From Skermanella rosea (GTDB lineage Bacteria; Pseudomonadota; Alphaproteobacteria; Azospirillales; Azospirillaceae), in NCBI RefSeq assembly GCF_016806835.2, contig NZ_CP086111.1, forward strand, positions 2,863,001-2,927,000: 64,000 nucleotides of DNA. Direction: 5' to 3'. Below are positions 1 to 64,000 of this stretch, in pieces. Position 1 is the first letter of the stretch, and each line of letters begins with the position of its first letter. Both the position numbers and the translations under genes were made by a program. The notes below the pieces were generated by a model. That model worked only from the letters and a program-made list of their open reading frames with translations. It was not told the origin of the DNA and searched no databases.

Positions 1-871
1 ACCGGGCATCCGGGCGCTGCTGGCCTATCTGCACCACAGCCATCATGTCGGCTTCGAGCGGCTGTCGCGGATGCTGGAGGAGGTGTTCGGGCTGACGATC
101 TCCGAGGGCGCCATCGCCCATGCGTTGCGCCGCATGGGCACGGCGTTCGACACGGCCTGCGCGGCGATCAAGGCCAAACTCCTGGGCGCCCCGGTGATCG
201 CCTCGGATGAGGCCCGGGTCAACGGCGTGACCCACTGGCAGTGGGTGTTCCATTCCGAGAAGGCCGTGCTGCACACCATCGCGCTCGGCCGGGGCCGCGC
301 GGTGCCCGCCGGGATCCTGGGGGGCATCGGCCCGAGGTGTGGATCTCCGACCGCTACGCCGGGCAGCAGGAACTGGGACGGGTCCATCAGGTCTGCCTGG
401 CCCGCGTCTTGCGCGACGTGCAGTACGCCATCGACTGCGGCGACACCGTGGTCGCACCCAGGATCCGCGATCACTTGGCACTGGGCCATCCGCGTCGGCA
501 AGCGAAGACCGGGCCTGAAGGACGGCACGCTGGCCGCCTACGCCGCCAAGGCCGAGCGGGGCCTCGATGCCCTGGTCGGCGTCCCCGCCGCCCATCCGGC
601 CGGACGCGAACTGCAGCGCCTGGTCAAGACCTGGCGGGGCAAGTTCTTCGTCTTCCTCGCCGATCGCCGCGTGCCGCCGACCAACAACGCCAGCGAGCAG
701 GAAATCCGCCCGTCCGTGGTCTTCCGCAAGGTCACCAACGGCTTCCGATCCGACTGGGGGCCCGGCATCCACGCAGGCTATCGCTCCGTCACCGGAACGG
801 CCCGCCGGCAAGGTCAATCCGCCTGGACCACCATCCGCGACCCCGTCGGCGGAACCTTCGCCGTCGCCTGA
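1..871 (+). pseudogene. IS66-family transposase (TnpC) remnant, frameshifted, 5' end outside window
   Basis: The translation reads as the catalytic part of an IS66 transposase but changes frame twice. Frame 2 is open from the window edge and gives an IS66-like segment ending near base 330. Frame 1 then carries the continuation (VWISDRYAGQQELG, HQVCLARVLRDVQYAI) to about base 470. Frame 2 resumes with WAIRVGKRRPGLKDGTL and the typical end FFVFLADRRVPPTNNASEQ and FRKVTNGFRSDWG, stopping at 869-871. A normal IS66 TnpC is one reading frame, so this copy should be dead unless the shifts are sequencing errors. It lies just outside the left end of the tRNA-Ser island. I could not define terminal inverted repeats. 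Confidence 0.85.
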
Positions 872-1075
872 CGGCTCAGAAAGCGCCGCAGGATTGAGCA
901 ACTATACGACAACATCATGAATGAAAAAAACAATCGGGTATGTGAGACGGCACTTCCGCACTCGGCTCCCCCCGATCGACTGGGCTGACGGATGGGCCAC
1001 ATCCGTGGTACACATGCCCTGGTGGGACGGCACCCGCGTGCCGCGGACTGCCTGGGTTTCCCGGTCGGGGGAAAG
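872..1075. other. Intergenic sequence between IS66 remnant and island boundary
   Basis: No convincing reading frame is visible. It probably holds the end of the IS66 element and a little flanking DNA. The non-coding stretch continues past the att repeat to the integrase start at 1272, so the whole gap is about 400 bases. Confidence 0.5.
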
Positions 1076-1089
1076 TGGCGGATAGGGTG
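1076..1089. repeat. Candidate attachment site, copy of the tRNA-Ser 3' end
   Basis: The 14 bases TGGCGGATAGGGTG are identical to 23675-23688, which are the CCA end, discriminator and acceptor strand of tRNA-Ser. They lie 182 bases upstream of a tyrosine integrase. A tRNA 3'-end repeat next to an integrase is the usual signature of an att site. Identity stops abruptly after base 1089. The site was identified by reading; excision was not shown. Confidence 0.8.
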
Positions 1090-1271
1090 TCCGCCTAACT
1101 GCTGTTCCTCGCTGTCCGTAAACGTCTCAAAAACCCTATCTATCTCAACCCGCTGACGCCGGAATGTCTCACCTTGTTCGCCAATAACCCCTGCAATCCG
1201 CCATACTTGGATGGTACAAAGGATGGGACAAGGTTCCGAACATGTTCCAGAGATGACAGGGCGAAGCAAGT

Positions 1272-2540
1272 ATGGCACGTACGATGGGGCGGCTGACGGC
1301 GATGGCGGTGACGCGGGCGACGAAGCCGGGCATGTATGCTGATGGCGGGGGATTGTACCTCCGGGTCGGGCCGAACGGCGCGAAGTCATGGGTGTTCCGC
1401 TTCCGGGTTGACGGCAAGCGCCGCGACATGGGGCTCGGGCCGCTTCATGCCGTTACCCTGGCCATCGCGCGCGAAAAGGCCACTGCCTGCCGAACTGAAC
1501 GGTTCGACGGGCGCGACCCACTGGAAAGCCGTCAAGCCAGCAGGCTGGCCGAGAAGCTGGCTGCTTCAAAGGCCATGACCTTCCGGCAATGTGCCGCCGG
1601 CTACATCGATGCCCATCGATCGGGATGGAAGAACGAGAAGCATGCCGCCCAATGGGGCTCGACCCTGGAGGCTTATGCTTATCCGATCTTCGGCGACCTG
1701 CCGGTTCAGGCGGTTGATACCGCGCTGGTGATGAAGGCGCTGGAGCCGATCTGGAGGACGAAGACCGAGACTGCAAGCCGGCTACGTGGCCGTGTAGAGG
1801 CGGTGCTGGACTGGGCGACCGCGCGGGAGTTCCGGCGGGGTGACAATCCAGCTCGATGGCGCGGCCACCTGGATCACCTCCTCCCCTTGCGTGCCAAGGT
1901 CCAGAAGGTCCAGCACCATCCGGCGCTGCCCTATACCGAGATCGGCGCCTTCATGACGTCTCTGCGGTCCCAGCAGGGCCATGCGGCGCGGGCGCTGGAG
2001 TTCCTGATCCTGACGGCCGGCAGGACCGGCGAGGTGATCGGCGCGCGGTGGAGCGAGATCGATCTGATGGAGGGCGTATGGATCGTTCCGGCAAGTCGGA
2101 TGAAGGCCGGCAGGGAACACCGCGTTCCGCTCTCGGCGCCCGCGATCAAGCTGATCCGGGAACAACAGGCGGCAGCGGAGCTGGTCGAGGGGCGACTGGA
2201 TGGGTTCGTGTTCCCCGGCGGGCGTCCCGGCAAGGGGCTGTCGAACATGGCTCTCCTGAAGCTGCTGGGGCGCATGAAGCGGGATGACCTGACCGCCCAT
2301 GGTTTCCGCTCGACGTTCCGGGATTGGGCGGCCGAGCAGACGCATTTCCCACGGGACGTCGCGGAAATGGCCCTGGCGCATACCGTTTCGGACAAGGTAG
2401 AGGCCGCATACCGGCGGGGTGACCTGTTCGGTAAGCGGCGAAAGCTGATGGAAGCATGGGCGACGTATTGCGGAACCATGCCGGCGATGAAGGGCGAAGT
2501 CGTTTCACTGAACCAGGGTCGAAATGGAACAAGATCATGA
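1272..2540 (+). CDS. Tyrosine-type site-specific integrase, P4 family
   Basis: A 422-residue protein with an N-terminal DUF4102-like DNA-binding domain (GGGLYLRVGPNGAKSWVFRF near residues 25-44), a core-binding domain, and a C-terminal catalytic domain. The catalytic set is visible: Arg251 in TAGRTGEV, His343 and Arg346 in HGFRSTFRDWA, His370 in ALAHTVSDKVEAAY, and Tyr380 as nucleophile. Length is normal for the family, so it looks active. It lies 182 bases inside the left att copy and reads into the island, so in the circular form it would sit beside attP. The expected role is integration into, and excision from, tRNA-Ser. Confidence 0.93.
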   Translation: MARTMGRLTAMAVTRATKPGMYADGGGLYLRVGPNGAKSWVFRFRVDGKRRDMGLGPLHAVTLAIAREKATACRTERFDGRDPLESRQASRLAEKLAASKAMTFRQCAAGYIDAHRSGWKNEKHAAQWGSTLEAYAYPIFGDLPVQAVDTALVMKALEPIWRTKTETASRLRGRVEAVLDWATAREFRRGDNPARWRGHLDHLLPLRAKVQKVQHHPALPYTEIGAFMTSLRSQQGHAARALEFLILTAGRTGEVIGARWSEIDLMEGVWIVPASRMKAGREHRVPLSAPAIKLIREQQAAAELVEGRLDGFVFPGGRPGKGLSNMALLKLLGRMKRDDLTAHGFRSTFRDWAAEQTHFPRDVAEMALAHTVSDKVEAAYRRGDLFGKRRKLMEAWATYCGTMPAMKGEVVSLNQGRNGTRS

Positions 2541-2807
2541 ATGCGTTACCCACCTGTCGCCCCCTCGGGAGGGTCTGCGCGTTGGCCTTCGGAGGAACCA
2601 TACCCCCTGCCGCCGAACCTGGCCGATCTGGCGGCCGACCCCGGCGAACTATGGCCCGACGATATCGTTCCCGAAGGTGAAGGGGAGGTCCCGCTGTTCG
2701 ACGCGTGGCTCCAGGCAGCGGATGTCCGGCCGAACTGGTCGAAGCACTCGCCCCGGCCAGATCACCCGCCACACCGATCGGCCTGTACGAGGCGGATGAT
2801 GGCATGA
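2541..2807 (+). CDS. Small hypothetical protein directly after the integrase
   Basis: An 88-residue frame whose ATG abuts the integrase stop codon. The middle is acidic and proline-rich (DPGELWPDDIVPEGEGEV, then PLFDAWLQAAD), which is more protein-like than the overlapping frame starting at 2524. No family is recognised. The basic C-terminal end may be fortuitous. Abutting the integrase suggests translational coupling, but a spurious frame cannot be excluded. Confidence 0.35.
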   Translation: MRYPPVAPSGGSARWPSEEPYPLPPNLADLAADPGELWPDDIVPEGEGEVPLFDAWLQAADVRPNWSKHSPRPDHPPHRSACTRRMMA

Positions 2808-2855
2808 CGGCAGGAGGGTGCCTTTCCTGATCGATGGGACGGGATGGGGGCAGAT

Positions 2856-2876
2856 GGTAGGTACCCGGTACCTGCC
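2856..2876. promoter_or_regulatory. Near-perfect palindrome
   Basis: GGTAGGTACC and GGTACCTGCC are inverted copies around a central C, with one mismatch. It lies in the 216-base gap between the small post-integrase frame and a small membrane protein gene. It could be an operator or a regulator-binding site for the element; no function is shown. Confidence 0.35.
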
Positions 2877-3023
2877 ACATCGCGATCATGGGTCCCATCT
2901 TCGCCATCTAAGGACCTGATTGAGCTGGCATCGGTCTACCCTAAGCGATTACGCAGCCATTCTCGGCTCACCCTATGGCACCCTGATAGGATGGCTATTG
3001 AACCAATGAAGGAGTGATAACCT

Positions 3024-3155
3024 GTGATCGAACTGACGGTCATTATCATCCTGTCAAACCTCGTTATTGTAGCGACTTTGATTTATCAAGGCTACAACGG
3101 CCCTGCCGCGTTGCTGGGCTTGACGGTGGGGCTGCTGGCATTGTCGCTGCTGTAA
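3024..3155 (+). CDS. Small two-helix membrane protein (43 aa)
   Basis: The frame starts with GTG at 3024, nine bases after a good ribosome-binding site (AAGGAG, 3009-3014), and ends with TAA at 3153-3155. The product is almost entirely hydrophobic: one helix near residues 3-19 (LTVIIILSNLVIVATLIY), a short polar turn (QGYNG), then a second helix rich in Leu and Gly. No family is recognised. Such proteins can be holin-like, toxins or subunits of small membrane complexes; the sequence does not decide which. The strong SD supports translation. Confidence 0.5.
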   Translation: MIELTVIIILSNLVIVATLIYQGYNGPAALLGLTVGLLALSLL

Positions 3156-3438
3156 AGCGCCGACCGCCTCAAAGCTTTCGATAGCAAGCAAAAAACGCGA
3201 GCATGATCAGGGCACCGGCGAGGTGACCGAGTGATGGCCTCAGCGGCAGAAGCCGCGCGCTTAGAGTCGAGGGACACTGATTTTCGGGCCGCCCCGAGGC
3301 TTTCTTGGCGGCCTCCAGCAGACTGCGTGCCGGTATCCAGCGGATCGGGACCAATGTGGAACCATACACATCTGACTTGCGAGAAACAGGTGGGCAGAGG
3401 GAACGATATAGCCGAAGTGTTTGAGATTAGGCTCATGT
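3156..3438. other. Intergenic region, no supported gene
   Basis: There is a short frame at 3231-3548 on the plus strand, but it overlaps the end of the AT-rich gene on the other strand and looks like a shadow. Base composition falls from GC-rich to AT-rich across this stretch, marking the edge of the low-GC segment. Confidence 0.4.
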
Positions 3439-4077
3439 TTATGACACACCAAATACAAAAAACTTCAAACGGTCCGGAAATAGGTGCATGTAGTCATATA
3501 GAGCATAATATAATGCAGTCAACAACAACGTGCCAACAACACTGGTAAACGCAGCCCGAGCTCCAACTCCAATTATCCCATAGAATCTAGATGTTGGTTT
3601 TGCTCTATGCACTGCAACATCTATAATATGCAGTAAAATTTTTCTTCTTTCATAACCAAGCTTTTTTTGTTCATCAGTTAAGAACATCAATTCGCGAAGA
3701 GAGGAGCCAATGACCCAAGCAAAATAGAACAATGATCCATACGTCGAGACTATCAAAGAGCTGAATTTTACATATTCCCTAGGTTCTTCCGTAAAATTAG
3801 TAAGTCCTCCATATCCTAATGAAATAATTACACCCATATATATAGCCCTGAAAATAATCAGAAGTACGTTATTTCTTTCCCATGCTAATCCAAGCCAGAC
3901 CCCACAAGATATAAAACATACAGATGTTAATGAAACAGCTAAACCCAAGCTGAGCGAGCCCATATCATATTGTCTGGCTAATATTATCGCAACTAAGCTT
4001 GGTATCATTACTGTTTCTTCATGAGGCGGCCCATATTTTTTTAGAAAATTTATGAAATTTCTCAGTTTTTGCACCAT
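3439..4077 (-). CDS. AT-rich multi-pass membrane protein of unknown function
   Basis: A 212-residue protein with about five hydrophobic segments: near residues 24-35, 43-64, 70-90, 108-125, and a C-terminal one around 172-195 (ALYYALYDYMHLF). A cytosolic loop between the last two contains TDEQKKLGYERRKILLH. A GGAGG ribosome-binding site lies just upstream of the ATG on the minus strand. The gene is conspicuously AT-rich, unlike everything else in the window, and many codons end in A or T, so it was probably acquired from a low-GC donor. No family is recognised and no catalytic motif is visible. Confidence 0.7.
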   Translation of the reverse strand: MVQKLRNFINFLKKYGPPHEETVMIPSLVAIILARQYDMGSLSLGLAVSLTSVCFISCGVWLGLAWERNNVLLIIFRAIYMGVIISLGYGGLTNFTEEPREYVKFSSLIVSTYGSLFYFAWVIGSSLRELMFLTDEQKKLGYERRKILLHIIDVAVHRAKPTSRFYGIIGVGARAAFTSVVGTLLLTALYYALYDYMHLFPDRLKFFVFGVS

Positions 4078-4540
4078 AAACCTCCAGCAAGTTACATTCT
4101 GGATACTGGTTTTTATTTCCTCTTTTTATCAAGTGTCTCAAAAGAATATAAGCAGATACGTATAGGTTAATACTGAAGTTTCTCATTTTATTGCATCAAG
4201 CAGTTATTGCCACCAGGACTGCCGCGACTGCCCTAGCTCGGGCAGCGCTCTCTCTGGTTCCGCTTCCAAATAACCTCTGTTGACGTGCAACGCGGCACGC
4301 CGATCGATCAGCTCCCTGATCTAGTCGAACATGGTCGTGACGTCGCCCGCCATGCATACCTGATCGGCTTTGGCATGATCGATCTCGGTGTGCCTCTGAG
4401 ACGCAACACGCGCGACATTCCACTCCTCGATGGTCACGCTTGATCGGCATTGCCCCGGCCCGCGAAGGCCATCACCAAGCGGGCCAGTTTCGATGACACA
4501 ATATCTATCGTGGGAGCGCCAGGTAAGCCCCTGACCTATG

Positions 4541-4638
4541 CCGATCTCCGGGTCGCAGAAGTGGGTATAGAAATTAAGGTCCTTCTCCACACTCAGCCGT
4601 CAGAACGCCTATAGCGGCCTTCTAGCGGCCCGCATGAC
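4541..4638 (-). repeat. Degenerate duplicated segment, copy A
   Basis: Alignable with 4946-5045 at roughly 70 percent identity by eye, strongest over the last 35 bases (AGCGGCCTTCTAGCGGCCCG against AGCGGCCTTCCAGCGGCCCG, then CATGAC). Read on the minus strand it covers the start of a short coding remnant containing NFYTHFCDPEIGIGQGLTW. The matching remnant in copy B reads AYTHLHGLEIGERTIA, so the two are diverged paralogous fragments. Confidence 0.5.
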
Positions 4639-4639
4639 A

Positions 4640-4885
4640 TCGATCAGCTTCCAGTTGCTGCCGTCTCCATATCCATCCTCGCTCGGCGTTCGCGCACCGC
4701 GGCCTCGTCCGCGGCCCGGGCCACGCGGCCGGCTGACAATTCCCAGGCGAATGCCGCGTCGAGCAGGCGTGCCATTTCCGGCTCGGTCTCGCGCCAGACC
4801 CGGCAAGCTGTCGGTGTCCATTGACCAGGATTGCGGCCCACCTTGCTTGCTGATCCGCAGCCAGCAGGCCGGGGAAGTCACTCAT
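4640..4885 (-). pseudogene. Short frameshifted gene remnant (MSDFPGLL...)
   Basis: Starts MSDFPGLLAADQQARWAAIL with an ATGA overlap to an upstream remnant ending in WERVEHE. After about 28 residues the protein-like reading moves to another frame (VWRETEPEMARLLDAAFAWE, then LSAGRVARAADEAAVRERRA) and stops near 4644. The intact ancestor would have been about 80-90 residues, mostly helical and charged. No family is recognised. The shift could also be a sequencing error. Confidence 0.4.
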
Positions 4886-4945
4886 CTATGCTCTACCCTT
4901 TCCCAGATCCGGCCCAACACCCGCAAGCAAGCGATTGTCCGCTCC

Positions 4946-5045
4946 CCGATTTCCAGGCCGTGGAGGTGGGTGTAGGCATCGGTGCCACCTTCCCCTAGTC
5001 GGACGGTCAGAAGGCATCCAGCGGCCTTCCAGCGGCCCGCATGAC
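4946..5045 (-). repeat. Degenerate duplicated segment, copy B
   Basis: Partner of 4541-4638. The shared minus-strand peptide is AYTHLHGLEIGERTIA in this copy. Alignment needs a gap of two bases and is lost on both sides. Confidence 0.5.
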
Positions 5046-5600
5046 GCCCGATCGGCCCAGACGTGCCCCGCCTTCGACGTCACGGGTCCCATCCAGCCGC
5101 CCAAATGTCCCCTTTCGGCTCCTAGGTCAAGGCGTCCCCCCTTCAACCGGCGCCATCTTCAGATCGCGCAGCCCCAACTCCAACGCCTTCTCGTAGGCAT
5201 CCTGGTCTTCCCCGGCTCAAGTCATCGATGTCGTGGTTATCCCGCAACCTGCCGGGGTCTATAGGTCGATCGTCTCTATCATGGTGTCGTCGAGCGGGAT
5301 CGGGAACAGGACCAGCTGCTTGCGGGTCCGCTCCGTCGCCGCTTCCCTCTACGGCATCACGTCTGGGGTAGTGGCGCAATGGCCAGGCATGTCGGCTAGG
5401 AGGAGGTAGGTGCCGGCCATCCCATCATCGAGGCGGCGGGTCCCATCTTACCCGCCAATCACCATCCCCGTCATCGACGTCCAAACTTCCCGGACCACTC
5501 CCTACAGAGCCATCCTGGTAGGTCCTGGTATGTTTCCGAAGCCTTCCATCCGGGGAGATGACGGGCTAAATGGCGGGTTCCTCAAACCCGGAGACCGGAC

Positions 5601-6332
5601 ATGCCTGCCGATGATGAAAACAATGCCGGCTCCTCTATCCAAGTCGACGAAACCGGCTGGCGTCGAGCACTTCAGCAAACCGACTCTCGGCGCCTTCCGC
5701 CGGAAGAGCTTCGGCGGTACGAGTCCGAGGCCAAGGTCATCCGCGCCCGTACAGACGAACTAGATGAGGGGGATGATGAGAACCTAGCTGACCGCGCCGC
5801 CATTCTGGAGGCATGCGCAACCCGTTACTACCTGCACCGGACCGAAACAATGTCGCCGAAGGGGGCGGATAGCCGCGCCGAAGCCATTCGGATAATGGAA
5901 GAAGCCAAAGTTTTTCTCGAAGCTGTGGATCATATGAGCGACATCACCTTAGATCGCCTGGATGAGCTGGGCGGGGAGGTTGGTGCATCCTATCGAGCGG
6001 TCATCAGGACGCTGGACGCGGCCAAGCAGCTCATCGGTCCTGCCCCGGCCGGGAGGCCATCTCATAAACACTTGGATAAATTCGTCGCGAAGCTCGCCAA
6101 GACCATTTACGTCCTCTACGACATCGAACTCAGGGTCTACTTCACTGATGCCGGACATCCCATTCCGGCTGTTTCAGAATTTCTGTGGAAGCTGGTCAAG
6201 CACTTCGATCCGGGGGTGGACGAGGGAAGCCTGCGTACTGCCATGAGGCGAACCAAAAAGAAGTGTAATGCCATGAGGCGGGCCAGAGAGAAGTTCGAAG
6301 CGGCTCGTCGACTGACAGAAAACCCCTCTTGA
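5601..6332 (+). CDS. Hypothetical helical protein of the island
   Basis: A 243-residue, charged, soluble and largely helical protein. It contains segments such as LPPEELRRYESEAKVIRART (residues 31-50) and LDRLDELGGEVGASYRAVIR in the middle, with a strongly basic C-terminus (AMRRTKKKCNAMRRAREKFE). No signal peptide or membrane helix is seen. The frame is clean, has normal GC for the genome, and lies upstream of the replication module in the same direction. No family is recognised. The basic end could bind nucleic acid, but that is only an inference. Confidence 0.65.
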   Translation: MPADDENNAGSSIQVDETGWRRALQQTDSRRLPPEELRRYESEAKVIRARTDELDEGDDENLADRAAILEACATRYYLHRTETMSPKGADSRAEAIRIMEEAKVFLEAVDHMSDITLDRLDELGGEVGASYRAVIRTLDAAKQLIGPAPAGRPSHKHLDKFVAKLAKTIYVLYDIELRVYFTDAGHPIPAVSEFLWKLVKHFDPGVDEGSLRTAMRRTKKKCNAMRRAREKFEAARRLTENPS

Positions 6333-6423
6333 AGTATTAGGATTTCTGTCAGCGACAGATGGCGAGATCATGAGCAACATGGTGTAAATGATTGTCCATC
6401 GAGGTTCTCGATGGAGTCACATC

Positions 6424-6837
6424 ATGAAGAATACTTCCTGCGCTTCGACTGTCCCGGAACAGGACATAACATTCGCCAATCAGCCCTGGAGGCGTGCGTT
6501 TTACTCGATCGAACAGATCAAGACACTCACCTCCATCTCCCGCACCACGATCTACCGTGAAGCCCAGGCCGGTCGCCTGAAGTTATCGAAGCTCGCTGGC
6601 CGGACCGGTGCCATGGACGAGGACTTCATGGCCTGGCTCTCACTGGGCGAGGAGATCAAGCGGACGCTGTCCGGCGCCATCGAGTCCCCCAGTCGCGGGC
6701 GCGCTTCCCCTCGCCCTCGGAGACCTGACGGACGCCATCCGACATCCCCACCACGGCGAGGTTCGCCGGCTGGCGAGGTCAGTGCCGCACGTATTCAGCA
6801 ACCACCCCTCTGCCTTTCGCCCGGGGTAAAGGCATGA
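6424..6837 (+). CDS. AlpA/MerR-like helix-turn-helix protein (putative excisionase or regulator)
   Basis: Residues 25-65 form an excisionase-type winged HTH: FYSIEQIKTLTSISRTTIYR followed by EAQAGRLKLSKLAGR and an acidic anchor MDEDFMAWL. This layout is that of AlpA-like proteins, which in P4-type elements control integrase or excision. The C-terminal third is Arg/Pro-rich and probably disordered. ATG 6424 is preferred to 6388 because the HTH then starts near the N-terminus. The stop overlaps the next ATG (ATGA), which ties the gene to the replication operon. Confidence 0.7.
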   Translation: MKNTSCASTVPEQDITFANQPWRRAFYSIEQIKTLTSISRTTIYREAQAGRLKLSKLAGRTGAMDEDFMAWLSLGEEIKRTLSGAIESPSRGRASPRPRRPDGRHPTSPPRRGSPAGEVSAARIQQPPLCLSPGVKA

Positions 6838-7358
6838 CCGGCGCTGGGTATGTCAGGACCGACCAGATCAAGGAAGCGGTCGTCGGCCATGAACTCGACG
6901 TGCTGAACGCCATCGGCATCGGCTGGCACGGCGGTCGCGGTCACATCGACTGCCCCTATCTCGATCATGGCGGCAAGGATGACTGGCGCTGGGATACCGG
7001 CAAGGCGCGCGCCTTCTGCACCTGCATCGGCCAACGACCCGATGAGGGCGGATCGCACAGCATCTTCGACGTCGTGCTGGTCCGCGAAGGCGTCGATTTC
7101 GAGGCAGCCAAGATCCGTTTTGCCGAGATCATCGGCCGCGCCCACCTGATCGAGGAAGGCGGTAGCGGTCCGCGCGGTCAGATGCAGGATGCCGTATGTC
7201 TGCTGTCGGCGCCGGTGGAGGACCGGGACGACACGTTGCCGCTAAAGTATCTCGCCGCGCTGCCGCTCGGGATTGATCCAGCAGCGGCGCCGACTCCCCG
7301 CATGTGCGCCGTGGGAAGCAAGGGCGTCGCGGGGTCGAACGAAGGCGTCGAGGCATGA
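6834..7358 (+). CDS. Zinc-ribbon primase-type protein (CHC2-like zinc-binding domain)
   Basis: A 174-residue protein with a zinc-finger pattern of the primase N-terminal type: HIDCPYLDHGG, a Trp-rich strand DDWRWD, then AFCTCIG. This gives Cys-x2-Tyr-x2-His followed by Cys-x-Cys about 20 residues later, as in toprim/primase zinc-binding domains that read single-stranded templates. The rest (SIFDVVLVREGVDFEAAKIR) matches helices that follow such fingers. There is no catalytic primase domain here; that lies two genes downstream. The gene overlaps both neighbours by ATGA, so the four genes form one coupled operon. Confidence 0.7.
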   Translation: MTGAGYVRTDQIKEAVVGHELDVLNAIGIGWHGGRGHIDCPYLDHGGKDDWRWDTGKARAFCTCIGQRPDEGGSHSIFDVVLVREGVDFEAAKIRFAEIIGRAHLIEEGGSGPRGQMQDAVCLLSAPVEDRDDTLPLKYLAALPLGIDPAAAPTPRMCAVGSKGVAGSNEGVEA

Positions 7359-7723
7359 AGCGACTGTCAAAGCGGGCAACATCCCGGCGCGATCACCAGG
7401 CGGCTTCCAAGGACGATGCCGCATGGTTCAAGGCCAATCCGGACCGCAGCCATCGCCTGCGCCGTCCCTATGACGTCGAACTGCGGGAAACAATGGCTCC
7501 CGCCGCAACACCCGCGTCGGCAATACCCTACGTCGTCGCTCGGCAGGTCTGTCCAGGATTTCGGCTTCGGATGCTCATCTGGTCCGACATCGAAGTCCCC
7601 GATACCGAAGCCATCGGACACGCCCTATTCGATCTATCTACCAAACAGACGCCGGGTCAGCCTTTGCCGATGGCGAAGGTCGCGGCACTTCAACTCGAAT
7701 ATGCCCGCGGAGGTCGTGCATGA
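7355..7723 (+). CDS. Small hypothetical protein of the replication operon
   Basis: A 122-residue protein. ATG 7355 overlaps the previous stop (ATGA), and its own stop overlaps the primase-helicase start. The N-terminus is very basic (KRLSKRATSRRDHQAASKDD), followed by WFKANPDRSHRLRRPYDVEL and a more hydrophobic middle (YVVARQVCPGFRLRMLIW). No family is named with confidence. Position and coupling suggest an accessory replication or copy-control role, which is an inference. Confidence 0.6.
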   Translation: MKRLSKRATSRRDHQAASKDDAAWFKANPDRSHRLRRPYDVELRETMAPAATPASAIPYVVARQVCPGFRLRMLIWSDIEVPDTEAIGHALFDLSTKQTPGQPLPMAKVAALQLEYARGGRA

Positions 7724-10041
7724 CCGCCGCCCACACTGGGTCTGCCTGCGACCCTAACTTCGACTGGCCGGGCAAGGCGGATGGCAAGCCAATGCCGGTT
7801 CCCGATCCTGATGTCATGCTCGAACACCTCGAACTGCTGTTCGGCGGCGATCGATGCGTCGGCATGCTCGATGGGCTGATCGAGATCAGCCATACCGACA
7901 AGGACGGTCGGCTCGTCCACGCCAAGCTGTTCGGGCTGGACGAGCTGGAGGATGCGGCCGAGCATGCGGCGAAGGTCAATGCCGAGGTGGGGGTCAACAC
8001 CTATGTCGGCATGGCGGTGCGCAAGCACGACACCCCGCGGGATCAACGTCCAAAGAAGGTGCATGTCGAGGGGCTGACCGCCGGCTTCGTGGATTGGGAC
8101 GCCGAGGGCGAGGGCGACAGCGAGGCAGTCCGGCAGAAGTGCGCTTTCCTGCCGCCGAACTTCATCGTCGTCACCGGCAAGTACCCCTGGACCCGATCGC
8201 AAGGCATGTGGGTGCTGGATGAACCCCTGATGGGTGTCGAGGCGATCGAGGGGCTATTGCGCCCGATGGCTTATGCACTCAACGGCGACAAGGCGGTGGT
8301 GAATGCCGACCGGGTAATGCGCCTGGCAGGGTCGGTCGCGTGGCCGCATAAGGCGGGCCGGATCAGGGAAATGACCCGGCTGGTCACAAAGTTCGACAAA
8401 GACGGCGACAAGCCGCGGCCGTCCTACTACCCGCAGGGGCAGGTTCTCCGCGCCTTCCAGGCGGCACACGCGGCGCAAGCGGAGGCCGAGCGAGCATCTG
8501 CCGGGCCGGAGGCATCGTCTGCCGGTACCGCGTCGAGTGCCGGCTATGAAGACAAGAACCCGTTCACCGGCCGTTTCGACCCTGCGGCGCTAATCGCCAA
8601 GATCCGGGCGGGACAGTGGCACGACGGCATGCTGAAGCTGACCGCGCACATGGTCGGCATGGGGTGGCCGGACTGGCTGATCGAGCTGGCGCTGGATCAG
8701 TTCGATGACAAGACGACGCCCCACAAAGAACGGCCGATGGATCTCGTCCGTCAGGCACGAGAAAAATACAACAAGCCGAACCCGCCGGACCCGGCGGCGG
8801 ATTTTGATTTCAGCCAGTCGCCGCCGGCACCCCTCTCGCTGGCGTCGGCGGCCGACATCGTGATCGAGGAGCTGGAGCGGCGCCCCTGGCTATTCGGTGG
8901 GTGGCTGATGAAGGGCATCATATCGATGATGGTGGGGCCAGGCGGGCAGGGGAAGTCCATGCTGTCGATCCATGCGGCCCTGGCGTTCGCCGCCGGCATG
9001 ACGTGGGCCGGGCAGAAGCCAATGGAACAAGGAGGGGCGTGGATCTGGAACAACGAGGACGACCTGACCGAGCTGAAGCGGCGCGTCGGCGGCACGGCGA
9101 AGCACATGGGGATCGATCTTAGGAAGCTGGATGGCAAGCTGTTCCTGGGTTCCGGGGTGAAGAACAAGCACAACCCCGATGCCCGCCGGCTGGTGCTGGC
9201 CCGGGAAGGGGAGCATGGCGATGTCGTCGCCATGCCGGACGTGCAGACCGTTATCCAGATCATCAAGGACAACGGGATCAAGCTGCTGGTGATCGACCCG
9301 ATGGTGTCGATCCATTACGTCAACGAGAACGACAACGGCGCGATGCAGAAGGTCATGGATATCCTGCTGACGGTCGCGACCGAGGGCGATTGCTCGATCC
9401 TGCTAATCCACCATACCGCCAAGCCCGGAGCGAACGTCCAGCAGGCGGGCAACCAGTACATATCGCGCGGCGCCACGTCGGTTCCCGGGGCGGCCCGGCT
9501 GCTGCTGACGGTCACGCAGATGACCGAGGACGACGCGAAGTTCATGATGGGCGAGGAATACGACGAGCGGGAGCGCGAGCGATGCATCCGGGTCGATACC
9601 GGCAAGGCGAACATGCTGCCCCCAGGCAAGGACACGACGTTCCTCCGCAAGGTGTCGATCGGGCTGGGTAACGGGAGCGGAACGCGCCTGGAGGATGACG
9701 CTGACGCGATCGGCGGGCTGGAGGTGGCCGACTTCACGGAGGCGCAGCAGGAGGTGAAGATGCGCCGCCAGGAATGGCAGGACCGGCTGCTGGACATGGT
9801 GCACAACGCCATGAGCATCGTTCCGGCTGGGGGCGAGATGCGTCTGAAGGAACTTGTCGCCCGCATCGGCATACGGACGAGCGAGTTCGGAAAGGAGCGG
9901 GCACTACGTGATCATGTCAGCGCCACGGTCCCGATGGCGTCCACGGGAGGCGTTCGAGTGGGCGATTTCATGTACTACCGGAGGCAGGATGGGGCGCATG
10001 AGAAGGCCACAATCTACGTTTGCAAAAGAGACGTAGTTTAG
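7720..10041 (+). CDS. Primase-helicase: RepB-like primase domain fused to RepA/AAA_25 helicase
   Basis: A 773-residue protein. Residues about 20-240 look like a RepB-like (archaeo-eukaryotic type) primase domain, with the acidic pair in GFVDWDAEGEGD near residue 125 and ADRVMRLAGSVAWPHKAGRI near residue 200. Residues about 380-640 are a RecA-fold hexameric helicase of the RepA/AAA_25 type: Walker A GPGGQGKSM at 406, Walker B LLVIDP near 522, sensor-like ILLIHHTAKPGA, and RGATSVPGAARLLLTVTQM. A winged-helix-like C-terminal end follows. The expected role is priming and unwinding the element's own origin, probably the octamer cluster immediately downstream. Confidence 0.85.
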   Translation: MTAAHTGSACDPNFDWPGKADGKPMPVPDPDVMLEHLELLFGGDRCVGMLDGLIEISHTDKDGRLVHAKLFGLDELEDAAEHAAKVNAEVGVNTYVGMAVRKHDTPRDQRPKKVHVEGLTAGFVDWDAEGEGDSEAVRQKCAFLPPNFIVVTGKYPWTRSQGMWVLDEPLMGVEAIEGLLRPMAYALNGDKAVVNADRVMRLAGSVAWPHKAGRIREMTRLVTKFDKDGDKPRPSYYPQGQVLRAFQAAHAAQAEAERASAGPEASSAGTASSAGYEDKNPFTGRFDPAALIAKIRAGQWHDGMLKLTAHMVGMGWPDWLIELALDQFDDKTTPHKERPMDLVRQAREKYNKPNPPDPAADFDFSQSPPAPLSLASAADIVIEELERRPWLFGGWLMKGIISMMVGPGGQGKSMLSIHAALAFAAGMTWAGQKPMEQGGAWIWNNEDDLTELKRRVGGTAKHMGIDLRKLDGKLFLGSGVKNKHNPDARRLVLAREGEHGDVVAMPDVQTVIQIIKDNGIKLLVIDPMVSIHYVNENDNGAMQKVMDILLTVATEGDCSILLIHHTAKPGANVQQAGNQYISRGATSVPGAARLLLTVTQMTEDDAKFMMGEEYDERERERCIRVDTGKANMLPPGKDTTFLRKVSIGLGNGSGTRLEDDADAIGGLEVADFTEAQQEVKMRRQEWQDRLLDMVHNAMSIVPAGGEMRLKELVARIGIRTSEFGKERALRDHVSATVPMASTGGVRVGDFMYYRRQDGAHEKATIYVCKRDVV

Positions 10042-10043
10042 GG

Positions 10044-10268
10044 CTGTGCAGCTATGCAGGTCTATGCAGACGGGTGCCTGCATAGGCTGCAAAGCTGCAA
10101 ACATGCGGGTTTCAGAGGTCGATGGCATTCTATGCAAAACACAACCTGCATAGGTCATTTTCTCAGGGCGAAAAAGTCAACGAAATCAACCGTATGCAGC
10201 TATGCAGCCTATGCACCCCCTACGGGGGGAACCTCCCTCTGCATAGCGGCGGGGGTTCGCCCGCATAG
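10044..10268. repeat. Iteron-like cluster of CTATGCAG octamers, candidate replication origin
   Basis: At least eleven copies of CTATGCAG or near matches occur in 225 bases, in both orientations. Direct: 10044 (one mismatch), 10052, 10062, 10130 (one mismatch), 10192 (one mismatch), 10200, 10209 (one mismatch). Inverted: 10078, 10146, 10239, 10261 (one mismatch). Several neighbours are 8-10 bases apart, about one helical turn. An A-rich patch (10171-10190) lies inside. Placement directly after the primase-helicase stop codon fits a theta-type origin bound by an initiator, but a repressor-binding array is possible. No gene lies here. Confidence 0.65.
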
Positions 10269-10649
10269 GGGCACCGGAAGGGTTGAGGACAAACAAGTCA
10301 GCGGGACAAAACGACGGCAGGGAGATTTCGTTGAATGAAAGATCAGGTCGGCGGCTGGCACCGTCGGCCTGATCGCCCAACTCCTAACCTGGACAGGCGG
10401 AAGTTCGTTTGACGAAAAGGTTGCGCTGGGCGGGGGCATCTTGATGCGGAGCGATGACGTGATCCACTTGATCCTGGCCGGAGGGGTGCGGTGGCAGTCG
10501 ATTATGGAATGGGATGCGGGCGTGTGTCGTGGCCGGTCCGCGATCTGATTGTAACCGCACACTAGGGGGCGTGCCTGGGGCGTAAAACCATCGATAAGGC
10601 TCTGGATGTTGTACAATAACTTCATCACATGAGATCAGGAATTTTACAG
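10269..10649. other. Intergenic region with a strong hairpin
   Basis: No supported gene. Bases 10341-10354 and 10361-10374 form a 14-bp hairpin (GATCAGGTCGGCGG with CCGTCGGCCTGATC, two G-U pairs, loop CTGGCA). No T-run follows on either strand, so it is more likely a structural or origin element than a classical intrinsic terminator. Confidence 0.45.
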
Positions 10650-10997
10650 ATGAAATGGGTAAAAGGAGTTTCCGGCAATCCCGGCGGGCGGCCGAAGCTG
10701 GAAGTGAACATCCGGAACCTGGCCCAGCAGAACAGCATGGAGGCGCTGGAGACGCTGGTCGAGGTTATGCGGACCGGAAAGCCGGGAGAGCGGCTTATCG
10801 CGGCGAATGCGATCCTGGATCGGGCTTACGGCAGGCCGACCCAGTCGGTCGAGATGTCCGGTTCCCGCGAAACCCTGGTTGATCTTCTAGTCAGTTTGAA
10901 TACCTCGTCTACTGCCAACGCCTCCCCGACCGCCAGCATGATCACGGATACAGGTAGGCGGGACAGCACTGATGCTGAGTCGTTTACGGCGCCCTGA
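10650..10997 (+). CDS. DUF5681-type protein
   Basis: About 115 residues. The N-terminus carries the diagnostic VKGVSGNPGGRPK motif of DUF5681 proteins, followed by a helical region (MEALETLVEVMRTGKPGERL) ending in ANAILDRAYGRPTQ. These proteins are common in prophages and integrative elements, often near small terminase genes; the function is unproven. ATG 10650 puts the motif at the N-terminus; an in-frame ATG at 10629 is possible. The Ser/Thr-rich C-terminus runs up to the distal end of CRISPR array 1 and may be altered. Confidence 0.7.
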   Translation: MKWVKGVSGNPGGRPKLEVNIRNLAQQNSMEALETLVEVMRTGKPGERLIAANAILDRAYGRPTQSVEMSGSRETLVDLLVSLNTSSTANASPTASMITDTGRRDSTDAESFTAP

Positions 10998-11016
10998 TCG
11001 GCGCAATTCCACTGGA

Positions 11017-12143
11017 GTGTCTATCCCCACCTGCACGGGGGAGCCCTGCGCGAGAGCATCGGCCAGTGGATGGACTCGGGGTCTATCCCCGCCTGCACGG
11101 GGGAGCCCCCCGACACCTTCGCCATAAGCGCCGCCATGCGGGTCTATCCCCGCCTGCACGGGGGAGCCGGGTGATTGCTCCGGTCCGTCGCGGCTGTATA
11201 GGGTCTATCCCCGCCTGCACGGGGGAGCCTCGGTGGCCGAGTGCATCATGACGGCGGCCACGGGTCTATCCCCGCCTGCACGGGGGAGCCCGGACGAGGA
11301 TCTCGATCCAGAACGGGTGCCAGGGTCTATCCCCGCCTGCACGGGGGAGCCTCATTTCCCTCAGGGTCGTTTTGTCGTACAGGGGGTCTATCCCCGCCTG
11401 CACGGGGGAGCCCCGTCGAGTGCCAAGTCGATGATGCCAGCAACGGGTCTATCCCCGCCTGCACGGGGGAGCCGACAGCATCGTCGTGAAGATGGAGATG
11501 GACGTGGGTCTATCCCGCCTGCACGGGGGAGCCGTGGTGCCGGTGGCGTTGTGGATGTGGACGGCGGGTCTATCCCCGCCTGCACGGGGGAGCCGCCAGC
11601 TTCCGCAGCTCGCTTTCGCCCCGACCGGGTCTATCCCCGCCTGCACGGGGGAGCCAAGTCATCCCGGTCGCCGGTCGAGGAGTTGACGGGTCTATCCCCG
11701 CCTGCACGGGGGAGCCTTGGGCCACCGCGCCCAGCCGCCGAAGAACCAGGGTCTATCCCCGCCTGCACGGGGGAGCCGCGACCGCCCGCGACGTCATGGT
11801 AGAAGCTATGGGTCTATCCCCGCCTGCACGGGGGAGCCTTCACCATCCTGTCAGGGAAGTCGCACATGCCGGGTCTATCCCCGCCTGCACGGGGGAGCCC
11901 GCAAGCCATCGGGAAGCACGATCCGCTCCCCGGGTCTATCCCCGCCTGCACGGGGGAGCCCTGCACACATCTGGTCAACACCAATCATCCGGGGGTCTAT
12001 CCCCGCCTGCACGGGGGAGCCTGATATGCCTGTCGCAGCAGGTCGGTATTCTGCGGTCTATCCCCGCCTGCACGGGGGAGCCCAGGACAGGTATGCCGAC
12101 ATCGCCGGCAAGAACGGTCTATCCCCGCCTGCACGGGGGAGCC
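11017..12143 (-). CRISPR. Type I-E CRISPR array 1: 19 repeats, 18 spacers
   Basis: Repeats of 28-29 bases recur every 61 bases, leaving spacers of 32-33. Read on the minus strand each repeat starts GGCTCCCCC and ends GGGGATAGACC. The stem is CCCCGT/GCGGGG with loop GCAG, so a U-G pair closes the loop. The leader lies on the right, beside cas2. The leftmost repeat (11017-11045) carries substitutions, as expected for the oldest end, and its spacer is one base longer. The repeat ending at 11533 lacks one C, giving a 60-base period. Spacers look unrelated to each other by eye. Confidence 0.97.
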
Positions 12144-12207
12144 TCTGCCAAGTAAGTACCTGCTTTTGTTCATTTGTCAAAGAATCTTATGGTGTACTTT
12201 ACTGCAA
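12144..12207 (-). promoter_or_regulatory. Leader and likely promoter of CRISPR array 1
   Basis: Only 64 bases separate cas2 from the first repeat. Read on the minus strand they contain TACACCATAAGATTCTTTGA followed by CAA (12174-12196), which matches the array 2 leader at 22 of 23 positions and at the same distance (53 nt) from the repeat. TTGACA inside it is a good -35 box, with a weak -10 (ACTTAC) 17 bases on, so transcription would start near the first repeat. The same block may be the site read by Cas1-Cas2 during spacer insertion. Confidence 0.75.
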
Positions 12208-12501
12208 TCAATCACGCTTTGCGAGCATCAATCCGTCATAATCGGTCAGCCGGACCGGAGGAGTTCCCAGGACCAAGACGGCCTGCCGACCCGGAGCTTT
12301 TGAGTCGCGCCATGTCATCACAATGGATCCCCGGCCAATCTCCGAATACCAGTCGGTCATCACCGCCCAAACGCGCTCGCGCACGGCGGCGCTGAGGGTC
12401 GGGGCGGTGTAGACGCCGGGCGCTATTTCCAGCATCACGGAGACTAGGAAGCCTCGGAAACGGTCGGGCACGTCACGGGTGACCACCACGGTCATCGGCA
12501 T
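12208..12501 (-). CDS. cas2e: CRISPR-associated protein Cas2, type I-E
   Basis: A 97-residue protein with the I-E Cas2 pattern: MPMTVVVTRDVPDRFRGFL at the start, MLEIAPGVYTAP, RERVWAVMTDWYSEIGRGSI and a C-terminal LMLAKRD. Cas2 forms the central dimer of the Cas1-Cas2 integration complex that inserts new spacers beside the leader. It overlaps cas1 by 29 bases and is the last gene of the cas operon, with array 1 just beyond. Its final codons show resemblance to a segment of the array 2 leader. Confidence 0.95.
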   Translation of the reverse strand: MPMTVVVTRDVPDRFRGFLVSVMLEIAPGVYTAPTLSAAVRERVWAVMTDWYSEIGRGSIVMTWRDSKAPGRQAVLVLGTPPVRLTDYDGLMLAKRD

Positions 12502-13357
12502 CGAACAGCTCCTTGATCCGGTCGATCATGGTGGGGATTACGGCCCCGTCGCGGAAGGTGCGGCCGGCCAGCCGGCGAACATGCCGCTCGATCGACTGTT
12601 CCGGCCGCCGCTGCGCCTCCCCCACGGCCCGGAAGGCGATCGGCAGGGTCACGTGGTCCCGGAACAAGTCGGCAATATCCAGGATAAAGGCATTGGCCGA
12701 GTCCTCGTGGATGAAGCCGAGCTGCGGCAAGGTCGCAGTCGCAGCCACGGCAATCGCCGCCGCCGCCTCGACGGCAGTCGCGGCATGGTTGATGGCCTGA
12801 TTGGGAAGATCGGCGGCATCGGGCGCAGCCCGATCGTACCTCCGGCCCTGCCACTTGACACCGTAGCGGTTCGCCAGCAGGCGATAAGTCTCCTTCATCC
12901 GGGCGCCTTCGATGCCGCGCAGCACCGCGATATCCTGGTGCGGCAGCACTTCGCCCAGGCGCCAGGCATAGAGCCGCCGGGCAATCGAAAGGCGCGCGCC
13001 GTCCTCGTCGGCCCAGACACGCGCCTGCCGCCGGGCGAGACGACTGTCGTCCGGCCCCAGCGGCAGTGCCGTATAGCAGCGCACGCCGTCGTCCCCAACG
13101 GCAATAAGCCCGGTACCGTGGCGGGCCGCCAGCCGCAAGGCATCATGCGTTACCGATGTACCGGGACCGATCAGGATCATCGAGATCGCCTGGTAAGGCA
13201 GGGCATAGTCACCGCTTTCGAGCCCGTCCATCCCGGTGGTCCGGAAGCGCAGGGTGCCATCCTCGACATAGAGGTTGCCCCGCGACAGCCAGATCAGCCC
13301 ATGGCGGTCGGCGTGGGGAACGCGGGCGGTTTCGAGACCGAGGCGACCTTTCAGCAT
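12473..13357 (-). CDS. cas1e: CRISPR-associated integrase Cas1, type I-E
   Basis: A 294-residue protein of normal length. The metal-binding residues equivalent to E. coli Glu141, His208 and Asp221 are present: Glu150 in VLRGIEGARMKETY, His217 in GFIHEDSANAF, and Asp227/Asp230 in ILDIADLF. Cas1 is the spacer-inserting nuclease-integrase and works with Cas2. All catalytic positions are intact, so adaptation should be possible. It follows cas6e by 11 bases and overlaps cas2. Confidence 0.96.
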   Translation of the reverse strand: MLKGRLGLETARVPHADRHGLIWLSRGNLYVEDGTLRFRTTGMDGLESGDYALPYQAISMILIGPGTSVTHDALRLAARHGTGLIAVGDDGVRCYTALPLGPDDSRLARRQARVWADEDGARLSIARRLYAWRLGEVLPHQDIAVLRGIEGARMKETYRLLANRYGVKWQGRRYDRAAPDAADLPNQAINHAATAVEAAAAIAVAATATLPQLGFIHEDSANAFILDIADLFRDHVTLPIAFRAVGEAQRRPEQSIERHVRRLAGRTFRDGAVIPTMIDRIKELFDADDRGGHP

Positions 13358-13368
13358 GGCCGACCCGT

Positions 13369-14157
13369 TCAGCCGCTCCCGGCCGGGCGCAGCAGCAGCA
13401 TTCCGAAGCCGAAGGATCGGTGTCTTCCAATGCCGCGCGCTAGCAGCTGACGGAACGCGGTCGGATCATCGACCCGCAGGGTCCCCGAAAACACGACATC
13501 CGGCCGCGCGAAGTTGCGAGGCGCGCGATCCGGCTCGTCTTCGGTCGGCTGGGTCTTGCGCAGCACCGTACGCAGCCGCCGGGCGGTCACCCGTCCGTCC
13601 AGCAGCCCGGCGGCACCGCCACCTTCCAGATGACGGCGCAGCCAGTCCAGGTAGACTGTTTCGCGCACCGGGCGTTCAGCAACCTCCGCCGCGCGGTCAC
13701 ACGCATCCAGCGCCGAAAGGAACGCGTCCACCTCCGCCCCCGGTCGCTTTGCGATGGTGCTCCGGCCGACCCGGACCACCGGACAGGCGCGTACCTCGAA
13801 GCCTAGGTGCATGCCCGCCGGAAACGCGGTCGGCATGGGCTTGTCGGCGGCCCGCGCCCAATCGACAACGGCATGTGCAAGCGGCTCGGCCGTCAGTCCG
13901 GCCGTCTGCGCAAGACCGGCCAGCGGCTCCGGCCCATAGGCGAGCACTGCCGGCCCTGGTAAATCACGGGCCGTGCGCACCGTGAAGGGGCCGGGTGCAG
14001 ATGGGCCGAACAGGGCGCGCAATAAGGCATGCACGGCATATCCCTCATCGAAGCGCCGCGTGCCGCCCATCCCCTGAGCTTCCGCAAAGGCGACCAGCCG
14101 GCGAGTATCGACCGGAAAGTGCAGCATGAACAAAGGGGCATCGGGCGCGGCGGTCAC
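13369..14157 (-). CDS. cas6e: CRISPR RNA endonuclease Cas6e (CasE)
   Basis: A 262-residue protein, longer than E. coli Cas6e (about 200). The N-terminal RAMP fold is recognisable, with DEGYAVHALLRALFG near residues 37-51; His43 is the likely general base. The C-terminus ends in the Gly-rich RNA-binding loop GIGRHRSFGFGMLLLRP. Extra length lies in the middle, around residues 130-215. The enzyme cuts the repeat hairpin to make crRNA and stays in Cascade. It must handle two repeat stems (CCCCGC and CCCCGT types). It overlaps cas5e by 4 bases. Confidence 0.92.
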   Translation of the reverse strand: MTAAPDAPLFMLHFPVDTRRLVAFAEAQGMGGTRRFDEGYAVHALLRALFGPSAPGPFTVRTARDLPGPAVLAYGPEPLAGLAQTAGLTAEPLAHAVVDWARAADKPMPTAFPAGMHLGFEVRACPVVRVGRSTIAKRPGAEVDAFLSALDACDRAAEVAERPVRETVYLDWLRRHLEGGGAAGLLDGRVTARRLRTVLRKTQPTEDEPDRAPRNFARPDVVFSGTLRVDDPTAFRQLLARGIGRHRSFGFGMLLLRPAGSG

Positions 14158-14936
14158 GGCTGCGGCTCCTTCAGGCGGATGCGGCCTCGGCGGACCCGCC
14201 GTTCACCACCGTGGAGCTGGTTGCGCCAGTCGCGCCGGTCATACACGATGCCCCGATCGAAATCGCCCGCCGCCAAGGGAAACCCAGGCTCGCCCTCCGG
14301 CCACTCCGCATCGGCGAACTCCGGCGCCTCAAGGCTATGCACTCCGGCCTGTCGCATCGCCGCTTGCCTGTCAGCCACGCCCAGAGCCAGCGCATCCGCC
14401 AGCGAGGCCGCCCGGCAATGCCGGACCAGCAGCGGGGCCGCCGGAAGACATGCTTTTCGGCCGATGAACAGGGGACGGAACGGCTCGTCCAGCGCCGTCT
14501 CCAGGTCGGTCAAGGTTGGCCGCTCCTCCGGGGGATCGAGGCGGAACGCCACCATGATGGCTTCTCCCGTACGGTACCAGCGATAGCGGATGTGGGTGCC
14601 CGACGTGGCCTCTCCGCCACCCCGATCCTGCCGCCGCCCGCGGGTCGTCCATCCGGTACCGACAAGATGAGGTTGGGACAGGTCCACCGTCTGGAAGTCG
14701 CGCATCGGCGTACCGTCGCGCAGGACGACGGCGGCCAATCGCAGGCGTTCCTGAAGCCGCTGGAGCGACGCGGTGTCGGCATGTCGCCAACCGAGGGCAT
14801 TGCCCAGCAGTCCCGCCATCTGCGCCACGCCCGGAAACCTCCCGGTCACTCCGTGCTGGTCGACGACCGGCACCCCAAAGGCCATCAGCGGCGCGTCGAG
14901 CAGCAGAACCAGGGCATCGACGGCCGGCCCGGTCAT
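14154..14936 (-). CDS. cas5e: Cascade subunit Cas5e (CasD)
   Basis: A 260-residue protein starting at the ATG that overlaps the cas7e stop (ATGA). It begins ALVLLLDAPLMAFGVPVVDQ and continues with GVTGRFPGVAQMAGLLGNAL, the typical I-E Cas5 start, followed by RDFQTVDLSQPHL and PLFIGRKACLPAAPLL. Cas5 caps the 5' handle of the crRNA in Cascade and contacts Cse1. A longer open frame reaches upstream through cas7e in another phase, but that part is a shadow of cas7e. Confidence 0.94.
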   Translation of the reverse strand: MTGPAVDALVLLLDAPLMAFGVPVVDQHGVTGRFPGVAQMAGLLGNALGWRHADTASLQRLQERLRLAAVVLRDGTPMRDFQTVDLSQPHLVGTGWTTRGRRQDRGGGEATSGTHIRYRWYRTGEAIMVAFRLDPPEERPTLTDLETALDEPFRPLFIGRKACLPAAPLLVRHCRAASLADALALGVADRQAAMRQAGVHSLEAPEFADAEWPEGEPGFPLAAGDFDRGIVYDRRDWRNQLHGGERRVRRGRIRLKEPQP

Positions 14937-16162
14937 GCGGCGGCTCCGCCGTCCCGAACCAGGCCGGCGGCCCAAGCTGCGAGCGCGTCCAGCCCCTCGG
15001 CCGGGTCGGCCGGCAGCGCGCCGGGGTCGACCATGGAGGCGAAGCGCCGCAACTCGCGCCGGCCGTACATCCGGTCGAAACCCGCCAGATGCTCGCCGAA
15101 CCCGCGGAAGGCGTTCGCCCGCAGATCGCCCCGCGTCGGCACCGGGCGTAGGAAGGCATTGGCGAGGCTGCGCGGCTGACGGGCTCCAGCCTCGATCATC
15201 ATCAGTTCGGCATAGCCATAGGGAGCCGTCGAGCCGAGCTTGGCCCCCGGGGAGACACTGGCGATCAAGTGGACAAGATGCTCGACCACGCGGGACGCGA
15301 GATCTCGGTCGGCATCGCGCCAGCCGCGCGCGTCGCAGCCTTCCAGGTTGGATACCAGCAACGGCACATCCACGACGACATAAACGTAGAATAGTCCGCT
15401 GGTCAGTTCGCTGGTCGCGATCAGGCCGGATCCCATTTCGCCGGCGCTCTGGCGCAGGTCGTCCACGGCGGTGAAATAGTCGGGCTCCGCCTCCTCCCCG
15501 TGGACGGTGAAGGCGTGGGCGACATGGACCGCGGCATCTCCGCGCGCCAGATAGTCGGAGGTGACCATCCTGCCGAACAGCGCGCCGTCGAGCCCCGACG
15601 CCTTCGACAATGCCTCCAGGTTGGCCCGGTTGTCCTTGATATAGGTCTCGGCCGCCTTGGTGGCGTCTTTCACCGCGGCTGAGTCGCGGGCGAGATCGCG
15701 CGCGGCATTCTTGATGAACTCGATTTCCGGCCGACCGAGCACGATTACCTGGTTCGTATCCAGCCGCTCCAGCGGGTCGGAAGCGCTGTCCTCGCCCTGT
15801 TTCCCCTTTTTCTGGGAGCGCTCCTTCTCCGCCTTGGCGCTCTCGCCCAGCAGCTTGGCCTGGAGCGCCGCGACGACAGTGACTACCAGGTCGACCGGCA
15901 ACCCCTCGGCGACCAGCGGCTCGGCGATTTCCTTCCGGAAGGTAATGCGCGATCGCACCGCCAGCGGGACACCGAGCTGGTCGAACGACCATTCATCGAC
16001 CGCGCGGCGCCAATGGCGCTTTAGGCATTGAGACGACACGCGGGTGCGCTCGGCTCCGCCGAAGGGCAGGCGCTTGGCCCGGCCCACGTCGTCGCGGTTC
16101 AGCAGCGCCGCCGCATAGGGTGTCAGCGCATGGATCTGAAGGAAGCGCGGTTCAACGCTCAT
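14933..16162 (-). CDS. cas7e: Cascade backbone subunit Cas7e (CasC/Cse4)
   Basis: A 409-residue protein. It opens with the family pattern RFLQIHALTPYAAALLNRDD and GRAKRLPFGGAERTRVSSQC LKR (broken here for length), with an internal GLDGALFGRMVTSDYLARGD segment and VAHAFTVHGEEAEPDYFTAV. Six copies normally form the helical crRNA-binding backbone of Cascade. It is slightly longer than E. coli CasC (363), partly through a Lys/Glu-rich insertion around residues 108-125 (KAEKERSQKKGKQGEDSASD). It overlaps cse2 by 11 bases. Confidence 0.95.
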   Translation of the reverse strand: MSVEPRFLQIHALTPYAAALLNRDDVGRAKRLPFGGAERTRVSSQCLKRHWRRAVDEWSFDQLGVPLAVRSRITFRKEIAEPLVAEGLPVDLVVTVVAALQAKLLGESAKAEKERSQKKGKQGEDSASDPLERLDTNQVIVLGRPEIEFIKNAARDLARDSAAVKDATKAAETYIKDNRANLEALSKASGLDGALFGRMVTSDYLARGDAAVHVAHAFTVHGEEAEPDYFTAVDDLRQSAGEMGSGLIATSELTSGLFYVYVVVDVPLLVSNLEGCDARGWRDADRDLASRVVEHLVHLIASVSPGAKLGSTAPYGYAELMMIEAGARQPRSLANAFLRPVPTRGDLRANAFRGFGEHLAGFDRMYGRRELRRFASMVDPGALPADPAEGLDALAAWAAGLVRDGGAAA

Positions 16163-16766
16163 TATCGTTTTCCTTCGCGGTTCTGGTCAGTTCGCGGAAG
16201 TACCGTCGGGCGATGTGATGGGCGGCATCGTCTGGATCGAGCCGTTCGGGAAATCGCGCTCCGGATCGGGCCAGGACGAACCGGCCGAATTCCAGCCAAT
16301 CGATCGCCCGCCCCTTGTTACGGAACCACAGGCAGACAGTCCGCACCTCCGCCGCCAGCGTGTCGCCTTCGGCGCGCAGCAGGCGGACAAACCGGGGTTC
16401 GGCATAACCGGTGGCGGCCAGCACGGCGCCGGGAGCCGCGCCCCTGGCGTGGGCTCCCGGCGCCATCGTCGCCATGCCGGCGACCACGGTGGCCCACGCC
16501 TTTTCCTGCACCGCGTTCCCTATCCAATCCTCTCCGATGCGGGGCAGCGCGAGATGCCAGAAGGCGGGCGGCAACACGCCGGCTTCCGGCTGTATGCGCC
16601 GCAACTCCGCCACGGCCCCGCTGCCGATGCCCATCGGATCGCCCGGATTATCGAAAGCATGGGCCAGTTTGAGCAGCGATTTCGCGGGTTCGGGCAGCGG
16701 CTTTGCCAGCTCCTTCGCGGCCCCGGCTGTGCTACCGGGGACGGTCTCTGGGGCGGTCTCCGTCAT
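16152..16766 (-). CDS. cse2: Cascade small subunit Cse2 (CasB, Cas11e)
   Basis: A 204-residue helical, basic protein. Recognisable parts are GIGSGAVAELRRIQPEAG near residue 45, LVRLLRAEGD-like RFVRLLRAEGDTLAAEVR, and FGRFVLARSGARFPERLDPD near the C-terminus. Two copies line the belly of Cascade and stabilise the target strand and R-loop. The N-terminal 20 residues are Thr/Ala/Pro-rich and probably disordered. It overlaps cse1 by 4 bases and cas7e by 11, so all Cascade genes are translationally coupled. Confidence 0.92.
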   Translation of the reverse strand: MTETAPETVPGSTAGAAKELAKPLPEPAKSLLKLAHAFDNPGDPMGIGSGAVAELRRIQPEAGVLPPAFWHLALPRIGEDWIGNAVQEKAWATVVAGMATMAPGAHARGAAPGAVLAATGYAEPRFVRLLRAEGDTLAAEVRTVCLWFRNKGRAIDWLEFGRFVLARSGARFPERLDPDDAAHHIARRYFRELTRTAKENDNER

Positions 16767-18310
16767 GCTACCTCCTCGGGTCTGTCATTCGACTGGCTCA
16801 GCAGGGCAAGCCGTTTGGACAGGATGCGGGTGAAGGTGAGTTCAGCGAGGGCGTGCGCCCTCTCGCGCCGCTGCGAGGGCGGTGTCAGGCGGATCGACCA
16901 GTCTTCGAAAACGTCGATGGCGGCGGCATACAATTCCCGCTGCCATGTGACCCGCGCCGGGTCGTCGCCGCCGGTCTCCACGATCGCCCAGAGATGCTTG
17001 AAGAAGAAATCGTCGATACGCCGGTCCAGTACCTCGCCGGCCTCTCCCACCCGCTTGTCCTTGAAGTCGAGCCTGTCGCCCTCCGGTCCACCCTGGACGA
17101 GAGACAGCAAGGCGACCCTCAGCGCCTTCTTGGCGCCGTCCCGGCAATCCTCGATCATGGTCTTCGCGATGGCATGTACTGCAAGGCGGTCCTCACGGCG
17201 GAACAGACGCCGCCGGGCTGCCCGGGTTAGCGGAAGCCAGCGTTCATACAAGCCGTCGGTTGTCCCTTGTCCGCGCACCAGCACGGACAGGTGCAGCAGC
17301 ATCCGGCCAGGCGGATCGTCCGGCAGATCGCTTAAGGCGGGGGACGGATCAATCTCCGGAGAAGTCAGGATGTCCGCGACCAGTTCGTACCGAAACCCTC
17401 CCGGCCCGACGGTCAAGGCGGCTGCCTCCTTTTTCCGGACCGGCGTCCACAGGTCGCCGACGACGCCTTTCAGGTCCTTGGCGGCGACCCTTGCTGCCTC
17501 CGTTGGCTTGCCCCAGGCCACCACCCCGCCGGCATCGTCGCGGGTCAGACGAACCCTGCGGCAGATTTCGATGAACAGCGGATCCAGATCGTCGAACGAC
17601 AGGCTTTCTGCGCCGTCCCAATCCCGTGTCCACAGCAGGGCCAGACCGTTTTCCGAACGGAACCGCAACGGGAGTGCGAGCTGGTCATTACGCGTAGCTG
17701 CGGCGAGCTGCAAACCCCTCCGGAACCGTTCTCCCCAATCCGCGGACGGAACCAGATCGACCAGGACGCGGCTGGCGAACCCGCCGTTCATCCGGGCAAC
17801 GCCGTAGTTGCCCCGGCCGAGGAAGCCCTGCTGCGTCTGCAAGGTGATCAGGGCATAGACCCAATGGTGGAGATTAGCCGCACCCAGTCGGAATGCCTTG
17901 ACGTCGTGGTTCTTGGCGGTGATCAGCACGTCGATGCCGTCGGGCGTGTCGGCAATCCTGTTGAAGCCCTTCAGGCTGCCTTCCTTGATCGGCGGTTGGA
18001 AAAATGCCGGCTGGCGGAAATCCTCGACCACGAGGCACCAACCCGGTTCTGGAGCCAGGGCCAGCAACAGGTCGCGCCACACGGCCTCGTCTCCAGGAGG
18101 TGTGTCGAGGCCGCCGCGGTTAAGCGCTATCGCGCCGAGCTGGACCAAGAACTGATACCAAGCCTGCCGCTGATGCGGCGCGAGGCCGGGAAATGCGGTG
18201 ACCGTGCCCGAAGAAAGGTGGGCCAGGACTTGGGGCAAGGATGCCGACGAGCAGGTGGTATCGTCCCTCTCGATCGGGAGCATCGGGTCCGTAACGAGGC
18301 AATCGGCCAT
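16763..18310 (-). CDS. cse1: Cascade large subunit Cse1 (Cas8e, CasA)
   Basis: About 515 residues. The start MADCLVTDPMLPIERDD matches the family opening. Later parts include AFFQPPIKEGSLKGFN, the L1-type loop region GFLGRGNYGVARMNGGFASR, and a C-terminal four-helix region. Cse1 recognises the PAM and recruits Cas3. I chose ATG 18310; an in-frame GTG at 18319 would add three residues. It is the first gene of the Cascade-adaptation operon. Upstream it is separated from cas3 by a gap containing a terminator, so it needs its own promoter. Confidence 0.93.
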   Translation of the reverse strand: MADCLVTDPMLPIERDDTTCSSASLPQVLAHLSSGTVTAFPGLAPHQRQAWYQFLVQLGAIALNRGGLDTPPGDEAVWRDLLLALAPEPGWCLVVEDFRQPAFFQPPIKEGSLKGFNRIADTPDGIDVLITAKNHDVKAFRLGAANLHHWVYALITLQTQQGFLGRGNYGVARMNGGFASRVLVDLVPSADWGERFRRGLQLAAATRNDQLALPLRFRSENGLALLWTRDWDGAESLSFDDLDPLFIEICRRVRLTRDDAGGVVAWGKPTEAARVAAKDLKGVVGDLWTPVRKKEAAALTVGPGGFRYELVADILTSPEIDPSPALSDLPDDPPGRMLLHLSVLVRGQGTTDGLYERWLPLTRAARRRLFRREDRLAVHAIAKTMIEDCRDGAKKALRVALLSLVQGGPEGDRLDFKDKRVGEAGEVLDRRIDDFFFKHLWAIVETGGDDPARVTWQRELYAAAIDVFEDWSIRLTPPSQRRERAHALAELTFTRILSKRLALLSQSNDRPEEVA

Positions 18311-18319
18311 AGACAGCAC

Positions 18320-18651
18320 CCCGGTTGAAATTGCTGGCTATACGTGTTCGGAGTTCGATGTTGGTGGTTTCCATCACCTGCCACGGACATCGATGAACAA
18401 CATAGGATCACGAGGGTCAGTTTAGTGCAACGGTTTTCTAACTCGTGAGCCGAAGGCAGCACCCTTAGCTTGCTTACGAAAAAGGGCGTGCCATTGATTG
18501 ATGGCGCGCCCTTTCAAAGGAAATCTAAGTTCTGCTTTCTGCCCCCGCAGGATACGGGGAAGGCTCCGATCTCGATCGTGTGCCATCGGCCCACGACGGT
18601 CCATCTCGCAACAAGCGAGGAAGGCAAACAGTAACACGCTGAGGACCGAGG
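18320..18651. other. Gap between cas3 and cse1
   Basis: About 330 bases without a supported gene. It contains a strong hairpin with T-run (18479-18514) and must contain the cse1 promoter on the minus strand between that hairpin and 18310. A 71-residue frame at 18422-18637 (minus) runs through the terminator and is not convincing. The gap means cas3 and Cascade are probably separate transcription units. Confidence 0.6.
18479..18514 (-). terminator. Intrinsic terminator downstream of cas3
   Basis: On the minus strand GGGCGCGCCAT and ATGGCACGCCC form an 11-bp stem (one G-U pair) with loop CAATCA, followed by TTTTT. It lies about 140 bases after the cas3 stop. It would end cas3 transcription before the Cascade operon; on the plus strand it also forms a hairpin, but with a weak T-run. 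Confidence 0.75.
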
Positions 18652-21309
18652 TTAAGTTGCTTTGAGCCCGAAGCGATCATAGCCAAGCGACTTGCCGCCG
18701 AAATTGAACAGCAGCGATCCAGCCTCGACTTGAACGTTTTCGGGGGCGGCCTCCGCCGGAGAATGCGGCACCAGCCATCCAGGAATGCGGATGCGAGTCA
18801 CTTCCTGTCCGAACGGCCCTTCGACTCCGTTCCGGAAGATCGCCATGCGGTCGTTGAGTCCGAGACGGGTGCTGATCGCGCCATCCAGCCCTTCGGGCAA
18901 AGGTTCCAAGGGCTTGCTCCATTTGATCTCCGCCGTATTCGCCGCCATCCCGTGCGCGATGGCCTTGCCTATGACGGTCCTGGCATGCCCTGTCCAGAAA
19001 CCGCCCAGCGACTCGGCAAGGGCCGTAAGCGCCTCGGGATGAGTTGCCGCTTCGACAAGCAATCGGTTCTCCCGCGGCAGATCCAAACCGCGCCGTGCCT
19101 CCAGCTCGCGGCGGGTCGCCGCCAACCCCAGCAGATTGGGATAGGTTCGTCCGAAGCCGAGGAGCCGCGGGATTACGCTGCCATCAGAACGCAGCAGCGA
19201 CGACAGGGCGTCGATCGTGGGTGCAAGCACCACGAGCCGCGCCGTCTCGAACCCGGTGGGGCGTGGTCGTTTGTGGCGGTGCAGCCGCCCGACCCTTTGC
19301 AGCAGGACATCGGCCGGGCACAGGTCTGTCACGAGCAGGTCCGCGTCGATGTCCAGGCTCTGTTCGGCCGTCTGGGTCGTGACCGCGATGCAGGGAGCAT
19401 TTGCCGTCTTCCCGAACGCCTGTTCCAGCGCATCGTCGAGGAGGCGGCGATCCTCGGCGGCGAACCGCGCATGATGCGGACAGGACCGCCCGGCGATGCC
19501 GAACAGCAGACCGGAGCTGGAGGGGCTGGCCAGCATCTCGACCTTCTGCTGAAGCTCCATGGCGCGGCGGACCGTGTTGACGATCACGAGCACCCGGGCG
19601 CCTCGTTCCCCGGCCTCGACCGCAAGCCGAGCCACGGCGTCGAGATCTTCCGGGTCACCGACCAGTTCGATCGCTACCGGCTTCGGCGGAGGAGCGTCGC
19701 CTATAGCCGGCTCGACCGGATCTCTCGTGCCCGACGTTACTGCGGGGAAAGGCATGTCCGCGACGACTTCCAGTGCGGGCGGCCTGTCGGTGCGGCCAGT
19801 CAGGCGGTGGCGGGCGGCGGAACCAAGTGTCGCGGACATCAGCAGGGCATGACCGCCGGCGGCGCGATGCTGGTCGAGCACGTGCCGCAAGAGTTCCTCC
19901 ATGTACGGGTCACTTGCATGCACCTCGTCCACCACCAAGAGATGACGCAACATGGCGGCGGAACGCAATTGCGCATGCCGTACCATCAACCCGCCCATCA
20001 AGAGCTGATCGACGGTCCCGACCATGACGGCTCCCGCCAGGAACCGCTTCGGCTGCTCCACCGCCCAGCCCCGGTCCCGAAACTTGTCGCCGTCGTTATC
20101 GGGCCAATGCACGCCGTAGTCGGGCAGCGGCTCGCCATCCTGGTCGTCGACCCGGAGATAGCCTGGAACTGCCAGCCCGACGGGCGGGCAGCCGTCTCCT
20201 AACAGACGGCGTAGGTCATCGCGTATGCGACGATGGATCTGAACTGCCGATGCTCTTGTCGGCAAGGCGAAGTAAAGTCCGTCGACGCAGTCGGCGCGCA
20301 GCAGGTTCAGGAAATGGATCAACGCCGCCTCGGTCTTGCCGGATCCAGTCTCGGCCTCGACGACCAGCAGGCTGCCGGACCCGGGTTCCGGTGCCGTACG
20401 GGCGAGCAAATCGGCCTGGAGCGGGCGAGGCCGGCGGCCAGGCTCCGGGAAGAGCGCTGCGAAATCCCAGTATAGGCTCCGGGCGGCGTCGCGTGTACGT
20501 TCCGGGTCGAGCCATCGGTCGATAAGGACACGCCGCGCCGCGGCACGGGCGAAGACCATCCGGTCCGCCGATGCGGAGGGCGCCTCCGGATCGCCGGGAA
20601 ACGGAAACCTGCCGGAGTCTGACCCTAGCCAATCGGCCAGCATGACCAGCCCGGCGAAGGCATGCAGAAAGCGCGGAGAGGTCGGCACCTGCCCGACGTC
20701 GGGCGCGAAAGCGTCTGGAAACCAGCGGCGCAGGGCCGCGGTCAGCTCGCCGACGGCGGAAAGTGGATCGTATACGGGGGTGGCTTCCCAAAGTGCCGGC
20801 TCGACCACGATGGATTTCGGCAGCGAGCCGTGATGGGCGAACAAAGCCGTCATGAGGTCCGCCAGCCCTTCACCGGCGACCTTTTCTTCGCACCAGCTGG
20901 CAAGGTTTTCCACATCAAGCATACTGTACAATATTTTTTTTAACCTCATTGCTGTGTCAAAAGATCCACCGCCCTCATCCCCCAGTAGTATGGCCATCGC
21001 CGGACCGACATGGCCCGCCCTTCGCACGGATTGCCGTTCATTTCGGTCGAGCGCTTTGTTCTGGAACCCATGATTGGCCTTGCCGAAATCGTGCAGCGCC
21101 GCCAGTGCCGCAAGACGCGCGCGCTGGCCGGCCGAAAGCTCTTGCCTGCCCGCCAACCGCGCCAGCCGGAGATTGACGGTCGGCAAGCCGAGCAAAGCTT
21201 CCATCATGGCGGCGACGTCGGCGCTATGATCGGTCAACGAGAGATACGACGCAATCACCCCATCCTCGTTCTGCCGCAACTTCGCCCAGGGACGTGGGAT
21301 GGGAAACAT
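18652..21309 (-). CDS. cas3: CRISPR-associated nuclease-helicase Cas3
   Basis: An 885-residue protein. The N-terminal HD nuclease shows SLTDHSADVAAMM (His28) and ALHDFGKANHGFQNK (His73-Asp74). A DExH helicase follows: Walker A AETGSGKTEAAL near residue 325, LLVVDEVHASDPYMEELLRH near 462, and motif VI region LQRVGRLHRHKRPRP. Cascade recruits Cas3 to degrade the target strand. Everything needed for activity seems present. It is divergent from array 2, with a shared 116-base region between them, and has its own terminator. Confidence 0.96.
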   Translation of the reverse strand: MFPIPRPWAKLRQNEDGVIASYLSLTDHSADVAAMMEALLGLPTVNLRLARLAGRQELSAGQRARLAALAALHDFGKANHGFQNKALDRNERQSVRRAGHVGPAMAILLGDEGGGSFDTAMRLKKILYSMLDVENLASWCEEKVAGEGLADLMTALFAHHGSLPKSIVVEPALWEATPVYDPLSAVGELTAALRRWFPDAFAPDVGQVPTSPRFLHAFAGLVMLADWLGSDSGRFPFPGDPEAPSASADRMVFARAAARRVLIDRWLDPERTRDAARSLYWDFAALFPEPGRRPRPLQADLLARTAPEPGSGSLLVVEAETGSGKTEAALIHFLNLLRADCVDGLYFALPTRASAVQIHRRIRDDLRRLLGDGCPPVGLAVPGYLRVDDQDGEPLPDYGVHWPDNDGDKFRDRGWAVEQPKRFLAGAVMVGTVDQLLMGGLMVRHAQLRSAAMLRHLLVVDEVHASDPYMEELLRHVLDQHRAAGGHALLMSATLGSAARHRLTGRTDRPPALEVVADMPFPAVTSGTRDPVEPAIGDAPPPKPVAIELVGDPEDLDAVARLAVEAGERGARVLVIVNTVRRAMELQQKVEMLASPSSSGLLFGIAGRSCPHHARFAAEDRRLLDDALEQAFGKTANAPCIAVTTQTAEQSLDIDADLLVTDLCPADVLLQRVGRLHRHKRPRPTGFETARLVVLAPTIDALSSLLRSDGSVIPRLLGFGRTYPNLLGLAATRRELEARRGLDLPRENRLLVEAATHPEALTALAESLGGFWTGHARTVIGKAIAHGMAANTAEIKWSKPLEPLPEGLDGAISTRLGLNDRMAIFRNGVEGPFGQEVTRIRIPGWLVPHSPAEAAPENVQVEAGSLLFNFGGKSLGYDRFGLKAT

Positions 21310-21425
21310 CTGTGAGCACCCTGTTTCTGGGTTGAATTATTGCTCGCTTCGCGCGAGTTTGAATGATAATAATACACCATAAGAATCTTTGACAATCAAA
21401 TAAGGTCAGGCATTTATGCCCTAGA
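21310..21425 (+). promoter_or_regulatory. Leader and likely promoter of CRISPR array 2, divergent from cas3
   Basis: AT-rich compared with its surroundings. TACACCATAAGAATCTTTGA plus CAA (21373-21395) matches the array 1 leader at 22 of 23 bases, 53 nt before the first repeat. TTGACA (21389-21394) and ATTTAT (21412-21417), 17 bases apart, make a plausible promoter firing into the array. Upstream, TGCTCGC followed by GCG.GA resembles the 3' end of cas2, and a small palindrome CTCGCTTCGCGCGAG is present. The region must also drive cas3 on the other strand. Confidence 0.75.
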
Positions 21426-22916
21426 GGCTCCCCCGCGCCTGCGGGGATAGACCTTCAGAACGGCGGCTGGTGCTGTGCGGCGATAGGGCTCCCCCGCGCC
21501 TGCGGGGATAGACCCGTGTACGACGACGTGACCCGGCACGGCGTCAAGGCTCCCCCGCGCCTGCGGGGATAGACCCCCGACAAGTTCGTGACCGAGTACG
21601 TCCGCGGCGGCTCCCCCGCGCCTGCGGGGATAGACCCCCGCCCGGTTCATTAAGTAGTCACAACGAGGAGGCTCCCCCGCGCCTGCGGGGATAGACCTCT
21701 GGTAGGGGTCCGCAATAAGCGCGCCGGTATGGCTCCCCCGCGCCTGCGGGGATAGACCTCAGTCACCCGAAATCGTGACTGCACAGCCGGCGGCTCCCCC
21801 GCGCCTGCGGGGATAGACCCGTTATAGGTGCCGGTCGGGTTGTCCTGCGTCCGGCTCCCCCGCGCCTGCGGGGATAGACCCCCGTTCGCCTGCCTGTCGC
21901 CCGTGCTGATGCCGGCTCCCCCGCGCCTGCGGGGATAGACCCCGGACGTACCAGATCGGCGCCAACACAATGGGGGCTCCCCCGCGCCTGCGGGGATAGA
22001 CCTCTTCGTGCCGTCCACGGCCGGCCGCATCCTGCGGCTCCCCCGCGCCTGCGGGGATAGACCCTCCGGGGCATCAGTAAGCCTCATGACATGAAAGGCT
22101 CCCCCGCGCCTGCGGGGATAGACCCTGGACGTCTACTAGGCGCATTATTGCGCTTTAGGCTCCCCCGCGCCTGCGGGGATAGACCCTTTATCGCGATCTG
22201 CTTGCTCATCCGGTTGAGGGCTCCCCCGCGCCTGCGGGGATAGACCCTCTATCTATGGACGGAAGGCGGCTACGACGGCGGCTCCCCCGCGCCTGCGGGG
22301 ATAGACCCTTTCCGCTTATCCGCCTCAAATCAGCGGCCGGGGCTCCCCCGCGCCTGCGGGGATAGACCCCCCAGCCCGGTCGGGTCCTGGAAGTCCTCAC
22401 CGGCTCCCCCGCGCCTGCGGGGATAGACCCCAGGACCGCTCGTTCGCGACGCAGACGCAGAAGGCTCCCCCGCGCCTGCGGGGATAGACCCCGATCGGCC
22501 ACCACCGTGAAATCGGACGTGGGGGCTCCCCCGCGCCTGCGTGGATAGACCTCCGCCATGATGACCAACACCGTCTCGATCCACGGCTCCCCCGCGCCTG
22601 CGGGGATAGACCCGTCCGGTACAAGGCGACGGAGCGGTACAGCTTGGCTCCCCCGCGCCTGCGGGGATAGACCCAGGTCCGCGCCGAGTTCGGGCAAGGC
22701 GGTATCGGCCCCCCCGCGCCTGCGGGGATAGACCCGCCCACCTGCGGGACGTCAAGACCAAGGCCATGGCTTCCCCGTGCCTGCGGGGATAGACCCCAGG
22801 CTGGCCCGATCACCGAGGCGAACATCCTGGCTCCCCCGTGCATGCGGGGATAGATCCGAGACGAACAAGGGCACTCCGGATCACGCGCTGCTTCCCCGCC
22901 TGCGCGGGGATGGACC
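21426..22916 (+). CRISPR. Type I-E CRISPR array 2: 25 repeats, 24 spacers
   Basis: Twenty-four repeats start every 61 bases from 21426 to 22829, and a degenerate twenty-fifth starts at 22889. Each repeat begins GGCTCCCCCGCG and ends GGGGATAGACC; the stem is CCCCGC/GCGGGG with loop GCCT. The leader is at the left, and decay is at the right: a substitution at 22524, then changes at 22707, 22768, 22829 and 22889. The repeats at 22768 and 22829 carry CCCCGT, as in array 1. Spacers are 32-33 bases and look unrelated by eye. Confidence 0.97.
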
Positions 22917-22998
22917 TGGAGAGAAAGGTCTCCAGCTCCTCCGGGGTGACTAGCAGCGGCTTGACCAGCTTCTTCGCGACGGGAGCGAGGGGTGGGCA

Positions 22999-23181
22999 TC
23001 ACAGCATCTTGACCAGGGCGGCGGTCAAGGCGGGCTGACCAAGCAGGATTGGGAGCACCCACTTCAGGAGATCGGCCTTCGTTTCCGACAGGTCGGCTTT
23101 GGTCGCTAGGGGCTGTATGTCGGTCTTCGTGACCAGCTTTTCGCCATTCATCGCTTCGGATACCGCGGCTGTGACGGTCAT
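22999..23181 (-). CDS. Small hypothetical protein with C-terminal hydrophobic helix
   Basis: About 60 residues starting at an ATG that overlaps the upstream stop (ATGA). A polar N-terminal part (TKTDIQPLATKADLSETKAD) ends in a hydrophobic tail LLKWVLPILLGQPALTAALV. The repeated TKxDL/ATKADL pattern is typical of short coiled-coil membrane proteins (DUF1640-like). After its stop the same frame continues protein-like (APVAKKLVKPLLVTPEELE) into the degenerate last CRISPR repeat, so the gene may once have been longer. Confidence 0.5.
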   Translation of the reverse strand: MTVTAAVSEAMNGEKLVTKTDIQPLATKADLSETKADLLKWVLPILLGQPALTAALVKML

Positions 23182-23462
23182 GGCAGGTACCTGGTCAGCA
23201 GGTTGACCACGGCAACAACCAGTCCACTGATTACACCGACGATGGTCGAAGCGATGATGACCGGGTCGAGACGACGATCGCGGTCCAGCTTCTGCAAATC
23301 GGCAATCAGCTTGCGCTGTTCGGCGCGGCACTTGTCACTCTCCTCGATTAACCTGCGCGTCTCGGCGCGGTACTTGTCGGTTTCCTCCATCTGGCGACGG
23401 AGACGGGAAAGCTGCTCGGTGACGTCGAGATCGGCGAAGCTGTCAGATCTGGTCATGGTCAT
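23178..23462 (-). CDS. Coiled-coil protein with C-terminal membrane helix
   Basis: About 94 residues. A long charged coiled coil (LRRQMEETDKYRAETRRLIE, then ESDKCRAEQRKLIADLQKLD) contains a repeat of the form E-(E/S)-(T/S)-D-K-(Y/C)-R-A-E. It is followed by a single hydrophobic helix, IIASTIVGVISGLVVAVVNL. It overlaps the next small gene, so the two form a pair at the right end of the island. The architecture is that of small tail-anchored proteins; no function is known to me. The start is taken at MTMTRSDS; longer starts are less likely. Confidence 0.6.
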   Translation of the reverse strand: MTMTRSDSFADLDVTEQLSRLRRQMEETDKYRAETRRLIEESDKCRAEQRKLIADLQKLDRDRRLDPVIIASTIVGVISGLVVAVVNLLTRYLP

Positions 23463-23674
23463 GCTCCAGGGGCAAGAAACCCCCGCGCTGGAGTGTACCA
23501 GCAACCGGGAGAGAGGTTAATCAGGTGATTGGCCTGTCACTCCGGCGAGAAGATCAGCATGACGAAATCCGCATCTGACGCTTCCCTCGCCCATGCGCGG
23601 ATGGATCAGTGGATGGTACAATCCAGACCTGGACCAGAAAAACGCTGATAGTTCAATAGATTAGATCGTGAGAA

Positions 23675-23688
23675 TGGCGGATAGGGTG
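23675..23688. repeat. Right attachment site within tRNA-Ser
   Basis: The 3'-terminal 14 bases of the tRNA gene, including CCA, are identical to 1076-1089. This is the likely crossover core region of the element's integrase. Confidence 0.8.
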
Positions 23689-23764
23689 GGATTCGAACCC
23701 ACGGTGAGGTTTCCCCCACGCAGCTTTAGCAAAGCTGTGCCTTCAGCCTCTCGGCCACCTATCC
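23675..23764 (-). tRNA. tRNA-Ser, anticodon GCU, CCA end encoded
   Basis: On the minus strand the acceptor strands GGATAGG and CCTATCC pair, with discriminator G and an encoded CCA. The anticodon arm is CAGCT-TTGCTAA-AGCTG, giving anticodon GCT. A long variable arm (GTGGGGGAAACCTCAC) and the T-arm (GTGGGTTCGAATCCCAC) make it a class II tRNA of 90 bases. It reads serine AGU/AGC codons. It is the integration target of the CRISPR-bearing island. Confidence 0.97.
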
Positions 23765-23858
23765 GGCGCGGCGCTCTGTATAGCGAGCGGGGCTTTGTTC
23801 GGCAAGCCCCTATCGTACGCGTTCCATTACCTTTTTACCGCGGCCCCACCGCGGCGCC

Positions 23859-25025
23859 TCAGACCGCCGAACGGCTCTTCTCGATCGCCTGGATCAGGTC
23901 GCGGATCAGATCCTCGGCATCCTCGATGCCGACCGACAGGCGCAGCAGGTCGTCCGGAACCGGCGTGTCCGCGCCCTCGATGCTGGCGCGGTGCTCGATC
24001 AGGCTTTCGACCCCGCCCAGCGAGGTGGCGCGGGTGAAGACCTCGGTACTGGCCGCGACCGCGACCGCGGCGGCGGCACCGCCGCTCATGCGGATCGACA
24101 GCATGCCGCCGAAGCCTTCGATCATCTGGCGGCGGGCGATGTCGTGCTGGGGGTGGCTCTGGAGCCCCGGATACAGAACCTCCGCGACGCCGGGATGCCC
24201 CTCGAAATACCGCGCGATGTCGAGCGCGTTGGCCGATGCAGTGCGAACCCGCGGGTACAGGGTGCGCATGCCGCGCAGCAGCAGCCAGCTCTCGAACGGG
24301 CCGAGCACCGCTCCCAGGCCCTTGCGGACACCCTTGATCCGGTTCCAGTGGTCGTCGTCGGCGGCGGTGACCAGCGCGCCGGCGATCACGTCGCTGTGCC
24401 CGTTCAGGTACTTGGTGCCGGCATGCATCACATAGTCGGCGCCGAACGCCAGCGGGCGGGTGATCACCGGGCTGGCCGAGGTGCTGTCCACGGCCAGCCG
24501 CGCCCCGGCGGCGTGGGCGATGTCCGACGCGGCCTGGATGTCGGTCACGTCCCACATCGGGTTGCTCGGCGATTCGACCCAGACCAGCGCCGTCCTGCCC
24601 GGCCGGACGGCGCGTGCCAGGGCGTCCATGTCGGCGCTCGGCACGAACTCGACGTCCAGCCCCCAGGGTTTGGCGAAGTCGATCAGCCAGTTGCGGAGCG
24701 ACCAGTACATCACGCTGGGCGCCACCACATGGTCGCCCGGCTTCAGGGCCATGAACAGCGCCGTCGCCGACGCCATGCCGGAGGAGAAGACCAGAGCCCC
24801 CTGCCCGCCTTCCAGCCGGTTCAGCAACGCCTCGACCTGGTCGTAGGTCGGGTTGTCGGCACGGCTGTAGACGCGCCCGTGGGTGTCGTAGCTGTTGTCG
24901 GGGTCGCGCAGATAGGTCGTGCTGGGATGGATCGGCGGCACGATCGCGCCGGTGTTCGGGTCGATCCAACCCAGGGCGTTGGCGGCAAGGGTTTCGGGCT
25001 TCAGGCTGTCGGGCTTGCCGGCCAT
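23859..25025 (-). CDS. PLP-dependent trans-sulfuration enzyme (cystathionine gamma-synthase/beta-lyase family)
   Basis: A 388-residue protein of normal length. Typical motifs are YSRADNPTYDQVEALLNRLE near residue 53, VFSSGMASATALFMALKPGD, and the PLP-lysine motif HAGTKYLNGHSDVIAG near residue 204. The C-terminus has SLGGVESLIEHRASIEG. The family uses PLP in cysteine/methionine interconversion; which reaction this one does (MetB, MetC, MetZ or gamma-lyase) cannot be told from sequence alone. It lies between tRNA-Ser and the gat operon on the same strand, but a terminator separates it from gatB. Confidence 0.88.
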   Translation of the reverse strand: MAGKPDSLKPETLAANALGWIDPNTGAIVPPIHPSTTYLRDPDNSYDTHGRVYSRADNPTYDQVEALLNRLEGGQGALVFSSGMASATALFMALKPGDHVVAPSVMYWSLRNWLIDFAKPWGLDVEFVPSADMDALARAVRPGRTALVWVESPSNPMWDVTDIQAASDIAHAAGARLAVDSTSASPVITRPLAFGADYVMHAGTKYLNGHSDVIAGALVTAADDDHWNRIKGVRKGLGAVLGPFESWLLLRGMRTLYPRVRTASANALDIARYFEGHPGVAEVLYPGLQSHPQHDIARRQMIEGFGGMLSIRMSGGAAAAVAVAASTEVFTRATSLGGVESLIEHRASIEGADTPVPDDLLRLSVGIEDAEDLIRDLIQAIEKSRSAV

Positions 25026-25068
25026 CGCGGGGGCTCCTGGTTTTCTCTGGATATATAGGGAAGAAAGC

Positions 25069-25098
25069 GGAATGCCGGACCCGCAGGCCCGGCATTCC
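25069..25098 (-). terminator. Intrinsic terminator of the gat operon
   Basis: GGAATGCCGG and CCGGCATTCC form a perfect 10-bp stem. On the minus strand it comes 12 bases after the gatB stop and is followed by a pyrimidine stretch (GCTTTCTTCC). Confidence 0.65.
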
Positions 25099-25110
25099 CG
25101 CCGCGTCGCG

Positions 25111-26583
25111 TCAGCCGTTCAGCTTCCTGGTCAGGATCTCGTTGACCATGGCGGGGTTGGCCTTGCCCTGGGTCTGCTTCATGACCTGGCCGACGAAGAA
25201 GCCGAACAGCTTCTCCTTGCCGCCCTTGTACTCGGCGACCTTGTCCGGATTGGCCGCCAGGACGCCGTCGATCGCGCTGTCGATGGCACCCGTGTCGGTC
25301 ACCTGCCGCAGGCCCTTCTCCTCGACGATCAGGGCCGCCGGCTTGCCGGTCGCGACCATCTCGGCGAACACGTCCTTGGCAATGCGGCCGCTGATCGTGT
25401 TGTCGGAGATCAGGTCGATCAGGCCGCCCAGGTCCTCGGCGGAGACCGGGGACTGCTCGATCCCCTTGCCCTGCTTGTTGAGCGCGCCGAACAGCTCGCC
25501 CATGGTCCAGTTGGCGGCCAGCTTCGGATCGCGGCCCTTGGCGACGGTCTCGTAGAAGTCGGCGCTCGCCCGTTCCGCGACCAGCACGCCGGCGTCATAG
25601 TTCGACAGCTTGTAGTCGCTGATGAAGCGCGCCTTCTTGTCGTCGGGCAGCTCCGGCAAGGTCGCCTTGATCGCGTCCACCCAGGACTGCTCCAGCTCCA
25701 GCGGCAGCAGGTCGGGGTCGGGGAAGTAGCGGTAGTCGTGCGCCTCCTCCTTGCTGCGCATCGACCGGGTCACGAACTTGGTCGTGTCCCACAGCCGCGT
25801 CTCCTGAACGATCGTCCCGCCGCCCTCGATCACCTCGATCTGGCGCTGAACTTCATAGTCGATCGCCATCTGGACATAGCGGATCGAGTTGACGTTCTTC
25901 GTCTCGGTCCGCGTGCCGTAGGGCTCGCCCGGCCGCCGCACCGACACGTTGACGTCGCAGCGCATGGAGCCTTCCTCCATGTTTCCGTCGCAGGTGCCGA
26001 GATAACGCAGGATCGCCCGCAGCTTCCGGACATAGGCCGCGGCCTCCTCCGAGGTGCGCATGTCCGGCTCCGAAACGATCTCCATCAGGGCGACGCCGGA
26101 CCGGTTCAGGTCGACATAGGTGCGGCTCGGATGCAGGTCATGGACGCTCTTGCCCGCGTCCATCTCCAGGTGCAGGCGGGTGACGCCGACGGTGCGGCTG
26201 GTGCCGTCCGGCATGTCCAGCACGATCTCGCCCTTGCCCACGATCGGCTGCTGGAACTGGCTGATCTGGTAGCCCGACGGCAGGTCGGCGTAGAAGTAGT
26301 TCTTGCGGTCGAACACCGAGAACAGGTTGATCTGCGCCTTCAGGCCCAGGCCCGTGCGGACCGCCTGCTCGACGCAGTGCTCATTGATGACGGGCAGCAT
26401 GCCGGGGAACGCGGCATCGACGAAACTCACCTGCGTGTTCGGTTCGGCACCGAAAAGGGTCGAGGCTCCCGAGAACAGTTTCGCGTTCGAAATGACCTGG
26501 GCATGGACTTCCAGCCCGATCACCACTTCCCAGTCGCCGGTCTCGCCCTTGATCAAATTAGTCCCGTTGATCACACTGGTCAT
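25111..26583 (-). CDS. gatB: Asp/Glu-tRNA(Asn/Gln) amidotransferase subunit B
   Basis: A 490-residue protein. The N-terminal catalytic cradle shows [35 protein letters not shown] and [20 protein letters not shown]. The C-terminal GatB/Yqey tail domain ([20 protein letters not shown]) binds tRNA. GatCAB converts misacylated Glu-tRNA(Gln) and/or Asp-tRNA(Asn) to the correct amide; GatB carries the kinase/transamidase site. It lies 30 bases after gatA in the order gatC-gatA-gatB. Confidence 0.97.
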
Positions 26584-26613
26584 TATCCAACTTCCTCAGG
26601 ATCAGGGTCGGCG

Positions 26614-28188
26614 TCAGCCGCGGGCGGCGACGAAGGGCGGCAGGGCGTCGAAGCCGGCGGCATTCTCCAGCACGCCGGCCACCCGCAGCACGGTCGACTC
26701 GTCGAACGGCCGGCCGAGGATCTGCAGGCCCAGCGGCAAGCCGTCGGATGCCAGCCCCGCCGGCACCGAGATGCCGGGCAGACCCGCCAGCGACGCCGGC
26801 ACCGTGAACACGTCGTTCAGGTACATGGCGATCGGATCGTCCATCTTCTCGCCGATGGCGAACGCGGTGCTGGGCGCCGTCGGCGTCAGGATCACGTCGC
26901 ACTGCTTGTAGGCCTGCTCGAAGTCCTGCGCGATCCGGGTCCGGACCTGCTGCGCCTTGCGGTAATAGGCGTCGTAGTATCCCGCCGACAGCACGTAGGT
27001 GCCGATCATGATGCGGCGCTTGACCTCCGCCCCGAAGCCCTCGGCGCGGGTGTTCTCGTACATGTCCTTCAGGTCCTTGCCCTCGACCCGCAGGCCGAAG
27101 CGGACGCCGTCGTAGCGCGCCAGGTTGGACGAGCATTCGGCCGGCGCCACGATGTAATAGGTCGCCAGGGCGTACTTGGTGTGCGGCAGGCTGATCTCGA
27201 CCGGTTCGGCGCCGGCCGCCTTCAGCCAGTCGATGCCCTGCTGCCACAGCTTCTCGATCTCGGCCGGCATGCCGTCGACCCGGTATTCCTTCGGGATGCC
27301 GACCTTCAGGCCCCGGATGTCGCCGGTCAGCGCCGCGCGGAAGTCGGGCACCGGCATGTCCACGCTGGTCGAATCCTTGGGATCGAACCCGCACATGGAA
27401 CCCAGCATCAGGGCGGCGTCCTCGACCGTGCGGGTCATCGGGCCGGCCTGGTCGAGCGACGACGCGAAGGCGACGATGCCCCAGCGCGAGCAGCGGCCGT
27501 AGGTCGGCTTGATGCCGACGATGCCGACGAACGAGGCCGGCTGGCGGATCGAGCCGCCGGTGTCGGTCCCGGTCGCGGCCATGGCGCAGCGCGCCGCCAC
27601 CGCGGCGGCCGAACCGCCCGACGATCCGCCGGGCACCAGCTTGCGGGTCCACTGCCATTCCTGCACCGGGCGCGGCTGGCGCACGGCGGCGGTCAGCTCG
27701 GACAGGAAGCCGCCCTCCTCCGCCAGGTCGCGCTGCACCAGGGTGCCCTGGCTCCAGGGGCTGACGACGGGGCCGAAATGGCTGGTCACGTTGGAGGAGC
27801 CCATGGCGAACTCGTCCAGGTTGACCTTGCCCAGCATGACGGCGCCGTCCCGCCACAGGTTGGCGGTGACGGTGGACTCATACGGGGGTTTGAAGCCTTC
27901 CAGGATGTGGCTGCCGGCGGTGGTCTGGAAGCCTTCCGTACAGAACAGGTCCTTGACCGCGATCGGCAGGCCGTTCATCGGGCCGGCCTCGCCCTTGGCG
28001 CGGCGGGCGTCGGCCCGCTCGGCCATGGCGATCGCCTGGTCCGGAGTCTCGGTGATGAAGGCGTTCAGGGGGCGCGACGCCTCGACGGCGCGGACATGCG
28101 CCTCGGTCAGCTCGACGCTGGTGAACTCGCCCTTGGACATCCCGGCCAGGGCTTCGGTCATGGTCAGCTTTGTCAGATCCGTCATCAC
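26614..28188 (-). CDS. gatA: Asp/Glu-tRNA(Asn/Gln) amidotransferase subunit A
   Basis: A 524-residue amidase-signature protein. The Ser-cisSer-Lys centre is present: the Lys in [27 protein letters not shown], and [15 protein letters not shown] with the nucleophilic Ser. It releases ammonia from glutamine and channels it to GatB. It is about 30 residues longer than usual because of an insertion after [12 protein letters not shown] ([20 protein letters not shown] and onward) just before the GGSSGG motif. It overlaps gatC by 4 bases. Confidence 0.97.
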
Positions 28189-28472
28189 TCGACAACCTTC
28201 GGCACGACGAAGAAGCCCTCGGCGCTGTCCGGGGCGTTGAGCAGGACGGCATCGCGGATCCCGCCGTCGGTGACGGCGTCGGGACGGCGGCGCAGCTTGT
28301 GGGGTGCCACGCTGGTCATCGGTTGCACGCCGGCGGTATCGACCTCGTTCAATTGCTCGACGAAGTTCAGGATGTTGCTGAGTTCGCCGGCCAGGTGGTC
28401 CTGGTCGGCCTCGGGCACCTTGATGCGGGCCAAGTGGGCGATCTTCGCCACGGTGGCCTTATCGAGCGACAT
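28185..28472 (-). CDS. gatC: Asp/Glu-tRNA(Asn/Gln) amidotransferase subunit C
   Basis: A 95-residue protein with the classic pattern [40 protein letters not shown] and [19 protein letters not shown]. GatC wraps around the GatA-GatB interface and stabilises the complex. The start at 28472 gives the normal length; the frame is open further upstream, but that part is not conserved-looking. It is the first gene of the operon, divergent from ruvX. Confidence 0.95.
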
Positions 28473-28591
28473 GGGGTAAGTCTCTCCGTCCGCGAACGCC
28501 TCGTGCCGGAGCACTGCCCCGGCCGACGGCAGAAAATGGTAATTTTCCGGCAGTGTGCCTTTATGACTGTGTGCCGAAAGTAACACCCGAT

Positions 28592-29167
28592 ATGGCGATC
28601 CGCAAGCTCACGGACCTTCTCGACATCGTGCCCCGCGGCAGGCGGCTGCTGGGGCTCGACCTGGGCACCAAGACCATCGGCATGGCGATCTCCGACCCCG
28701 GATTCTCCGTGGCGTCGCCCATCGGCACGATCAAGCGCACCAAGTTCACGGTGGACGCGCGCGAGCTGGCCCGGATCATCAAGGACCGGGAGGTCGGCGC
28801 CGTCGTGATCGGGCTGCCGGTCAACATGGACGGCAGCGAGGGACCCTCGGCCGAACGCGCCAGGCAGTTCGGCGCCAGCATGCTGGAGCATCGGGACATC
28901 CTGGGCGGCGAGCAGGAGATCGCGTTCTGGGACGAGCGACTGTCCACCAGCGCGGTCCAGCGCATGATGATCGACGCAGACATGACCCGGAAGCGCCGCG
29001 CCGAGGTGGTGGACAAGATGGCCGCCGCCTACATCCTCCAGGGCGCGCTGGACGCGCTCGCGGGGATGCGCGCGGCGGCGCGGCTGGCCGAAGAGGAACG
29101 GCTCGAACAGGAACGTTTCGACCGGGAAAGCGGCGGGGAGGAAGGGACCGAAGACGGCAGTTCCTGA
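28592..29167 (+). CDS. ruvX: Putative pre-16S rRNA nuclease YqgF/RuvX
   Basis: About 191 residues with the RNase H-like fold of the YqgF family: RLLGLDLGTKTIGMAISDPG near residue 16-35, AVVIGLPVNMDGSEGPSAER, FWDERLSTSAVQRMM and DKMAAAYILQGALD with the last catalytic Asp. The C-terminus has an extra acidic, Glu-rich tail of about 35 residues. The family matures 16S rRNA ends and has been linked to Holliday-junction resolution. It abuts the following transporter gene, whose ATG comes directly after its stop. ATG 28592 is chosen over 28553. Confidence 0.9.
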   Translation: MAIRKLTDLLDIVPRGRRLLGLDLGTKTIGMAISDPGFSVASPIGTIKRTKFTVDARELARIIKDREVGAVVIGLPVNMDGSEGPSAERARQFGASMLEHRDILGGEQEIAFWDERLSTSAVQRMMIDADMTRKRRAEVVDKMAAAYILQGALDALAGMRAAARLAEEERLEQERFDRESGGEEGTEDGSS

Positions 29168-30091
29168 ATGTCCCAGCTCTTCATCGTCTTCACCGCCCTC
29201 ACGCCGATCTTCATCCTGATCCTGCTGGGATACGTGCTGCGCCGGCGCCGGTTCGTCCCGGACGAAGCCTGGGTGCCGGTCGAGAAGCTCACCTATTACA
29301 TCTTCTTTCCGCTCCTGCTGCTGGACAACCTGTCCAAGGCCAGCCTGGGCGACCTCGCGGTCGTCCCCATGGGACTGGCCCTGGTCTCGGCGATCCTGAC
29401 CACCACACTGTTCCTGCTTCTGCTGCGCAGGCATCTCCATCCAGACGGTCCCGCCTTCACCTCCGTCTTTCAGGGATCGGTGAGGCCGAACACCTTCGTC
29501 GGGTTGGCCGCCGCCGCGGCACTGTTCGGCAAACCCGGCGTCACGCTGTTCGCGATCGGCTTGGCGACGGTCGTGCCGCTGGTGAACGTGCTGTGCGTGA
29601 TCGTCCTGTCCCGCTACGGCTCCGGGAACGGCAGCTCGATCCGGGCGGTCGCCCTGGGCATCCTGCGCAACCCGATCATCATCGGCGTGGCGGCCGGAGC
29701 GGCGCTCAACCTCGTCGGCATCGGCCGGCCGCCCCTGATCGGCCCCGTCTTCGAGATCCTGGGCGATGCCGCCCTGCCGCTCGGGCTGCTGGCGGTCGGC
29801 GCCGGCCTGGATCTCGCGGCGGCGCGCTCCGCCGGTGGTGCCGTGCTCCAGTCGTCGCTGACGAAACTGCTGGTCGTGCCGGGGCTGACGGCGCTGTACG
29901 GCGCCGTCTTCGGGGTCCACGGCCTGACCCTGACAGTGGCGGTGCTCTTCAACAGCCTGCCGGCCGCAGCGTCTGCCTATGTGCTGGCACGCCAGATGGG
30001 CGGCGACGCCCGGCTGATGGCCGGGACGATCACCCTTCAGACAGTCCTGGCCCTGCCGTCCATTCCGCTCGCATTGCTGCTGTTCGGATGA
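29168..30091 (+). CDS. AEC-family transporter (auxin efflux carrier type)
   Basis: A 307-residue protein with about ten membrane helices. The start LFIVFTALTPIFILILLGYV followed by KLTYYIFFPLLLLDNLSKAS is characteristic, as is GDAALPLGLLAVGAGLDL in the second half. The family exports organic acids and related solutes; the substrate is unknown. Its start codon follows the ruvX stop without a gap, so the two are co-transcribed. Confidence 0.88.
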   Translation: MSQLFIVFTALTPIFILILLGYVLRRRRFVPDEAWVPVEKLTYYIFFPLLLLDNLSKASLGDLAVVPMGLALVSAILTTTLFLLLLRRHLHPDGPAFTSVFQGSVRPNTFVGLAAAAALFGKPGVTLFAIGLATVVPLVNVLCVIVLSRYGSGNGSSIRAVALGILRNPIIIGVAAGAALNLVGIGRPPLIGPVFEILGDAALPLGLLAVGAGLDLAAARSAGGAVLQSSLTKLLVVPGLTALYGAVFGVHGLTLTVAVLFNSLPAAASAYVLARQMGGDARLMAGTITLQTVLALPSIPLALLLFG

Positions 30092-30155
30092 AACCTCAGT
30101 CCCTTCCGGACTGTTTCAACGCTGAACGCATCATTCGGAGCGGAATGGATCGGGG

Positions 30156-30473
30156 GTGGTACAGAGGTTGGACTTCGAAACGCATCAGAGCCGGCATTTG
30201 CCACCGCTCAGCGCCGTACGGGCATTCGAGGCGGCGGGGCGGCATGGCAGCTTCACGGGCGCGGCGCAGGAGCTGAAAGTGACTCCGGCGGCGATCAGCC
30301 ACCATGTCAAGATGCTCGAAAGCTGGCTTGGAGTCGTCCTGTTCCGTCGCTTCGCCCGGGGCCTGGAGTTGACCGACGACGGGCGCCGCTATCTGCCGCG
30401 CCTGACCAGCGCGCTGGACGAGATCGCCTCGGTGACGGGCGATCTCATGAACGAACGGGCCGACCGCGATTGA
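30156..30473 (+). CDS. Stand-alone LysR-type DNA-binding domain (GcvA-like), truncated
   Basis: A 105-residue protein holding only the winged HTH and start of the linker helix: LPPLSAVRAFEAAGRHGSFT, GAAQELKVTPAAISHHVKML, and LFRRFARGLELTDDGRRYLP. A full LysR regulator has about 300 residues with an effector-binding domain; none follows here, and the frame ends cleanly with TGA. It is clearly related to the full-length regulator at 31132-32082. It starts with GTG. It may be a decayed regulator or a DNA-binding competitor. Confidence 0.75.
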   Translation: MVQRLDFETHQSRHLPPLSAVRAFEAAGRHGSFTGAAQELKVTPAAISHHVKMLESWLGVVLFRRFARGLELTDDGRRYLPRLTSALDEIASVTGDLMNERADRD

Positions 30474-30500
30474 GCCGGCCCGTCGCTCCTTGGACGACCG

Positions 30501-30722
30501 TCAGGGCCGCCAGAACGGCTTGACCACTTCCTGTTCCAGATCGGCGCGGGACAGGCCGATGTCGCGCAGAAGGTGATCGTCCATCTCGCCCAGGCGGTGG
30601 CGCTGCCGCGCCCGGTCCTGCCATTCCAGCAAGGTATCGAAGGCAGTCACCAGGAGGCGATTGAAGCTCTTCAGGCTTATGTCCGCACCGTGCGGAGCGG
30701 ACTTTCCAATGCCGACGGACAT
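30501..30722 (-). CDS. DUF1127 small protein
   Basis: A 73-residue protein with the C-terminal DUF1127 motif: RHRLGEMDDHLLRDIGLSRA followed by DLEQEV. A ribosome-binding site (AAGGAGAG) precedes the ATG on the minus strand. DUF1127 proteins are small Arg-rich proteins common in alphaproteobacteria, some linked to phosphate and carbon metabolism or RNA turnover. It is convergent with the truncated LysR gene. Confidence 0.85.
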   Translation of the reverse strand: MSVGIGKSAPHGADISLKSFNRLLVTAFDTLLEWQDRARQRHRLGEMDDHLLRDIGLSRADLEQEVVKPFWRP

Positions 30723-31131
30723 CTTGGCTCTCCTTATGCGAAAGCGGGACCGAAGCGGCTCCGGCTTCGACCGGTCATCATCGAAAGACATCATCGTGAT
30801 AACCGAATATTTGCGCGACCCGGTTCTTGCGCACAAACGACGCTTTCTCATAATGCGGATTAGGAAAACTAATTACCGCGTGTGACGCTGATTACAGTAC
30901 CGGGATGCACCCTGTGCTTTCCTTCATTTCCCCGGAAGCCGTAGTCCACGGAGGTGCGTCCATGCCCGAAGGGTTCTCCACCATCCACGATCATGCCACT
31001 CCGACAGCGAGGCAGTGACGATGCTTGCGCGCACCGGCTATGCGAAACGCCCCCGGAGGGGTTCGCCTCCTTGCATCCCGGTCCGGCCTTCCCATAGACT
31101 CCATGAGCAAAACTAATCGCCGAACCGGACC
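30723..31131. other. Divergent intergenic region (DUF1127 / LysR)
   Basis: About 410 bases carrying the promoters of the DUF1127 gene (leftward) and the LysR gene (rightward). It is AT-richer between about 30800 and 30890. A possible 18-residue peptide (ATG 30962 to TGA 31018) has a good ribosome-binding site (GGAGG, 30950-30954). A hairpin CGGAGGGG...CGCCTCC-like element occurs near 31052-31070. No other gene is supported. Confidence 0.45.
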
Positions 31132-32082
31132 ATGGGCCGCCGCCTGCCACCGCTGAACGCCATCCGCGCCTTCGAGGCCGCCGCGCGCCATCTCAGCTTC
31201 ACCCGCGCGGCGGAGGAACTGAACGTGACGCAGGCCGCCATCAGCCACCAGATCAAGGGGCTGGAGGACGTGCTGGGCGTGCCGCTGTTCCGGCGGCTCA
31301 ACCGGGCGCTGGTGCTGACCGAGGCCGGCCAGGGCTATCTGCCGCCGCTGCGGGAAGCGCTGGACCAGATCGCCGACGCGACGGCGAAGCTCAAGGCCGC
31401 CGACGGCGGAGGCTCGCTCACCATCAGCACCATCGCCTCCTTCGCCGCCAAATGGCTCGTCCCGCGGCTGCCGCACTTCCAGGAGCAGCATCCCCATCTG
31501 GACGTCCTGCTGTCCACGACCCCGCAGATGGTCGACTTCACCCAGCAGGACGTGGACGCGGCCATCCGGTTCGGGCGCGGCGGCTGGGAAGGGGTGCGGG
31601 CGGAGAAGCTGCTGACCGAGGATATCTTCCCGGTCTGCTCACCCGCCCTGCTCGAAGGCCCCAAACGCCTGCGCACGCCGGAAGACCTGGCCGGGTTCAC
31701 CCTGCTGCACGACGATTTCCTGATCGGCTGGACCATGTGGCTCCAGTCGGCCGGCGTGCGCGGCGTGGACGCGGCGCGCGGCCCCCGCTTCACGGATTCG
31801 GCCCTGGTGCTCCAGGCGGCGGTGGCCGGCCACGGCATCGCGCTGGCGCGCCGGGTGCTGGCGGCCGACGACCTGGACGCCGGCCGGTTGGTGGCACCGT
31901 TCGGCATCACCCTGCCGACCGAGCTGGCCTATTACTTCGTGGCGCCGCCCCGCTACTTCGACCGCCCCAAGGTGGCGGCCTTTTATGAATGGGTGTGCGG
32001 CGAGGCCCGCGATTACAGGAAGGCGGAGGAGCGCACGGGCACGGCGGCCGCGCTTGTCAACGGCGCCGGCCAGTCCCTATAA
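31132..32082 (+). CDS. LysR-family transcriptional regulator, GcvA-like
   Basis: A 316-residue protein. The N-terminal winged HTH reads LPPLNAIRAFEAAARHLSFT and RAAEELNVTQAAISHQIKGL. The effector-binding domain follows, with ISTIASFAAKWLVPRLPHFQ and DAAIRFGRGGWEGVRAEKLL, the signature of the GcvA/AmpR-like subgroup. The effector is not predictable. The next gene, a CoA-transferase, starts 63 bases downstream on the same strand and is a possible partner; LysR targets are more often divergent, and here the divergent neighbour is the DUF1127 gene. Confidence 0.9.
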   Translation: MGRRLPPLNAIRAFEAAARHLSFTRAAEELNVTQAAISHQIKGLEDVLGVPLFRRLNRALVLTEAGQGYLPPLREALDQIADATAKLKAADGGGSLTISTIASFAAKWLVPRLPHFQEQHPHLDVLLSTTPQMVDFTQQDVDAAIRFGRGGWEGVRAEKLLTEDIFPVCSPALLEGPKRLRTPEDLAGFTLLHDDFLIGWTMWLQSAGVRGVDAARGPRFTDSALVLQAAVAGHGIALARRVLAADDLDAGRLVAPFGITLPTELAYYFVAPPRYFDRPKVAAFYEWVCGEARDYRKAEERTGTAAALVNGAGQSL

Positions 32083-32145
32083 CCGGGTGCGACCCGCCGT
32101 TCGCCTGTCCCAGGGTTTCCCTTTCCGCTGCCGGATGCACCGTCC

Positions 32146-33384
32146 ATGACATCGACCGCCCGCCCCGCCCCTTCCGGTCCGCTCGCCGGGCTGAAGGTCT
32201 TCGACATGAGCCGCGTCCTGGCGGGTCCCAGCGCCACCCAGGTGCTGGGCGACCTCGGCGCCGACGTGGTCAAGGTCGAGCGGCCGGGCCTGGGCGACGA
32301 CACCCGGAAATGGGGTCCTCCCTATGTGCGCGACGCGGAGGGCAACGACACGACCGAGAGCGCCTACTACCTGTCGGCCAACCGCAACAAGCGCTCGATC
32401 ACCCTGGATTTCACCAAGCCGGAAGGGCAGGCCCTGGCCCGCCGGATGATCGCTCAAAGCGACATCCTGCTGGAGAACTACAAGGTCGGGACGCTGAGCC
32501 GCTACAATCTCGGTTACGACCAGCTCAAGGACGAGTTTCCGGGGCTGATCTACTGCTCGGTCACCGGGTTCGGCCAGACCGGCCCCTATGCCCCGCGGGC
32601 GGGCTATGATTTCCTGGTCCAGGCCATGGGCGGCATCATGAGCGTGACCGGGGAGCCGGACGGCGACCCGCAGAAGCTGGGCGTCGGCATCGCGGACCTG
32701 ATGACCGGGATGTACGGCCTCGTCGCGATCCTGGCGGCCCTGCACCACCGCACCCGGACCGGCAAGGGCCAGCATATCGACATGGCGCTGCTGGACACCC
32801 AGGTCGCCTGGCTGTCCTATGCCGGCCAGTATTACCTGACCAGCGGCGAGACGCCGCCCCGCATGGGCAACGCGCACCCGACGATCGTTCCCTACGAAGC
32901 CTTCCCGGCCTCCGACGGATACATCATCCTGGGCGTCGGCAACGACGGGCAGTATGCCCGGTTCTGCCAGTTCGCCGGCCGGCCGGAATTGGCGACCGAC
33001 CCGCGCTTCGCCACCAACGAGCTTCGCGTGCGCAATCGGCACGACCTGATACCGGTCCTGCGCCAGCTGATCTCGACCATGCCGCGGGACCATTGGCTCA
33101 AGGGCCTGGAACCCCTAGGCGTGCCGTGCAGCCCGATCAACCGGATCGACCAGGTCTTCGACGACCCGCAGGTCAAGGAACGGGGCATGGAAATCGCCCT
33201 GCCCCATCCGCTGACACCGGAACCGATCCATCTCCTCGGCAGCCCGATGCGGTTCTCCGACACGCCGGTCGACTACCGCCACGCCCCGCCGACGCTGGGC
33301 CAGCATACCGACGAGGTGTTCGGCGACTGGCTCGGGCTGGAAGAGGCCGAGATCCGGCGCCTGCGGGAGGCCGGCATCGTCTGA
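32146..33384 (+). CDS. CaiB/BaiF-family CoA-transferase
   Basis: A 412-residue class III CoA-transferase. Motifs include LAGLKVFDMSRVLAGPSATQ, LGADVVKVERPGLGDDTRKW, the nucleophilic Asp in GVGIADLMTGMYGLV near residue 184, and TRTGKGQHIDMALLD. These enzymes move CoA between carboxylic acids through an aspartyl-CoA intermediate; the acids used are not evident. It ends with TGA immediately followed by the stop codon of the convergent transglycosylase gene, leaving no intergenic base. Confidence 0.92.
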   Translation: MTSTARPAPSGPLAGLKVFDMSRVLAGPSATQVLGDLGADVVKVERPGLGDDTRKWGPPYVRDAEGNDTTESAYYLSANRNKRSITLDFTKPEGQALARRMIAQSDILLENYKVGTLSRYNLGYDQLKDEFPGLIYCSVTGFGQTGPYAPRAGYDFLVQAMGGIMSVTGEPDGDPQKLGVGIADLMTGMYGLVAILAALHHRTRTGKGQHIDMALLDTQVAWLSYAGQYYLTSGETPPRMGNAHPTIVPYEAFPASDGYIILGVGNDGQYARFCQFAGRPELATDPRFATNELRVRNRHDLIPVLRQLISTMPRDHWLKGLEPLGVPCSPINRIDQVFDDPQVKERGMEIALPHPLTPEPIHLLGSPMRFSDTPVDYRHAPPTLGQHTDEVFGDWLGLEEAEIRRLREAGIV

Positions 33385-34761
33385 TCACCGCGTCTCCGCC
33401 TCGGTGTCCTCGACGGTCCGGGCCGCCAGTTGCGCGTCCGCGGCGACCCGGTCCCAGTCAAGATAGCGCCGTCGGGCCTCGGTCACCTTCACGAGGTAGC
33501 GCCGGGTCTCCTCGAAGGGCAGTTGCTCGCTCAGATGATCGAACACCTCCTCCGGCGGGAGTTGGTTGATCAGGGGAGCGGCCCGGCCGATGTTCGTCGT
33601 GCCGTTGAAAGCCCGCGCCACGTTGCCGGCTCCCGTGTTGTAGGCGGCAATGGAGGCGTAGAGACGGCTTTCCGGATGATCGACGTCCCTCAGGTAGCGG
33701 GTGTCGAGCAGCTTCAGGTAGGCGGTGCCGAGCTTGACGTTGGTATCGACGTCGTACAGCGACTCGGGGATCAGCATGGGAGCCGATTCGCCGTTGACGA
33801 ACCGGTGGGCGTCCAGCCCGCCGCTGGTCGGCACCAGCTGCATCAGGCCGAAAGCGGGAATGTGGGAGCGGGCGCGCGGATTGAAGGCGCTTTCCGTCTC
33901 CATGACCGCGAGGATCAGCGAGGGCGGGATGTCGAACTCGCCGGCTTCCCGGAAGACCGCCTCGGCGTACCGCTCGGCCAGCTTCGCATAGGCCCCTTCC
34001 GTGAAGGGAACCCTGTAGCTCAGCATGGTGCGCTCCCGGCCGTCCTCGCCGACGACCGCGGTCCTCGTCACCGTTCCGGACGACAGGCGCCGGGCAGTGT
34101 CGGCCGGCAGGATGCCGGCCAGCACGGCCGGCCCGCCGTCCGCCTCCGGGCCGGCCTCCTCCGCCCAGTCCGGGGGCAAGGGCATGCCCTGCTCCTCCAC
34201 TCGGTCCATCGCCTCCTTCATGACCCGGTCGCGCCCCGGCAGGTCGGCCGGCGTGTCGGTCAGGGCCATGTCCACGACCTTGCGGAGGCGCTCGATCCCC
34301 GCCGCCTCGCCCGCCTCCGGATCGCCTCCCGGCTCAACGAGGACCTGCGCCAGGAACTCCCCGTGCTCGAAGTCCGAGACGCCGCGGCTCAGCCAGCCGT
34401 CGTCATAGAAGACCCATTCCTTGCGCGACGGCAGGAGAGCGTTCTCCTCGCCCCAGAAGGCGGCGCACTTCTCCCACATCTCCTTGTGCGTCTCGCCGAC
34501 CGCCTTCGCCAGCATGTCCATGGCCTGCCATTCCGCCGCCGCGGGCCCCAGGAACACCGGCGGCGCCGTCGCAACAACGGGATAGACCGCCTGCGCCATC
34601 GGCTCCGCCTGGACCCGGCCGGTCACCGGCGGATGGACGGAGGCGCGTTCGCCGCCGGCCAGACCGGTGACGCAGCCGGTGAGAAGGACCGCCGCCATGC
34701 AGGCCGTGGCGACGGGTGCCGCGCGGCGCGCGGCCTGATCGGGACCATTCATCCTGGACAT
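33385..34761 (-). CDS. Lytic transglycosylase lipoprotein (MltC-like SLT domain)
   Basis: About 458 residues starting at ATG 34761, which has a GGAGGAAA ribosome-binding site. The N-terminus has a lipoprotein signal with lipobox VLLTGC. The middle resembles the MltC N-terminal domain (DUF3393-like). The C-terminal SLT domain carries the catalytic Glu in AVMETESAFNPRARSHIPAF followed by GLMQLVPTSGG and YASIAAYNTGAGNVARAFNG. It cleaves peptidoglycan glycan strands from the outer membrane side. Confidence 0.9.
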   Translation of the reverse strand: MSRMNGPDQAARRAAPVATACMAAVLLTGCVTGLAGGERASVHPPVTGRVQAEPMAQAVYPVVATAPPVFLGPAAAEWQAMDMLAKAVGETHKEMWEKCAAFWGEENALLPSRKEWVFYDDGWLSRGVSDFEHGEFLAQVLVEPGGDPEAGEAAGIERLRKVVDMALTDTPADLPGRDRVMKEAMDRVEEQGMPLPPDWAEEAGPEADGGPAVLAGILPADTARRLSSGTVTRTAVVGEDGRERTMLSYRVPFTEGAYAKLAERYAEAVFREAGEFDIPPSLILAVMETESAFNPRARSHIPAFGLMQLVPTSGGLDAHRFVNGESAPMLIPESLYDVDTNVKLGTAYLKLLDTRYLRDVDHPESRLYASIAAYNTGAGNVARAFNGTTNIGRAAPLINQLPPEEVFDHLSEQLPFEETRRYLVKVTEARRRYLDWDRVAADAQLAARTVEDTEAETR

Positions 34762-34807
34762 CGTTGTTTCCTCCGTCGGATCGCCGCCCCGAAGGGCGCG
34801 TTCTCCC

Positions 34808-35764
34808 TCACTCGGCCGCGCAGGCAGCCATGCGGGTACGGCCCAGTTCCGCGCGCAGGTCGGCCACCTCGGCACGGAGTTGCTCGACAACCCTGCTCAA
34901 GTCATCGGCCGGGGGCTTGGCCGACGGGTCGCGCCCGCGAAGCTGGGCCAGTCCGTCGAGGATCAGCGTGCGGTGGACATAAAGGACGTAGCCCAGTTCG
35001 CCGCCGGTCCGGTAGGCGGCGGCAGCCTCGGCGCGGCGGCGCACCGCCAGCCAGATCCCGGCGCCGACATAAAGCGCGATGAGCAGGACCACGGCGGACG
35101 CCATCGCCGTGATCACGAACCCCAACGTGGCCAGGGTCTGCCGGAGCGGGCCGAACCAGCCGGCCGCCGTGTCGACCAGGGCGCCCACGGGTTCGCCGAG
35201 CCTCTTCACCTCGCCGACCGCCTTGCCGATCTCCCCCTGGGCCGCCTGGACGGCCCGGCCGATCGGGCCGCCCGGCCCCAAGGGGGCGAAGGCTTCGCGC
35301 AACGGGCCGATCGGGATGGTGACGGGCCGGTCGGGGATGCGGATGGCCGGAAGCGTCTCGTTGAGCAGCTTTCCCGTTTCCACGTCGATCTTGGCGAAGC
35401 CGGATCCGAACGAAACCGTGCGGGAGGGTACCTGGATCTGGCGCGCGCCGGCGAAGCCGAGCTGCCCCGCCTCGATCCGCAGATCCTGGATGCTTCCCAG
35501 CTTCACGAAAACCCCGTCGATCTGACCGTTCAGCCGGTCAAGGGTATCGGCCATCCCGCCATAGGTCCGGCCGATCGCTTCAAGCCTCGGTACGATCTCT
35601 GTGTTCACGGTCTCGACGACTGTCTCGATCCTATCGCGCGTCGCCTGCCCGGCATCGAATACCAGCTTGCCGGCGAACACCAAGCCGCCCAGGATCACGG
35701 CGGGGGGCGCCAGGGCCAGCGTCAGCAACGAAAGCCCCTTGAGCCTCACGGTCATGTTGCGCAT
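34808..35764 (-). CDS. Two-helix membrane protein of unknown function
   Basis: About 318 residues. A first membrane helix (LSLLTLALAPPAVILGGLVF) is followed by a long periplasmic helical region predicted to be coiled (DRIETVVETVNTEIVPRLEA). A second helix around residue 230 (FVITAMASAVVLLIALYVGA) and a cytosolic coiled coil (LSRVVEQLRAEVADLRAELG) follow. The layout resembles methyl-accepting or septum-associated proteins, but no signalling domain is present. The start MRNMT has an AGAGGAGG site upstream. It lies 46 bases before the transglycosylase gene and is probably co-transcribed. Confidence 0.7.
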   Translation of the reverse strand: MRNMTVRLKGLSLLTLALAPPAVILGGLVFAGKLVFDAGQATRDRIETVVETVNTEIVPRLEAIGRTYGGMADTLDRLNGQIDGVFVKLGSIQDLRIEAGQLGFAGARQIQVPSRTVSFGSGFAKIDVETGKLLNETLPAIRIPDRPVTIPIGPLREAFAPLGPGGPIGRAVQAAQGEIGKAVGEVKRLGEPVGALVDTAAGWFGPLRQTLATLGFVITAMASAVVLLIALYVGAGIWLAVRRRAEAAAAYRTGGELGYVLYVHRTLILDGLAQLRGRDPSAKPPADDLSRVVEQLRAEVADLRAELGRTRMAACAAE

Positions 35765-36008
35765 GCCATCGCCTCCTCTGTTTCGAGGAGCGCACCAAAG
35801 CACAAGAGAAACCCTGGATTCAGTGAAACGCCTCACAATCTTCGACAGTAAAAGAAGAAATCGAATTGGATCTTCATGGATTTTGCTTCAGCGGATACTT
35901 TATCGAAAGGGGTATGCGAGAGGGCGCCGAAACCGCCGAAAGAACCGCTCCCGTCCGCTATCCAGCCCTATATTAGGCACATCGACAGTCCTGCACCGGG
36001 AGTTCCCG

Positions 36009-36377
36009 ATGATCCTTCCGAACTCACGCAAGACGCTGGCCGCGGCGGCGGTCCTGCTCGTCCTCGCCGCCACGCCGGCCGCCTGGGCGCACCATGGCTG
36101 GGGTAGCTATGACAGCACGGCGCTGACGACCCTGGACGGCACCGTCCAGTCCGTGTCCTTCGCCAATCCCCACGCCTCGATCCAGCTCGAGTCCCAGGGC
36201 AAGACCTGGTTCATCGTGCTGGCCCCGCCGTCCCGCATGACCACCCGGGGGCTGCCGGACGGCACGTTGCGCCAGGGACAGACGGTCAGCCTCGACGGCT
36301 ATGTCCACAAGGGCGAACCGGCCGAACTGCGGGCGGAACGGATCCGGGTCGACGGCAAGTCGGTCGAACTGCGCTGA
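36009..36377 (+). CDS. DUF6152 family periplasmic protein
   Basis: A 122-residue protein with a Sec signal peptide (LAAAAVLLVLAATPAAWA) cleaved before HHGWGSYD. The mature domain, starting with His-His and containing LTTLDGTVQSVSFANPHASI, is the DUF6152 pattern, a small beta-barrel of unknown role, often next to a membrane protein gene. TGATG overlap couples it to the next gene. Confidence 0.8.
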   Translation: MILPNSRKTLAAAAVLLVLAATPAAWAHHGWGSYDSTALTTLDGTVQSVSFANPHASIQLESQGKTWFIVLAPPSRMTTRGLPDGTLRQGQTVSLDGYVHKGEPAELRAERIRVDGKSVELR

Positions 36378-36874
36378 TGGAGCACGCCGGCACCGGGCCT
36401 GGCTGGGCTCTCGCGCTGGAGCATTCCGCGCTGGGCGAGACGCTCCGGCAGGCCCTCTGGCTCTATCCCGCCGCCAACGTCCTGCACGTGCTGGCGGTCG
36501 TCGCCATGGTCGGCAGCATCTTCGCCTTCGACCTGCGCATCATGGGCGTGGCGCGATCGCTGCCCCTCGCCGCGCTGGCGCGCCTCCTGCTGCCGATCGC
36601 CGCGGGCGGGTTCGCGGTGGCGGCCGTGACCGGCTTCCTGCTGTTCACCGCCGATGCCACGGCCGTCTGGAACAATCCGGTCTTCGTCTACAAGCTGGGC
36701 CTGATCGGGCTGGGCCTCGTCAACATAGTCGTCTTCCACCTGATACCCTGGCGGGGGGTGGAGACTTGGAACACCGACCTTCCGTCACCCGGCCTCGCAG
36801 TGGCAGGCGCCTTCGTGTCGGCCGCAGCCTGGGCGGGCACCGCGACCCTGGGGCGGCTGATCGCTTATTTCTAG
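36377..36874 (+). CDS. DUF6644 family membrane protein
   Basis: A 165-residue protein with four or five helices: ANVLHVLAVVAMVGSIFAFD, RLLLPIAAGGFAVAAVTGFL, LGLIGLGLVNIVVFHLIPWR and a last one near the C-terminus. It is coupled to the DUF6152 gene. The pair is frequent in proteobacteria; the His residues in helix one and four could bind haem or metal, but this is a guess. Confidence 0.78.
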   Translation: MEHAGTGPGWALALEHSALGETLRQALWLYPAANVLHVLAVVAMVGSIFAFDLRIMGVARSLPLAALARLLLPIAAGGFAVAAVTGFLLFTADATAVWNNPVFVYKLGLIGLGLVNIVVFHLIPWRGVETWNTDLPSPGLAVAGAFVSAAAWAGTATLGRLIAYF

Positions 36875-36883
36875 GTGATTGCA

Positions 36884-36914
36884 GGGCGGGAACCGCGTCC
36901 TTATAGTCCCGCCC
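36884..36914 (+). promoter_or_regulatory. Hairpin just upstream of the pyrB-like start codon
   Basis: GGGCGGGA (36884-36891) pairs perfectly with TCCCGCCC (36907-36914) across a 15-base loop, ending four bases before the ATG. No clear ribosome-binding site is left outside the stem, so folding could limit translation of the pyrB-like gene, or the structure could be a weak terminator for the preceding gene. Confidence 0.4.
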
Positions 36915-36918
36915 CATC

Positions 36919-37680
36919 ATGACCTTCCCGCCGCGCGCTCCCGGTCGCCCCCGCCATCTGCTGGCCCTGCAAGGCATGGCGGCCGCGGAGCTGACAATCC
37001 TGCTCGACCGTGCCGACGATCCGCCGACGGATCGGCCGCTCGCCGGGCGCCGCGCCGGCGGCCTGTTCCCGGCCGGCGACGACTCCCTCCGGGCGGCGTT
37101 CGAAACGGCGGTGCGCCGCCTCGGCGGCGAGCCTTCCGGTGATGTTTCGGGCTGCGCGGCGGCGCTCGTCCGGCATGCCCGACCCGGCGGCGCCTCGTGG
37201 GTGGCGAGTCGCGCCCCTTGCGCGATCGTCAACGCGGGAGACGGCGGCCACGAGGATCCCGTCCACGCGCTGGCCGACGCTGTGGCGATGCGCCGCCGCC
37301 TCGGCGACCTGCGGGGCCGCGTGGTGGTGCTCGCCGGCGATATCCTGCACCACGGCGCGGCATTCTCCTCGATCCACATGCTGAACGCGCTGGGCGCCTT
37401 CGTCCGCGTGGTGGCACCGCCGACCCTGCTGCCGCCGGACATCGACCGGCTGGGCGCGGAAGTCCATCACGTCCCGGCCGACGGCCTTCGCAGGGCCGAC
37501 GCGGTGGTCCGTTACCCGCTCGACGTCCGGCGGTCGCTCGGGACCCTCGTTCCGTCGCAGCGGGAGTTCGACGAGATCTACTGTATCGATGCCGGGGCGC
37601 CCCTGATCGAAGCCGATCAGGCGACCCTCGCCTCGGCGATCGCCGCCTGCCTCGACCACGTCACCCGCGAGGTCGCGTGA
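36919..37680 (+). CDS. PyrB-like protein lacking aspartate carbamoyltransferase active-site motifs
   Basis: A 253-residue member of the aspartate carbamoyltransferase family (normal length about 310). Family parts are present: RHLLALQGMAAAELTILLDR, CAIVNAGDGGHEDPVHALAD, VVVLAGDILHHGAAFSS and VRVVAPPTLLPPDIDRLGAE. However, the carbamoyl-phosphate loop STRTRTSFE is replaced by PAGDDSLRAAFE, the SxxxKGE loop is missing, HPTQ is DPVH, and HSRVARSN is HHGAAFSS. A catalytic role is therefore unlikely. It overlaps the PyrC-like gene by one base (TGATG), so the two are made together. Confidence 0.8.
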   Translation: MTFPPRAPGRPRHLLALQGMAAAELTILLDRADDPPTDRPLAGRRAGGLFPAGDDSLRAAFETAVRRLGGEPSGDVSGCAAALVRHARPGGASWVASRAPCAIVNAGDGGHEDPVHALADAVAMRRRLGDLRGRVVVLAGDILHHGAAFSSIHMLNALGAFVRVVAPPTLLPPDIDRLGAEVHHVPADGLRRADAVVRYPLDVRRSLGTLVPSQREFDEIYCIDAGAPLIEADQATLASAIAACLDHVTREVA

Positions 37681-38903
37681 TGGCGCGGCGCATGGCGTAC
37701 CGGAACGCAAGGCTGCTGGACCCGGCCACCGGCCTCGATGCCGTGGGAACCTTGCTGACCGAGGGCGGGACGATCGCGGACTTCGGTCCCGGCCTGTTGG
37801 CCGACGGCGTGCCGGACGGGATCGAAGCAATCGATCTCGGCGGCCAGTGCCTGGCGCCGGGCCTGATCGACATGCGGGTGACAACCGGCGAACGGGAGGA
37901 GGCGACCCACGAGGCCGCCGCCGCCGGCGGCGTCACCGCCATGGTCTGCCTGCCGCCGGGCGGCGACGAAACCGGCTCCCCCGTCCGGGTCTACCGTTAC
38001 GGCCGCGCCACCGATGGCGCGAGCGGCCTCGCCGAGATGGGGCTCGCCGCCCGCTCCGGCGCCCTGGCCTTCACGGACGGGGAAGCCGTGATCGCCGAGG
38101 CGGCCGTCATGCTCCGCGTGCTGCGCTATGCCGGCGCCCTCGGTCGCCCGGTCGTCCAGCACCCGGAGGAACCCAGCCTCGCCGAGGGCGGTCAGATGAA
38201 TGCCGGCGAGGTGGCGACCCGCATGGGCCTGCCCGGCATCCCGGCCCAGGCCGAGGTCATCCTGATCGAACGCGACCTGCGCCTGGTCGAGCTGACGGGG
38301 ACCCGCTACCATGTCGCCCATGTGTCGACCGGGGCGGCGGTGGATGTCCTGCGCGACGCCAAGCGGCGCGGCCTGCCGGTCACCTGCGACACGGCGCCGG
38401 CCTACTTCGCCCTGACCGAGACCGACGTGATCGGCTACCGAACCGCCGCCAAGCTGTCCCCGCCGCTTCGCGGGGAGATGGACCGCCGCGCCATCGTGGA
38501 AGGCCTCGCGGACGGCACGATCGACGCCATCGCCAGCGACCACAGGCCCCAGCCGGACGACCGCAAGGACGTTCCCTTCGTCGACGCCGCCTGCGGCATC
38601 GTCGGACTGGAAACCCTGCTGCCGCTGGTTCTGGAACTGGTCCATAACGGCAAGCTGCCGCTGCTGCGGGCCCTGGCCGCCCTGACCTGCAATCCGGCCG
38701 ACCTGCTGGGCCTGCCGCTGGGGCGGCTCGCCCCGGGGCGAGCCGCCGACCTCACCGTCTTCGACCCCGACCGGCTGTGGCGGGTCGATGTCGCCCGTTT
38801 CCGAAGCCGCTCCCGCAACTCGGCTTTCGACCGTCGTCCCGTCACCGGCCGCGCCACCCGCACCATCGTCGGCGGCGTCACCGTCTTCGACCTGGACGCA
38901 TGA
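37680..38903 (+). CDS. Dihydroorotase-like protein PyrC' (probably non-catalytic)
   Basis: A 407-residue amidohydrolase-fold protein related to dihydroorotase. It keeps family parts such as GLPGIPAQAEVILIERDLRL, YHVAHVSTGAAVDVL and IDAIASDHRPQPDD. The HxH metal motif at the first strand (normally DxHVHLRE) reads LIDMRVTTGERE, so the binuclear zinc site cannot form normally. Such PyrC' proteins are known in proteobacteria, where they hold ATCase dodecamers together. Here its partner PyrB-like protein has also lost its site. It lies upstream of plsY, 28 bases apart. Confidence 0.85.
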   Translation: MARRMAYRNARLLDPATGLDAVGTLLTEGGTIADFGPGLLADGVPDGIEAIDLGGQCLAPGLIDMRVTTGEREEATHEAAAAGGVTAMVCLPPGGDETGSPVRVYRYGRATDGASGLAEMGLAARSGALAFTDGEAVIAEAAVMLRVLRYAGALGRPVVQHPEEPSLAEGGQMNAGEVATRMGLPGIPAQAEVILIERDLRLVELTGTRYHVAHVSTGAAVDVLRDAKRRGLPVTCDTAPAYFALTETDVIGYRTAAKLSPPLRGEMDRRAIVEGLADGTIDAIASDHRPQPDDRKDVPFVDAACGIVGLETLLPLVLELVHNGKLPLLRALAALTCNPADLLGLPLGRLAPGRAADLTVFDPDRLWRVDVARFRSRSRNSAFDRRPVTGRATRTIVGGVTVFDLDA

Positions 38904-38931
38904 TCCCCTCGATCAACCGGAATTCAGCAGC

Positions 38932-39564
38932 ATGCCCGATCCGATAAGCTGGGGTTTCTCCTGGCCCTACCTGCTCGCCGCCGCCATCGCGGGATATCTC
39001 CTGGGGTCGATCCCGTTCGGCCTGGTGCTGTCCCGGATCGCCGGCTACGGCGATATCCGGAAGATCGGTTCCGGCAATATCGGCGCCACCAACGTCCTGC
39101 GCACCGGCAACAAACCGCTCGCGGCCCTCACCCTGGTCCTGGACAGCGGCAAGGGCGCCTTCGCCGTGCTGGTTGCCAGTCAGTTCGGCCCCGACACGGC
39201 CGTGCTGGCGGGAGCCGGGGCGATGCTCGGGCACACCTTTCCGGTCTGGCTCGGCTTCAACGGTGGCAAGGGCGTGGCGACCGCCCTCGGCGTGCTGCTG
39301 GCGGTCTCCTGGCCCGTCGGGGTGATCGCCTGCCTCACCTGGCTGCTGGTCGCCTTCGCGCTCCGCTACTCTTCCCTGTCGGCACTGGTGGCACTAGGCA
39401 TCAGCCCGCTGACCGGCTGGTACTTCGCGGGGCCGCAGGTAGGCCAGCTCTGCGCCTTCATCGCGGTGCTGGTCTATATCCGCCACCATGCCAACATCCG
39501 CCGCCTGCTCAAAGGCGAGGAGCCCAGGATCGGGTCGAAGAAGAAAGCGGAATCCGCATCCTGA
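38932..39564 (+). CDS. plsY: Acyl-phosphate glycerol-3-phosphate acyltransferase PlsY
   Basis: A 210-residue membrane enzyme with five helices and the three PlsY motifs: GYLLGSIPFGLVLSRIAG, GSGNIGATNVLRTGNKPLAA and GHTFPVWLGFNGGKGVATAL. It transfers the acyl group from acyl-phosphate to glycerol-3-phosphate, the first committed step of phospholipid synthesis in the PlsX/PlsY route. The position after pyrB-pyrC matches the arrangement seen in other Rhodospirillales. Confidence 0.96.
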   Translation: MPDPISWGFSWPYLLAAAIAGYLLGSIPFGLVLSRIAGYGDIRKIGSGNIGATNVLRTGNKPLAALTLVLDSGKGAFAVLVASQFGPDTAVLAGAGAMLGHTFPVWLGFNGGKGVATALGVLLAVSWPVGVIACLTWLLVAFALRYSSLSALVALGISPLTGWYFAGPQVGQLCAFIAVLVYIRHHANIRRLLKGEEPRIGSKKKAESAS

Positions 39565-39641
39565 CAAGCGAACGTTGCCACCTCGCGGCACGGGGCGCTA
39601 TCGTTACCGCCACAAATGACTCCGGGGAGAAGCGTCCAGCC

Positions 39642-40466
39642 ATGCCGATCAAATCCATCCTGCTTCACATGGCCAACGACGAGCAGCACGCCGACCGCCT
39701 GCACCGCGGGATCGAGCTGGCCAAGCGCTTCGATGCTTATCTTGAGATCCTGTACATCGCGACTCCCGTCACGATGCCGGCCGGGATCACCGGCCGGGGC
39801 GCCTCCTACGCCTACCTCGCCGAGGCGACGGCCATCGCCCACGAGAAGGCGGAGGAGATCGAGCACGAGGTCAGGAACCATTGCGCCGACGTGACCTACT
39901 CCTTCCGGGTCGAGGAGGGCGACCACGTGGCCCTGCTGGCCCGGCGGACCCCGTTCGTCGATCTGGCCGTGGTCAGCCAGTCGCATCCCGCGAACCTGGA
40001 GGACCGCGTCCGGCTCCAGATTCCCGACCAGCTTCCGATGCAGGCCGTCTGCCCGACGATCGTCCTGCCGTGGGAGCGGCGGATCCCGACTTCCGGCAAG
40101 CACACGCTGATCGCCTGGAAGAACACGCGCGAGGCGGGTCGCGCCGTGCGCGACGCGATCCCCTTCCTGTCCGACGCCGCAGCCGTGACCGTCCTGACCA
40201 TCGAGCGGCCGGGCAAGCCCGACTCGTCGGGCCAGGAGATCTGCGAATACCTGGTCAAGCACGGCGTCAATGTCGGCTTGCGCAACAACATCAACGACAA
40301 CGACGCGAGCGTCGGCGAGATCATCCTGCAGGTCGCGCAGGAACTGGACTGCGATGCCCTGGTGATGGGTGCCTACGGCCACTCCCGCCTGCGCGAGCTG
40401 ATCATCGGCGGGGTGACCAGGCATATCCTGGGCCACATGGACTTGCCCGTCCTGATGTCGCACTGA
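39642..40466 (+). CDS. Universal stress protein with tandem Usp domains
   Basis: A 274-residue protein made of two UspA-like domains. The first (residues 1-145) is degenerate in its nucleotide site. The second ends in the ATP-binding pattern VMGAYGHSRLRELIIGGVTR followed by HILGHMDLPVLMSH. Usp proteins act in stress survival; targets are unknown. It stands alone, 77 bases after plsY, and is closed by a strong hairpin. Confidence 0.9.
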   Translation: MPIKSILLHMANDEQHADRLHRGIELAKRFDAYLEILYIATPVTMPAGITGRGASYAYLAEATAIAHEKAEEIEHEVRNHCADVTYSFRVEEGDHVALLARRTPFVDLAVVSQSHPANLEDRVRLQIPDQLPMQAVCPTIVLPWERRIPTSGKHTLIAWKNTREAGRAVRDAIPFLSDAAAVTVLTIERPGKPDSSGQEICEYLVKHGVNVGLRNNINDNDASVGEIILQVAQELDCDALVMGAYGHSRLRELIIGGVTRHILGHMDLPVLMSH

Positions 40467-40474
40467 CGCCTGGA

Positions 40475-40507
40475 CGCCGGTGCCGGTCTCCTTCGCCGGC
40501 ACCGGCG
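40475..40507. terminator. Bidirectional terminator-like hairpin
   Basis: CGCCGGTGCCGG and CCGGCACCGGCG form a perfect 12-bp stem with a 9-base loop, between two convergent genes. No T-run follows, so termination efficiency is uncertain. Confidence 0.6.
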
Positions 40508-40520
40508 GTCGATGCGACGC

Positions 40521-40697
40521 CTAGGACTGGCCGGTTCCGGCCTTGCGTCCCTCGGCACCCTTCGCCTTGTTGTCCTGGCCCTGCCGCTCCGCCTCGATCC
40601 TGTTGCGGGCGTTCGGGCCGGTTCCGATCGGCTGCTCGTTCCCGTGGGTCGGCTTGCCCAAGGGATCGATCTCCTCGCTGTGCGTGCCTTTGGTCAT
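40521..40697 (-). CDS. Small hydrophilic hypothetical protein
   Basis: A 58-residue, Gly/Asn/Lys-rich and probably disordered protein (EEIDPLGKPTHGNEQPIGTG, then PNARNRIEAERQGQDNKAKG). A GGAGG ribosome-binding site lies 6 bases before the ATG. No family is recognised with certainty; composition resembles small stress-related hydrophilins. Confidence 0.6.
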   Translation of the reverse strand: MTKGTHSEEIDPLGKPTHGNEQPIGTGPNARNRIEAERQGQDNKAKGAEGRKAGTGQS

Positions 40698-40784
40698 GTG
40701 AGTCCTCCGGACCTCGGTTGCGGAACAGCCGGCCTCCGCCGGCCGGCACAGCCCCAACAGGACCCGTCGGCGCCCGTCACGCCC

Positions 40785-42266
40785 CTACAGGAAGAACACC
40801 ACCGTCGTCAGCGCGAACAGGGGCACCAGGATCAGCCCCGACCATGCCATGTAGCCGAAGAAGCTGGGCATGTTGACTCCTCGCTCCTCCGCGATCGCCT
40901 TGACCATGAAGTTGGGCGCATTGCCGATATAGGTGTTGGCGCCCATGAACACCGCGCCGGCCGAGATCGCCAACAGCGTGTTCGGCACGTCGTGCATCAG
41001 GTGCATCGGGTCGCCGCCCGCCGTGTTGAAGAACACCAGGTATGTCGGCGCATTGTCCAGGAAGCTCGACAGGACGCCGGTCGCCCAGAAATACATGTAG
41101 TTGACCGGTTGCCCGTCCGGCGTCGTGACGGCGGTGACGATGCCGCTGAGCGCGCCGTCGGTTCCTGCGCGCAGGATCGCGATGGCCGGGATGATCGTCA
41201 GGAAGATCCCGGCGAACAGCTTGGCGACTTCCAGGATCGGGAACCAGCTGAAGGCGTTCAGCTGCCGGCTCTCGTTGCTGGTCAGCTTCAGCGACAACAG
41301 CGCGATGCCGATCAGCAGGACGTCCCGCGCGACGTTCTGGATGTCCACATGCACATGGTAAACCTCGAAACCGATGCCCGGCTTCCACACGCCGCTGAGC
41401 AGCACCGCGGCGACCACGCCCCCCAGCAGCAGGATATTGATCCCGCCCTCGATCCCCAGCTTCTCGGCGTCCCGGGGCTTCTCCTTCCGAGGCGGTTCCT
41501 TGGCATAGAGGAAGCTGTCCATGGCGAAGAAGATCGCCAGCAGGATTGCGGAGATCAGCGCCATGGGCAGCAGCATGTGCCGCGTCGTCCAGAAGAAGTC
41601 GACGCCCTTCAGGAAGCCCAGGAACAGCGGCGGGTCGCCCAGGGGTGTCAGCGACCCGCCGATGTTGGCGACCAGGAAGATGAAGAAGACGACCACGTGC
41701 ACCTTGTGGCGCCGCCCTTCGTTGGCCTTCAGCAGCGGGCGGATCAGCAGCATGGCGGCCCCGGTCGTGCCCATCCAACTCGCGATCACGGTGCCGAGAA
41801 ACAGCATCCCGGTATTGACCATCGGCGTGCCGGCCAGGCTTCCGGTCACCCGGACCCCGCCGGCCACGGTGAACAGGGCCAGCAACAGCACGATGAACGG
41901 GATGTATTCCAGCAGGACGGTATGGAGGACCTCGTAAAGGGCGAGGTCAAATCCATATGTCAGGGCGAACGGGACCAGGAAGGACAGCGCCCAGAAGGCC
42001 GATATCTTGCCGAAATGATGGTGCCAGATGTTCGGCGCGAGCAGCGGGAAGAGTGCTATGGAGAGCAGGATCCCCGCGAACGGCAGGACCCATATCAGCC
42101 CGAGCGCGGCCCCTTCCAGATGGGGGGCGCCGCCATGCTCCCCCACCGCCTCGGCCGCTGCCGCGAGACCGGGGAAGGTGAGCACGAGGCAGGAGATGAT
42201 CAGCGCAACGAGGGCGCCGGGCGCACCCACGATGCGGCGGAGGGGTGCTGTCACGTCGCTTTCCAT
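40785..42266 (-). CDS. Ion transporter/sodium:proton antiporter (NhaD/ArsB/CitMHS superfamily)
   Basis: A 493-residue protein with about twelve helices. After a first helix comes a periplasmic His-rich stretch (EAVGEHGGAPHLEG). Typical parts are FIVLLLALFTVAGGVRVTGS, ANIGGSLTPLGDPPLFLGFL, and near the C-terminus SSFLDNAPTYLVFFNTAGGD with FMGANTYIGNAPNFMVKAIA, the paired Asn/Pro re-entrant motifs of the ion transporter superfamily. Annotated relatives are called sodium:proton antiporters. The ATG at 42266 is chosen because upstream sequence is not membrane-like. Confidence 0.85.
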   Translation of the reverse strand: MESDVTAPLRRIVGAPGALVALIISCLVLTFPGLAAAAEAVGEHGGAPHLEGAALGLIWVLPFAGILLSIALFPLLAPNIWHHHFGKISAFWALSFLVPFALTYGFDLALYEVLHTVLLEYIPFIVLLLALFTVAGGVRVTGSLAGTPMVNTGMLFLGTVIASWMGTTGAAMLLIRPLLKANEGRRHKVHVVVFFIFLVANIGGSLTPLGDPPLFLGFLKGVDFFWTTRHMLLPMALISAILLAIFFAMDSFLYAKEPPRKEKPRDAEKLGIEGGINILLLGGVVAAVLLSGVWKPGIGFEVYHVHVDIQNVARDVLLIGIALLSLKLTSNESRQLNAFSWFPILEVAKLFAGIFLTIIPAIAILRAGTDGALSGIVTAVTTPDGQPVNYMYFWATGVLSSFLDNAPTYLVFFNTAGGDPMHLMHDVPNTLLAISAGAVFMGANTYIGNAPNFMVKAIAEERGVNMPSFFGYMAWSGLILVPLFALTTVVFFL

Positions 42267-42352
42267 GAATCTCGGCAATTTTCGACAAGCCACTCGGTAA
42301 GGCGGCGGAGTATGCCGCCGGATAAGGGACAAGCCAAGCTGAAAGCCTGCCC

Positions 42353-42757
42353 TTATCCGGCCGGGCAGGCGAAAAGCGTCAGGGGCCGGTCCGTGACCCC
42401 GGTAAGGGCTGCCAAATCTTGGCAGCCCTCCGCGGAACAGAGGCGGTAGTCGGCGGTGAAGCCGGAATTGGCGAGGTCGAGGCGGTCGAGCGGCGGAACC
42501 CCGGGCCGGAAGACCCAGGAGCCGTCGACCAGCTTGGCGCCCTCCGGCACCTCCATCCCGGCGCCGCTGCCGCGCACGCGCGCCTCCTCGACCAGGAGGC
42601 GCCCGTCCGAAATGCGCCAGTCCTCGCGCCACTCGATCCTCTCGACCGAGTGGGTCCATCCCAGGGAGAAGGCTTCGACCGGAAGGCGCGCCAGCGGCGC
42701 GCCCGCGGATGAAGCGCCGGCCAGGGCGATGCACAGGGCGATCACGGGAGCCGCCAT
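42353..42757 (-). CDS. DUF1850 protein of the TRAP-TAXI operon
   Basis: A 134-residue secreted or periplasmic protein with signal ALCIALAGASSAGAPLA. The domain (FSLGWTHSVERIEWREDWRI, then LVEEARVRGSGAGMEVPEGA) is DUF1850, which is regularly encoded next to TRAP 4TM/12TM fusion permeases. It starts 3 bases after the permease stop, so it belongs to that operon. Its role is unknown. Confidence 0.88.
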   Translation of the reverse strand: MAAPVIALCIALAGASSAGAPLARLPVEAFSLGWTHSVERIEWREDWRISDGRLLVEEARVRGSGAGMEVPEGAKLVDGSWVFRPGVPPLDRLDLANSGFTADYRLCSAEGCQDLAALTGVTDRPLTLFACPAG

Positions 42758-42760
42758 CGA

Positions 42761-44863
42761 TCAGACGGTCCGGTCAACCCGCTGTCCTTCCACGGCCTTG
42801 CGCGTCCGCCACCAGTGGAACGCGACGAAGGCGGCGGACAGGGCAAGCCCGAGCTCGTCCGTGATCGGCAGGGCCACCACCAGCAGGAATGCAGCCGCCG
42901 TCGCCCAGATCCGCTCCAGCACGTTCAGCCGGGCCCGCAGATAGCCGATCGATGCGGCTCCCCATAGCCCGATCGAGATCAGCGCCTTCACGACGATGTA
43001 GACGGTGGCGATCGGGTCGTCGGTCTGGAGCATCAGGGCCGGCGCATAGACCGCCATGAAGGGCACGACGAAGCCGGCGACCGCTATGCGCATGCATTGC
43101 AGGCCGATCTGCAAACCGCCGGCCCGCGCGATCGGGGCGGCAGCGAAGGCCGCCAGCGCCACCGGCGGGGTCAGGTCGGCCATGATGCCGAAATAGAACA
43201 CGAACATGTGGCTGACGATCAGCGGCACCCCGAGATCGAGCAGCGCCGGCCCCACCAACGAGCTGGTGATGATGTAGTTGGGGATGGTCGGGATGCCCAT
43301 GCCCAGCACCAGGCAGGTCAGCATGGTGAGCACGAGGCTGAGGAACAGGCTGCCTTCGCCCACCGACACGATCACGCGGACGAAGTTCGATCCCAGCCCG
43401 GTCAGGGTCATGGTGCCGATGATCACGCCGACCAGCGCGCAGGCGACGCCGACGCTCAGAGCGTTGCGGGCACCCTCGGCCAGGCTCTCGATGGAAAGCT
43501 TCAGGGTTTCTCGCCCGCCGTGGGTAACCAGGTTCACCGCGATCAGCGCCAGGATCAGCAGGTAGACGGCCGTGATGCCGTACTGGAAGAAGGCGGATGC
43601 CGCGAATCCGAGCACGATCCAGAAGACGACGCGGAGTGCCAATGGTCCCAGCAGCGACGCGACCGACGTTCCCAGGATGATCAGGGCCGTCAATCCAAGC
43701 CCCACGGTGCCGGCGAACAGCGGCGTGTAGCCCGAGAACAGCAGGTACACCAGGACTGCCAGCGGCAGCACCAGGTACCATTTCTCCCGAATGGCGGCCA
43801 GGGGGCTGGGGCAGTCCTTCTTGGGCAGGCCCATCAGGCTGAGCCGGCCGGCCTCCAGGTGGACCATCCACAGCACGGTCGCGAAATACAGGATCGCCGG
43901 GATGATCGCCGCCTTGACGATCTCCACGTAGGGAACGTTGATCGTCTCGGCCATGATGAAGGCGACGGCGCCCATCACCGGCGGCATGATCTGGCCGCCC
44001 ATGCTGGCTGTCGCCTCGACCGCGCCGGCGAAGGCCGGGCGGTAGCCGAAACGCTTCATCAGCGGGATGGTGAACTGCCCCGTGGTCACCACGTTGGCGA
44101 CGCCCGAGCCGTTGATCGTGCCCATCAGCGCCGACGACACCACGGCCACCTTCGCGGGACCGCCGCGCTGGTGGCCCACGGTCCCCATCGCGACGTCGGT
44201 GAACAGGCTGATCATCCCGGCGCGTTCCAGGAAGCTGCCGAACAGGATGAACAGGAAGATATAGGTCGAGGACACGAAGATCGGCGTGCCGTAGATGCCC
44301 TCCGTGCCCAGGAACATCTGGTCGATCACCTGGTCGAAGCCGTAGCCGCGATGGTCCAGCGGCGCCGGCAGGTACTCGCCGAACAGCGCGTACGCCAGGA
44401 AGACGCCGCAGACGATCGGCAGGGCGATGCCCATGATCCGCCGCGCCGCCTCGAACACCAGCGCGATGCCGACGAACCCGACCACGATGTCCGTCGTGCT
44501 GGGATCGCCGGCCCGCAGCAGCAGATCATTCTCGAAGTACCAGTGGTAGAGCCCGATTGCGAAACCCAGGACGCCGATGGCCCAGTCCGTCCAGAACGCG
44601 CCGCCGCGCCCCCGCCGGAGCGAGGCGCACAGGGCGAAGGTCAGCAGCAGCAGGAAACCCACGTGCAGCGACCGGACCACGAGGCTGGACAGCGGCGTGT
44701 AGGATGCGGTGTAGACCTGGAACAGGGAGAAGACCACCGCGATCGCGAAGATCACCTTCCCGGTGGACGTAGACCTGTCGGTCGGCCCGGCATGCAGCGG
44801 ACTGGAAGTCTCCGCCGGACCGTGGCCGGGCTGAAGGATCTCGGCTTCGGTATTGGCCGCCAT
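42761..44863 (-). CDS. TRAP transporter permease, 4TM/12TM fusion (DctQM type)
   Basis: A 700-residue membrane protein in which the small (4 TM) and large (12 TM) TRAP subunits are fused. Large-subunit motifs include GTVGHQRGGPAKVAVVSSAL and GTINGSGVANVVTTGQFTIP, EATASMGGQIMPPVMGAVAF, and near the C-terminus TCLVLGMGIPTIPNYIITSS and MADLTPPVALAAFAAAPIAR. It works with the upstream TAXI binding protein in Na+-driven uptake of an organic acid or amino acid. Confidence 0.95.
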   Translation of the reverse strand: MAANTEAEILQPGHGPAETSSPLHAGPTDRSTSTGKVIFAIAVVFSLFQVYTASYTPLSSLVVRSLHVGFLLLLTFALCASLRRGRGGAFWTDWAIGVLGFAIGLYHWYFENDLLLRAGDPSTTDIVVGFVGIALVFEAARRIMGIALPIVCGVFLAYALFGEYLPAPLDHRGYGFDQVIDQMFLGTEGIYGTPIFVSSTYIFLFILFGSFLERAGMISLFTDVAMGTVGHQRGGPAKVAVVSSALMGTINGSGVANVVTTGQFTIPLMKRFGYRPAFAGAVEATASMGGQIMPPVMGAVAFIMAETINVPYVEIVKAAIIPAILYFATVLWMVHLEAGRLSLMGLPKKDCPSPLAAIREKWYLVLPLAVLVYLLFSGYTPLFAGTVGLGLTALIILGTSVASLLGPLALRVVFWIVLGFAASAFFQYGITAVYLLILALIAVNLVTHGGRETLKLSIESLAEGARNALSVGVACALVGVIIGTMTLTGLGSNFVRVIVSVGEGSLFLSLVLTMLTCLVLGMGIPTIPNYIITSSLVGPALLDLGVPLIVSHMFVFYFGIMADLTPPVALAAFAAAPIARAGGLQIGLQCMRIAVAGFVVPFMAVYAPALMLQTDDPIATVYIVVKALISIGLWGAASIGYLRARLNVLERIWATAAAFLLVVALPITDELGLALSAAFVAFHWWRTRKAVEGQRVDRTV

Positions 44864-44952
44864 GCGGCTTTACCTCCGGAAGGCGTCGGAAAGGAGCGGG
44901 ACGGACGCCGCCCCCGGGATCGCCCCGGGAACGGCGGTCGGCTTCGGCATCG

Positions 44953-45921
44953 TCACTTCAAGATGCCGGCTTCGCGGAAGTATTTCTCGGCACCGGCATG
45001 CAGCGGGATCGGCATGCCCTTGACGCCCTCTTCGGGCTTGATGTCCTTGGCCGTCGCATGGGCCGAGGCCAGCGCCCCCAGGTTCTCGTACATCGACTTG
45101 GTCATCTGGTAGACCAGGTCGTCGCTGACGCCGGTATGGGTCACCAGGAAATTGACGACGGCCGCGGTCGGCACATCCTCGGTCTGGCCGTCATAGGTGC
45201 CGGCCGGAATGGTCTCCGCCACGTAGACCGGGTTGCCCACGCCGGACACGACGTCGGCCGGGATCGGCACGATGGTGATCGGGTTGGTCGCGGCGAGGTC
45301 GCGGATCGAGGCGACGCCCAGGCCGGCGGACTGGAGCGTGGCGTCGATCTGGCGGTTCTTGACCAGCTCGACCGACTCGGCGAAGGGCAGGTACTCGACC
45401 TTGCCGAAGTCCTCGTAGGTCATCCCGGCGGCCTTGAAGATGGCGCGGGCGTTCAGCTCGGTGCCGGAGCGCGGCGCCCCGACCGAGACCCGCTTGCCCT
45501 TCAGATCCTGAAGCGTCTTGATCCCGCTGTCGCCGCGGGCGACGATCTGGATGAAGTTCGGATAGATCGCGGCCATGCCGCGGATCTTGGAAAGCTTGCT
45601 CTTGAAGCCGGCCTCCTCGTCGCCGGCCCACGCGGCGGCGACGGAGTCACCGAGCGAGAACCCCACCTCGCCGCGGCCCTGCTGGAGCAGGTTGAGGTTC
45701 TCGACCGACGCCTTGGTCGATTGGACAGAGGTCCGAGCCTCGGGGATCTTGTCCGCATAGATCTTGGAGAGCGCCACGCCCAGCGGATAATAAACGCCGC
45801 TGGTGCCGCCCGTCAGGACGTTGACGAACTCGTCGGCTCTCGCCCCGCCCGTCCCCGGCGCGGCCACGCCGACCGCCATGAATGCTGCCGTCGCGGCGGC
45901 AAGGAGCATCCTCTTCATCAT
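44953..45921 (-). CDS. TAXI-family TRAP transporter solute-binding protein
   Basis: A 322-residue periplasmic protein with a Sec signal peptide (LLAAATAAFMAVGVAA region). The TAXI pattern is clear: VNVLTGGTSGVYYPLGVALS, QSTKASVENLNLLQQGRGEV, and VSVGAPRSGTELNARAIFKA. It delivers a ligand, typically glutamate or another carboxylate, to the fused permease encoded 89 bases downstream. A GGGAGG ribosome-binding site precedes the ATG. First gene of the operon. Confidence 0.95.
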   Translation of the reverse strand: MMKRMLLAAATAAFMAVGVAAPGTGGARADEFVNVLTGGTSGVYYPLGVALSKIYADKIPEARTSVQSTKASVENLNLLQQGRGEVGFSLGDSVAAAWAGDEEAGFKSKLSKIRGMAAIYPNFIQIVARGDSGIKTLQDLKGKRVSVGAPRSGTELNARAIFKAAGMTYEDFGKVEYLPFAESVELVKNRQIDATLQSAGLGVASIRDLAATNPITIVPIPADVVSGVGNPVYVAETIPAGTYDGQTEDVPTAAVVNFLVTHTGVSDDLVYQMTKSMYENLGALASAHATAKDIKPEEGVKGMPIPLHAGAEKYFREAGILK

Positions 45922-46086
45922 CAACCTCCCGGACTTATGAATTTTTCTCACGCGCAATTGCGAGGGTAATCGCCGCACGGGCGATTTGCCACATAGAACA
46001 ACAACACGCAACGGTGCTTGTCCGCCGCCTACCCGCGGATTACGGTCCCTCGGCCCAGCTTTCGGCGCGACGCGAGGAACGACATC

Positions 46087-46812
46087 ATGGACATGACCGG
46101 AGAATACAGAATCTCCGCACCCCGTTCGCGGGTTTGGGAAGCGCTCAACGATCCCGAGATCCTGAAGCAATGCATCCCCGGCTGCGAGGAGATCCAGAAG
46201 CAGTCCGACACCGAGATGACCGCGAAGGTGACCGCCAAGGTCGGCCCGGTGAAGGCCAAGTTCGCGGGCAAGGTGACGCTCAGCGACATCAATCCTCCCA
46301 ACGGCTACACCATCACCGGCGAGGGCAGCGGCGGGGCCGCCGGCTTCGGCAAGGGCGGGGCCAAGGTCAACCTCGCCGACGCCGGTCCCGACACGGTGCT
46401 GACCTACACAGCCCACGCCCAGGTCGGCGGCAAGCTGGCCCAGATCGGCTCCCGCCTGATCGACGGCACGGCGCGCAAGATGGCGGACGACTTCTTCGCC
46501 AAGTTCACCGAGGTGGTCGGCCGCCCGGCGGATGCGCCGGTCGCGGAACCGGCGGTGATCGAAGCGTCCAGGGCCGAAGCCTCCCCCGTCGTCGAGTCCC
46601 CGGCGGCTTCAGCTTCCCCGGCGGTCGAGGACACCCTGGTGCAGCCGGCCGCCGCCCTGAGCAGCGAGACGGCGGCCGTCCCGCCGCCGGCACCCGCCCG
46701 GACGGAAGCTCCGGCACCCGCCACGGCCGAGCAGAGCCGCGGCCTGCAGCCGATGATCTGGATTCCGCTGGTCATCGTCATGGTCGGCGCCCTTCTCTGG
46801 GTTTTTACCTGA
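46087..46812 (+). CDS. coxG: CO dehydrogenase subunit G family protein (CoxG)
   Basis: A 241-residue protein. Residues 1-150 are the SRPBCC/CoxG fold: GEYRISAPRSRVWEALNDPE, ILKQCIPGCEEIQKQSDTEM, and VGGKLAQIGSRLIDGTARKM. An Ala/Pro-rich linker and one C-terminal membrane helix (MIWIPLVIVMVGALLWVF) follow. CoxG is thought to anchor the enzyme to the membrane or link it to the respiratory chain. ATG 46087 with GAGGAA upstream is chosen. It precedes the other cox genes but is separated from them by 425 bases. Confidence 0.9.
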   Translation: MDMTGEYRISAPRSRVWEALNDPEILKQCIPGCEEIQKQSDTEMTAKVTAKVGPVKAKFAGKVTLSDINPPNGYTITGEGSGGAAGFGKGGAKVNLADAGPDTVLTYTAHAQVGGKLAQIGSRLIDGTARKMADDFFAKFTEVVGRPADAPVAEPAVIEASRAEASPVVESPAASASPAVEDTLVQPAAALSSETAAVPPPAPARTEAPAPATAEQSRGLQPMIWIPLVIVMVGALLWVFT

Positions 46813-47237
46813 TCCCCGGCCGCTTCAAGGCCTGACGCATTGCGGTGAGCGCAGCATCAGGCCACATGAACGTGCGACTTCAACCCTGTTGAGCTACAAC
46901 TCAAAGTTGTCGCTTGAGATAGTCGTATACCCGTAGGTCGGGTAGAGCGAAGCGGCACCCGGCCTACGGTTGTTGAACCATGTCGGCCAGCCGAAATGAG
47001 AAAGAAACCGCAGCGGAGTTTACCCGTGATTCCTACCGCGGATAAGGCTGATATGGATAAACAGCACCTGACCCGCCCGGTACCCACCGCGGAACTGCCG
47101 CCGGGATCGCTTGACCTGCCCAACCCGCTCTCATAGCCTGTCATGCGGAATTGTTGCCGGTGGAACAAGGCAGTGGAACAAGCTGCCGCCCGGCAGGCGG
47201 AACTATCGTCGGGTCGGCCAACAAGGGGGAGAGACTC
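46813..47237. other. Gap between coxG and coxS, no gene
   Basis: About 425 bases with no convincing frame. It contains an REP-like palindrome (46931-46969). No remnant of a coxL gene was recognised in any frame. Confidence 0.55.
46931..46969. repeat. REP-like palindromic element
   Basis: CCGTAGGTCGGGT and ACCCGGCCTACGG flank a short centre containing AGAGCGAAGCGG. The GTAGGTCGGGT...GCGAAGCG pattern is that of widespread proteobacterial REP elements mobilised by RAYT-type transposases. No such transposase is in the window. Confidence 0.55.
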
Positions 47238-47729
<492 letters not shown>

Positions 47730-47750
47730 GCGGCGGGGAGGGACAGAGCC

Positions 47751-48545
47751 ATGTACGCATTCGAGTATCACCGCCCGACGACGCTGGCCGAAGCCGCCCA
47801 GCTCGCTTCCGGCAACGAGGACGCCAAGATCCTGGCCGGCGGCCAGACCCTGATCCCGACGCTGAAGCAGCGTCTGGCCCAGCCGAGCGACGTGGTCGAC
47901 CTGGGGGGCATTGCCGAGTTGCGCGGCATCTGCGAGGACGGCGACACCCTGGTGATCGGCGCCACCACGCCGCATGCCGAGGTGGCGGCGAGCGCCGTGG
48001 TCAGGCGCCTGATCCCGGCGCTGGCGAAGCTGGCGGAAGGGATCGGCGACGCCCAGGTGCGCAACCGCGGCACCCTCGGCGGGTCGATCTGCAACAACGA
48101 CCCCTCGGCCGACTATCCCGCCGCCCTGGTCGGGCTGGGCGCCACCGTCCGCACCACGACGCGGAAGATCGCGGCGGAGGATTTCTTCACCGGCATGTTC
48201 GAGACGGCGCTGGAGCCGAACGAGATCGTGACGGCGGTGTCCTTCCCGAGGCCGGGCAAGGCGGCCTACGTCAAGTTTCCCAACCCGGCCAGCCGCTACG
48301 CCACGGTCGGCGTGTTCGTCGCCGAGACCGGCGGAGGGGTCCGGGTGGCGGTCACCGGCGCCGCGCCATCGGTGTACCGCTGGACCGAGGCCGAGCAGGC
48401 CCTGTCCGGCGGCCTGAACCCGGCGGCGCTGGACGGGCTGACGGTCGATCCCGACGGGCTGAACGCCGACATCCATGCCAGCGCCGAGTACCGGGCCAGT
48501 CTGGTCAAGGTCATGGCAAAGCGGGCGGTCGCGGCCAGCGCCTGA
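47751..48545 (+). CDS. coxM: CO dehydrogenase-type FAD-binding medium subunit (CoxM)
   Basis: A 264-residue protein with the FAD sites of the family: [20 protein letters not shown] near residue 25 and [20 protein letters not shown] near residue 105, and the C-terminal domain [20 protein letters not shown]. It passes electrons from the FeS clusters to FAD. It lies in tandem with coxS. Confidence 0.94.
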
Positions 48546-48621
48546 ACATCGACGCGATGCAAAGCGCAAAGGATCCCCGGACGTCCGCCGGACCCGACAT
48601 CCCATTGAGATCACCGAGATC

Positions 48622-49545
48622 ATGACAAATCCCCTGCCCGCCTCCGTCGATGAAACACTGGAGCTGCTTCAGCGTGGCGATTACGTCGCCGAGCGGTCGC
48701 TGGCGACGGCCCTCTATCTCGCCCTCAAGCTGAACCGCCCGCTGTTCCTCGAAGGCGAGGCCGGCACCGGCAAGACCGAGATCGCCAAGGTGCTGAGCGC
48801 CACGCTCGGCCGCCGGTTGGTCCGGCTGCAATGCTACGAGGGCCTGGACGTCGCCTCCGCGGTGTACGAGTGGAACTACGCCCGCCAGATGATCGAGATC
48901 CGCCTGGCCGAGGCGACCGGCGAGAAGAGCCGCGAGAGCCTTGGCGGCGACATCTTCTCCCCCGAGTTCCTGATCAAGCGCCCCCTGCTCCAGGCGCTGG
49001 AGACCGGGGCCGACGGCCCGCCCGTCCTGCTGATCGACGAGCTGGACCGCACCGACGAACCATTCGAAGCCTACCTCCTCGAAGTGCTGTCCGACTTCCA
49101 GATCACCATCCCGGAGATCGGCACGATCAAGGCGGAGCAGCCGCCGACCGTCATCATCACTTCCAACCGCACGCGCGAGATCCACGACGCTCTGAAGCGC
49201 CGCTGCTTCTACCACTGGGTCGATTATCCGGACGCGGCCCGCGAGCAGGACATCCTCCGGGTAAAGGCGCCGAACGTGCCCGAGCACCTGTCCCGCCAAG
49301 TCGTGGGCTTCGTGCAGCGCCTGCGCGGCATGGACCTGTTCAAGCTGCCCGGCGTCGCCGAGACCCTGGACTGGGCGCAGGCCCTGACCCAGCTCGACCG
49401 GCTCGAACTGGACCCGGACACGATCAACGACACGCTGGGCACCCTGCTGAAGTACCAGGACGACATCGCCAAGATCCAAGGCAGCGAGGCGAACCGCATC
49501 CTGACCCAGGTCAAGGCCGAGCTGTCCGCCGCCCACCCGGCCTGA
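48622..49545 (+). CDS. coxD: MoxR-type AAA+ ATPase CoxD
   Basis: A 307-residue ATPase. Walker A is [17 protein letters not shown] near residue 45, Walker B is [20 protein letters not shown], and sensor [20 protein letters not shown] follows. In CO dehydrogenase maturation CoxD and the VWA protein CoxE act together to load sulfur and copper into the active site. It starts 76 bases after coxM and 7 bases separate it from coxE. Confidence 0.92.
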
Positions 49546-49552
49546 GGCCGCC

Positions 49553-50812
49553 ATGGTCCAAGACACAAGCGACAGCCAGCCGGACATCCAGATCGACGGC
49601 GGACGCCTGTCCGCCAACATCATGCATTTCGCCCGCTGCCTGCGCGCCGCCGGTCTTCCCATCGGCCCGGGCAAGGTGCTCCAGGCGCTGGAGGCGGTGG
49701 AGGCCGTCGGCATCGGCAACCGCCGCGACTTCTACTGGACGCTGCACGCAGTCTTCGTCAACCGCCGTGACCAGCGCGAGCTGTTCGACCAGGCGTTCCA
49801 CGTCTTCTGGCGCAATCCCGACATCCTGAAGCGCATGATGGCGCTGCTTCTCCCCACCCTGAAGGCGGACCTGAAGCAGGAAGGGCCTGAAATGTCGCGC
49901 CGGCTAGCCGAGGCGCTGCAAACCAACAAGCCGAAGCCCGGAGAGGGTGACGGCGGCGAGCAGGACCAGGAGATCGAGATCGACGCCTCGCTGACTTGGT
50001 CCGACCGCGAGCTGATCCAGACCATGGATTTCGAGAAGATGTCGGCGGCCGAGATCGCCATGGCGAAATCGGTCATCAAGCGCATGACGCTGCCGATCAT
50101 GACCGTCCCGACCCGGCGCTTCCAGCTCAGCCACCTGGGCCGCCGCGCCGACCTCCGGGCGACCCTGCGGCAGACGCTCCGCTCCGGCGGCGACGTGATC
50201 GACCTCGCGACCAAGCGGCGGCGGGAACGCCACCCGCCACTGGTCGTCCTGTGCGACATCTCCGGCTCCATGAGCCGCTACTCGCGCATGCTGCTCCACT
50301 TCCTGCATGCGGTGACCAACGACCGCGACCGGGTCCACACCTTCCTGTTCGGCACCCGGCTGACCAACGTGACGCGGTACCTGCGCTACAGGGACATCGA
50401 CGTGTCGCTGGAGAAGGTTTCCGGCGCGGTGCAGGACTGGTCCGGCGGCACCCGCATCGGGCGGAGCCTGCACGAATTCAACCGGGTCTGGTCGCGCCGG
50501 GTCCTGGGCCAGGGCGCCGTCGTCATCCTGATCACCGACGGGCTGGACCGCGACGCGGCCGAAGGGCTGGGCGAGGAGATCGAGCGGCTCCACAAGAGCT
50601 GCCGCCGTCTCATCTGGCTGAACCCCCTCTTGCGCTACGAGGGGTTCGAGCCGAAATCCAGTGGCATCAGGGCCATCATGCCCCATGTCGACGATTTCCG
50701 ACCGGTCCACAACCTGGCAAGCCTCGCCGACCTGGCGAAGGTGCTCGATCATGTCGGACCCCGGCGCCACGGCGGCATGGCGCGATGGCTAGCGGAGGTG
50801 GCTTCAGCATGA
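49553..50812 (+). CDS. coxE: VWA-domain protein CoxE
   Basis: A 419-residue protein. The N-terminal half (LRAAGLPIGPGKVLQALEAV) is the CoxE helical domain. A VWA domain follows with the MIDAS motif CDISGSMSRYSRMLLHFLHA near residue 237, VQDWSGGTRIGRSLHEFNRV and VILITDGLDRDAAEGLG. It is the partner of CoxD. The stop overlaps the next start (ATGA). Confidence 0.93.
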   Translation: MVQDTSDSQPDIQIDGGRLSANIMHFARCLRAAGLPIGPGKVLQALEAVEAVGIGNRRDFYWTLHAVFVNRRDQRELFDQAFHVFWRNPDILKRMMALLLPTLKADLKQEGPEMSRRLAEALQTNKPKPGEGDGGEQDQEIEIDASLTWSDRELIQTMDFEKMSAAEIAMAKSVIKRMTLPIMTVPTRRFQLSHLGRRADLRATLRQTLRSGGDVIDLATKRRRERHPPLVVLCDISGSMSRYSRMLLHFLHAVTNDRDRVHTFLFGTRLTNVTRYLRYRDIDVSLEKVSGAVQDWSGGTRIGRSLHEFNRVWSRRVLGQGAVVILITDGLDRDAAEGLGEEIERLHKSCRRLIWLNPLLRYEGFEPKSSGIRAIMPHVDDFRPVHNLASLADLAKVLDHVGPRRHGGMARWLAEVASA

Positions 50813-51129
50813 CGTACGAAAACAACATCCCCGAGATCGCGGCGGCGCTGCGGGCCGAGGGAAAGCGCGTAGCACTGGCGACCGTGGTCTCCACCTGGGG
50901 CTCCTCCCCCCGGCCGGTCGGCAGCCAGCTGGTGGTGGACGAGACCGGCGCCATGCAGGGCTCCGTGTCGGGCGGCTGCATCGAGGGGGCCGTCGTCCAC
51001 GAGGCCATGCAGGCCATGCAGGACGGCGAGCCGCGCATGCTCAGCTTCGGCGTCGCCGACGAGCAGGCCTGGGAAGTCGGCCTCGCCTGCGGCGGCAAGG
51101 TCCAGGTCTATGTCGAGGCGGTGGAATGA
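50809..51129 (+). CDS. XdhC/CoxI-family protein, N-terminal domain only
   Basis: A 106-residue protein corresponding to the XdhC_CoxI domain: VALATVVSTWGSSPRPVGSQ, GSVSGGCIEGAVVHEAMQAM and GLACGGKVQVYVE. XdhC proteins bind and sulfurate molybdenum cofactor before insertion in molybdenum hydroxylases. The Rossmann-type second half is encoded by the next gene, with an ATGA overlap, so the protein is split into two coupled chains. Confidence 0.88.
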   Translation: MTYENNIPEIAAALRAEGKRVALATVVSTWGSSPRPVGSQLVVDETGAMQGSVSGGCIEGAVVHEAMQAMQDGEPRMLSFGVADEQAWEVGLACGGKVQVYVEAVE

Positions 51130-51842
51130 AGACCGACATCCTTCAGCGCCTGGTCAGGGCGCGCGCCGAGAAATGCCCGGTGGCCCTGGTCACGGACCTG
51201 GGCTCCGGCCTCCAGACGCTGGTCCACGATGACGTCACCCACGGCGGCTTCGGCCTTGACCGGGAGGAGCTGGCCGAAGTGCGCCGCTTCCTCCGCGAGG
51301 ACCGCAGCGGCATCGTGGAGATCGGCGACGCCCGACTGTTCATCCACTCGTTCAACCCGCCGCTGCGGGTCATCATCATCGGCGCCGTCCACATCGCGCA
51401 GGCCCTGGCGCCGATGGCGTCGCTGGCGGGATACGACGTGGTCGTGGTCGATCCGCGCCGGGCTTTCGCGACCGACGCGCGCTTTCCCGGCATCTCCATG
51501 AACGGCGAATGGCCCGACGACGCGCTGAACCAGCTCGCGATCGACGGCCGCACCGCCATCGTCACCCTGACCCACGATCCCAAGCTGGATGATCCGGCGC
51601 TCCACGTGGCGCTCCGCTCCCCGGCCTTCTATGTCGGCTCCCTGGGCAGCCGGAAGACCCACGGCAAGCGGGTGGACCGCCTGCGCGAGGCCGGCTTCAC
51701 CGAAGCCGAGATCGCCCGCATCCACGCTCCCGTCGGGCTCGCCATCGACGCCGTCACGCCGGCCGAGATCGCGCTGGCGATCATGGCCCAGATCACCCAG
51801 GTGCTGCGCCAGGAACCGTCCTCCGCCGCGGCGGCGGCCTGA
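51126..51842 (+). CDS. XdhC-family protein with Rossmann domain
   Basis: A 238-residue protein. A short leading segment is followed by the XdhC Rossmann domain: RVIIIGAVHIAQALAPMASL near residue 80, DVVVVDPRRAFATDARFPG, and YVGSLGSRKTHGKRVDRLRE with the C-terminal GLAIDAVTPAEIALAIMAQI. It probably works with the preceding chain in cofactor handling for the cox-type enzyme. Confidence 0.9.
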   Translation: MKTDILQRLVRARAEKCPVALVTDLGSGLQTLVHDDVTHGGFGLDREELAEVRRFLREDRSGIVEIGDARLFIHSFNPPLRVIIIGAVHIAQALAPMASLAGYDVVVVDPRRAFATDARFPGISMNGEWPDDALNQLAIDGRTAIVTLTHDPKLDDPALHVALRSPAFYVGSLGSRKTHGKRVDRLREAGFTEAEIARIHAPVGLAIDAVTPAEIALAIMAQITQVLRQEPSSAAAAA

Positions 51843-51849
51843 CCGGACC

Positions 51850-53472
51850 ATGCGCTTCGGTCAGGTCTCCCCCGCCGGCGCGGTCGGCGCCATCCTGGTG
51901 CATTCCGTCCGGGCCGACGGCATCGCCTTCAAGAAGGGGCGGCTCCTCACCGCCGAGGACGCCGCCGCCCTGGAGCGCGCCGGCATCGGGCTGGTGACAA
52001 CCGCCAGGCTGGAAGACGGCGACGTGGGCGAGGACGCTGCCGCCTCCCGCATCGCCCGCGCTGCCGCCGGTCCCGGCCTGGACGTGGCAGCGGCCTTCAC
52101 CGGCCGGGTCAACCTGTTCGCCACCGCGCCGGGAGTCTGCGTCGTCGACGTGGACCGGTTGAATCGGCTGAACCTCCTGGACGAATCGGTCACCGTCGCG
52201 ACCCTGCCCGCGTCGGCGCCGGTCGAGGCTGGCGGGATGGTCGCGACCATCAAGATCATCCCCTTCGCCGCTCCCGAGGACGTCGTCTCCCGGGCCGAAG
52301 CGATCGCCGCCGACGGCGGGCCGCTGATCCGCGTCGCCGCGTTCCGTCCCCTGCGCGCCGCGCTGGTCCAGACCCGCCTGGCCGGCATGAAGGAATCGAT
52401 CCTGGACAAGACGGTCGGCGTCACCCGCGACCGGCTGGCCGCCATCGGCTCCGAGCTGGCGGGCGACATCCGCGTCGATCATGACGAAGCGGCGGTCGCC
52501 GGCGCCGTCGCCGAGGCCGTATCCTCCGGCATCGACCTGCTGCTGATCGCCGGCGCTTCCGCCATCACCGACCGGCGGGACGTCCTTCCGGCCGGCATAG
52601 AGCGGGCCGGCGGCGAGGTCGAGCATTTCGGCATGCCGGTGGACCCGGGCAACCTGCTGCTGCTGGCGCGCGCCGGCGGCATCCCCGTCCTGGGCCTTCC
52701 CGGCTGCGCCCGATCGCCCAAGCTGAACGGGTTCGACTGGGTGCTCCAGCGGCTGGCCGCCGGCATCCCGGTGACCCGGCGGGACATCATGACGATGGGC
52801 GCCGGCGGCCTGCTGACGGAGATCCCGACCCGCCCCCTGCCCCGGGCCTCCACGCCCGTGGCCGAGCCGCAGGCTCCCCGCGCTCCGCGCATCGCGGCCT
52901 TGATCCTGGCCGCCGGCCAGTCGCGCCGGATGGGCGCGCTGAACAAGATGATCGCTGATGTGGACGGCAAGCCGATGGTGGCCCACGTGCTGGAGGCCGT
53001 CATCGCCTCCCACGCCGGTTCCGTCACGGTCGTCACGGGCCACGACCCGGAGGCGGTCCGGGCCGCCCTGGCCGGCCACGAGATCCGCTTCGTCCACAAT
53101 CCCCACTACGCCGAGGGGCTCAGCACCTCGCTGCGCGCCGGCATCGCGGCCCTGCCCGACGATGCGGACGGCGTGCTGGTCTGCCTGGGCGACATGCCGC
53201 GGGTCGGAGCGGAGACGCTGAACCGCCTGATCGCCGCCTTCAGCCCGCAGGAGGGCCGCGCCATCTGCGTTCCGACCGTCGCGGGCAAGCGCGGCAACCC
53301 CGTGCTATGGGACCGCCGCTTCTTCGCCGAGATGCGGGACCTCGCCGGCGACGTGGGCGCCAAGCACCTGATCGGCCTCCACGCCGACCAGGTCTGTGAG
53401 GTCACCATGGACGGCAACGGGGTCCTCCTCGACATCGACACCCCGGAAGCGCTCCAGGCCCTGAATTCTTGA
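51850..53472 (+). CDS. Fusion of MoeA/MoCF-like and MobA-like (MocA) domains
   Basis: A 540-residue two-domain protein. Residues 1-340 are a molybdopterin-binding (MoCF) domain with LLIAGASAITDRRDVLPAGI and VDPGNLLLLARAGGIPVLGL. From about residue 351 comes an NTP-transferase domain: LILAAGQSRRMGALNKMIAD, VVTGHDPEAVRAALAGHEIR and LVCLGDMPRVGAETL. The latter would make the dinucleotide (cytosine) form of the cofactor used by CO dehydrogenase-type enzymes. It ends the cox cluster. Confidence 0.88.
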   Translation: MRFGQVSPAGAVGAILVHSVRADGIAFKKGRLLTAEDAAALERAGIGLVTTARLEDGDVGEDAAASRIARAAAGPGLDVAAAFTGRVNLFATAPGVCVVDVDRLNRLNLLDESVTVATLPASAPVEAGGMVATIKIIPFAAPEDVVSRAEAIAADGGPLIRVAAFRPLRAALVQTRLAGMKESILDKTVGVTRDRLAAIGSELAGDIRVDHDEAAVAGAVAEAVSSGIDLLLIAGASAITDRRDVLPAGIERAGGEVEHFGMPVDPGNLLLLARAGGIPVLGLPGCARSPKLNGFDWVLQRLAAGIPVTRRDIMTMGAGGLLTEIPTRPLPRASTPVAEPQAPRAPRIAALILAAGQSRRMGALNKMIADVDGKPMVAHVLEAVIASHAGSVTVVTGHDPEAVRAALAGHEIRFVHNPHYAEGLSTSLRAGIAALPDDADGVLVCLGDMPRVGAETLNRLIAAFSPQEGRAICVPTVAGKRGNPVLWDRRFFAEMRDLAGDVGAKHLIGLHADQVCEVTMDGNGVLLDIDTPEALQALNS

Positions 53473-53548
53473 AGATCCCGAAGGCCGATGGGGCGGAAGA
53501 CCGCCGTCGGCCGTTCCATCCGGGACAGGCAGACCAGGGAGAACCCAC

Positions 53549-54073
53549 ATGCAGAACCAACAGCCCCCGCAGATGGACGAGGAGACCCTCGCCTTCCTTC
53601 TTCAGGTCTTCCAGACGGTCAGGGCGGGCCAGGCGGCGGAACTGCACGAGTATCTGGTCCGCGGCCTGCCGCCGAACCTGCGCAACGAGAAGGGCGACAG
53701 CCTGCTGATGATCGCGGCCTATCACGGCCACGCCGACACGGTGCGGGAGCTTCTCGACCATGGCGCCGACATGGAGATGGCGAACGACCGCGGGCAGACC
53801 CCGCTGGCCGCCGCCGCCTTCAAGGGAGACGTCGGGATCGTGCGCATGCTGCTGGATGCCGGCGCCGACGTGGATGGCTGCGGCGACACCGGCAGGACGG
53901 CGCTGATGACCGCCGCCATGTTCAACCGGACCGAGATCGTCGACCTGCTGCTGGAACGCGGCGCCACGATCGATCGGGTCGATGCCGGCGGCCACACCGC
54001 CCAGGCCGCCGCCGAGGCCATGAACGCACCCGACACGCCTGGACAGCTTGCCCGCGCCGCCGCGCGTGGCTAG
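53549..54073 (+). CDS. Ankyrin-repeat protein
   Basis: A 174-residue protein with about four ankyrin repeats, for example NEKGDSLLMIAAYHGHADTV, NDRGQTPLAAAAFKGDVGIV and GDTGRTALMTAAMFNRTEIV. No signal peptide or membrane helix. Such proteins bind other proteins; the partner is unknown. It is 76 bases after the molybdenum-cofactor gene, and could be in the same transcript. Confidence 0.92.
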   Translation: MQNQQPPQMDEETLAFLLQVFQTVRAGQAAELHEYLVRGLPPNLRNEKGDSLLMIAAYHGHADTVRELLDHGADMEMANDRGQTPLAAAAFKGDVGIVRMLLDAGADVDGCGDTGRTALMTAAMFNRTEIVDLLLERGATIDRVDAGGHTAQAAAEAMNAPDTPGQLARAAARG

Positions 54074-54121
54074 ACCGGGCATTCCGCTCCTCCCGATCCC
54101 TTACGCGCCCAGGCCCGCCCC

Positions 54122-55360
54122 ATGACCAGCATTCCCTACATCGACGAAGCCCGCCTCTGGAAACGCCACATGGCGATGGCCAAGATCGGCGCACTGCCGG
54201 GCGGCGGCGTCAACCGCCCGGCCCTCTCGCCCGGCGACGCCCAGTCGCGCAGCCTGCTGGCCCGGTGGGCGGAGGAGCTGGGATTCTCCGTCGCGACCGA
54301 TCCGATCGGCAACCTGTTCGTCCGCCGCCCGGGCACCGACGACTCGCTGGCCCCCGTGATGAGCGGCTCCCACCTCGACACCCAGCCGACCGGCGGCAAG
54401 TTCGACGGCGCCTTCGGCGTGCTGGCGGCCTTCGAGGCGCTTCAGGCGATCCACGAGGCGGGGATCGTCACCAAGCGTCCGATCGAGGTGGTGTCCTGGA
54501 CCAACGAGGAAGGCTCCCGCTTCCAGCCCGGCTGCTCCGGTTCATCGGCGTTCACCGGGGCGATACCGCTCGACCGCATCCTGGCGGCGGTGGACCGCGA
54601 CGGGATCGCGGCACGCGACGCCCTGGCCGCCGTCCTGGCGAGCGAGCGCGGCATGGCGGTGCGTCCCCTGGGCTTCCCGGTCGCGGCCTACCTGGAGTGC
54701 CACATCGAACAGGGGCCCAGGCTGGAGGAAGCCGGAATCCCGGTCGGCATCGTCACCGGCATCCAGGGCTCCCGCTGGTTCGCGGTCGAGGTGCTGGGCG
54801 ACGAGGCCCATGCCGGAACCACCCCCCGGCGCAACCGCCGCGATGCGCTGGTGGGGGCGGTCGCCATGGTGTCGGCGCTGGAACGGCTGATGCACGACGA
54901 GGAGGACCGCGTCCGCTTCACGGTCGGCCGGTTCGAAGTCCAGCCCGGCTCGCCCAACACCATCCCCGGCCGGGTTTTCTTCACCATCGACTTCCGCCAC
55001 CCCGAGGCATCGACGCTGAAGCGTCTTGGCGACCAGGTGGACGCGGTCTGCCGGGCCCACGCCGGCCCCTGCGCCGTGACCATCGAGGAGACCTTCCACA
55101 GCCTGCCCACGGAATTCGATCAGACCGTGGTCGCCGCGATGCGCGGCGCCGCCGAACGGCTGGGCATCCGGACGCTGGACCTATCGTCGGGCGCGCTGCA
55201 CGACGCCAAGTTCCTCCAGGACGTCTGCCCCAGCGGCATGCTGTTCGTTCCCTGCGAAGGCGGCATCAGCCACAACGAGGCGGAGAACGCCAAGCCGTCC
55301 GACCTTGCCGACGGCACCCGAGTCCTGGCCGAAGCCCTGGTCACCCTCGCCAACGCCTGA
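54122..55360 (+). CDS. Zn-dependent hydrolase, N-carbamoyl-L-amino acid hydrolase/allantoate amidohydrolase family
   Basis: A 412-residue M20-type amidohydrolase. Metal ligands are visible in SGSHLDTQPTGGKFDGAFGV (His, Asp), VVSWTNEEGSRFQPG (Glu-Glu), ECHIEQGPRLEEAG (His) and GGISHNEAENAKPSDLADG (His). The family removes carbamoyl groups or ureido groups in pyrimidine and purine breakdown; the substrate is not decided. A perfect 14-bp palindrome CGGCTTCGAAGCCG follows its stop. Confidence 0.9.
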   Translation: MTSIPYIDEARLWKRHMAMAKIGALPGGGVNRPALSPGDAQSRSLLARWAEELGFSVATDPIGNLFVRRPGTDDSLAPVMSGSHLDTQPTGGKFDGAFGVLAAFEALQAIHEAGIVTKRPIEVVSWTNEEGSRFQPGCSGSSAFTGAIPLDRILAAVDRDGIAARDALAAVLASERGMAVRPLGFPVAAYLECHIEQGPRLEEAGIPVGIVTGIQGSRWFAVEVLGDEAHAGTTPRRNRRDALVGAVAMVSALERLMHDEEDRVRFTVGRFEVQPGSPNTIPGRVFFTIDFRHPEASTLKRLGDQVDAVCRAHAGPCAVTIEETFHSLPTEFDQTVVAAMRGAAERLGIRTLDLSSGALHDAKFLQDVCPSGMLFVPCEGGISHNEAENAKPSDLADGTRVLAEALVTLANA

Positions 55361-55461
55361 CGGCTTCGAAGCCGGGTGCGACGCATGGTCCGAGGGGCGG
55401 CGCGGGATGCGGCGGTGCACAATGCCCGTCGCACCCCGCACATCCGACCGGAGAGCCCCCG

Positions 55462-55893
55462 ATGGCCGAAGTCCTGTTCTACGCCAAGCCCGATTGCCCC
55501 GCCAACGCCAAGCAGAAGACCCAACTGGAAGCGGCCGGCCACACCGTCGTGGCCCGGGACCTGCTGTCCGAGCCCTGGACCCCGGAGACGCTGCGGCCCT
55601 ATTTCAACGACCGCCCGGTCGAGGAATGGTTCAACCGCTTCGCCCCGGCGGTCCGGAGCAAGGAAGTCGTGCCGGCCGACCTGGACGAAGCGGCGGCGCT
55701 CGACATCCTGATAAAGGACCCCGAACTGATCCGCCGCCCGCTGATCCAGGTGGGGGACCGGCGCGAGGTCGGCTACGACCCGACCACCCTGAACGCCTGG
55801 ATCAGCCTGATTCCCGTCTCCGACGGCCTCTCCTGCGAGGAGAAGCACGCCCAGGGCCGCTGCGACCACGGCCATGGGCACCATCACCACTGA
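55462..55893 (+). CDS. ArsC-family nitrogenase-associated protein with His-rich tail
   Basis: A 143-residue thioredoxin-fold protein of the ArsC/Spx type: LFYAKPDCPANAKQKTQLEA, GHTVVARDLLSEPWTPETLR and LIKDPELIRRPLIQVGDRR. This sequence type is annotated as nitrogenase-associated protein; a nif link is not visible here. It has a single Cys in the CPANA motif rather than CxxC. The C-terminus has added Cys and His residues (CEEKHAQGRCDHGHGHHHH), which may bind metal. Confidence 0.82.
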   Translation: MAEVLFYAKPDCPANAKQKTQLEAAGHTVVARDLLSEPWTPETLRPYFNDRPVEEWFNRFAPAVRSKEVVPADLDEAAALDILIKDPELIRRPLIQVGDRREVGYDPTTLNAWISLIPVSDGLSCEEKHAQGRCDHGHGHHHH

Positions 55894-55906
55894 AGCAGGC
55901 CGGCGC

Positions 55907-56932
55907 TCAGGGATCCTGGGCGCCGCGCGTGTTCACGTACACCGCGTAGAGCGACGTGCTGCCGGTCATGAACAGGCGGTTCTTCCGGGGACCGCCGAAG
56001 CAGACGTTGGAGCAGATCTCCGGCAGGTGGATCTTGCCTATCAGCATGCCTTGGGGATTGAAGACGTGGACGCCGTCATACCCCTCCCCGGCCCAGCCGG
56101 CCGAGGCCCACAGGTTTCCGTCAACGTCGGTGCGCATGCCGTCGGCGGCACCGGCGCCCATGTCGGCGAAGACCCGGCCGTTGGTCAGGCGCGTGCCTTC
56201 CGCCACGTCGAAGACGCGGATCTGCTTCGGCCCGTTCTCCCCCGTGTCGGCGATGTAAAGCTTCGTCTGGTCGGGTGAGAAGCACAGCCCGTTAGGCCGC
56301 CGGAAATCGCCGGCCACCACGGTCGCCCGTCCCGTGGAGGGGTCCAGGCGATAGACGTTGGTCGGCAATTCGAACTCGGCCTTGCCGCCCTCGTAGTCGC
56401 CCAGGATGCCGTAGCCGGGATCGGTGAACCAGATGCCGCCGTCGGAATGGACCACGGCGTCGTTCGGGGCGTTGAGCCGCTTCCCCTCGAACCGGTCGAT
56501 CAGGACCGTGATGGTGCCGTCGTACTCCGTCCGCGTGACCCGCCGAGCGCCGTGCTCGCAGCTGATCAGCCGGCCCTGCCGGTCGCGCGTGTTGCCGTTG
56601 GTGTAGTTGGACACCGGGCGGAACACGCTGACCGCTCCCGTCTCCTCGGTCCACCGCATCAGCCGGTTGTTGGGGATATCGCTCCACACCAGATACCCGC
56701 CATCGCGGAAATAGACCGGGCCCTCCGCCCAGCGAAGCCCCGTGACAAGGCGCTCGACGTTGGCGTTGCCGATCCGGTACTTGGCGAAGCTCGGGTCCAG
56801 GACCTCGATCGCCGGGTCGGGATACCGCACCGGTTGCGGATGGCCCCAGTCGCGGGCCAGGACGGGGCCTGCCGCGAAGGCCGCCGCCGAGGCGGCCCCG
56901 GCTTTCAGAATCGTTCGCCTGTCCATATTCAT
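55907..56932 (-). CDS. SMP-30/gluconolactonase-family protein, Tat-exported
   Basis: A 341-residue protein with a Tat signal (MDRRTILKAGAASAAAFAAG). The six-bladed propeller shows LRWAEGPVYFRDGGYLVWSD, LNAPNDAVVHSDGGIWFTDP, RRPNGLCFSPDQTKLYIADT and GMRTDVDGNLWASAGWAG. The metal-binding Glu, Asn and Asp positions are present. It should be a periplasmic lactonase or related hydrolase. GGAGGAAA precedes the ATG. Confidence 0.9.
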   Translation of the reverse strand: MNMDRRTILKAGAASAAAFAAGPVLARDWGHPQPVRYPDPAIEVLDPSFAKYRIGNANVERLVTGLRWAEGPVYFRDGGYLVWSDIPNNRLMRWTEETGAVSVFRPVSNYTNGNTRDRQGRLISCEHGARRVTRTEYDGTITVLIDRFEGKRLNAPNDAVVHSDGGIWFTDPGYGILGDYEGGKAEFELPTNVYRLDPSTGRATVVAGDFRRPNGLCFSPDQTKLYIADTGENGPKQIRVFDVAEGTRLTNGRVFADMGAGAADGMRTDVDGNLWASAGWAGEGYDGVHVFNPQGMLIGKIHLPEICSNVCFGGPRKNRLFMTGSTSLYAVYVNTRGAQDP

Positions 56933-57149
56933 GGTGTTTCCTCCCGTGTTGGCAGCAGATTTTCGCGCTGCATTCTCTGGTTGACCAGGGGAGGATCGCA
57001 TCCGATCGCCGTCCTGGCGATATGCACAGTCAGCCTAAACCCGTTCGAATTCTCCCCGGCCTTGCGGGGGAACTAGTCGCATCCTTGATGGTTGTAGGGC
57101 AACGCGGGTGCGACCCGCGACCTTCAACTGCCGACGAGAGTGTGATGTC

Positions 57150-57539
57150 ATGCCAATAACGTCCAAAGTGCGGGGATTGGGCAGGCTATGCCTCGTGGCC
57201 GGTGCTGCCCTGGCGCTGGCCGCCTGCGCCAACGATATCCCGGCGCCGACCGAACAAGTGACGCTGTCGGACAACATCATCCGGAATGCCGAGACGGCCG
57301 GCGCCGTCCAATACTCGCCCGTCGAACTCAATATGGCGCGCGAAAAGCTGGAAGCCGCCCGACGCGAGATGCAGGACGAGAACAACGAGGAGGCCCGGCG
57401 CCTCGCCGAGCAGGCAGAGGTCGACGCCCGCCTCGCTGAACTCCGCTCCCGCACCCAGACCACCAAGGAAGCGGTCGCCGCGGTCCAGGCCAGCATCGAC
57501 ACGCTTCGGCGTGAGCTGAACGCCCGGCCGACCAGTTGA
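57150..57539 (+). CDS. DUF4398 domain lipoprotein
   Basis: A 129-residue lipoprotein. The lipobox is LALAAC. The mature part contains YSPVELNMAREKLEAARREM with NNEEARRLAEQAEVDARLAE, the DUF4398 pattern, and a C-terminal coiled coil. It lies just before an OmpA-like lipoprotein containing a related segment; the two probably work together in the cell envelope. Confidence 0.85.
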   Translation: MPITSKVRGLGRLCLVAGAALALAACANDIPAPTEQVTLSDNIIRNAETAGAVQYSPVELNMAREKLEAARREMQDENNEEARRLAEQAEVDARLAELRSRTQTTKEAVAAVQASIDTLRRELNARPTS

Positions 57540-57553
57540 GGGAGACGCGACCA

Positions 57554-58354
57554 ATGGGAACTCACATGACGGTTATACGCCGCTTGGCGCTTGGCGCTTC
57601 GGCCTGCGCCCTCCTGGCCGCCTGCGCCAACGCTCCGACCGAGACGGCGAGCGTCACCCAGGCGAACGCCGCCTACCAGTCGGCTCGCAACAATCCTCAG
57701 GTGGTCAATACGGCCGCCCTCGAACTGCAGCGCGCCGAGCAGGCCCTGCGCGAAGCCCAGGAAGCCCAGTCGGCCGGCGAGGACGTCGATGTGGTCGACC
57801 ACGAGGCCTATCTGGCCGAGCGGCGGGCCGAGATCGCGTTCCAGACCGCCGAACTCAATGCGGCGCAGCAGCAGATCGAGCAGGCCAACCAGAGCCGCGA
57901 CCAGGTCCTGCTCAACGCCCGTTCCGGGCAGGTCCAGAGCCTTCAGCGCCAGCTCGCCGAACTCCAGGCCAAGCAGACCGAACGCGGCATGGTCCTGACG
58001 CTCGGCGACGTCCTGTTCGAGGTCGGCAAGGCCGAGCTTCGCCCGGGAGCGCAGCGCACCATCACCGACCTTGCGGCCTTCATGCGCCAGAATCCGGAAC
58101 GGACCGTCGAAGTCACCGGCTTCACCGACAGCACCGGCAGCGTCGAGCTGAACCAGGAGCTGTCCGAAGACCGTGCCGAGGCCGTGCGCCGCGCCCTGGT
58201 CGCCCAGGGCATCAATCCGCAGCGGATCGTGACGCGGGGCCTCGGACCGGCGCTTCCGGTCGCCAGCAACAACACGTCCGGAGGCCGGCAGCAGAACCGG
58301 CGCGTCGAGATCACGATCTCCGACGAGACCGGATCTATCCCGCCACGGGCCTGA
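57554..58354 (+). CDS. OmpA-family lipoprotein with DUF4398-like N-terminus
   Basis: About 266 residues. A lipobox (CALLAAC) is followed by the coiled-coil DUF4398-like part (LELQRAEQALREAQEAQSAG) and a C-terminal OmpA domain: VLFEVGKAELRPGAQRTITD, VTGFTDSTGSVELNQELSED and RAEAVRRALVAQGINPQRIV. The OmpA domain binds peptidoglycan, so the protein tethers the outer membrane. The Arg and Asp contacts for peptidoglycan are present. It is 14 bases after the preceding lipoprotein gene. Confidence 0.92.
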   Translation: MGTHMTVIRRLALGASACALLAACANAPTETASVTQANAAYQSARNNPQVVNTAALELQRAEQALREAQEAQSAGEDVDVVDHEAYLAERRAEIAFQTAELNAAQQQIEQANQSRDQVLLNARSGQVQSLQRQLAELQAKQTERGMVLTLGDVLFEVGKAELRPGAQRTITDLAAFMRQNPERTVEVTGFTDSTGSVELNQELSEDRAEAVRRALVAQGINPQRIVTRGLGPALPVASNNTSGGRQQNRRVEITISDETGSIPPRA

Positions 58355-58427
58355 CCGGGAACCATCCGCCGCCCGTCCGGTTGGCCAAGGGATGGTACGC
58401 GGACAGGCGGCGGAGGGCCGGGGCCCA

Positions 58428-59126
58428 ATGAAACCATCACGAAGCAGAGCGGGCGCGCGGGCGCTCGGGATCGTCCTGCTGACGCTCCTGAGCCCCGGCA
58501 TCGTGGCCGGACAAGCCCCGTCGGCCGCCCGACAGGCTTCCGAAGGCAAGATCGCGATACGGGTGATCGACGGCGATACCGTGCAGACGGGATCCGAAGT
58601 CCATGAACTGGCGGGTATCGACGCGCCGGAACTGGGTCAGCGTTGCCTCAACAACGGGTCGCTGTATACGTGCGGGCTGGAAGCAAGCTTCGCGCTTCGC
58701 AAGATGATCGGGATCATGCCGGTTTCCTGCACAAGCCGGCGTGACGGCGACGACGTGGAATGCACGGGCGACGCCGGGAACCTCGGCCTACTGCTGGTCC
58801 AGCAGGGATTCGCCGTCGCCCGGCCGGGAGCGCCTCCGGCGTACCTGGAAGCGCAGCGCGTCGCCAAGGACAGCAAGCTCGGGATCTGGCGGGGCGACTT
58901 CGTCCCGTCGGTCCGATGGCGGGAGGGCGAGCGGCTGGAGGCGGAGCGGAAGTCGCCGGTGCCCTGCCCCGTCAAGGCCGCGGTCGAGCAGTCCGGCCGC
59001 AGGGTCTACCTGGTGCCGACCGACGGCGTCTACGACAAGGTGGCGCCCGATCCGGAAGCCGGGGGCAGGCTGTTCTGCACCGACGAGGAGGCCCGTGCCG
59101 CGGGTTTTGAACGACCGGCATCCTGA
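58428..59126 (+). CDS. Secreted thermonuclease-like (SNase/TNase) protein
   Basis: A 232-residue protein with a signal peptide (ALGIVLLTLLSPGIVAG). The SNase fold shows IRVIDGDTVQTGSEVHELAG and IDAPELGQRC, but the Arg in the usual active site (A.ER/DAPE-R) is not obvious, as the motif is PELGQ rather than PExRQ. It contains many Cys, likely in disulfides. It could be a nuclease or a non-catalytic relative. Confidence 0.78.
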   Translation: MKPSRSRAGARALGIVLLTLLSPGIVAGQAPSAARQASEGKIAIRVIDGDTVQTGSEVHELAGIDAPELGQRCLNNGSLYTCGLEASFALRKMIGIMPVSCTSRRDGDDVECTGDAGNLGLLLVQQGFAVARPGAPPAYLEAQRVAKDSKLGIWRGDFVPSVRWREGERLEAERKSPVPCPVKAAVEQSGRRVYLVPTDGVYDKVAPDPEAGGRLFCTDEEARAAGFERPAS

Positions 59127-59232
59127 CCCGGGCACCTCGGTCTCCGGGAACTCGAACGCCTTTGAACGGTTTGCGACATGCTGGGCGGCGCCCCGGGCGT
59201 CGGGGTGCGCGCATATGGTACGGGAGTGGAAG

Positions 59233-59628
59233 ATGCAGGAAAACAGGACCGTTGACATGCCCTTGAGCGGCCTTTTCGCCAATCTTCGGCAAGAGGCGAC
59301 ATTGCTCGTCAAGCGCGAGATCGAGCTTGCCCGGGTCGAAGCCGGGCAGAAGGCCGGGCAGATCACCCGCGGGGCCGTGTCCCTGGCAGTCGGCGGCGCA
59401 GTGCTGTTCATCGGCATCCTGTTCCTGATGCTGTCGGGGACCTGGGGGCTGTCGCGGTTCGTCGAACCCTGGATTTCCGCGCTGGTCGTGGGCGGCGTCG
59501 TGCTGCTGGTCGGCGTCGTCATGCTGCTCAAGGGGATCAGCAACATGAAGAAGCTGAACCTGACCCCGGAGCGTACGCTGGAAACCCTCAAGAGCGACGC
59601 CAGCCTGGTGCGGGGCCGCACGCCATGA
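59233..59628 (+). CDS. Phage holin family (Holin-X-like) membrane protein
   Basis: A 131-residue protein with an amphipathic N-terminal helix (LRQEATLLVKREIELARVEA) and two membrane helices (AVSLAVGGAVLFIGILFLML and ISALVVGGVVLLVGVVMLLK). This is the DUF1469/Holin-X pattern. The name holin is historical; these chromosomal genes sit with stress and envelope genes. The stop overlaps the DUF3618 gene start (ATGA), which is the usual partner. Confidence 0.85.
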   Translation: MQENRTVDMPLSGLFANLRQEATLLVKREIELARVEAGQKAGQITRGAVSLAVGGAVLFIGILFLMLSGTWGLSRFVEPWISALVVGGVVLLVGVVMLLKGISNMKKLNLTPERTLETLKSDASLVRGRTP

Positions 59629-60596
59629 CCGGCTACGGCCGCTCACCGGACGAGATCCAGCGCGAGATCGGGGAGACCCAGGCCAACCTGGCCCGGGCGA
59701 TCTCTCAGCTGGAGCGCAAGTTCAAGCCGAGCGAGTGGCTGGAGGATGTCACGGGAACGCTGCGTTCCCGCGGCGGTCACCGGCTTGCCGACGCGATCCG
59801 GGACAACCCGGTGCCGGCCGGGCTGATCGCCCTCGGGATCGCTTGGCTGGCGGTTTCCGTCGCCTCGACGACACCCCAGCCCGACCGTTTCGTCGCCGAT
59901 GCCAAGGGATGGCGGCGCCGGGCCGTGCTGTCCGCGCAATCACTGATCGGCGACGAGGTTCGCAACCTGGAGAACCAGGGGCTGGGCCGGATCGAGGACA
60001 TCATGATCGACGTCCCGACCGGACGCGTCGCCTATGCCGTGCTGTCGTTCGGCGGCATCATGGGGATGGGCGGCAAGCTTTTCGCCCTGCCCTGGCAAGC
60101 GCTGCGCATCGACGAGCGGCGGCGGCAGGTCTGGATCGACATCGACCGGTCGCGCCTGCGCGAGGCTCCCGGCTTCGACAAGGATGCCTGGCCCGACATG
60201 GCCGACCTGTCCTGGGGCCACCGCGTCCACGGCTTCTGGATGGGCCGCGACGGCGACGTGCTGCACAGGCGCGTCATGTCGGCCGGAAGCCTCGTCGGCG
60301 ACACCGTGCGCAACCGGGCCGGCCAGGAGTTGGGAACGATCGAGGCCACCATGGTGGACTTGGCCGACGGACGGGTCGTCTACGCGGTCCTGGCGTTCGG
60401 CGGCACCTTGGGCTTCGGGGAGAAGCTGTTCGCCGTTCCCTGGCGGGTGCTGAGACTGAACGAGATCGAGAAGCGCTTCATCCTGGACGTCGATCCGGAG
60501 CGGCTGAAGCAGTTGGAGGGTTTCGACAAGAGCCGGTGGCCCGACATGGCCGACCCCGCCTGGACCAGTCGCATCGAGATGCAGTTCGCCCGCTGA
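59625..60596 (+). CDS. DUF3618 protein with two PRC-barrel domains
   Basis: A 323-residue protein. Residues 1-80 are DUF3618 (PDEIQREIGETQANLARAIS and a membrane helix AGLIALGIAWLAVSV). Two PRC-barrel domains follow (residues about 103-185 and 223-305), each with the strand pattern AYAVLSFGGIMGMGGKLFAL or VYAVLAFGGTLGFGEKLFAV. The usual DUF3618 proteins are shorter, so this is a fusion. It is coupled to the holin-X-like gene. Confidence 0.85.
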   Translation: MTGYGRSPDEIQREIGETQANLARAISQLERKFKPSEWLEDVTGTLRSRGGHRLADAIRDNPVPAGLIALGIAWLAVSVASTTPQPDRFVADAKGWRRRAVLSAQSLIGDEVRNLENQGLGRIEDIMIDVPTGRVAYAVLSFGGIMGMGGKLFALPWQALRIDERRRQVWIDIDRSRLREAPGFDKDAWPDMADLSWGHRVHGFWMGRDGDVLHRRVMSAGSLVGDTVRNRAGQELGTIEATMVDLADGRVVYAVLAFGGTLGFGEKLFAVPWRVLRLNEIEKRFILDVDPERLKQLEGFDKSRWPDMADPAWTSRIEMQFAR

Positions 60597-60616
60597 GCGC
60601 CGGCGGTCCGGCGCTC
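60595..60616. terminator. Bidirectional hairpin between convergent genes
   Basis: GAGCGCCGG and CCGGCGCTC form a perfect 9-bp stem with loop CGGT, overlapping the DUF3618 stop codon and ending 1 base before the convergent gene's stop. Confidence 0.6.
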
Positions 60617-60617
60617 C

Positions 60618-61427
60618 TCAATGGCCGGGCAGAACGAGGATCTGGCGATAGGGCAGCGTCTGGCGGGACAGGGTGACCGTGGCGCTGTCCGACGTCCGGA
60701 CCTGGTACGTGCCGTCCATCCGCTGGAGAAATCCCGCCAGGGTCGAGGCGGTGAAGTAGTGCATCGGGATCACCAGCGGCGGCTGGATCTGCGCGATCAC
60801 CTCGACCATGTAGTCCTGCGCCATGGTGTAGGACCCATCCACCGGCACCAGCAGTACGTCGATCACTCCCAGTTCCGCCAGATGCATGTCGGTCAGGGTG
60901 TGGTGCAGATGGCCCAGATGGGCGACGCACAGGCCGCCGGCCTCGAACACGAAGATCGAGTTTCCGCTCACCCGGGTCCCGCCATAGTCCCTCACGTTGG
61001 TCGGGACGTTCCTCACCCGCATGTCGCGCAGCGTCACGTCGTGTACGGCCATGCCGCCCTCGTCGCCCCAGCCGCGCAGCACGTGCCGGATCCCCGGATC
61101 CGGACGGTCGGTATAGTGGGTCGAATGAGCGTTGTTCATCGTCACGATGTCGGGCAGCCGGTCCGGCCGCAGGTAGCCGTTGTAGTCGGTCACCGCGGAC
61201 ACGTCTTCCGGGCTCTCGATCAGGAAACTGGAATGGCCGAGGAAGGTCAGCCGGAGCGATCCCGCGGCCGGCGCCGCCGCTTGCCTGACCGCCGCCGGGT
61301 GGAGCAGCGCGCCGGGGCCCGACGCCACCGGCTGGCACATGGCCATCGCGGCCGACGGGCCGGCCAAGCCGGCGAGGAACGTGAGGATGCCCGCGATCGC
61401 GCGGCGGATCGTGGTCTGGAACGGCAT
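60618..61427 (-). CDS. Metallo-beta-lactamase-fold (UlaG-like) protein, secreted
   Basis: About 269 residues with a signal peptide (AIAGILTFLAGLAGPSAAMA). The fold shows LRLTFLGHSSFLIESPEDVS, VTMNNAHSTHYTD (replacing the usual HxHxDH), AHLGHLHHTLTD and PMHYFTAS. His and Asp ligands seem partly altered at the first motif (NNAHSTHYTD), so catalysis is uncertain. Function unknown. Confidence 0.75.
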   Translation of the reverse strand: MPFQTTIRRAIAGILTFLAGLAGPSAAMAMCQPVASGPGALLHPAAVRQAAAPAAGSLRLTFLGHSSFLIESPEDVSAVTDYNGYLRPDRLPDIVTMNNAHSTHYTDRPDPGIRHVLRGWGDEGGMAVHDVTLRDMRVRNVPTNVRDYGGTRVSGNSIFVFEAGGLCVAHLGHLHHTLTDMHLAELGVIDVLLVPVDGSYTMAQDYMVEVIAQIQPPLVIPMHYFTASTLAGFLQRMDGTYQVRTSDSATVTLSRQTLPYRQILVLPGH

Positions 61428-61602
61428 CGAAGCGACCTCCCCGATTGGTCCGGCCCGCTGGGTCCGGGCGAGTCCCATCAAGCTTGAAGCGGAAGCGTCC
61501 TCGATCAAGCCTCATCAGGTGAACTAGAGTGTCTCCTGCACTGTTTTCCCAGCAACAGTATCGGGCCGGGACATCGGGCCGGAATACAGGAAGGAGCGTG
61601 AG

Positions 61603-62082
61603 GTGAGGGGATCGAGATCGATCGGGACCATGCTTGTGCTGGGTGCAGCCGCGGTGGCGCTGGCATCCTGCGCCAATCCCAATGCGGACAGGGCCGCCGA
61701 CGCGCGGCAGACGCTTGTCGGCATGCCGAAGGAGACCCTGCTGTCCTGCGCCGGGGTGCCGCAACGCTCCGCCCAGGTCGACGACACGGAATTCATGACC
61801 TACACCAGCCGTGAATTCAGCGGCGGCGGGCCCAGCACCTCGTTCGGTGTCGCAGGCGGCAGCGGCGGCTCCGGCGTCGGTTTCGGCATCGGCATACCCC
61901 TGTTCGGCGGGGGCGGCGGCTACTCCAGCAGCTGCGACGCGACCTTCACGGTGCGCAACGGCGTGGTCGAGCAGCTCTCCTATACCGGCTCGGCCGGCGC
62001 TTCGGCATCGCTGGGCCAGTGCTACCGGATCGTCGAGAACTGCCTGGAGATGGTTCCGGGCGGCACCCTGCCGCCGCGCTGA
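61603..62082 (+). CDS. Lipoprotein of unknown function, Gly-rich
   Basis: About 159 residues starting with GTG 61603 or ATG 61630. The lipobox is VALASC. A short SmpA/OmlA-like segment (LVGMPKETLLSCAGVPQRSA) precedes a Gly/Ser-rich stretch and a Cys-containing C-terminus (CYRIVENCLEMVPGG). The 'GMPKxxLLxCAGxP' pattern occurs in a family of small proteobacterial lipoproteins without known role. Confidence 0.75.
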   Translation: MRGSRSIGTMLVLGAAAVALASCANPNADRAADARQTLVGMPKETLLSCAGVPQRSAQVDDTEFMTYTSREFSGGGPSTSFGVAGGSGGSGVGFGIGIPLFGGGGGYSSSCDATFTVRNGVVEQLSYTGSAGASASLGQCYRIVENCLEMVPGGTLPPR

Positions 62083-62097
62083 CGCCCGGCGGGGGCT

Positions 62098-63075
62098 TCA
62101 GCGGGCGGTATCCCGCAGGTTGGCGCTGAAGACCCGGATCGCATCGGCCAGGTCGGGCACGGCCCGCTCGGTCGCGGCCGCGCCCTCCTCGATGGCGTCC
62201 GGCGCCCGGTCGAACTCCAGCAGCCCGACATGGCCGAGTCGGGGCGTGATCTGGACGTCGGGCGGATCGGTCGCGAGGCGCGCCCGCCCGATCCGGTCGG
62301 TTATGATGCCCAGGGAAGACACCATCACGCCGAACAGGCTCGGCCCGTCGTACTCCCGGCTGAAGACGCGCCGGGTCAGGGCGTCCAGTCGCGACGGCGG
62401 CGGCGTCTCCGGCGCCTGCTGGGTTTCCTCCAGGGCCTGGAGCAGGTCGAACCCGGCCGCCGTCGCGATGCTGGCGCCGGGCTTGCGGGCTTTTCCCAGG
62501 ATGTCGGCGTTGAGGTTGACCGCGATCACCATCTCGGCGCCCAGCGCCCGGCAGGCCGCCACCGGAACGGGGTCCACCAGGGCGCCGTCCACCAGCCAGC
62601 GCTGGTCGATGCAGATCGGCGGAAAGACGCCCGGCAGCGAGAAGGACGCGCGCAGCGCCTCCGCCAAGCCGCCCGTCCTGAGCCATACCTCGTGCCCGGT
62701 GACCAGATCGGTCGCGATGGCGGCGAAAGGGATCGGCAGGTCCTCGATCTGCTGGCCGCCCAGATGCTTCTTCATCTCGGCCATCAGCCGGCCGCCGCCG
62801 ATCAGGCCGCCGCTGCGCACCCGCAGGTCCAGGTAGCTGACGATCTTCATGCGGCTGAGATTGCGCGCCCACTCCTCCAGCGTGTCGAGATGGCCGGCGA
62901 GGTACGAGCCCCCGACCAGGGCCCCGACCGAGGTTCCGGTGACGATGTCCGGCTCGATGCCGAGGCGCTTGAGGCCGCGGAGAACGCCGATATGGGCCCA
63001 CCCGCGCGCCACGCCGGCGCCGAGCGCCAGGCCGATGCGGGGACGGGTGCGGATCAGGCTGGTTTCGTCTGGCAT
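62098..63075 (-). CDS. Patatin-like phospholipase (RssA type)
   Basis: About 325 residues. The catalytic Ser lies in VTGTSVGALVGGSYLAG, the oxyanion loop is LALGAGVARGWAHIGVLRGL, and the Asp is in WLVDGALVDPVPVAACRALG. It should hydrolyse lipid esters at the cytosolic face. The start MPDETS is chosen; 12 more residues are open upstream. Confidence 0.9.
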   Translation of the reverse strand: MPDETSLIRTRPRIGLALGAGVARGWAHIGVLRGLKRLGIEPDIVTGTSVGALVGGSYLAGHLDTLEEWARNLSRMKIVSYLDLRVRSGGLIGGGRLMAEMKKHLGGQQIEDLPIPFAAIATDLVTGHEVWLRTGGLAEALRASFSLPGVFPPICIDQRWLVDGALVDPVPVAACRALGAEMVIAVNLNADILGKARKPGASIATAAGFDLLQALEETQQAPETPPPSRLDALTRRVFSREYDGPSLFGVMVSSLGIITDRIGRARLATDPPDVQITPRLGHVGLLEFDRAPDAIEEGAAATERAVPDLADAIRVFSANLRDTAR

Positions 63076-63348
63076 GCGAGCACCTGGCTGATGCTTTGAA
63101 AAGACCACCATGCAGCGAGGCTACACGGTCATAGTTAATGCTTGGTCAAAGGATATAGCTGCCGCCACCCTGTGGCTGTGGCACCATTCACCCTATCTAT
63201 TTTCCCGTGGCGACCTCCCGCCGGGGCCGACCTTCCCCCATGGGACAAGTCACCGCTGGCTAAATGCCTTCGGATCGGTCAAGTTCTGACCGACCCGAAG
63301 GGGTTCGCCGAATTCGACGGCGAGCCTCCGCGTCCAGTTCCGCGCCTC
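63076..63348. other. Divergent intergenic region
   Basis: About 270 bases between the patatin and the ABC exporter genes. It should contain both promoters. No other feature is evident. Confidence 0.4.
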
Positions 63349-64000
63349 ATGAAAACCATTCCATCCTCATCCGTGACCAGAAACTTCGACAAGCCGACGA
63401 CCCGACACACGGCCACCTGGCCGCTGCTGAAGCGGCTGGTGCTGACCTACCTGAAGCCCTACCGCTGGATCCTGGCGCAGGCGCTGATGTGGATGGCCGT
63501 GGCGGCGGCGACCACCGGCGCCATGGCCAAGCTGATGGAACCGATCATCGACGAGGTGTTCCAGAACCGCAACCAGGCCATGCTGTTTCCGGTCGCAGCC
63601 GGTGTGCTTATCGCCTTCGGGTTGCGAGGAATATCGACCTACTTCCACAGCGTCCAGATGAACAAAATCGGCCAGCGGATCGTGGCCGACGTGCAGGGCG
63701 ACATGTATGCCCACCTGCTGCGGTCCGACCTGTCGTTCTTCCACGGCACCTCGGCCGGGCAGCTCATCTCGCGCATGGTCAACGACGTGGGGCTGATGCG
63801 CCTCGCCGTCGCGGAATGCCTGACCGGGCTGGGCAAGAGCGTGCTGACCCTGATCATCCTGGTCGCGGTGATGTTCCACCAGGACTGGGTGCTGGCGACC
63901 GGCGCCTTCATCGCCTTCCCGCTGGCGGCCTATTTCGTGGCGCGGATCGGCAAGCGGCTGCGCAAGGTCTCGGCCAATACCCAGGCGGAACTGGGCCACT
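63349..64000 (+). CDS. MsbA-like ABC exporter, N-terminal part (runs off the window)
   Basis: The first 217 residues of an ABC transporter of the lipid A flippase type. The transmembrane domain shows LVLTYLKPYRWILAQALMWM, AKLMEPIIDEVFQNRNQAML, VQGDMYAHLLRSDLSFFHG and TSAGQLISRMVNDVGLMRLA. The ATP-binding domain lies outside the window. ATG 63349 is the likely start. It probably flips lipid A or a related lipid. Confidence 0.88.
   Translation, partial: MKTIPSSSVTRNFDKPTTRHTATWPLLKRLVLTYLKPYRWILAQALMWMAVAAATTGAMAKLMEPIIDEVFQNRNQAMLFPVAAGVLIAFGLRGISTYFHSVQMNKIGQRIVADVQGDMYAHLLRSDLSFFHGTSAGQLISRMVNDVGLMRLAVAECLTGLGKSVLTLIILVAVMFHQDWVLATGAFIAFPLAAYFVARIGKRLRKVSANTQAELGH

Follow-up and report, generated by a model that had tools for sequence, protein, structure and literature searches.

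A probable integrative element at a tRNA-Ser gene of Skermanella rosea carries a type I-E CRISPR-Cas system and a putative replication module

Background

PICIs and capsid-forming PICIs are defined by a site-specific integrase, a small HTH protein and a primase-helicase type rep gene. Reported carriers of mobile CRISPR-Cas systems include plasmids, ICEs and genomic islands (PMC6360697, PMC9841420, PMC9071438). A CRISPR system on an island able to excise has a precedent in Vibrio cholerae GI-24, a 17-kb genomic island with a type I-E system whose excision was shown by attP PCR (PMC6360697).

Here we describe a locus within a 64,000-nucleotide stretch of the S. rosea contig NZ_CP086111.1 (positions 2,863,001 to 2,927,000; hereafter the window). 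Taken jointly with the working proposed below, it is highly probable that a site-specific integrative element of 22.6 kb occupies the 3' end of tRNA-Ser(GCT) in the window. Like GI-24 as described, it holds a complete I-E system and an integrase between att sites and is absent from related strains, but it lies at tRNA-Ser, whereas GI-24 occupies a site between VC0289 and VC0290 in another host (PMC6360697). The Skermanella element additionally has a rep gene with iterons and rep-iteron exchange between species; the main text on GI-24 does not contain the word 'replication' (PMC6360697).

The combination of integrase, candidate small HTH regulator and presumed primase-helicase type rep with iterons, with room for defence cargo, resembles capsid-forming PICIs and P4-like satellites as described, and Azospirillaceae cousins carry capsid or terminase genes. 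Unlike these satellites, the element has no packaging or capsid gene among the ORFs searched, its cargo is a 9-kb cas operon with arrays, and its 22.6 kb compares with about 12 kb for the small P4 capsid (PMC9122126). As cargo of a mobile genetic element (MGE), with possible inter-MGE conflict, the system is like those reported on ICEs/IMEs and plasmids (PMC9841420, PMC9071438), but no relaxase gene was found in the ORFs searched, unlike in ICEs/IMEs, and the reported bias of CRISPR-Cas is towards MGEs above 100 kb (PMC9841420). In Alphaproteobacteria, type I-E systems outside the chromosome also occur on the conjugative plasmid p5 of Azospirillum argentinense and on a RepABC plasmid of Pontibrevibacter, neither of which is tRNA-integrated, unlike the Skermanella element; the 34-kb Pontibrevibacter circle was considered as an excised element and rejected because it is this RepABC plasmid.

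Results

Ends of the element and its integration target

A 14-bp core, TGGCGGATAGGGTG, is exactly repeated in direct orientation at both ends of the interval (Table 1) and is identical to the final 14 nt (with CCA) of tRNA-Ser(GCT), in agreement with the preliminary description, which had also placed an integrase inside the left copy. By arithmetic, the chance of a given 14-mer recurring in 22.6 kb on both strands is approximately 2e-4. The integrase contains three integrase Pfam domains, all above cut-off, and an integrase with att direct repeats equal to a tRNA 3' end is what marks a tRNA-integrated genomic island. Moreover, the left att copy is part of the CRISPR element and not of another one, as the adjoining end sequence, TCCGCC[C/T]AACTG, is common to the window, S. 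aerolata and a second S. rosea copy in tRNA-Ser(GGA), where the core before it differs.

Table 1 Features of the element and its target in the window
Feature	Position	Strand	Remarks
tRNA-distal att copy	1076..1089	+	direct repeat of tRNA 3' end; element end on its right side
Tyrosine integrase, 422 aa	1272..2540	+	reads inward from distal att; Pfam Phage_integrase, Phage_int_M, Arm-DNA-bind_3
55% GC stretch, few recognisable genes	2541..5600		a 40-bp repeat lies at 4599 and again at 5006
212-aa ORF	3439..4077	-	no family match
p243, 243-aa chassis protein	5601..6332	+	the S. aerolata element has an ortholog (53% aa)
Small HTH protein, candidate excisionase/regulator	6388..6837	+	HTH_17 E 0.006, below Pfam cut-off; phrog_66 excisionase/regulator E 7e-5
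Zinc-finger protein	6834..7358	+	Zn_Ribbon_Prim E 0.51; similarity to S. aerolata rep N-terminus
AAA_25 (RepA-type) helicase, 773 aa, presumed primase/helicase initiator	7720..10041	+	Pfam AAA_25 1e-33
Iteron cluster, putative origin	10052..10246	both orientations	eight CTATGCA, six of them CTATGCAG
DUF5681-like protein	10629..10997	+	27.0 bits vs 27.5 cut-off; phrog_15261; S. aerolata homologue
CRISPR array 1	11018..12143	-	18 spacers between 19 repeats; the repeat at 11018 is degenerate, the opposite end faces cas2
cas2e	12208..12501	-	TIGR01873
cas1e	12473..13357	-	TIGR03638; mostly deleted in S. aerolata
cas6e	13369..14157	-	TIGR01907
cas5e	14154..14936	-	TIGR01868
cas7e	14933..16162	-	TIGR01869
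cse2	16152..16766	-	TIGR02548
cse1 (cas8e)	16763..18319	-	TIGR02547
cas3, HD nuclease-helicase	18652..21309	-	TIGR01587, TIGR01596; PADLOC Cas3e 1.7e-154
CRISPR array 2	21426..22916	+	24 spacers between 25 repeats; the degenerate trailer end faces the tRNA
108-aa protein	23178..23504	-	phrog_6330 4e-5; Pfam matches all sub-threshold
tRNA-proximal att copy	23675..23688	+	equals tRNA-Ser 3' end
tRNA-Ser(GCT), integration target	23675..23764	-	

A third exact att copy, adjoined by another putative integrase, was found at chromosome position 2821527, which is 42.5 kb to the left of the left-hand copy in the window; therefore, the CRISPR element occupies the tRNA-proximal place in a tandem, the outer island of which carries denitrification genes. 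The mobile unit might be the whole 65-kb tandem from the outermost att to the tRNA, with CRISPR and denitrification genes moving together, a reading with which the third att, its neighbouring DUF6538 protein (a weak PHROG integrase match) and the denitrification genes between the outermost att and the CRISPR element are consistent. In S. aerolata, however, BLAST detected neither the S. rosea denitrification island nor its end in the sequence outside the CRISPR-element att, and this outer flank is similar to the S. mucosa tRNA flank over a single 16-nt block (15/16, by eye), indicating that the CRISPR element stands alone there. Joint movement of the tandem is accordingly improbable, and the unit considered below is the 22.6-kb element.

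The type I-E system and its spacers

The genes cas3, cse1 (cas8e), cse2, cas7, cas5, cas6, cas1 and cas2 lie in the canonical I-E order, as quoted in PMC6360697, together with I-E repeats, and the two arrays hold 42 spacers, so the system is as complete as had been claimed. Each of the eight cas genes scored above at least one NCBIfam cut-off; Cas3 was above the helicase and HD models and below the full-length model PRK09694.

The preliminary description had suggested that the spacers might act against rival elements or phages. Phage, plasmid, Skermanella genome and IMG/VR searches yielded no protospacer for the 42 spacers that was accepted above chance level. Against phages, array 2 gave 8 records (E 5, every row examined) and array 1 gave 62 (E 1-4, 60 of the 62 rows examined). 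Fifty of these 60 rows repeated a single match of 34 nt to head genes of the Escherichia-phage type, which was rejected as it extends beyond the spacer into the repeat. Against plasmids, all rows of the 40 records for array 1 were examined, and the 114 records for array 2 were examined as the best 60 plus 60 taken at even steps, which covered the upper half and part of the lower half. The long plasmid matches were set aside: they lay mostly in gene-free (unannotated), array-like stretches, and the two records inspected in full or in part hold I-E cas genes. The short rows examined were at chance level, namely 22-nt exact matches (E 4-5; two Methylocella records and one Tardibacter), a glycolipid-binding-domain gene (E 0.03), an MFS gene (E 0.09) and trbE of Enterobacter and Klebsiella plasmids (E 5).

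Within the genus (five genomes), matches outside the arrays had E values of 0.005-0.1. The best of them (25/27 nt, 26/33 over array-2 spacer 2) falls in an S. rosea chromosomal ORF, which by eye we take to be topoisomerase-like; another, of 27 nt, spans a spacer-repeat boundary and was discarded. The same ORF gave the one 22-31 nt match obtained when 94 spacers of five arrays were compared with 274 sequences, against 0 for shuffled spacers. Five of the 42 spacers, searched in IMG/VR as degenerate coding patterns (frame by eye), gave 0 matches each. No spacer is common to the arrays of S. rosea and S. aerolata, or to the tRNA-Ser(GGA) copy.

Putative replication and regulatory module

The preliminary description had credited the element with its own replication module, and its anatomy supports a putative one, with an AAA_25 helicase gene and a CTATGCA cluster 3' of it. 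Regarding the primase-helicase proposed there, the helicase stood, including a PHROG polymerase/primase match (1.9e-35) that covers the helicase part, whereas a primase fold of the N-terminus was not confirmed by Pfam-type domain search or predicted structure (mean pLDDT 37). No match to this 773-aa protein was found in S. aerolata, nor any relative when it was used as a query against genome contigs.

The iteron-like cluster was borne out: the eight CTATGCA, six of them CTATGCAG, lie within 195 bp, and six were reached in 0 of 300 first-order simulations of the 599-bp stretch. The window as a whole contains 10 CTATGCA vs 2.9 expected, and 10 were reached in 1 of 100 shuffles. Clustered short repeats beside an initiator gene are a feature of iteron-bearing replicons; the two 40-bp repeats in the 55% GC stretch were also considered as iterons and set aside, the CTATGCA cluster being better supported. 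Of five elements tested, four have iterons 3' of rep, with a motif that differs from one rep gene to the next, and the fifth (G031, below) had none within the stretch searched. In S. aerolata, the counterpart rep is a 975-aa Toprim-DUF927 protein, and the iterons have the motif GTGTCCAA; rep gene and iterons differ between the two species as one block. Used as a query against viral contigs, the 975-aa protein found no related locus.

Both the HTH regulator and the separate zinc finger that had been reported were recovered, the former by a weak match and the latter through its first 165 aa, which are 74% identical to the N-terminal, zinc-finger end of the S. aerolata protein. Within the satellite-type gene set, the integrase and iterons are clear in the window, and the HTH match and primase domain are weak. 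The chassis protein p243 matched no family at E 0.01 (Pfam) or 0.001 (PHROG/PADLOC).

Possible relation to phage satellites

Some related integrases (46-50% aa) are found at tRNA-Ser in Azospirillaceae, at the tRNA-distal end of small, satellite-like elements bearing capsid or terminase genes. Specifically, G031 encodes TerL, TerS, HNH and a capsid-protease; G018 encodes a capsid and a DUF927 protein; and the IMG/VR piece L269 encodes capsid, protease, portal, HNH, TerS and TerL. G011, of the same kind, has a DUF927 protein and an OLD-like nuclease, with no capsid gene among the ORFs searched.

The element could accordingly be a satellite proper, packaged by a helper phage and using CRISPR against competing phages. 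The integrases of G031, G018 and L269, the DUF927 domain shared by the S. aerolata rep with proteins of G011 and G018, and the iterons 3' of rep all point in this direction. However, Pfam and PHROG searches of nine non-cas ORFs (for eight of them also PADLOC), a set exclusive of the small ORFs at 4634-4975 and 10209-10628, returned no packaging or capsid gene. The integrases from Skermanella group in a clade of their own, without a settled placement relative to satellite integrases, G011 pairs its nuclease with no detected capsid, and P2-like phages and P4-like satellites are reported without large systems such as CRISPR-Cas (PMC9122126). We consider a satellite proper unlikely. The earlier term 'satellite-like' is supported in part, by the related integrases and DUF927 rep genes of some capsid- or terminase-bearing elements; as the ORFs searched gave no packaging gene, the element is not classed as a satellite, and the satellite link is a lead only. 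The same nine ORFs yielded no relaxase (Pfam, PHROGs), the gene expected of an ICE or IME.

Related copies, divergence and selection

S. aerolata carries an orthologous cas element at the same tRNA, with an orthologous integrase (86% aa) and att end; its cas genes are 87-89% identical at the nucleotide level, and cas1 is mostly deleted. A relative with cas at the same place therefore also has integrase and att, which lie on a different contig from cas and which we infer to be joined to it. With the left att copy assigned as above, both refuting conditions named in the preliminary description thus came out in favour of the element. The reduced second S. rosea copy has a near-identical integrase end and an array, without cas; its integrase is shortened (95% aa to the window integrase), an ISL3 transposase gene is present, and its core is the 3' end of its own tRNA. 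The comparison suggested earlier, with a strain lacking the island, was provided by S. mucosa, whose tRNA-Ser site is unoccupied: the chromosomal sequence that borders the S. rosea tandem on its left stands 88 nt from the S. mucosa tRNA, the synteny break lying 845 nt left of the outermost att and not at att.

Five CRISPR arrays are reported for another Skermanella, S. cutis TT6 (PMC11767975). Among 13 other cas7e-positive genomes of the family, none of the 8 loci examined had cas inside such an element, and the remaining five genomes gave no integrase match at 1e-60. These counts would suit an ordinary chromosomal CRISPR locus lying by chance between unrelated att copies, but the association of integrase, array and tRNA-Ser occurs three times (window, S. 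aerolata and tRNA-Ser(GGA) copy), which makes chance placement very improbable and disfavoured.

Six cas genes compared between S. rosea and S. aerolata had dN/dS of 0.06-0.27 and dS of 0.32-0.50, and three chromosomal genes had dS of 0.43 (gatB), 0.47 (gatA) and 0.64 (metC); for p243 and the HTH gene, dS was 1.26 and 1.30. As cas divergence is like that of the chromosome, the data do not demonstrate that the element as a whole moved recently, and long residence fits equally. A domesticated, immobile island, inherited vertically since the S. rosea/S. aerolata ancestor and lost in S. mucosa and others, is the most serious competing explanation, though we rate it as less likely than a mobile element. 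The chromosome-like dS and purifying selection of cas, the shared tRNA and the second copy with its ISL3 transposase gene, shortened integrase and missing cas agree with it. Against it, the window integrase has an open frame under purifying selection (dN/dS 0.11), the rep-iteron block has been exchanged, and the tRNA-Ser(GGA) copy represents insertion at a second site.

Discussion

For the integrative element that we favour, the gene content suggests the following working. Recombination of both att copies by the integrase, for which the small HTH protein is the probable excisionase, would yield a circle; the RepA-type helicase/primase would copy this circle from the iterons 3' of its gene, and re-integration would restore the tRNA. 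CRISPR-Cas would be cargo that is stably retained, cutting invading DNA and thereby protecting host and element, and the replication and regulatory modules may be swapped with related elements. Since neither a relaxase nor a packaging gene was found in the ORFs searched, the element would depend for its transfer on a helper, either a phage or a conjugative element, or on transformation.

Possibly, though we hold this as a speculation more doubtful than not, a satellite-derived Azospirillaceae tRNA-Ser lineage swapped packaging cargo for adaptive immunity; CRISPR-Cas would stay constant and the initiator-iteron origin would be exchangeable, so that replicon compatibility changes while the immune apparatus stays. 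Here a small integrative element retains a complete I-E system, on which purifying selection acts, and exchanges its rep-iteron module as a unit. Judged from their gene content, the second S. rosea copy (array only) and the S. aerolata element (interference without adaptation) may represent stages of loss. Whether host or element is served by a mobile CRISPR system becomes a question that is testable within one type strain.

Gene content and boundaries of the CRISPR-bearing element

The window, with the 22.6-kb element, covers 2863001-2927000 on contig C1 (6,098,631 bp) of the 7-contig, 7,759,404-bp S. rosea genome. As proposed in the preliminary description, the 14-bp att core at window positions 1076-1089 and 23675-23688 was identical to the 3' end of tRNA-Ser, and an integrase lies inside the left att; the tRNA is tRNA-Ser(GCT). 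The HTH gene, a separate zinc-finger gene, the helicase, the iterons, all cas genes and two arrays, which the same description placed between the att copies, were confirmed there. Reading rightwards, the element begins with the integrase, a gene-poor stretch of 55% GC, p243 (243 aa, 5601-6332), HTH (6388-6837), the zinc finger and an AAA_25 helicase (773 aa). After these come the iterons, the DUF5681-like gene, array 1, the cas block (cas2-cas1-cas6-cas5-cas7-cse2-cse1-cas3), array 2 and a 108-aa protein. The count of 42 spacers also held (18 in array 1 and 24 in array 2), and a published table on S. rosea M1 lists '3 CRISPR arrays' (PMC11767975), the same number as found here in the genome. 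A 212-aa ORF matched no Pfam, PHROG or PADLOC entry. Additionally, an IS66 transposase-like ORF (71-871) lies immediately outside the left att.

Table. Features of the window element and related tRNA-Ser elements
Feature	Location or size	Content or setting
212-aa ORF	window 3439-4077	AT-richer patch
Second S. rosea element, tRNA-Ser(GGA)	G000:C1 about 5231552-5238800 (L093/L092)	
G018 element	10.5 kb	capsid, DUF927
G011 element	L178:533-16575, 16 kb	OLD-like AAA_15 nuclease; DUF927 gene followed by nine GGGGTTAC iterons
G031 element, tRNA-Ser(GGA)	L142:10335-19754, 14.9 kb	TerL, TerS, HNH, capsid-protease, primase
L269 (IMG/VR piece)		integrase, capsid, protease, portal, HNH, TerS, TerL, tRNA-Ser

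Two elements in tandem at tRNA-Ser(GCT)

A genome search allowing at most one mismatch found three core copies aligned at this locus, at chromosomal positions 2821527, 2864075 (window 1075) and 2886674 (tRNA), and three further scattered matches elsewhere, each with one mismatch. Beside the outer att at 2821527 is a DUF6538 protein of 652 aa that matches a PHROG integrase family (E 5e-12). The outer island (G000:C1:2821527-2864075, 42.5 kb) extends from the left of the window into window positions 1-1076. Of 20 ORFs inspected at the outer two att copies and in their surroundings, several lying between these copies matched Cytochrom_D1, VWA, MFS_1, CbiX and siroheme-decarboxylase-like proteins. 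We take the first three to be NirS, NorD and NarK, respectively, and read the interval as a denitrification island. On this reading, two elements lie in tandem at one tRNA.

In S. mucosa, the counterpart of the chromosome that flanks the S. rosea tandem on its left side (88% over 2,173 bp) sits 88 nt from the tRNA; homology on the S. rosea side stops 845 nt outside the outermost att. S. mucosa thus has an unoccupied site, and the break is placed to within a kilobase. In S. pratensis and a further genus genome (G004), neither cse1 nor a detectable flank in common with the S. rosea locus was found.

A second S. rosea copy at tRNA-Ser(GGA)

The integrase of the second copy (5237320-5238585) is 95% identical to that of the window, and its frame ends 11 residues early. 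CTCCCTCCGCCA, the 3' end of tRNA-Ser(GGA), adjoins the element end at this copy, whereas the same end in the window abuts the tRNA-Ser(GCT) core; the element boundary is therefore the tRNA 3' end. The adjacent array has 14 repeats and 13 spacers, one of them present three times in a row. Over 40 kb searched, matches to the window were confined to the integrase end and the arrays. Only one cse1 and a single cas7e occur in the whole genome, and the second copy carries no cas genes. An ISL3 transposase gene lies between its array and integrase, and a transposase-like ORF (by eye) immediately outside its distal att. This copy looks like the remnant of a sister element that carried CRISPR.

The S. 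aerolata element and a proposed exchange of the replication module

cse1 was detected in two of the five genus genomes. The S. aerolata island, on contig C211 (55,333 bp), aligns to the window blockwise from 5505 up to the tRNA. The end of another contig, C212, carries its integrase (86% aa identity to the window's) and left att, and C211 and C212 are presumed to join into one element. One block just outside its att resembles the S. mucosa tRNA flank by eye (15/16 nt) and was not reported by BLAST at 1e-3. A 784-bp deletion (window 12409-13192) has removed the greater part of cas1 and the first part of cas2 (G001:C211, L046), and the six interference genes are open. Beside the deletion lies an insertion of ~1.2 kb flanked by ~104-nt inverted repeats (79%).

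In S. aerolata, the zinc-finger domain forms the N-terminal part of a Toprim-DUF927 protein of 975 aa. In the window, those 165 residues (74% aa identity) form a separate gene, followed by the AAA_25 helicase, which is unrelated to the Toprim-DUF927 protein. Among the 82 family genomes searched, the helicase had no match in S. aerolata; matches occurred in 14, and those beyond the window's own gene were of partial length only (22-34%). Iterons lie directly 3' of the replication (rep) gene in the window (CTATGCAG, six copies), S. aerolata (GTGTCCAA, 12 copies), G011 (GGGGTTAC, nine copies, after the DUF927 gene) and G018 (AAGTGCGC, four copies), with a different motif in each. These counts were reached in 0/300 first-order simulations for each of the four elements, and no iterons were seen in the stretch searched of a fifth element (G031) or in two window control stretches. 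The two CRISPR elements thus differ in the rep gene and its iterons jointly. We infer an initiator and its origin that are exchanged as one unit. In S. aerolata, a second Toprim-DUF927 gene (90% aa) at a contig end (G001:C26:1-7465, L175) probably belongs to a sister element.

Divergence of cargo and chassis

Between S. rosea and S. aerolata (NG86), cas6, cas5, cas7, cse2, cse1 and cas3 showed dS of 0.32-0.50 and dN/dS of 0.06-0.27, and the chromosomal gatB, gatA and metC showed dS of 0.43, 0.47 and 0.64, indicating that the cas cargo is constrained and about as divergent as these three genes. The dS of p243 and HTH was 1.26 and 1.30 (values above 1 are near saturation), and that of DUF5681, the integrase and the zinc finger was 0.89, 0.76 and 0.47. 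p243 and HTH clearly come from more divergent sources than the cas cargo, DUF5681 and the integrase less clearly so. In the arrays compared, no spacer of S. rosea was common to S. aerolata or to the second S. rosea copy, so array contents turned over after the species split.

Distribution and tRNA-Ser relatives

Integrase relatives (E <= 1e-60) were present in 21 of the 82 family genomes and cas7e (E <= 1e-20) in 15, with both in S. rosea, S. aerolata, G031 and G042. The cas genes of G031 lie outside its att-bounded element, and those of G042 on a different contig from the integrase. Among the best 80 of 392 GTDB cas7e loci, which span <=10 kb per side with many short contigs, chassis (non-cas) genes (tblastn 1e-6) or tRNA-Ser occurred at S. 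aerolata only.

In the G018, G011 and G031 elements, the tRNA-distal end bears the gene of a related integrase (47-50% aa), and 14-16 nt of the tRNA end are repeated. By their gene content, G031 and L269 resemble capsid-forming satellites. In the G031 genome, a member of the Azospirillaceae, a separate I-E locus lies about 19 kb from the satellite-like element. Skermanella integrases formed their own clade (support 99/99). Deeper forks had little support, and in other relatives the integrase gene sits on the tRNA-proximal side, so the link to phage satellites is a lead, not membership.

Proposed life cycle

V. cholerae GI-24, a 17-kb excisable island carrying a I-E system (PMC6360697), is a precedent for CRISPR on an integrative island. 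According to Rousset et al., neither P2-like phages nor P4-like satellites carry large systems of the CRISPR-Cas kind (PMC9122126). Among the open-licence full-text matches listed, no title or abstract start concerned the window element or a CRISPR-Cas-carrying phage satellite. Among the matches inspected for the 42 window spacers in phage, plasmid and own-genus comparisons, and for five of them in IMG/VR, no target was accepted; defence against rivals is a hypothetical role. The nine non-cas ORFs searched included no relaxase or packaging gene, and transfer would therefore require a helper. Judging from the parts of the element, the integrase would excise it, the circle would replicate from the iterons and re-integrate, and the CRISPR system would interfere with invading DNA.
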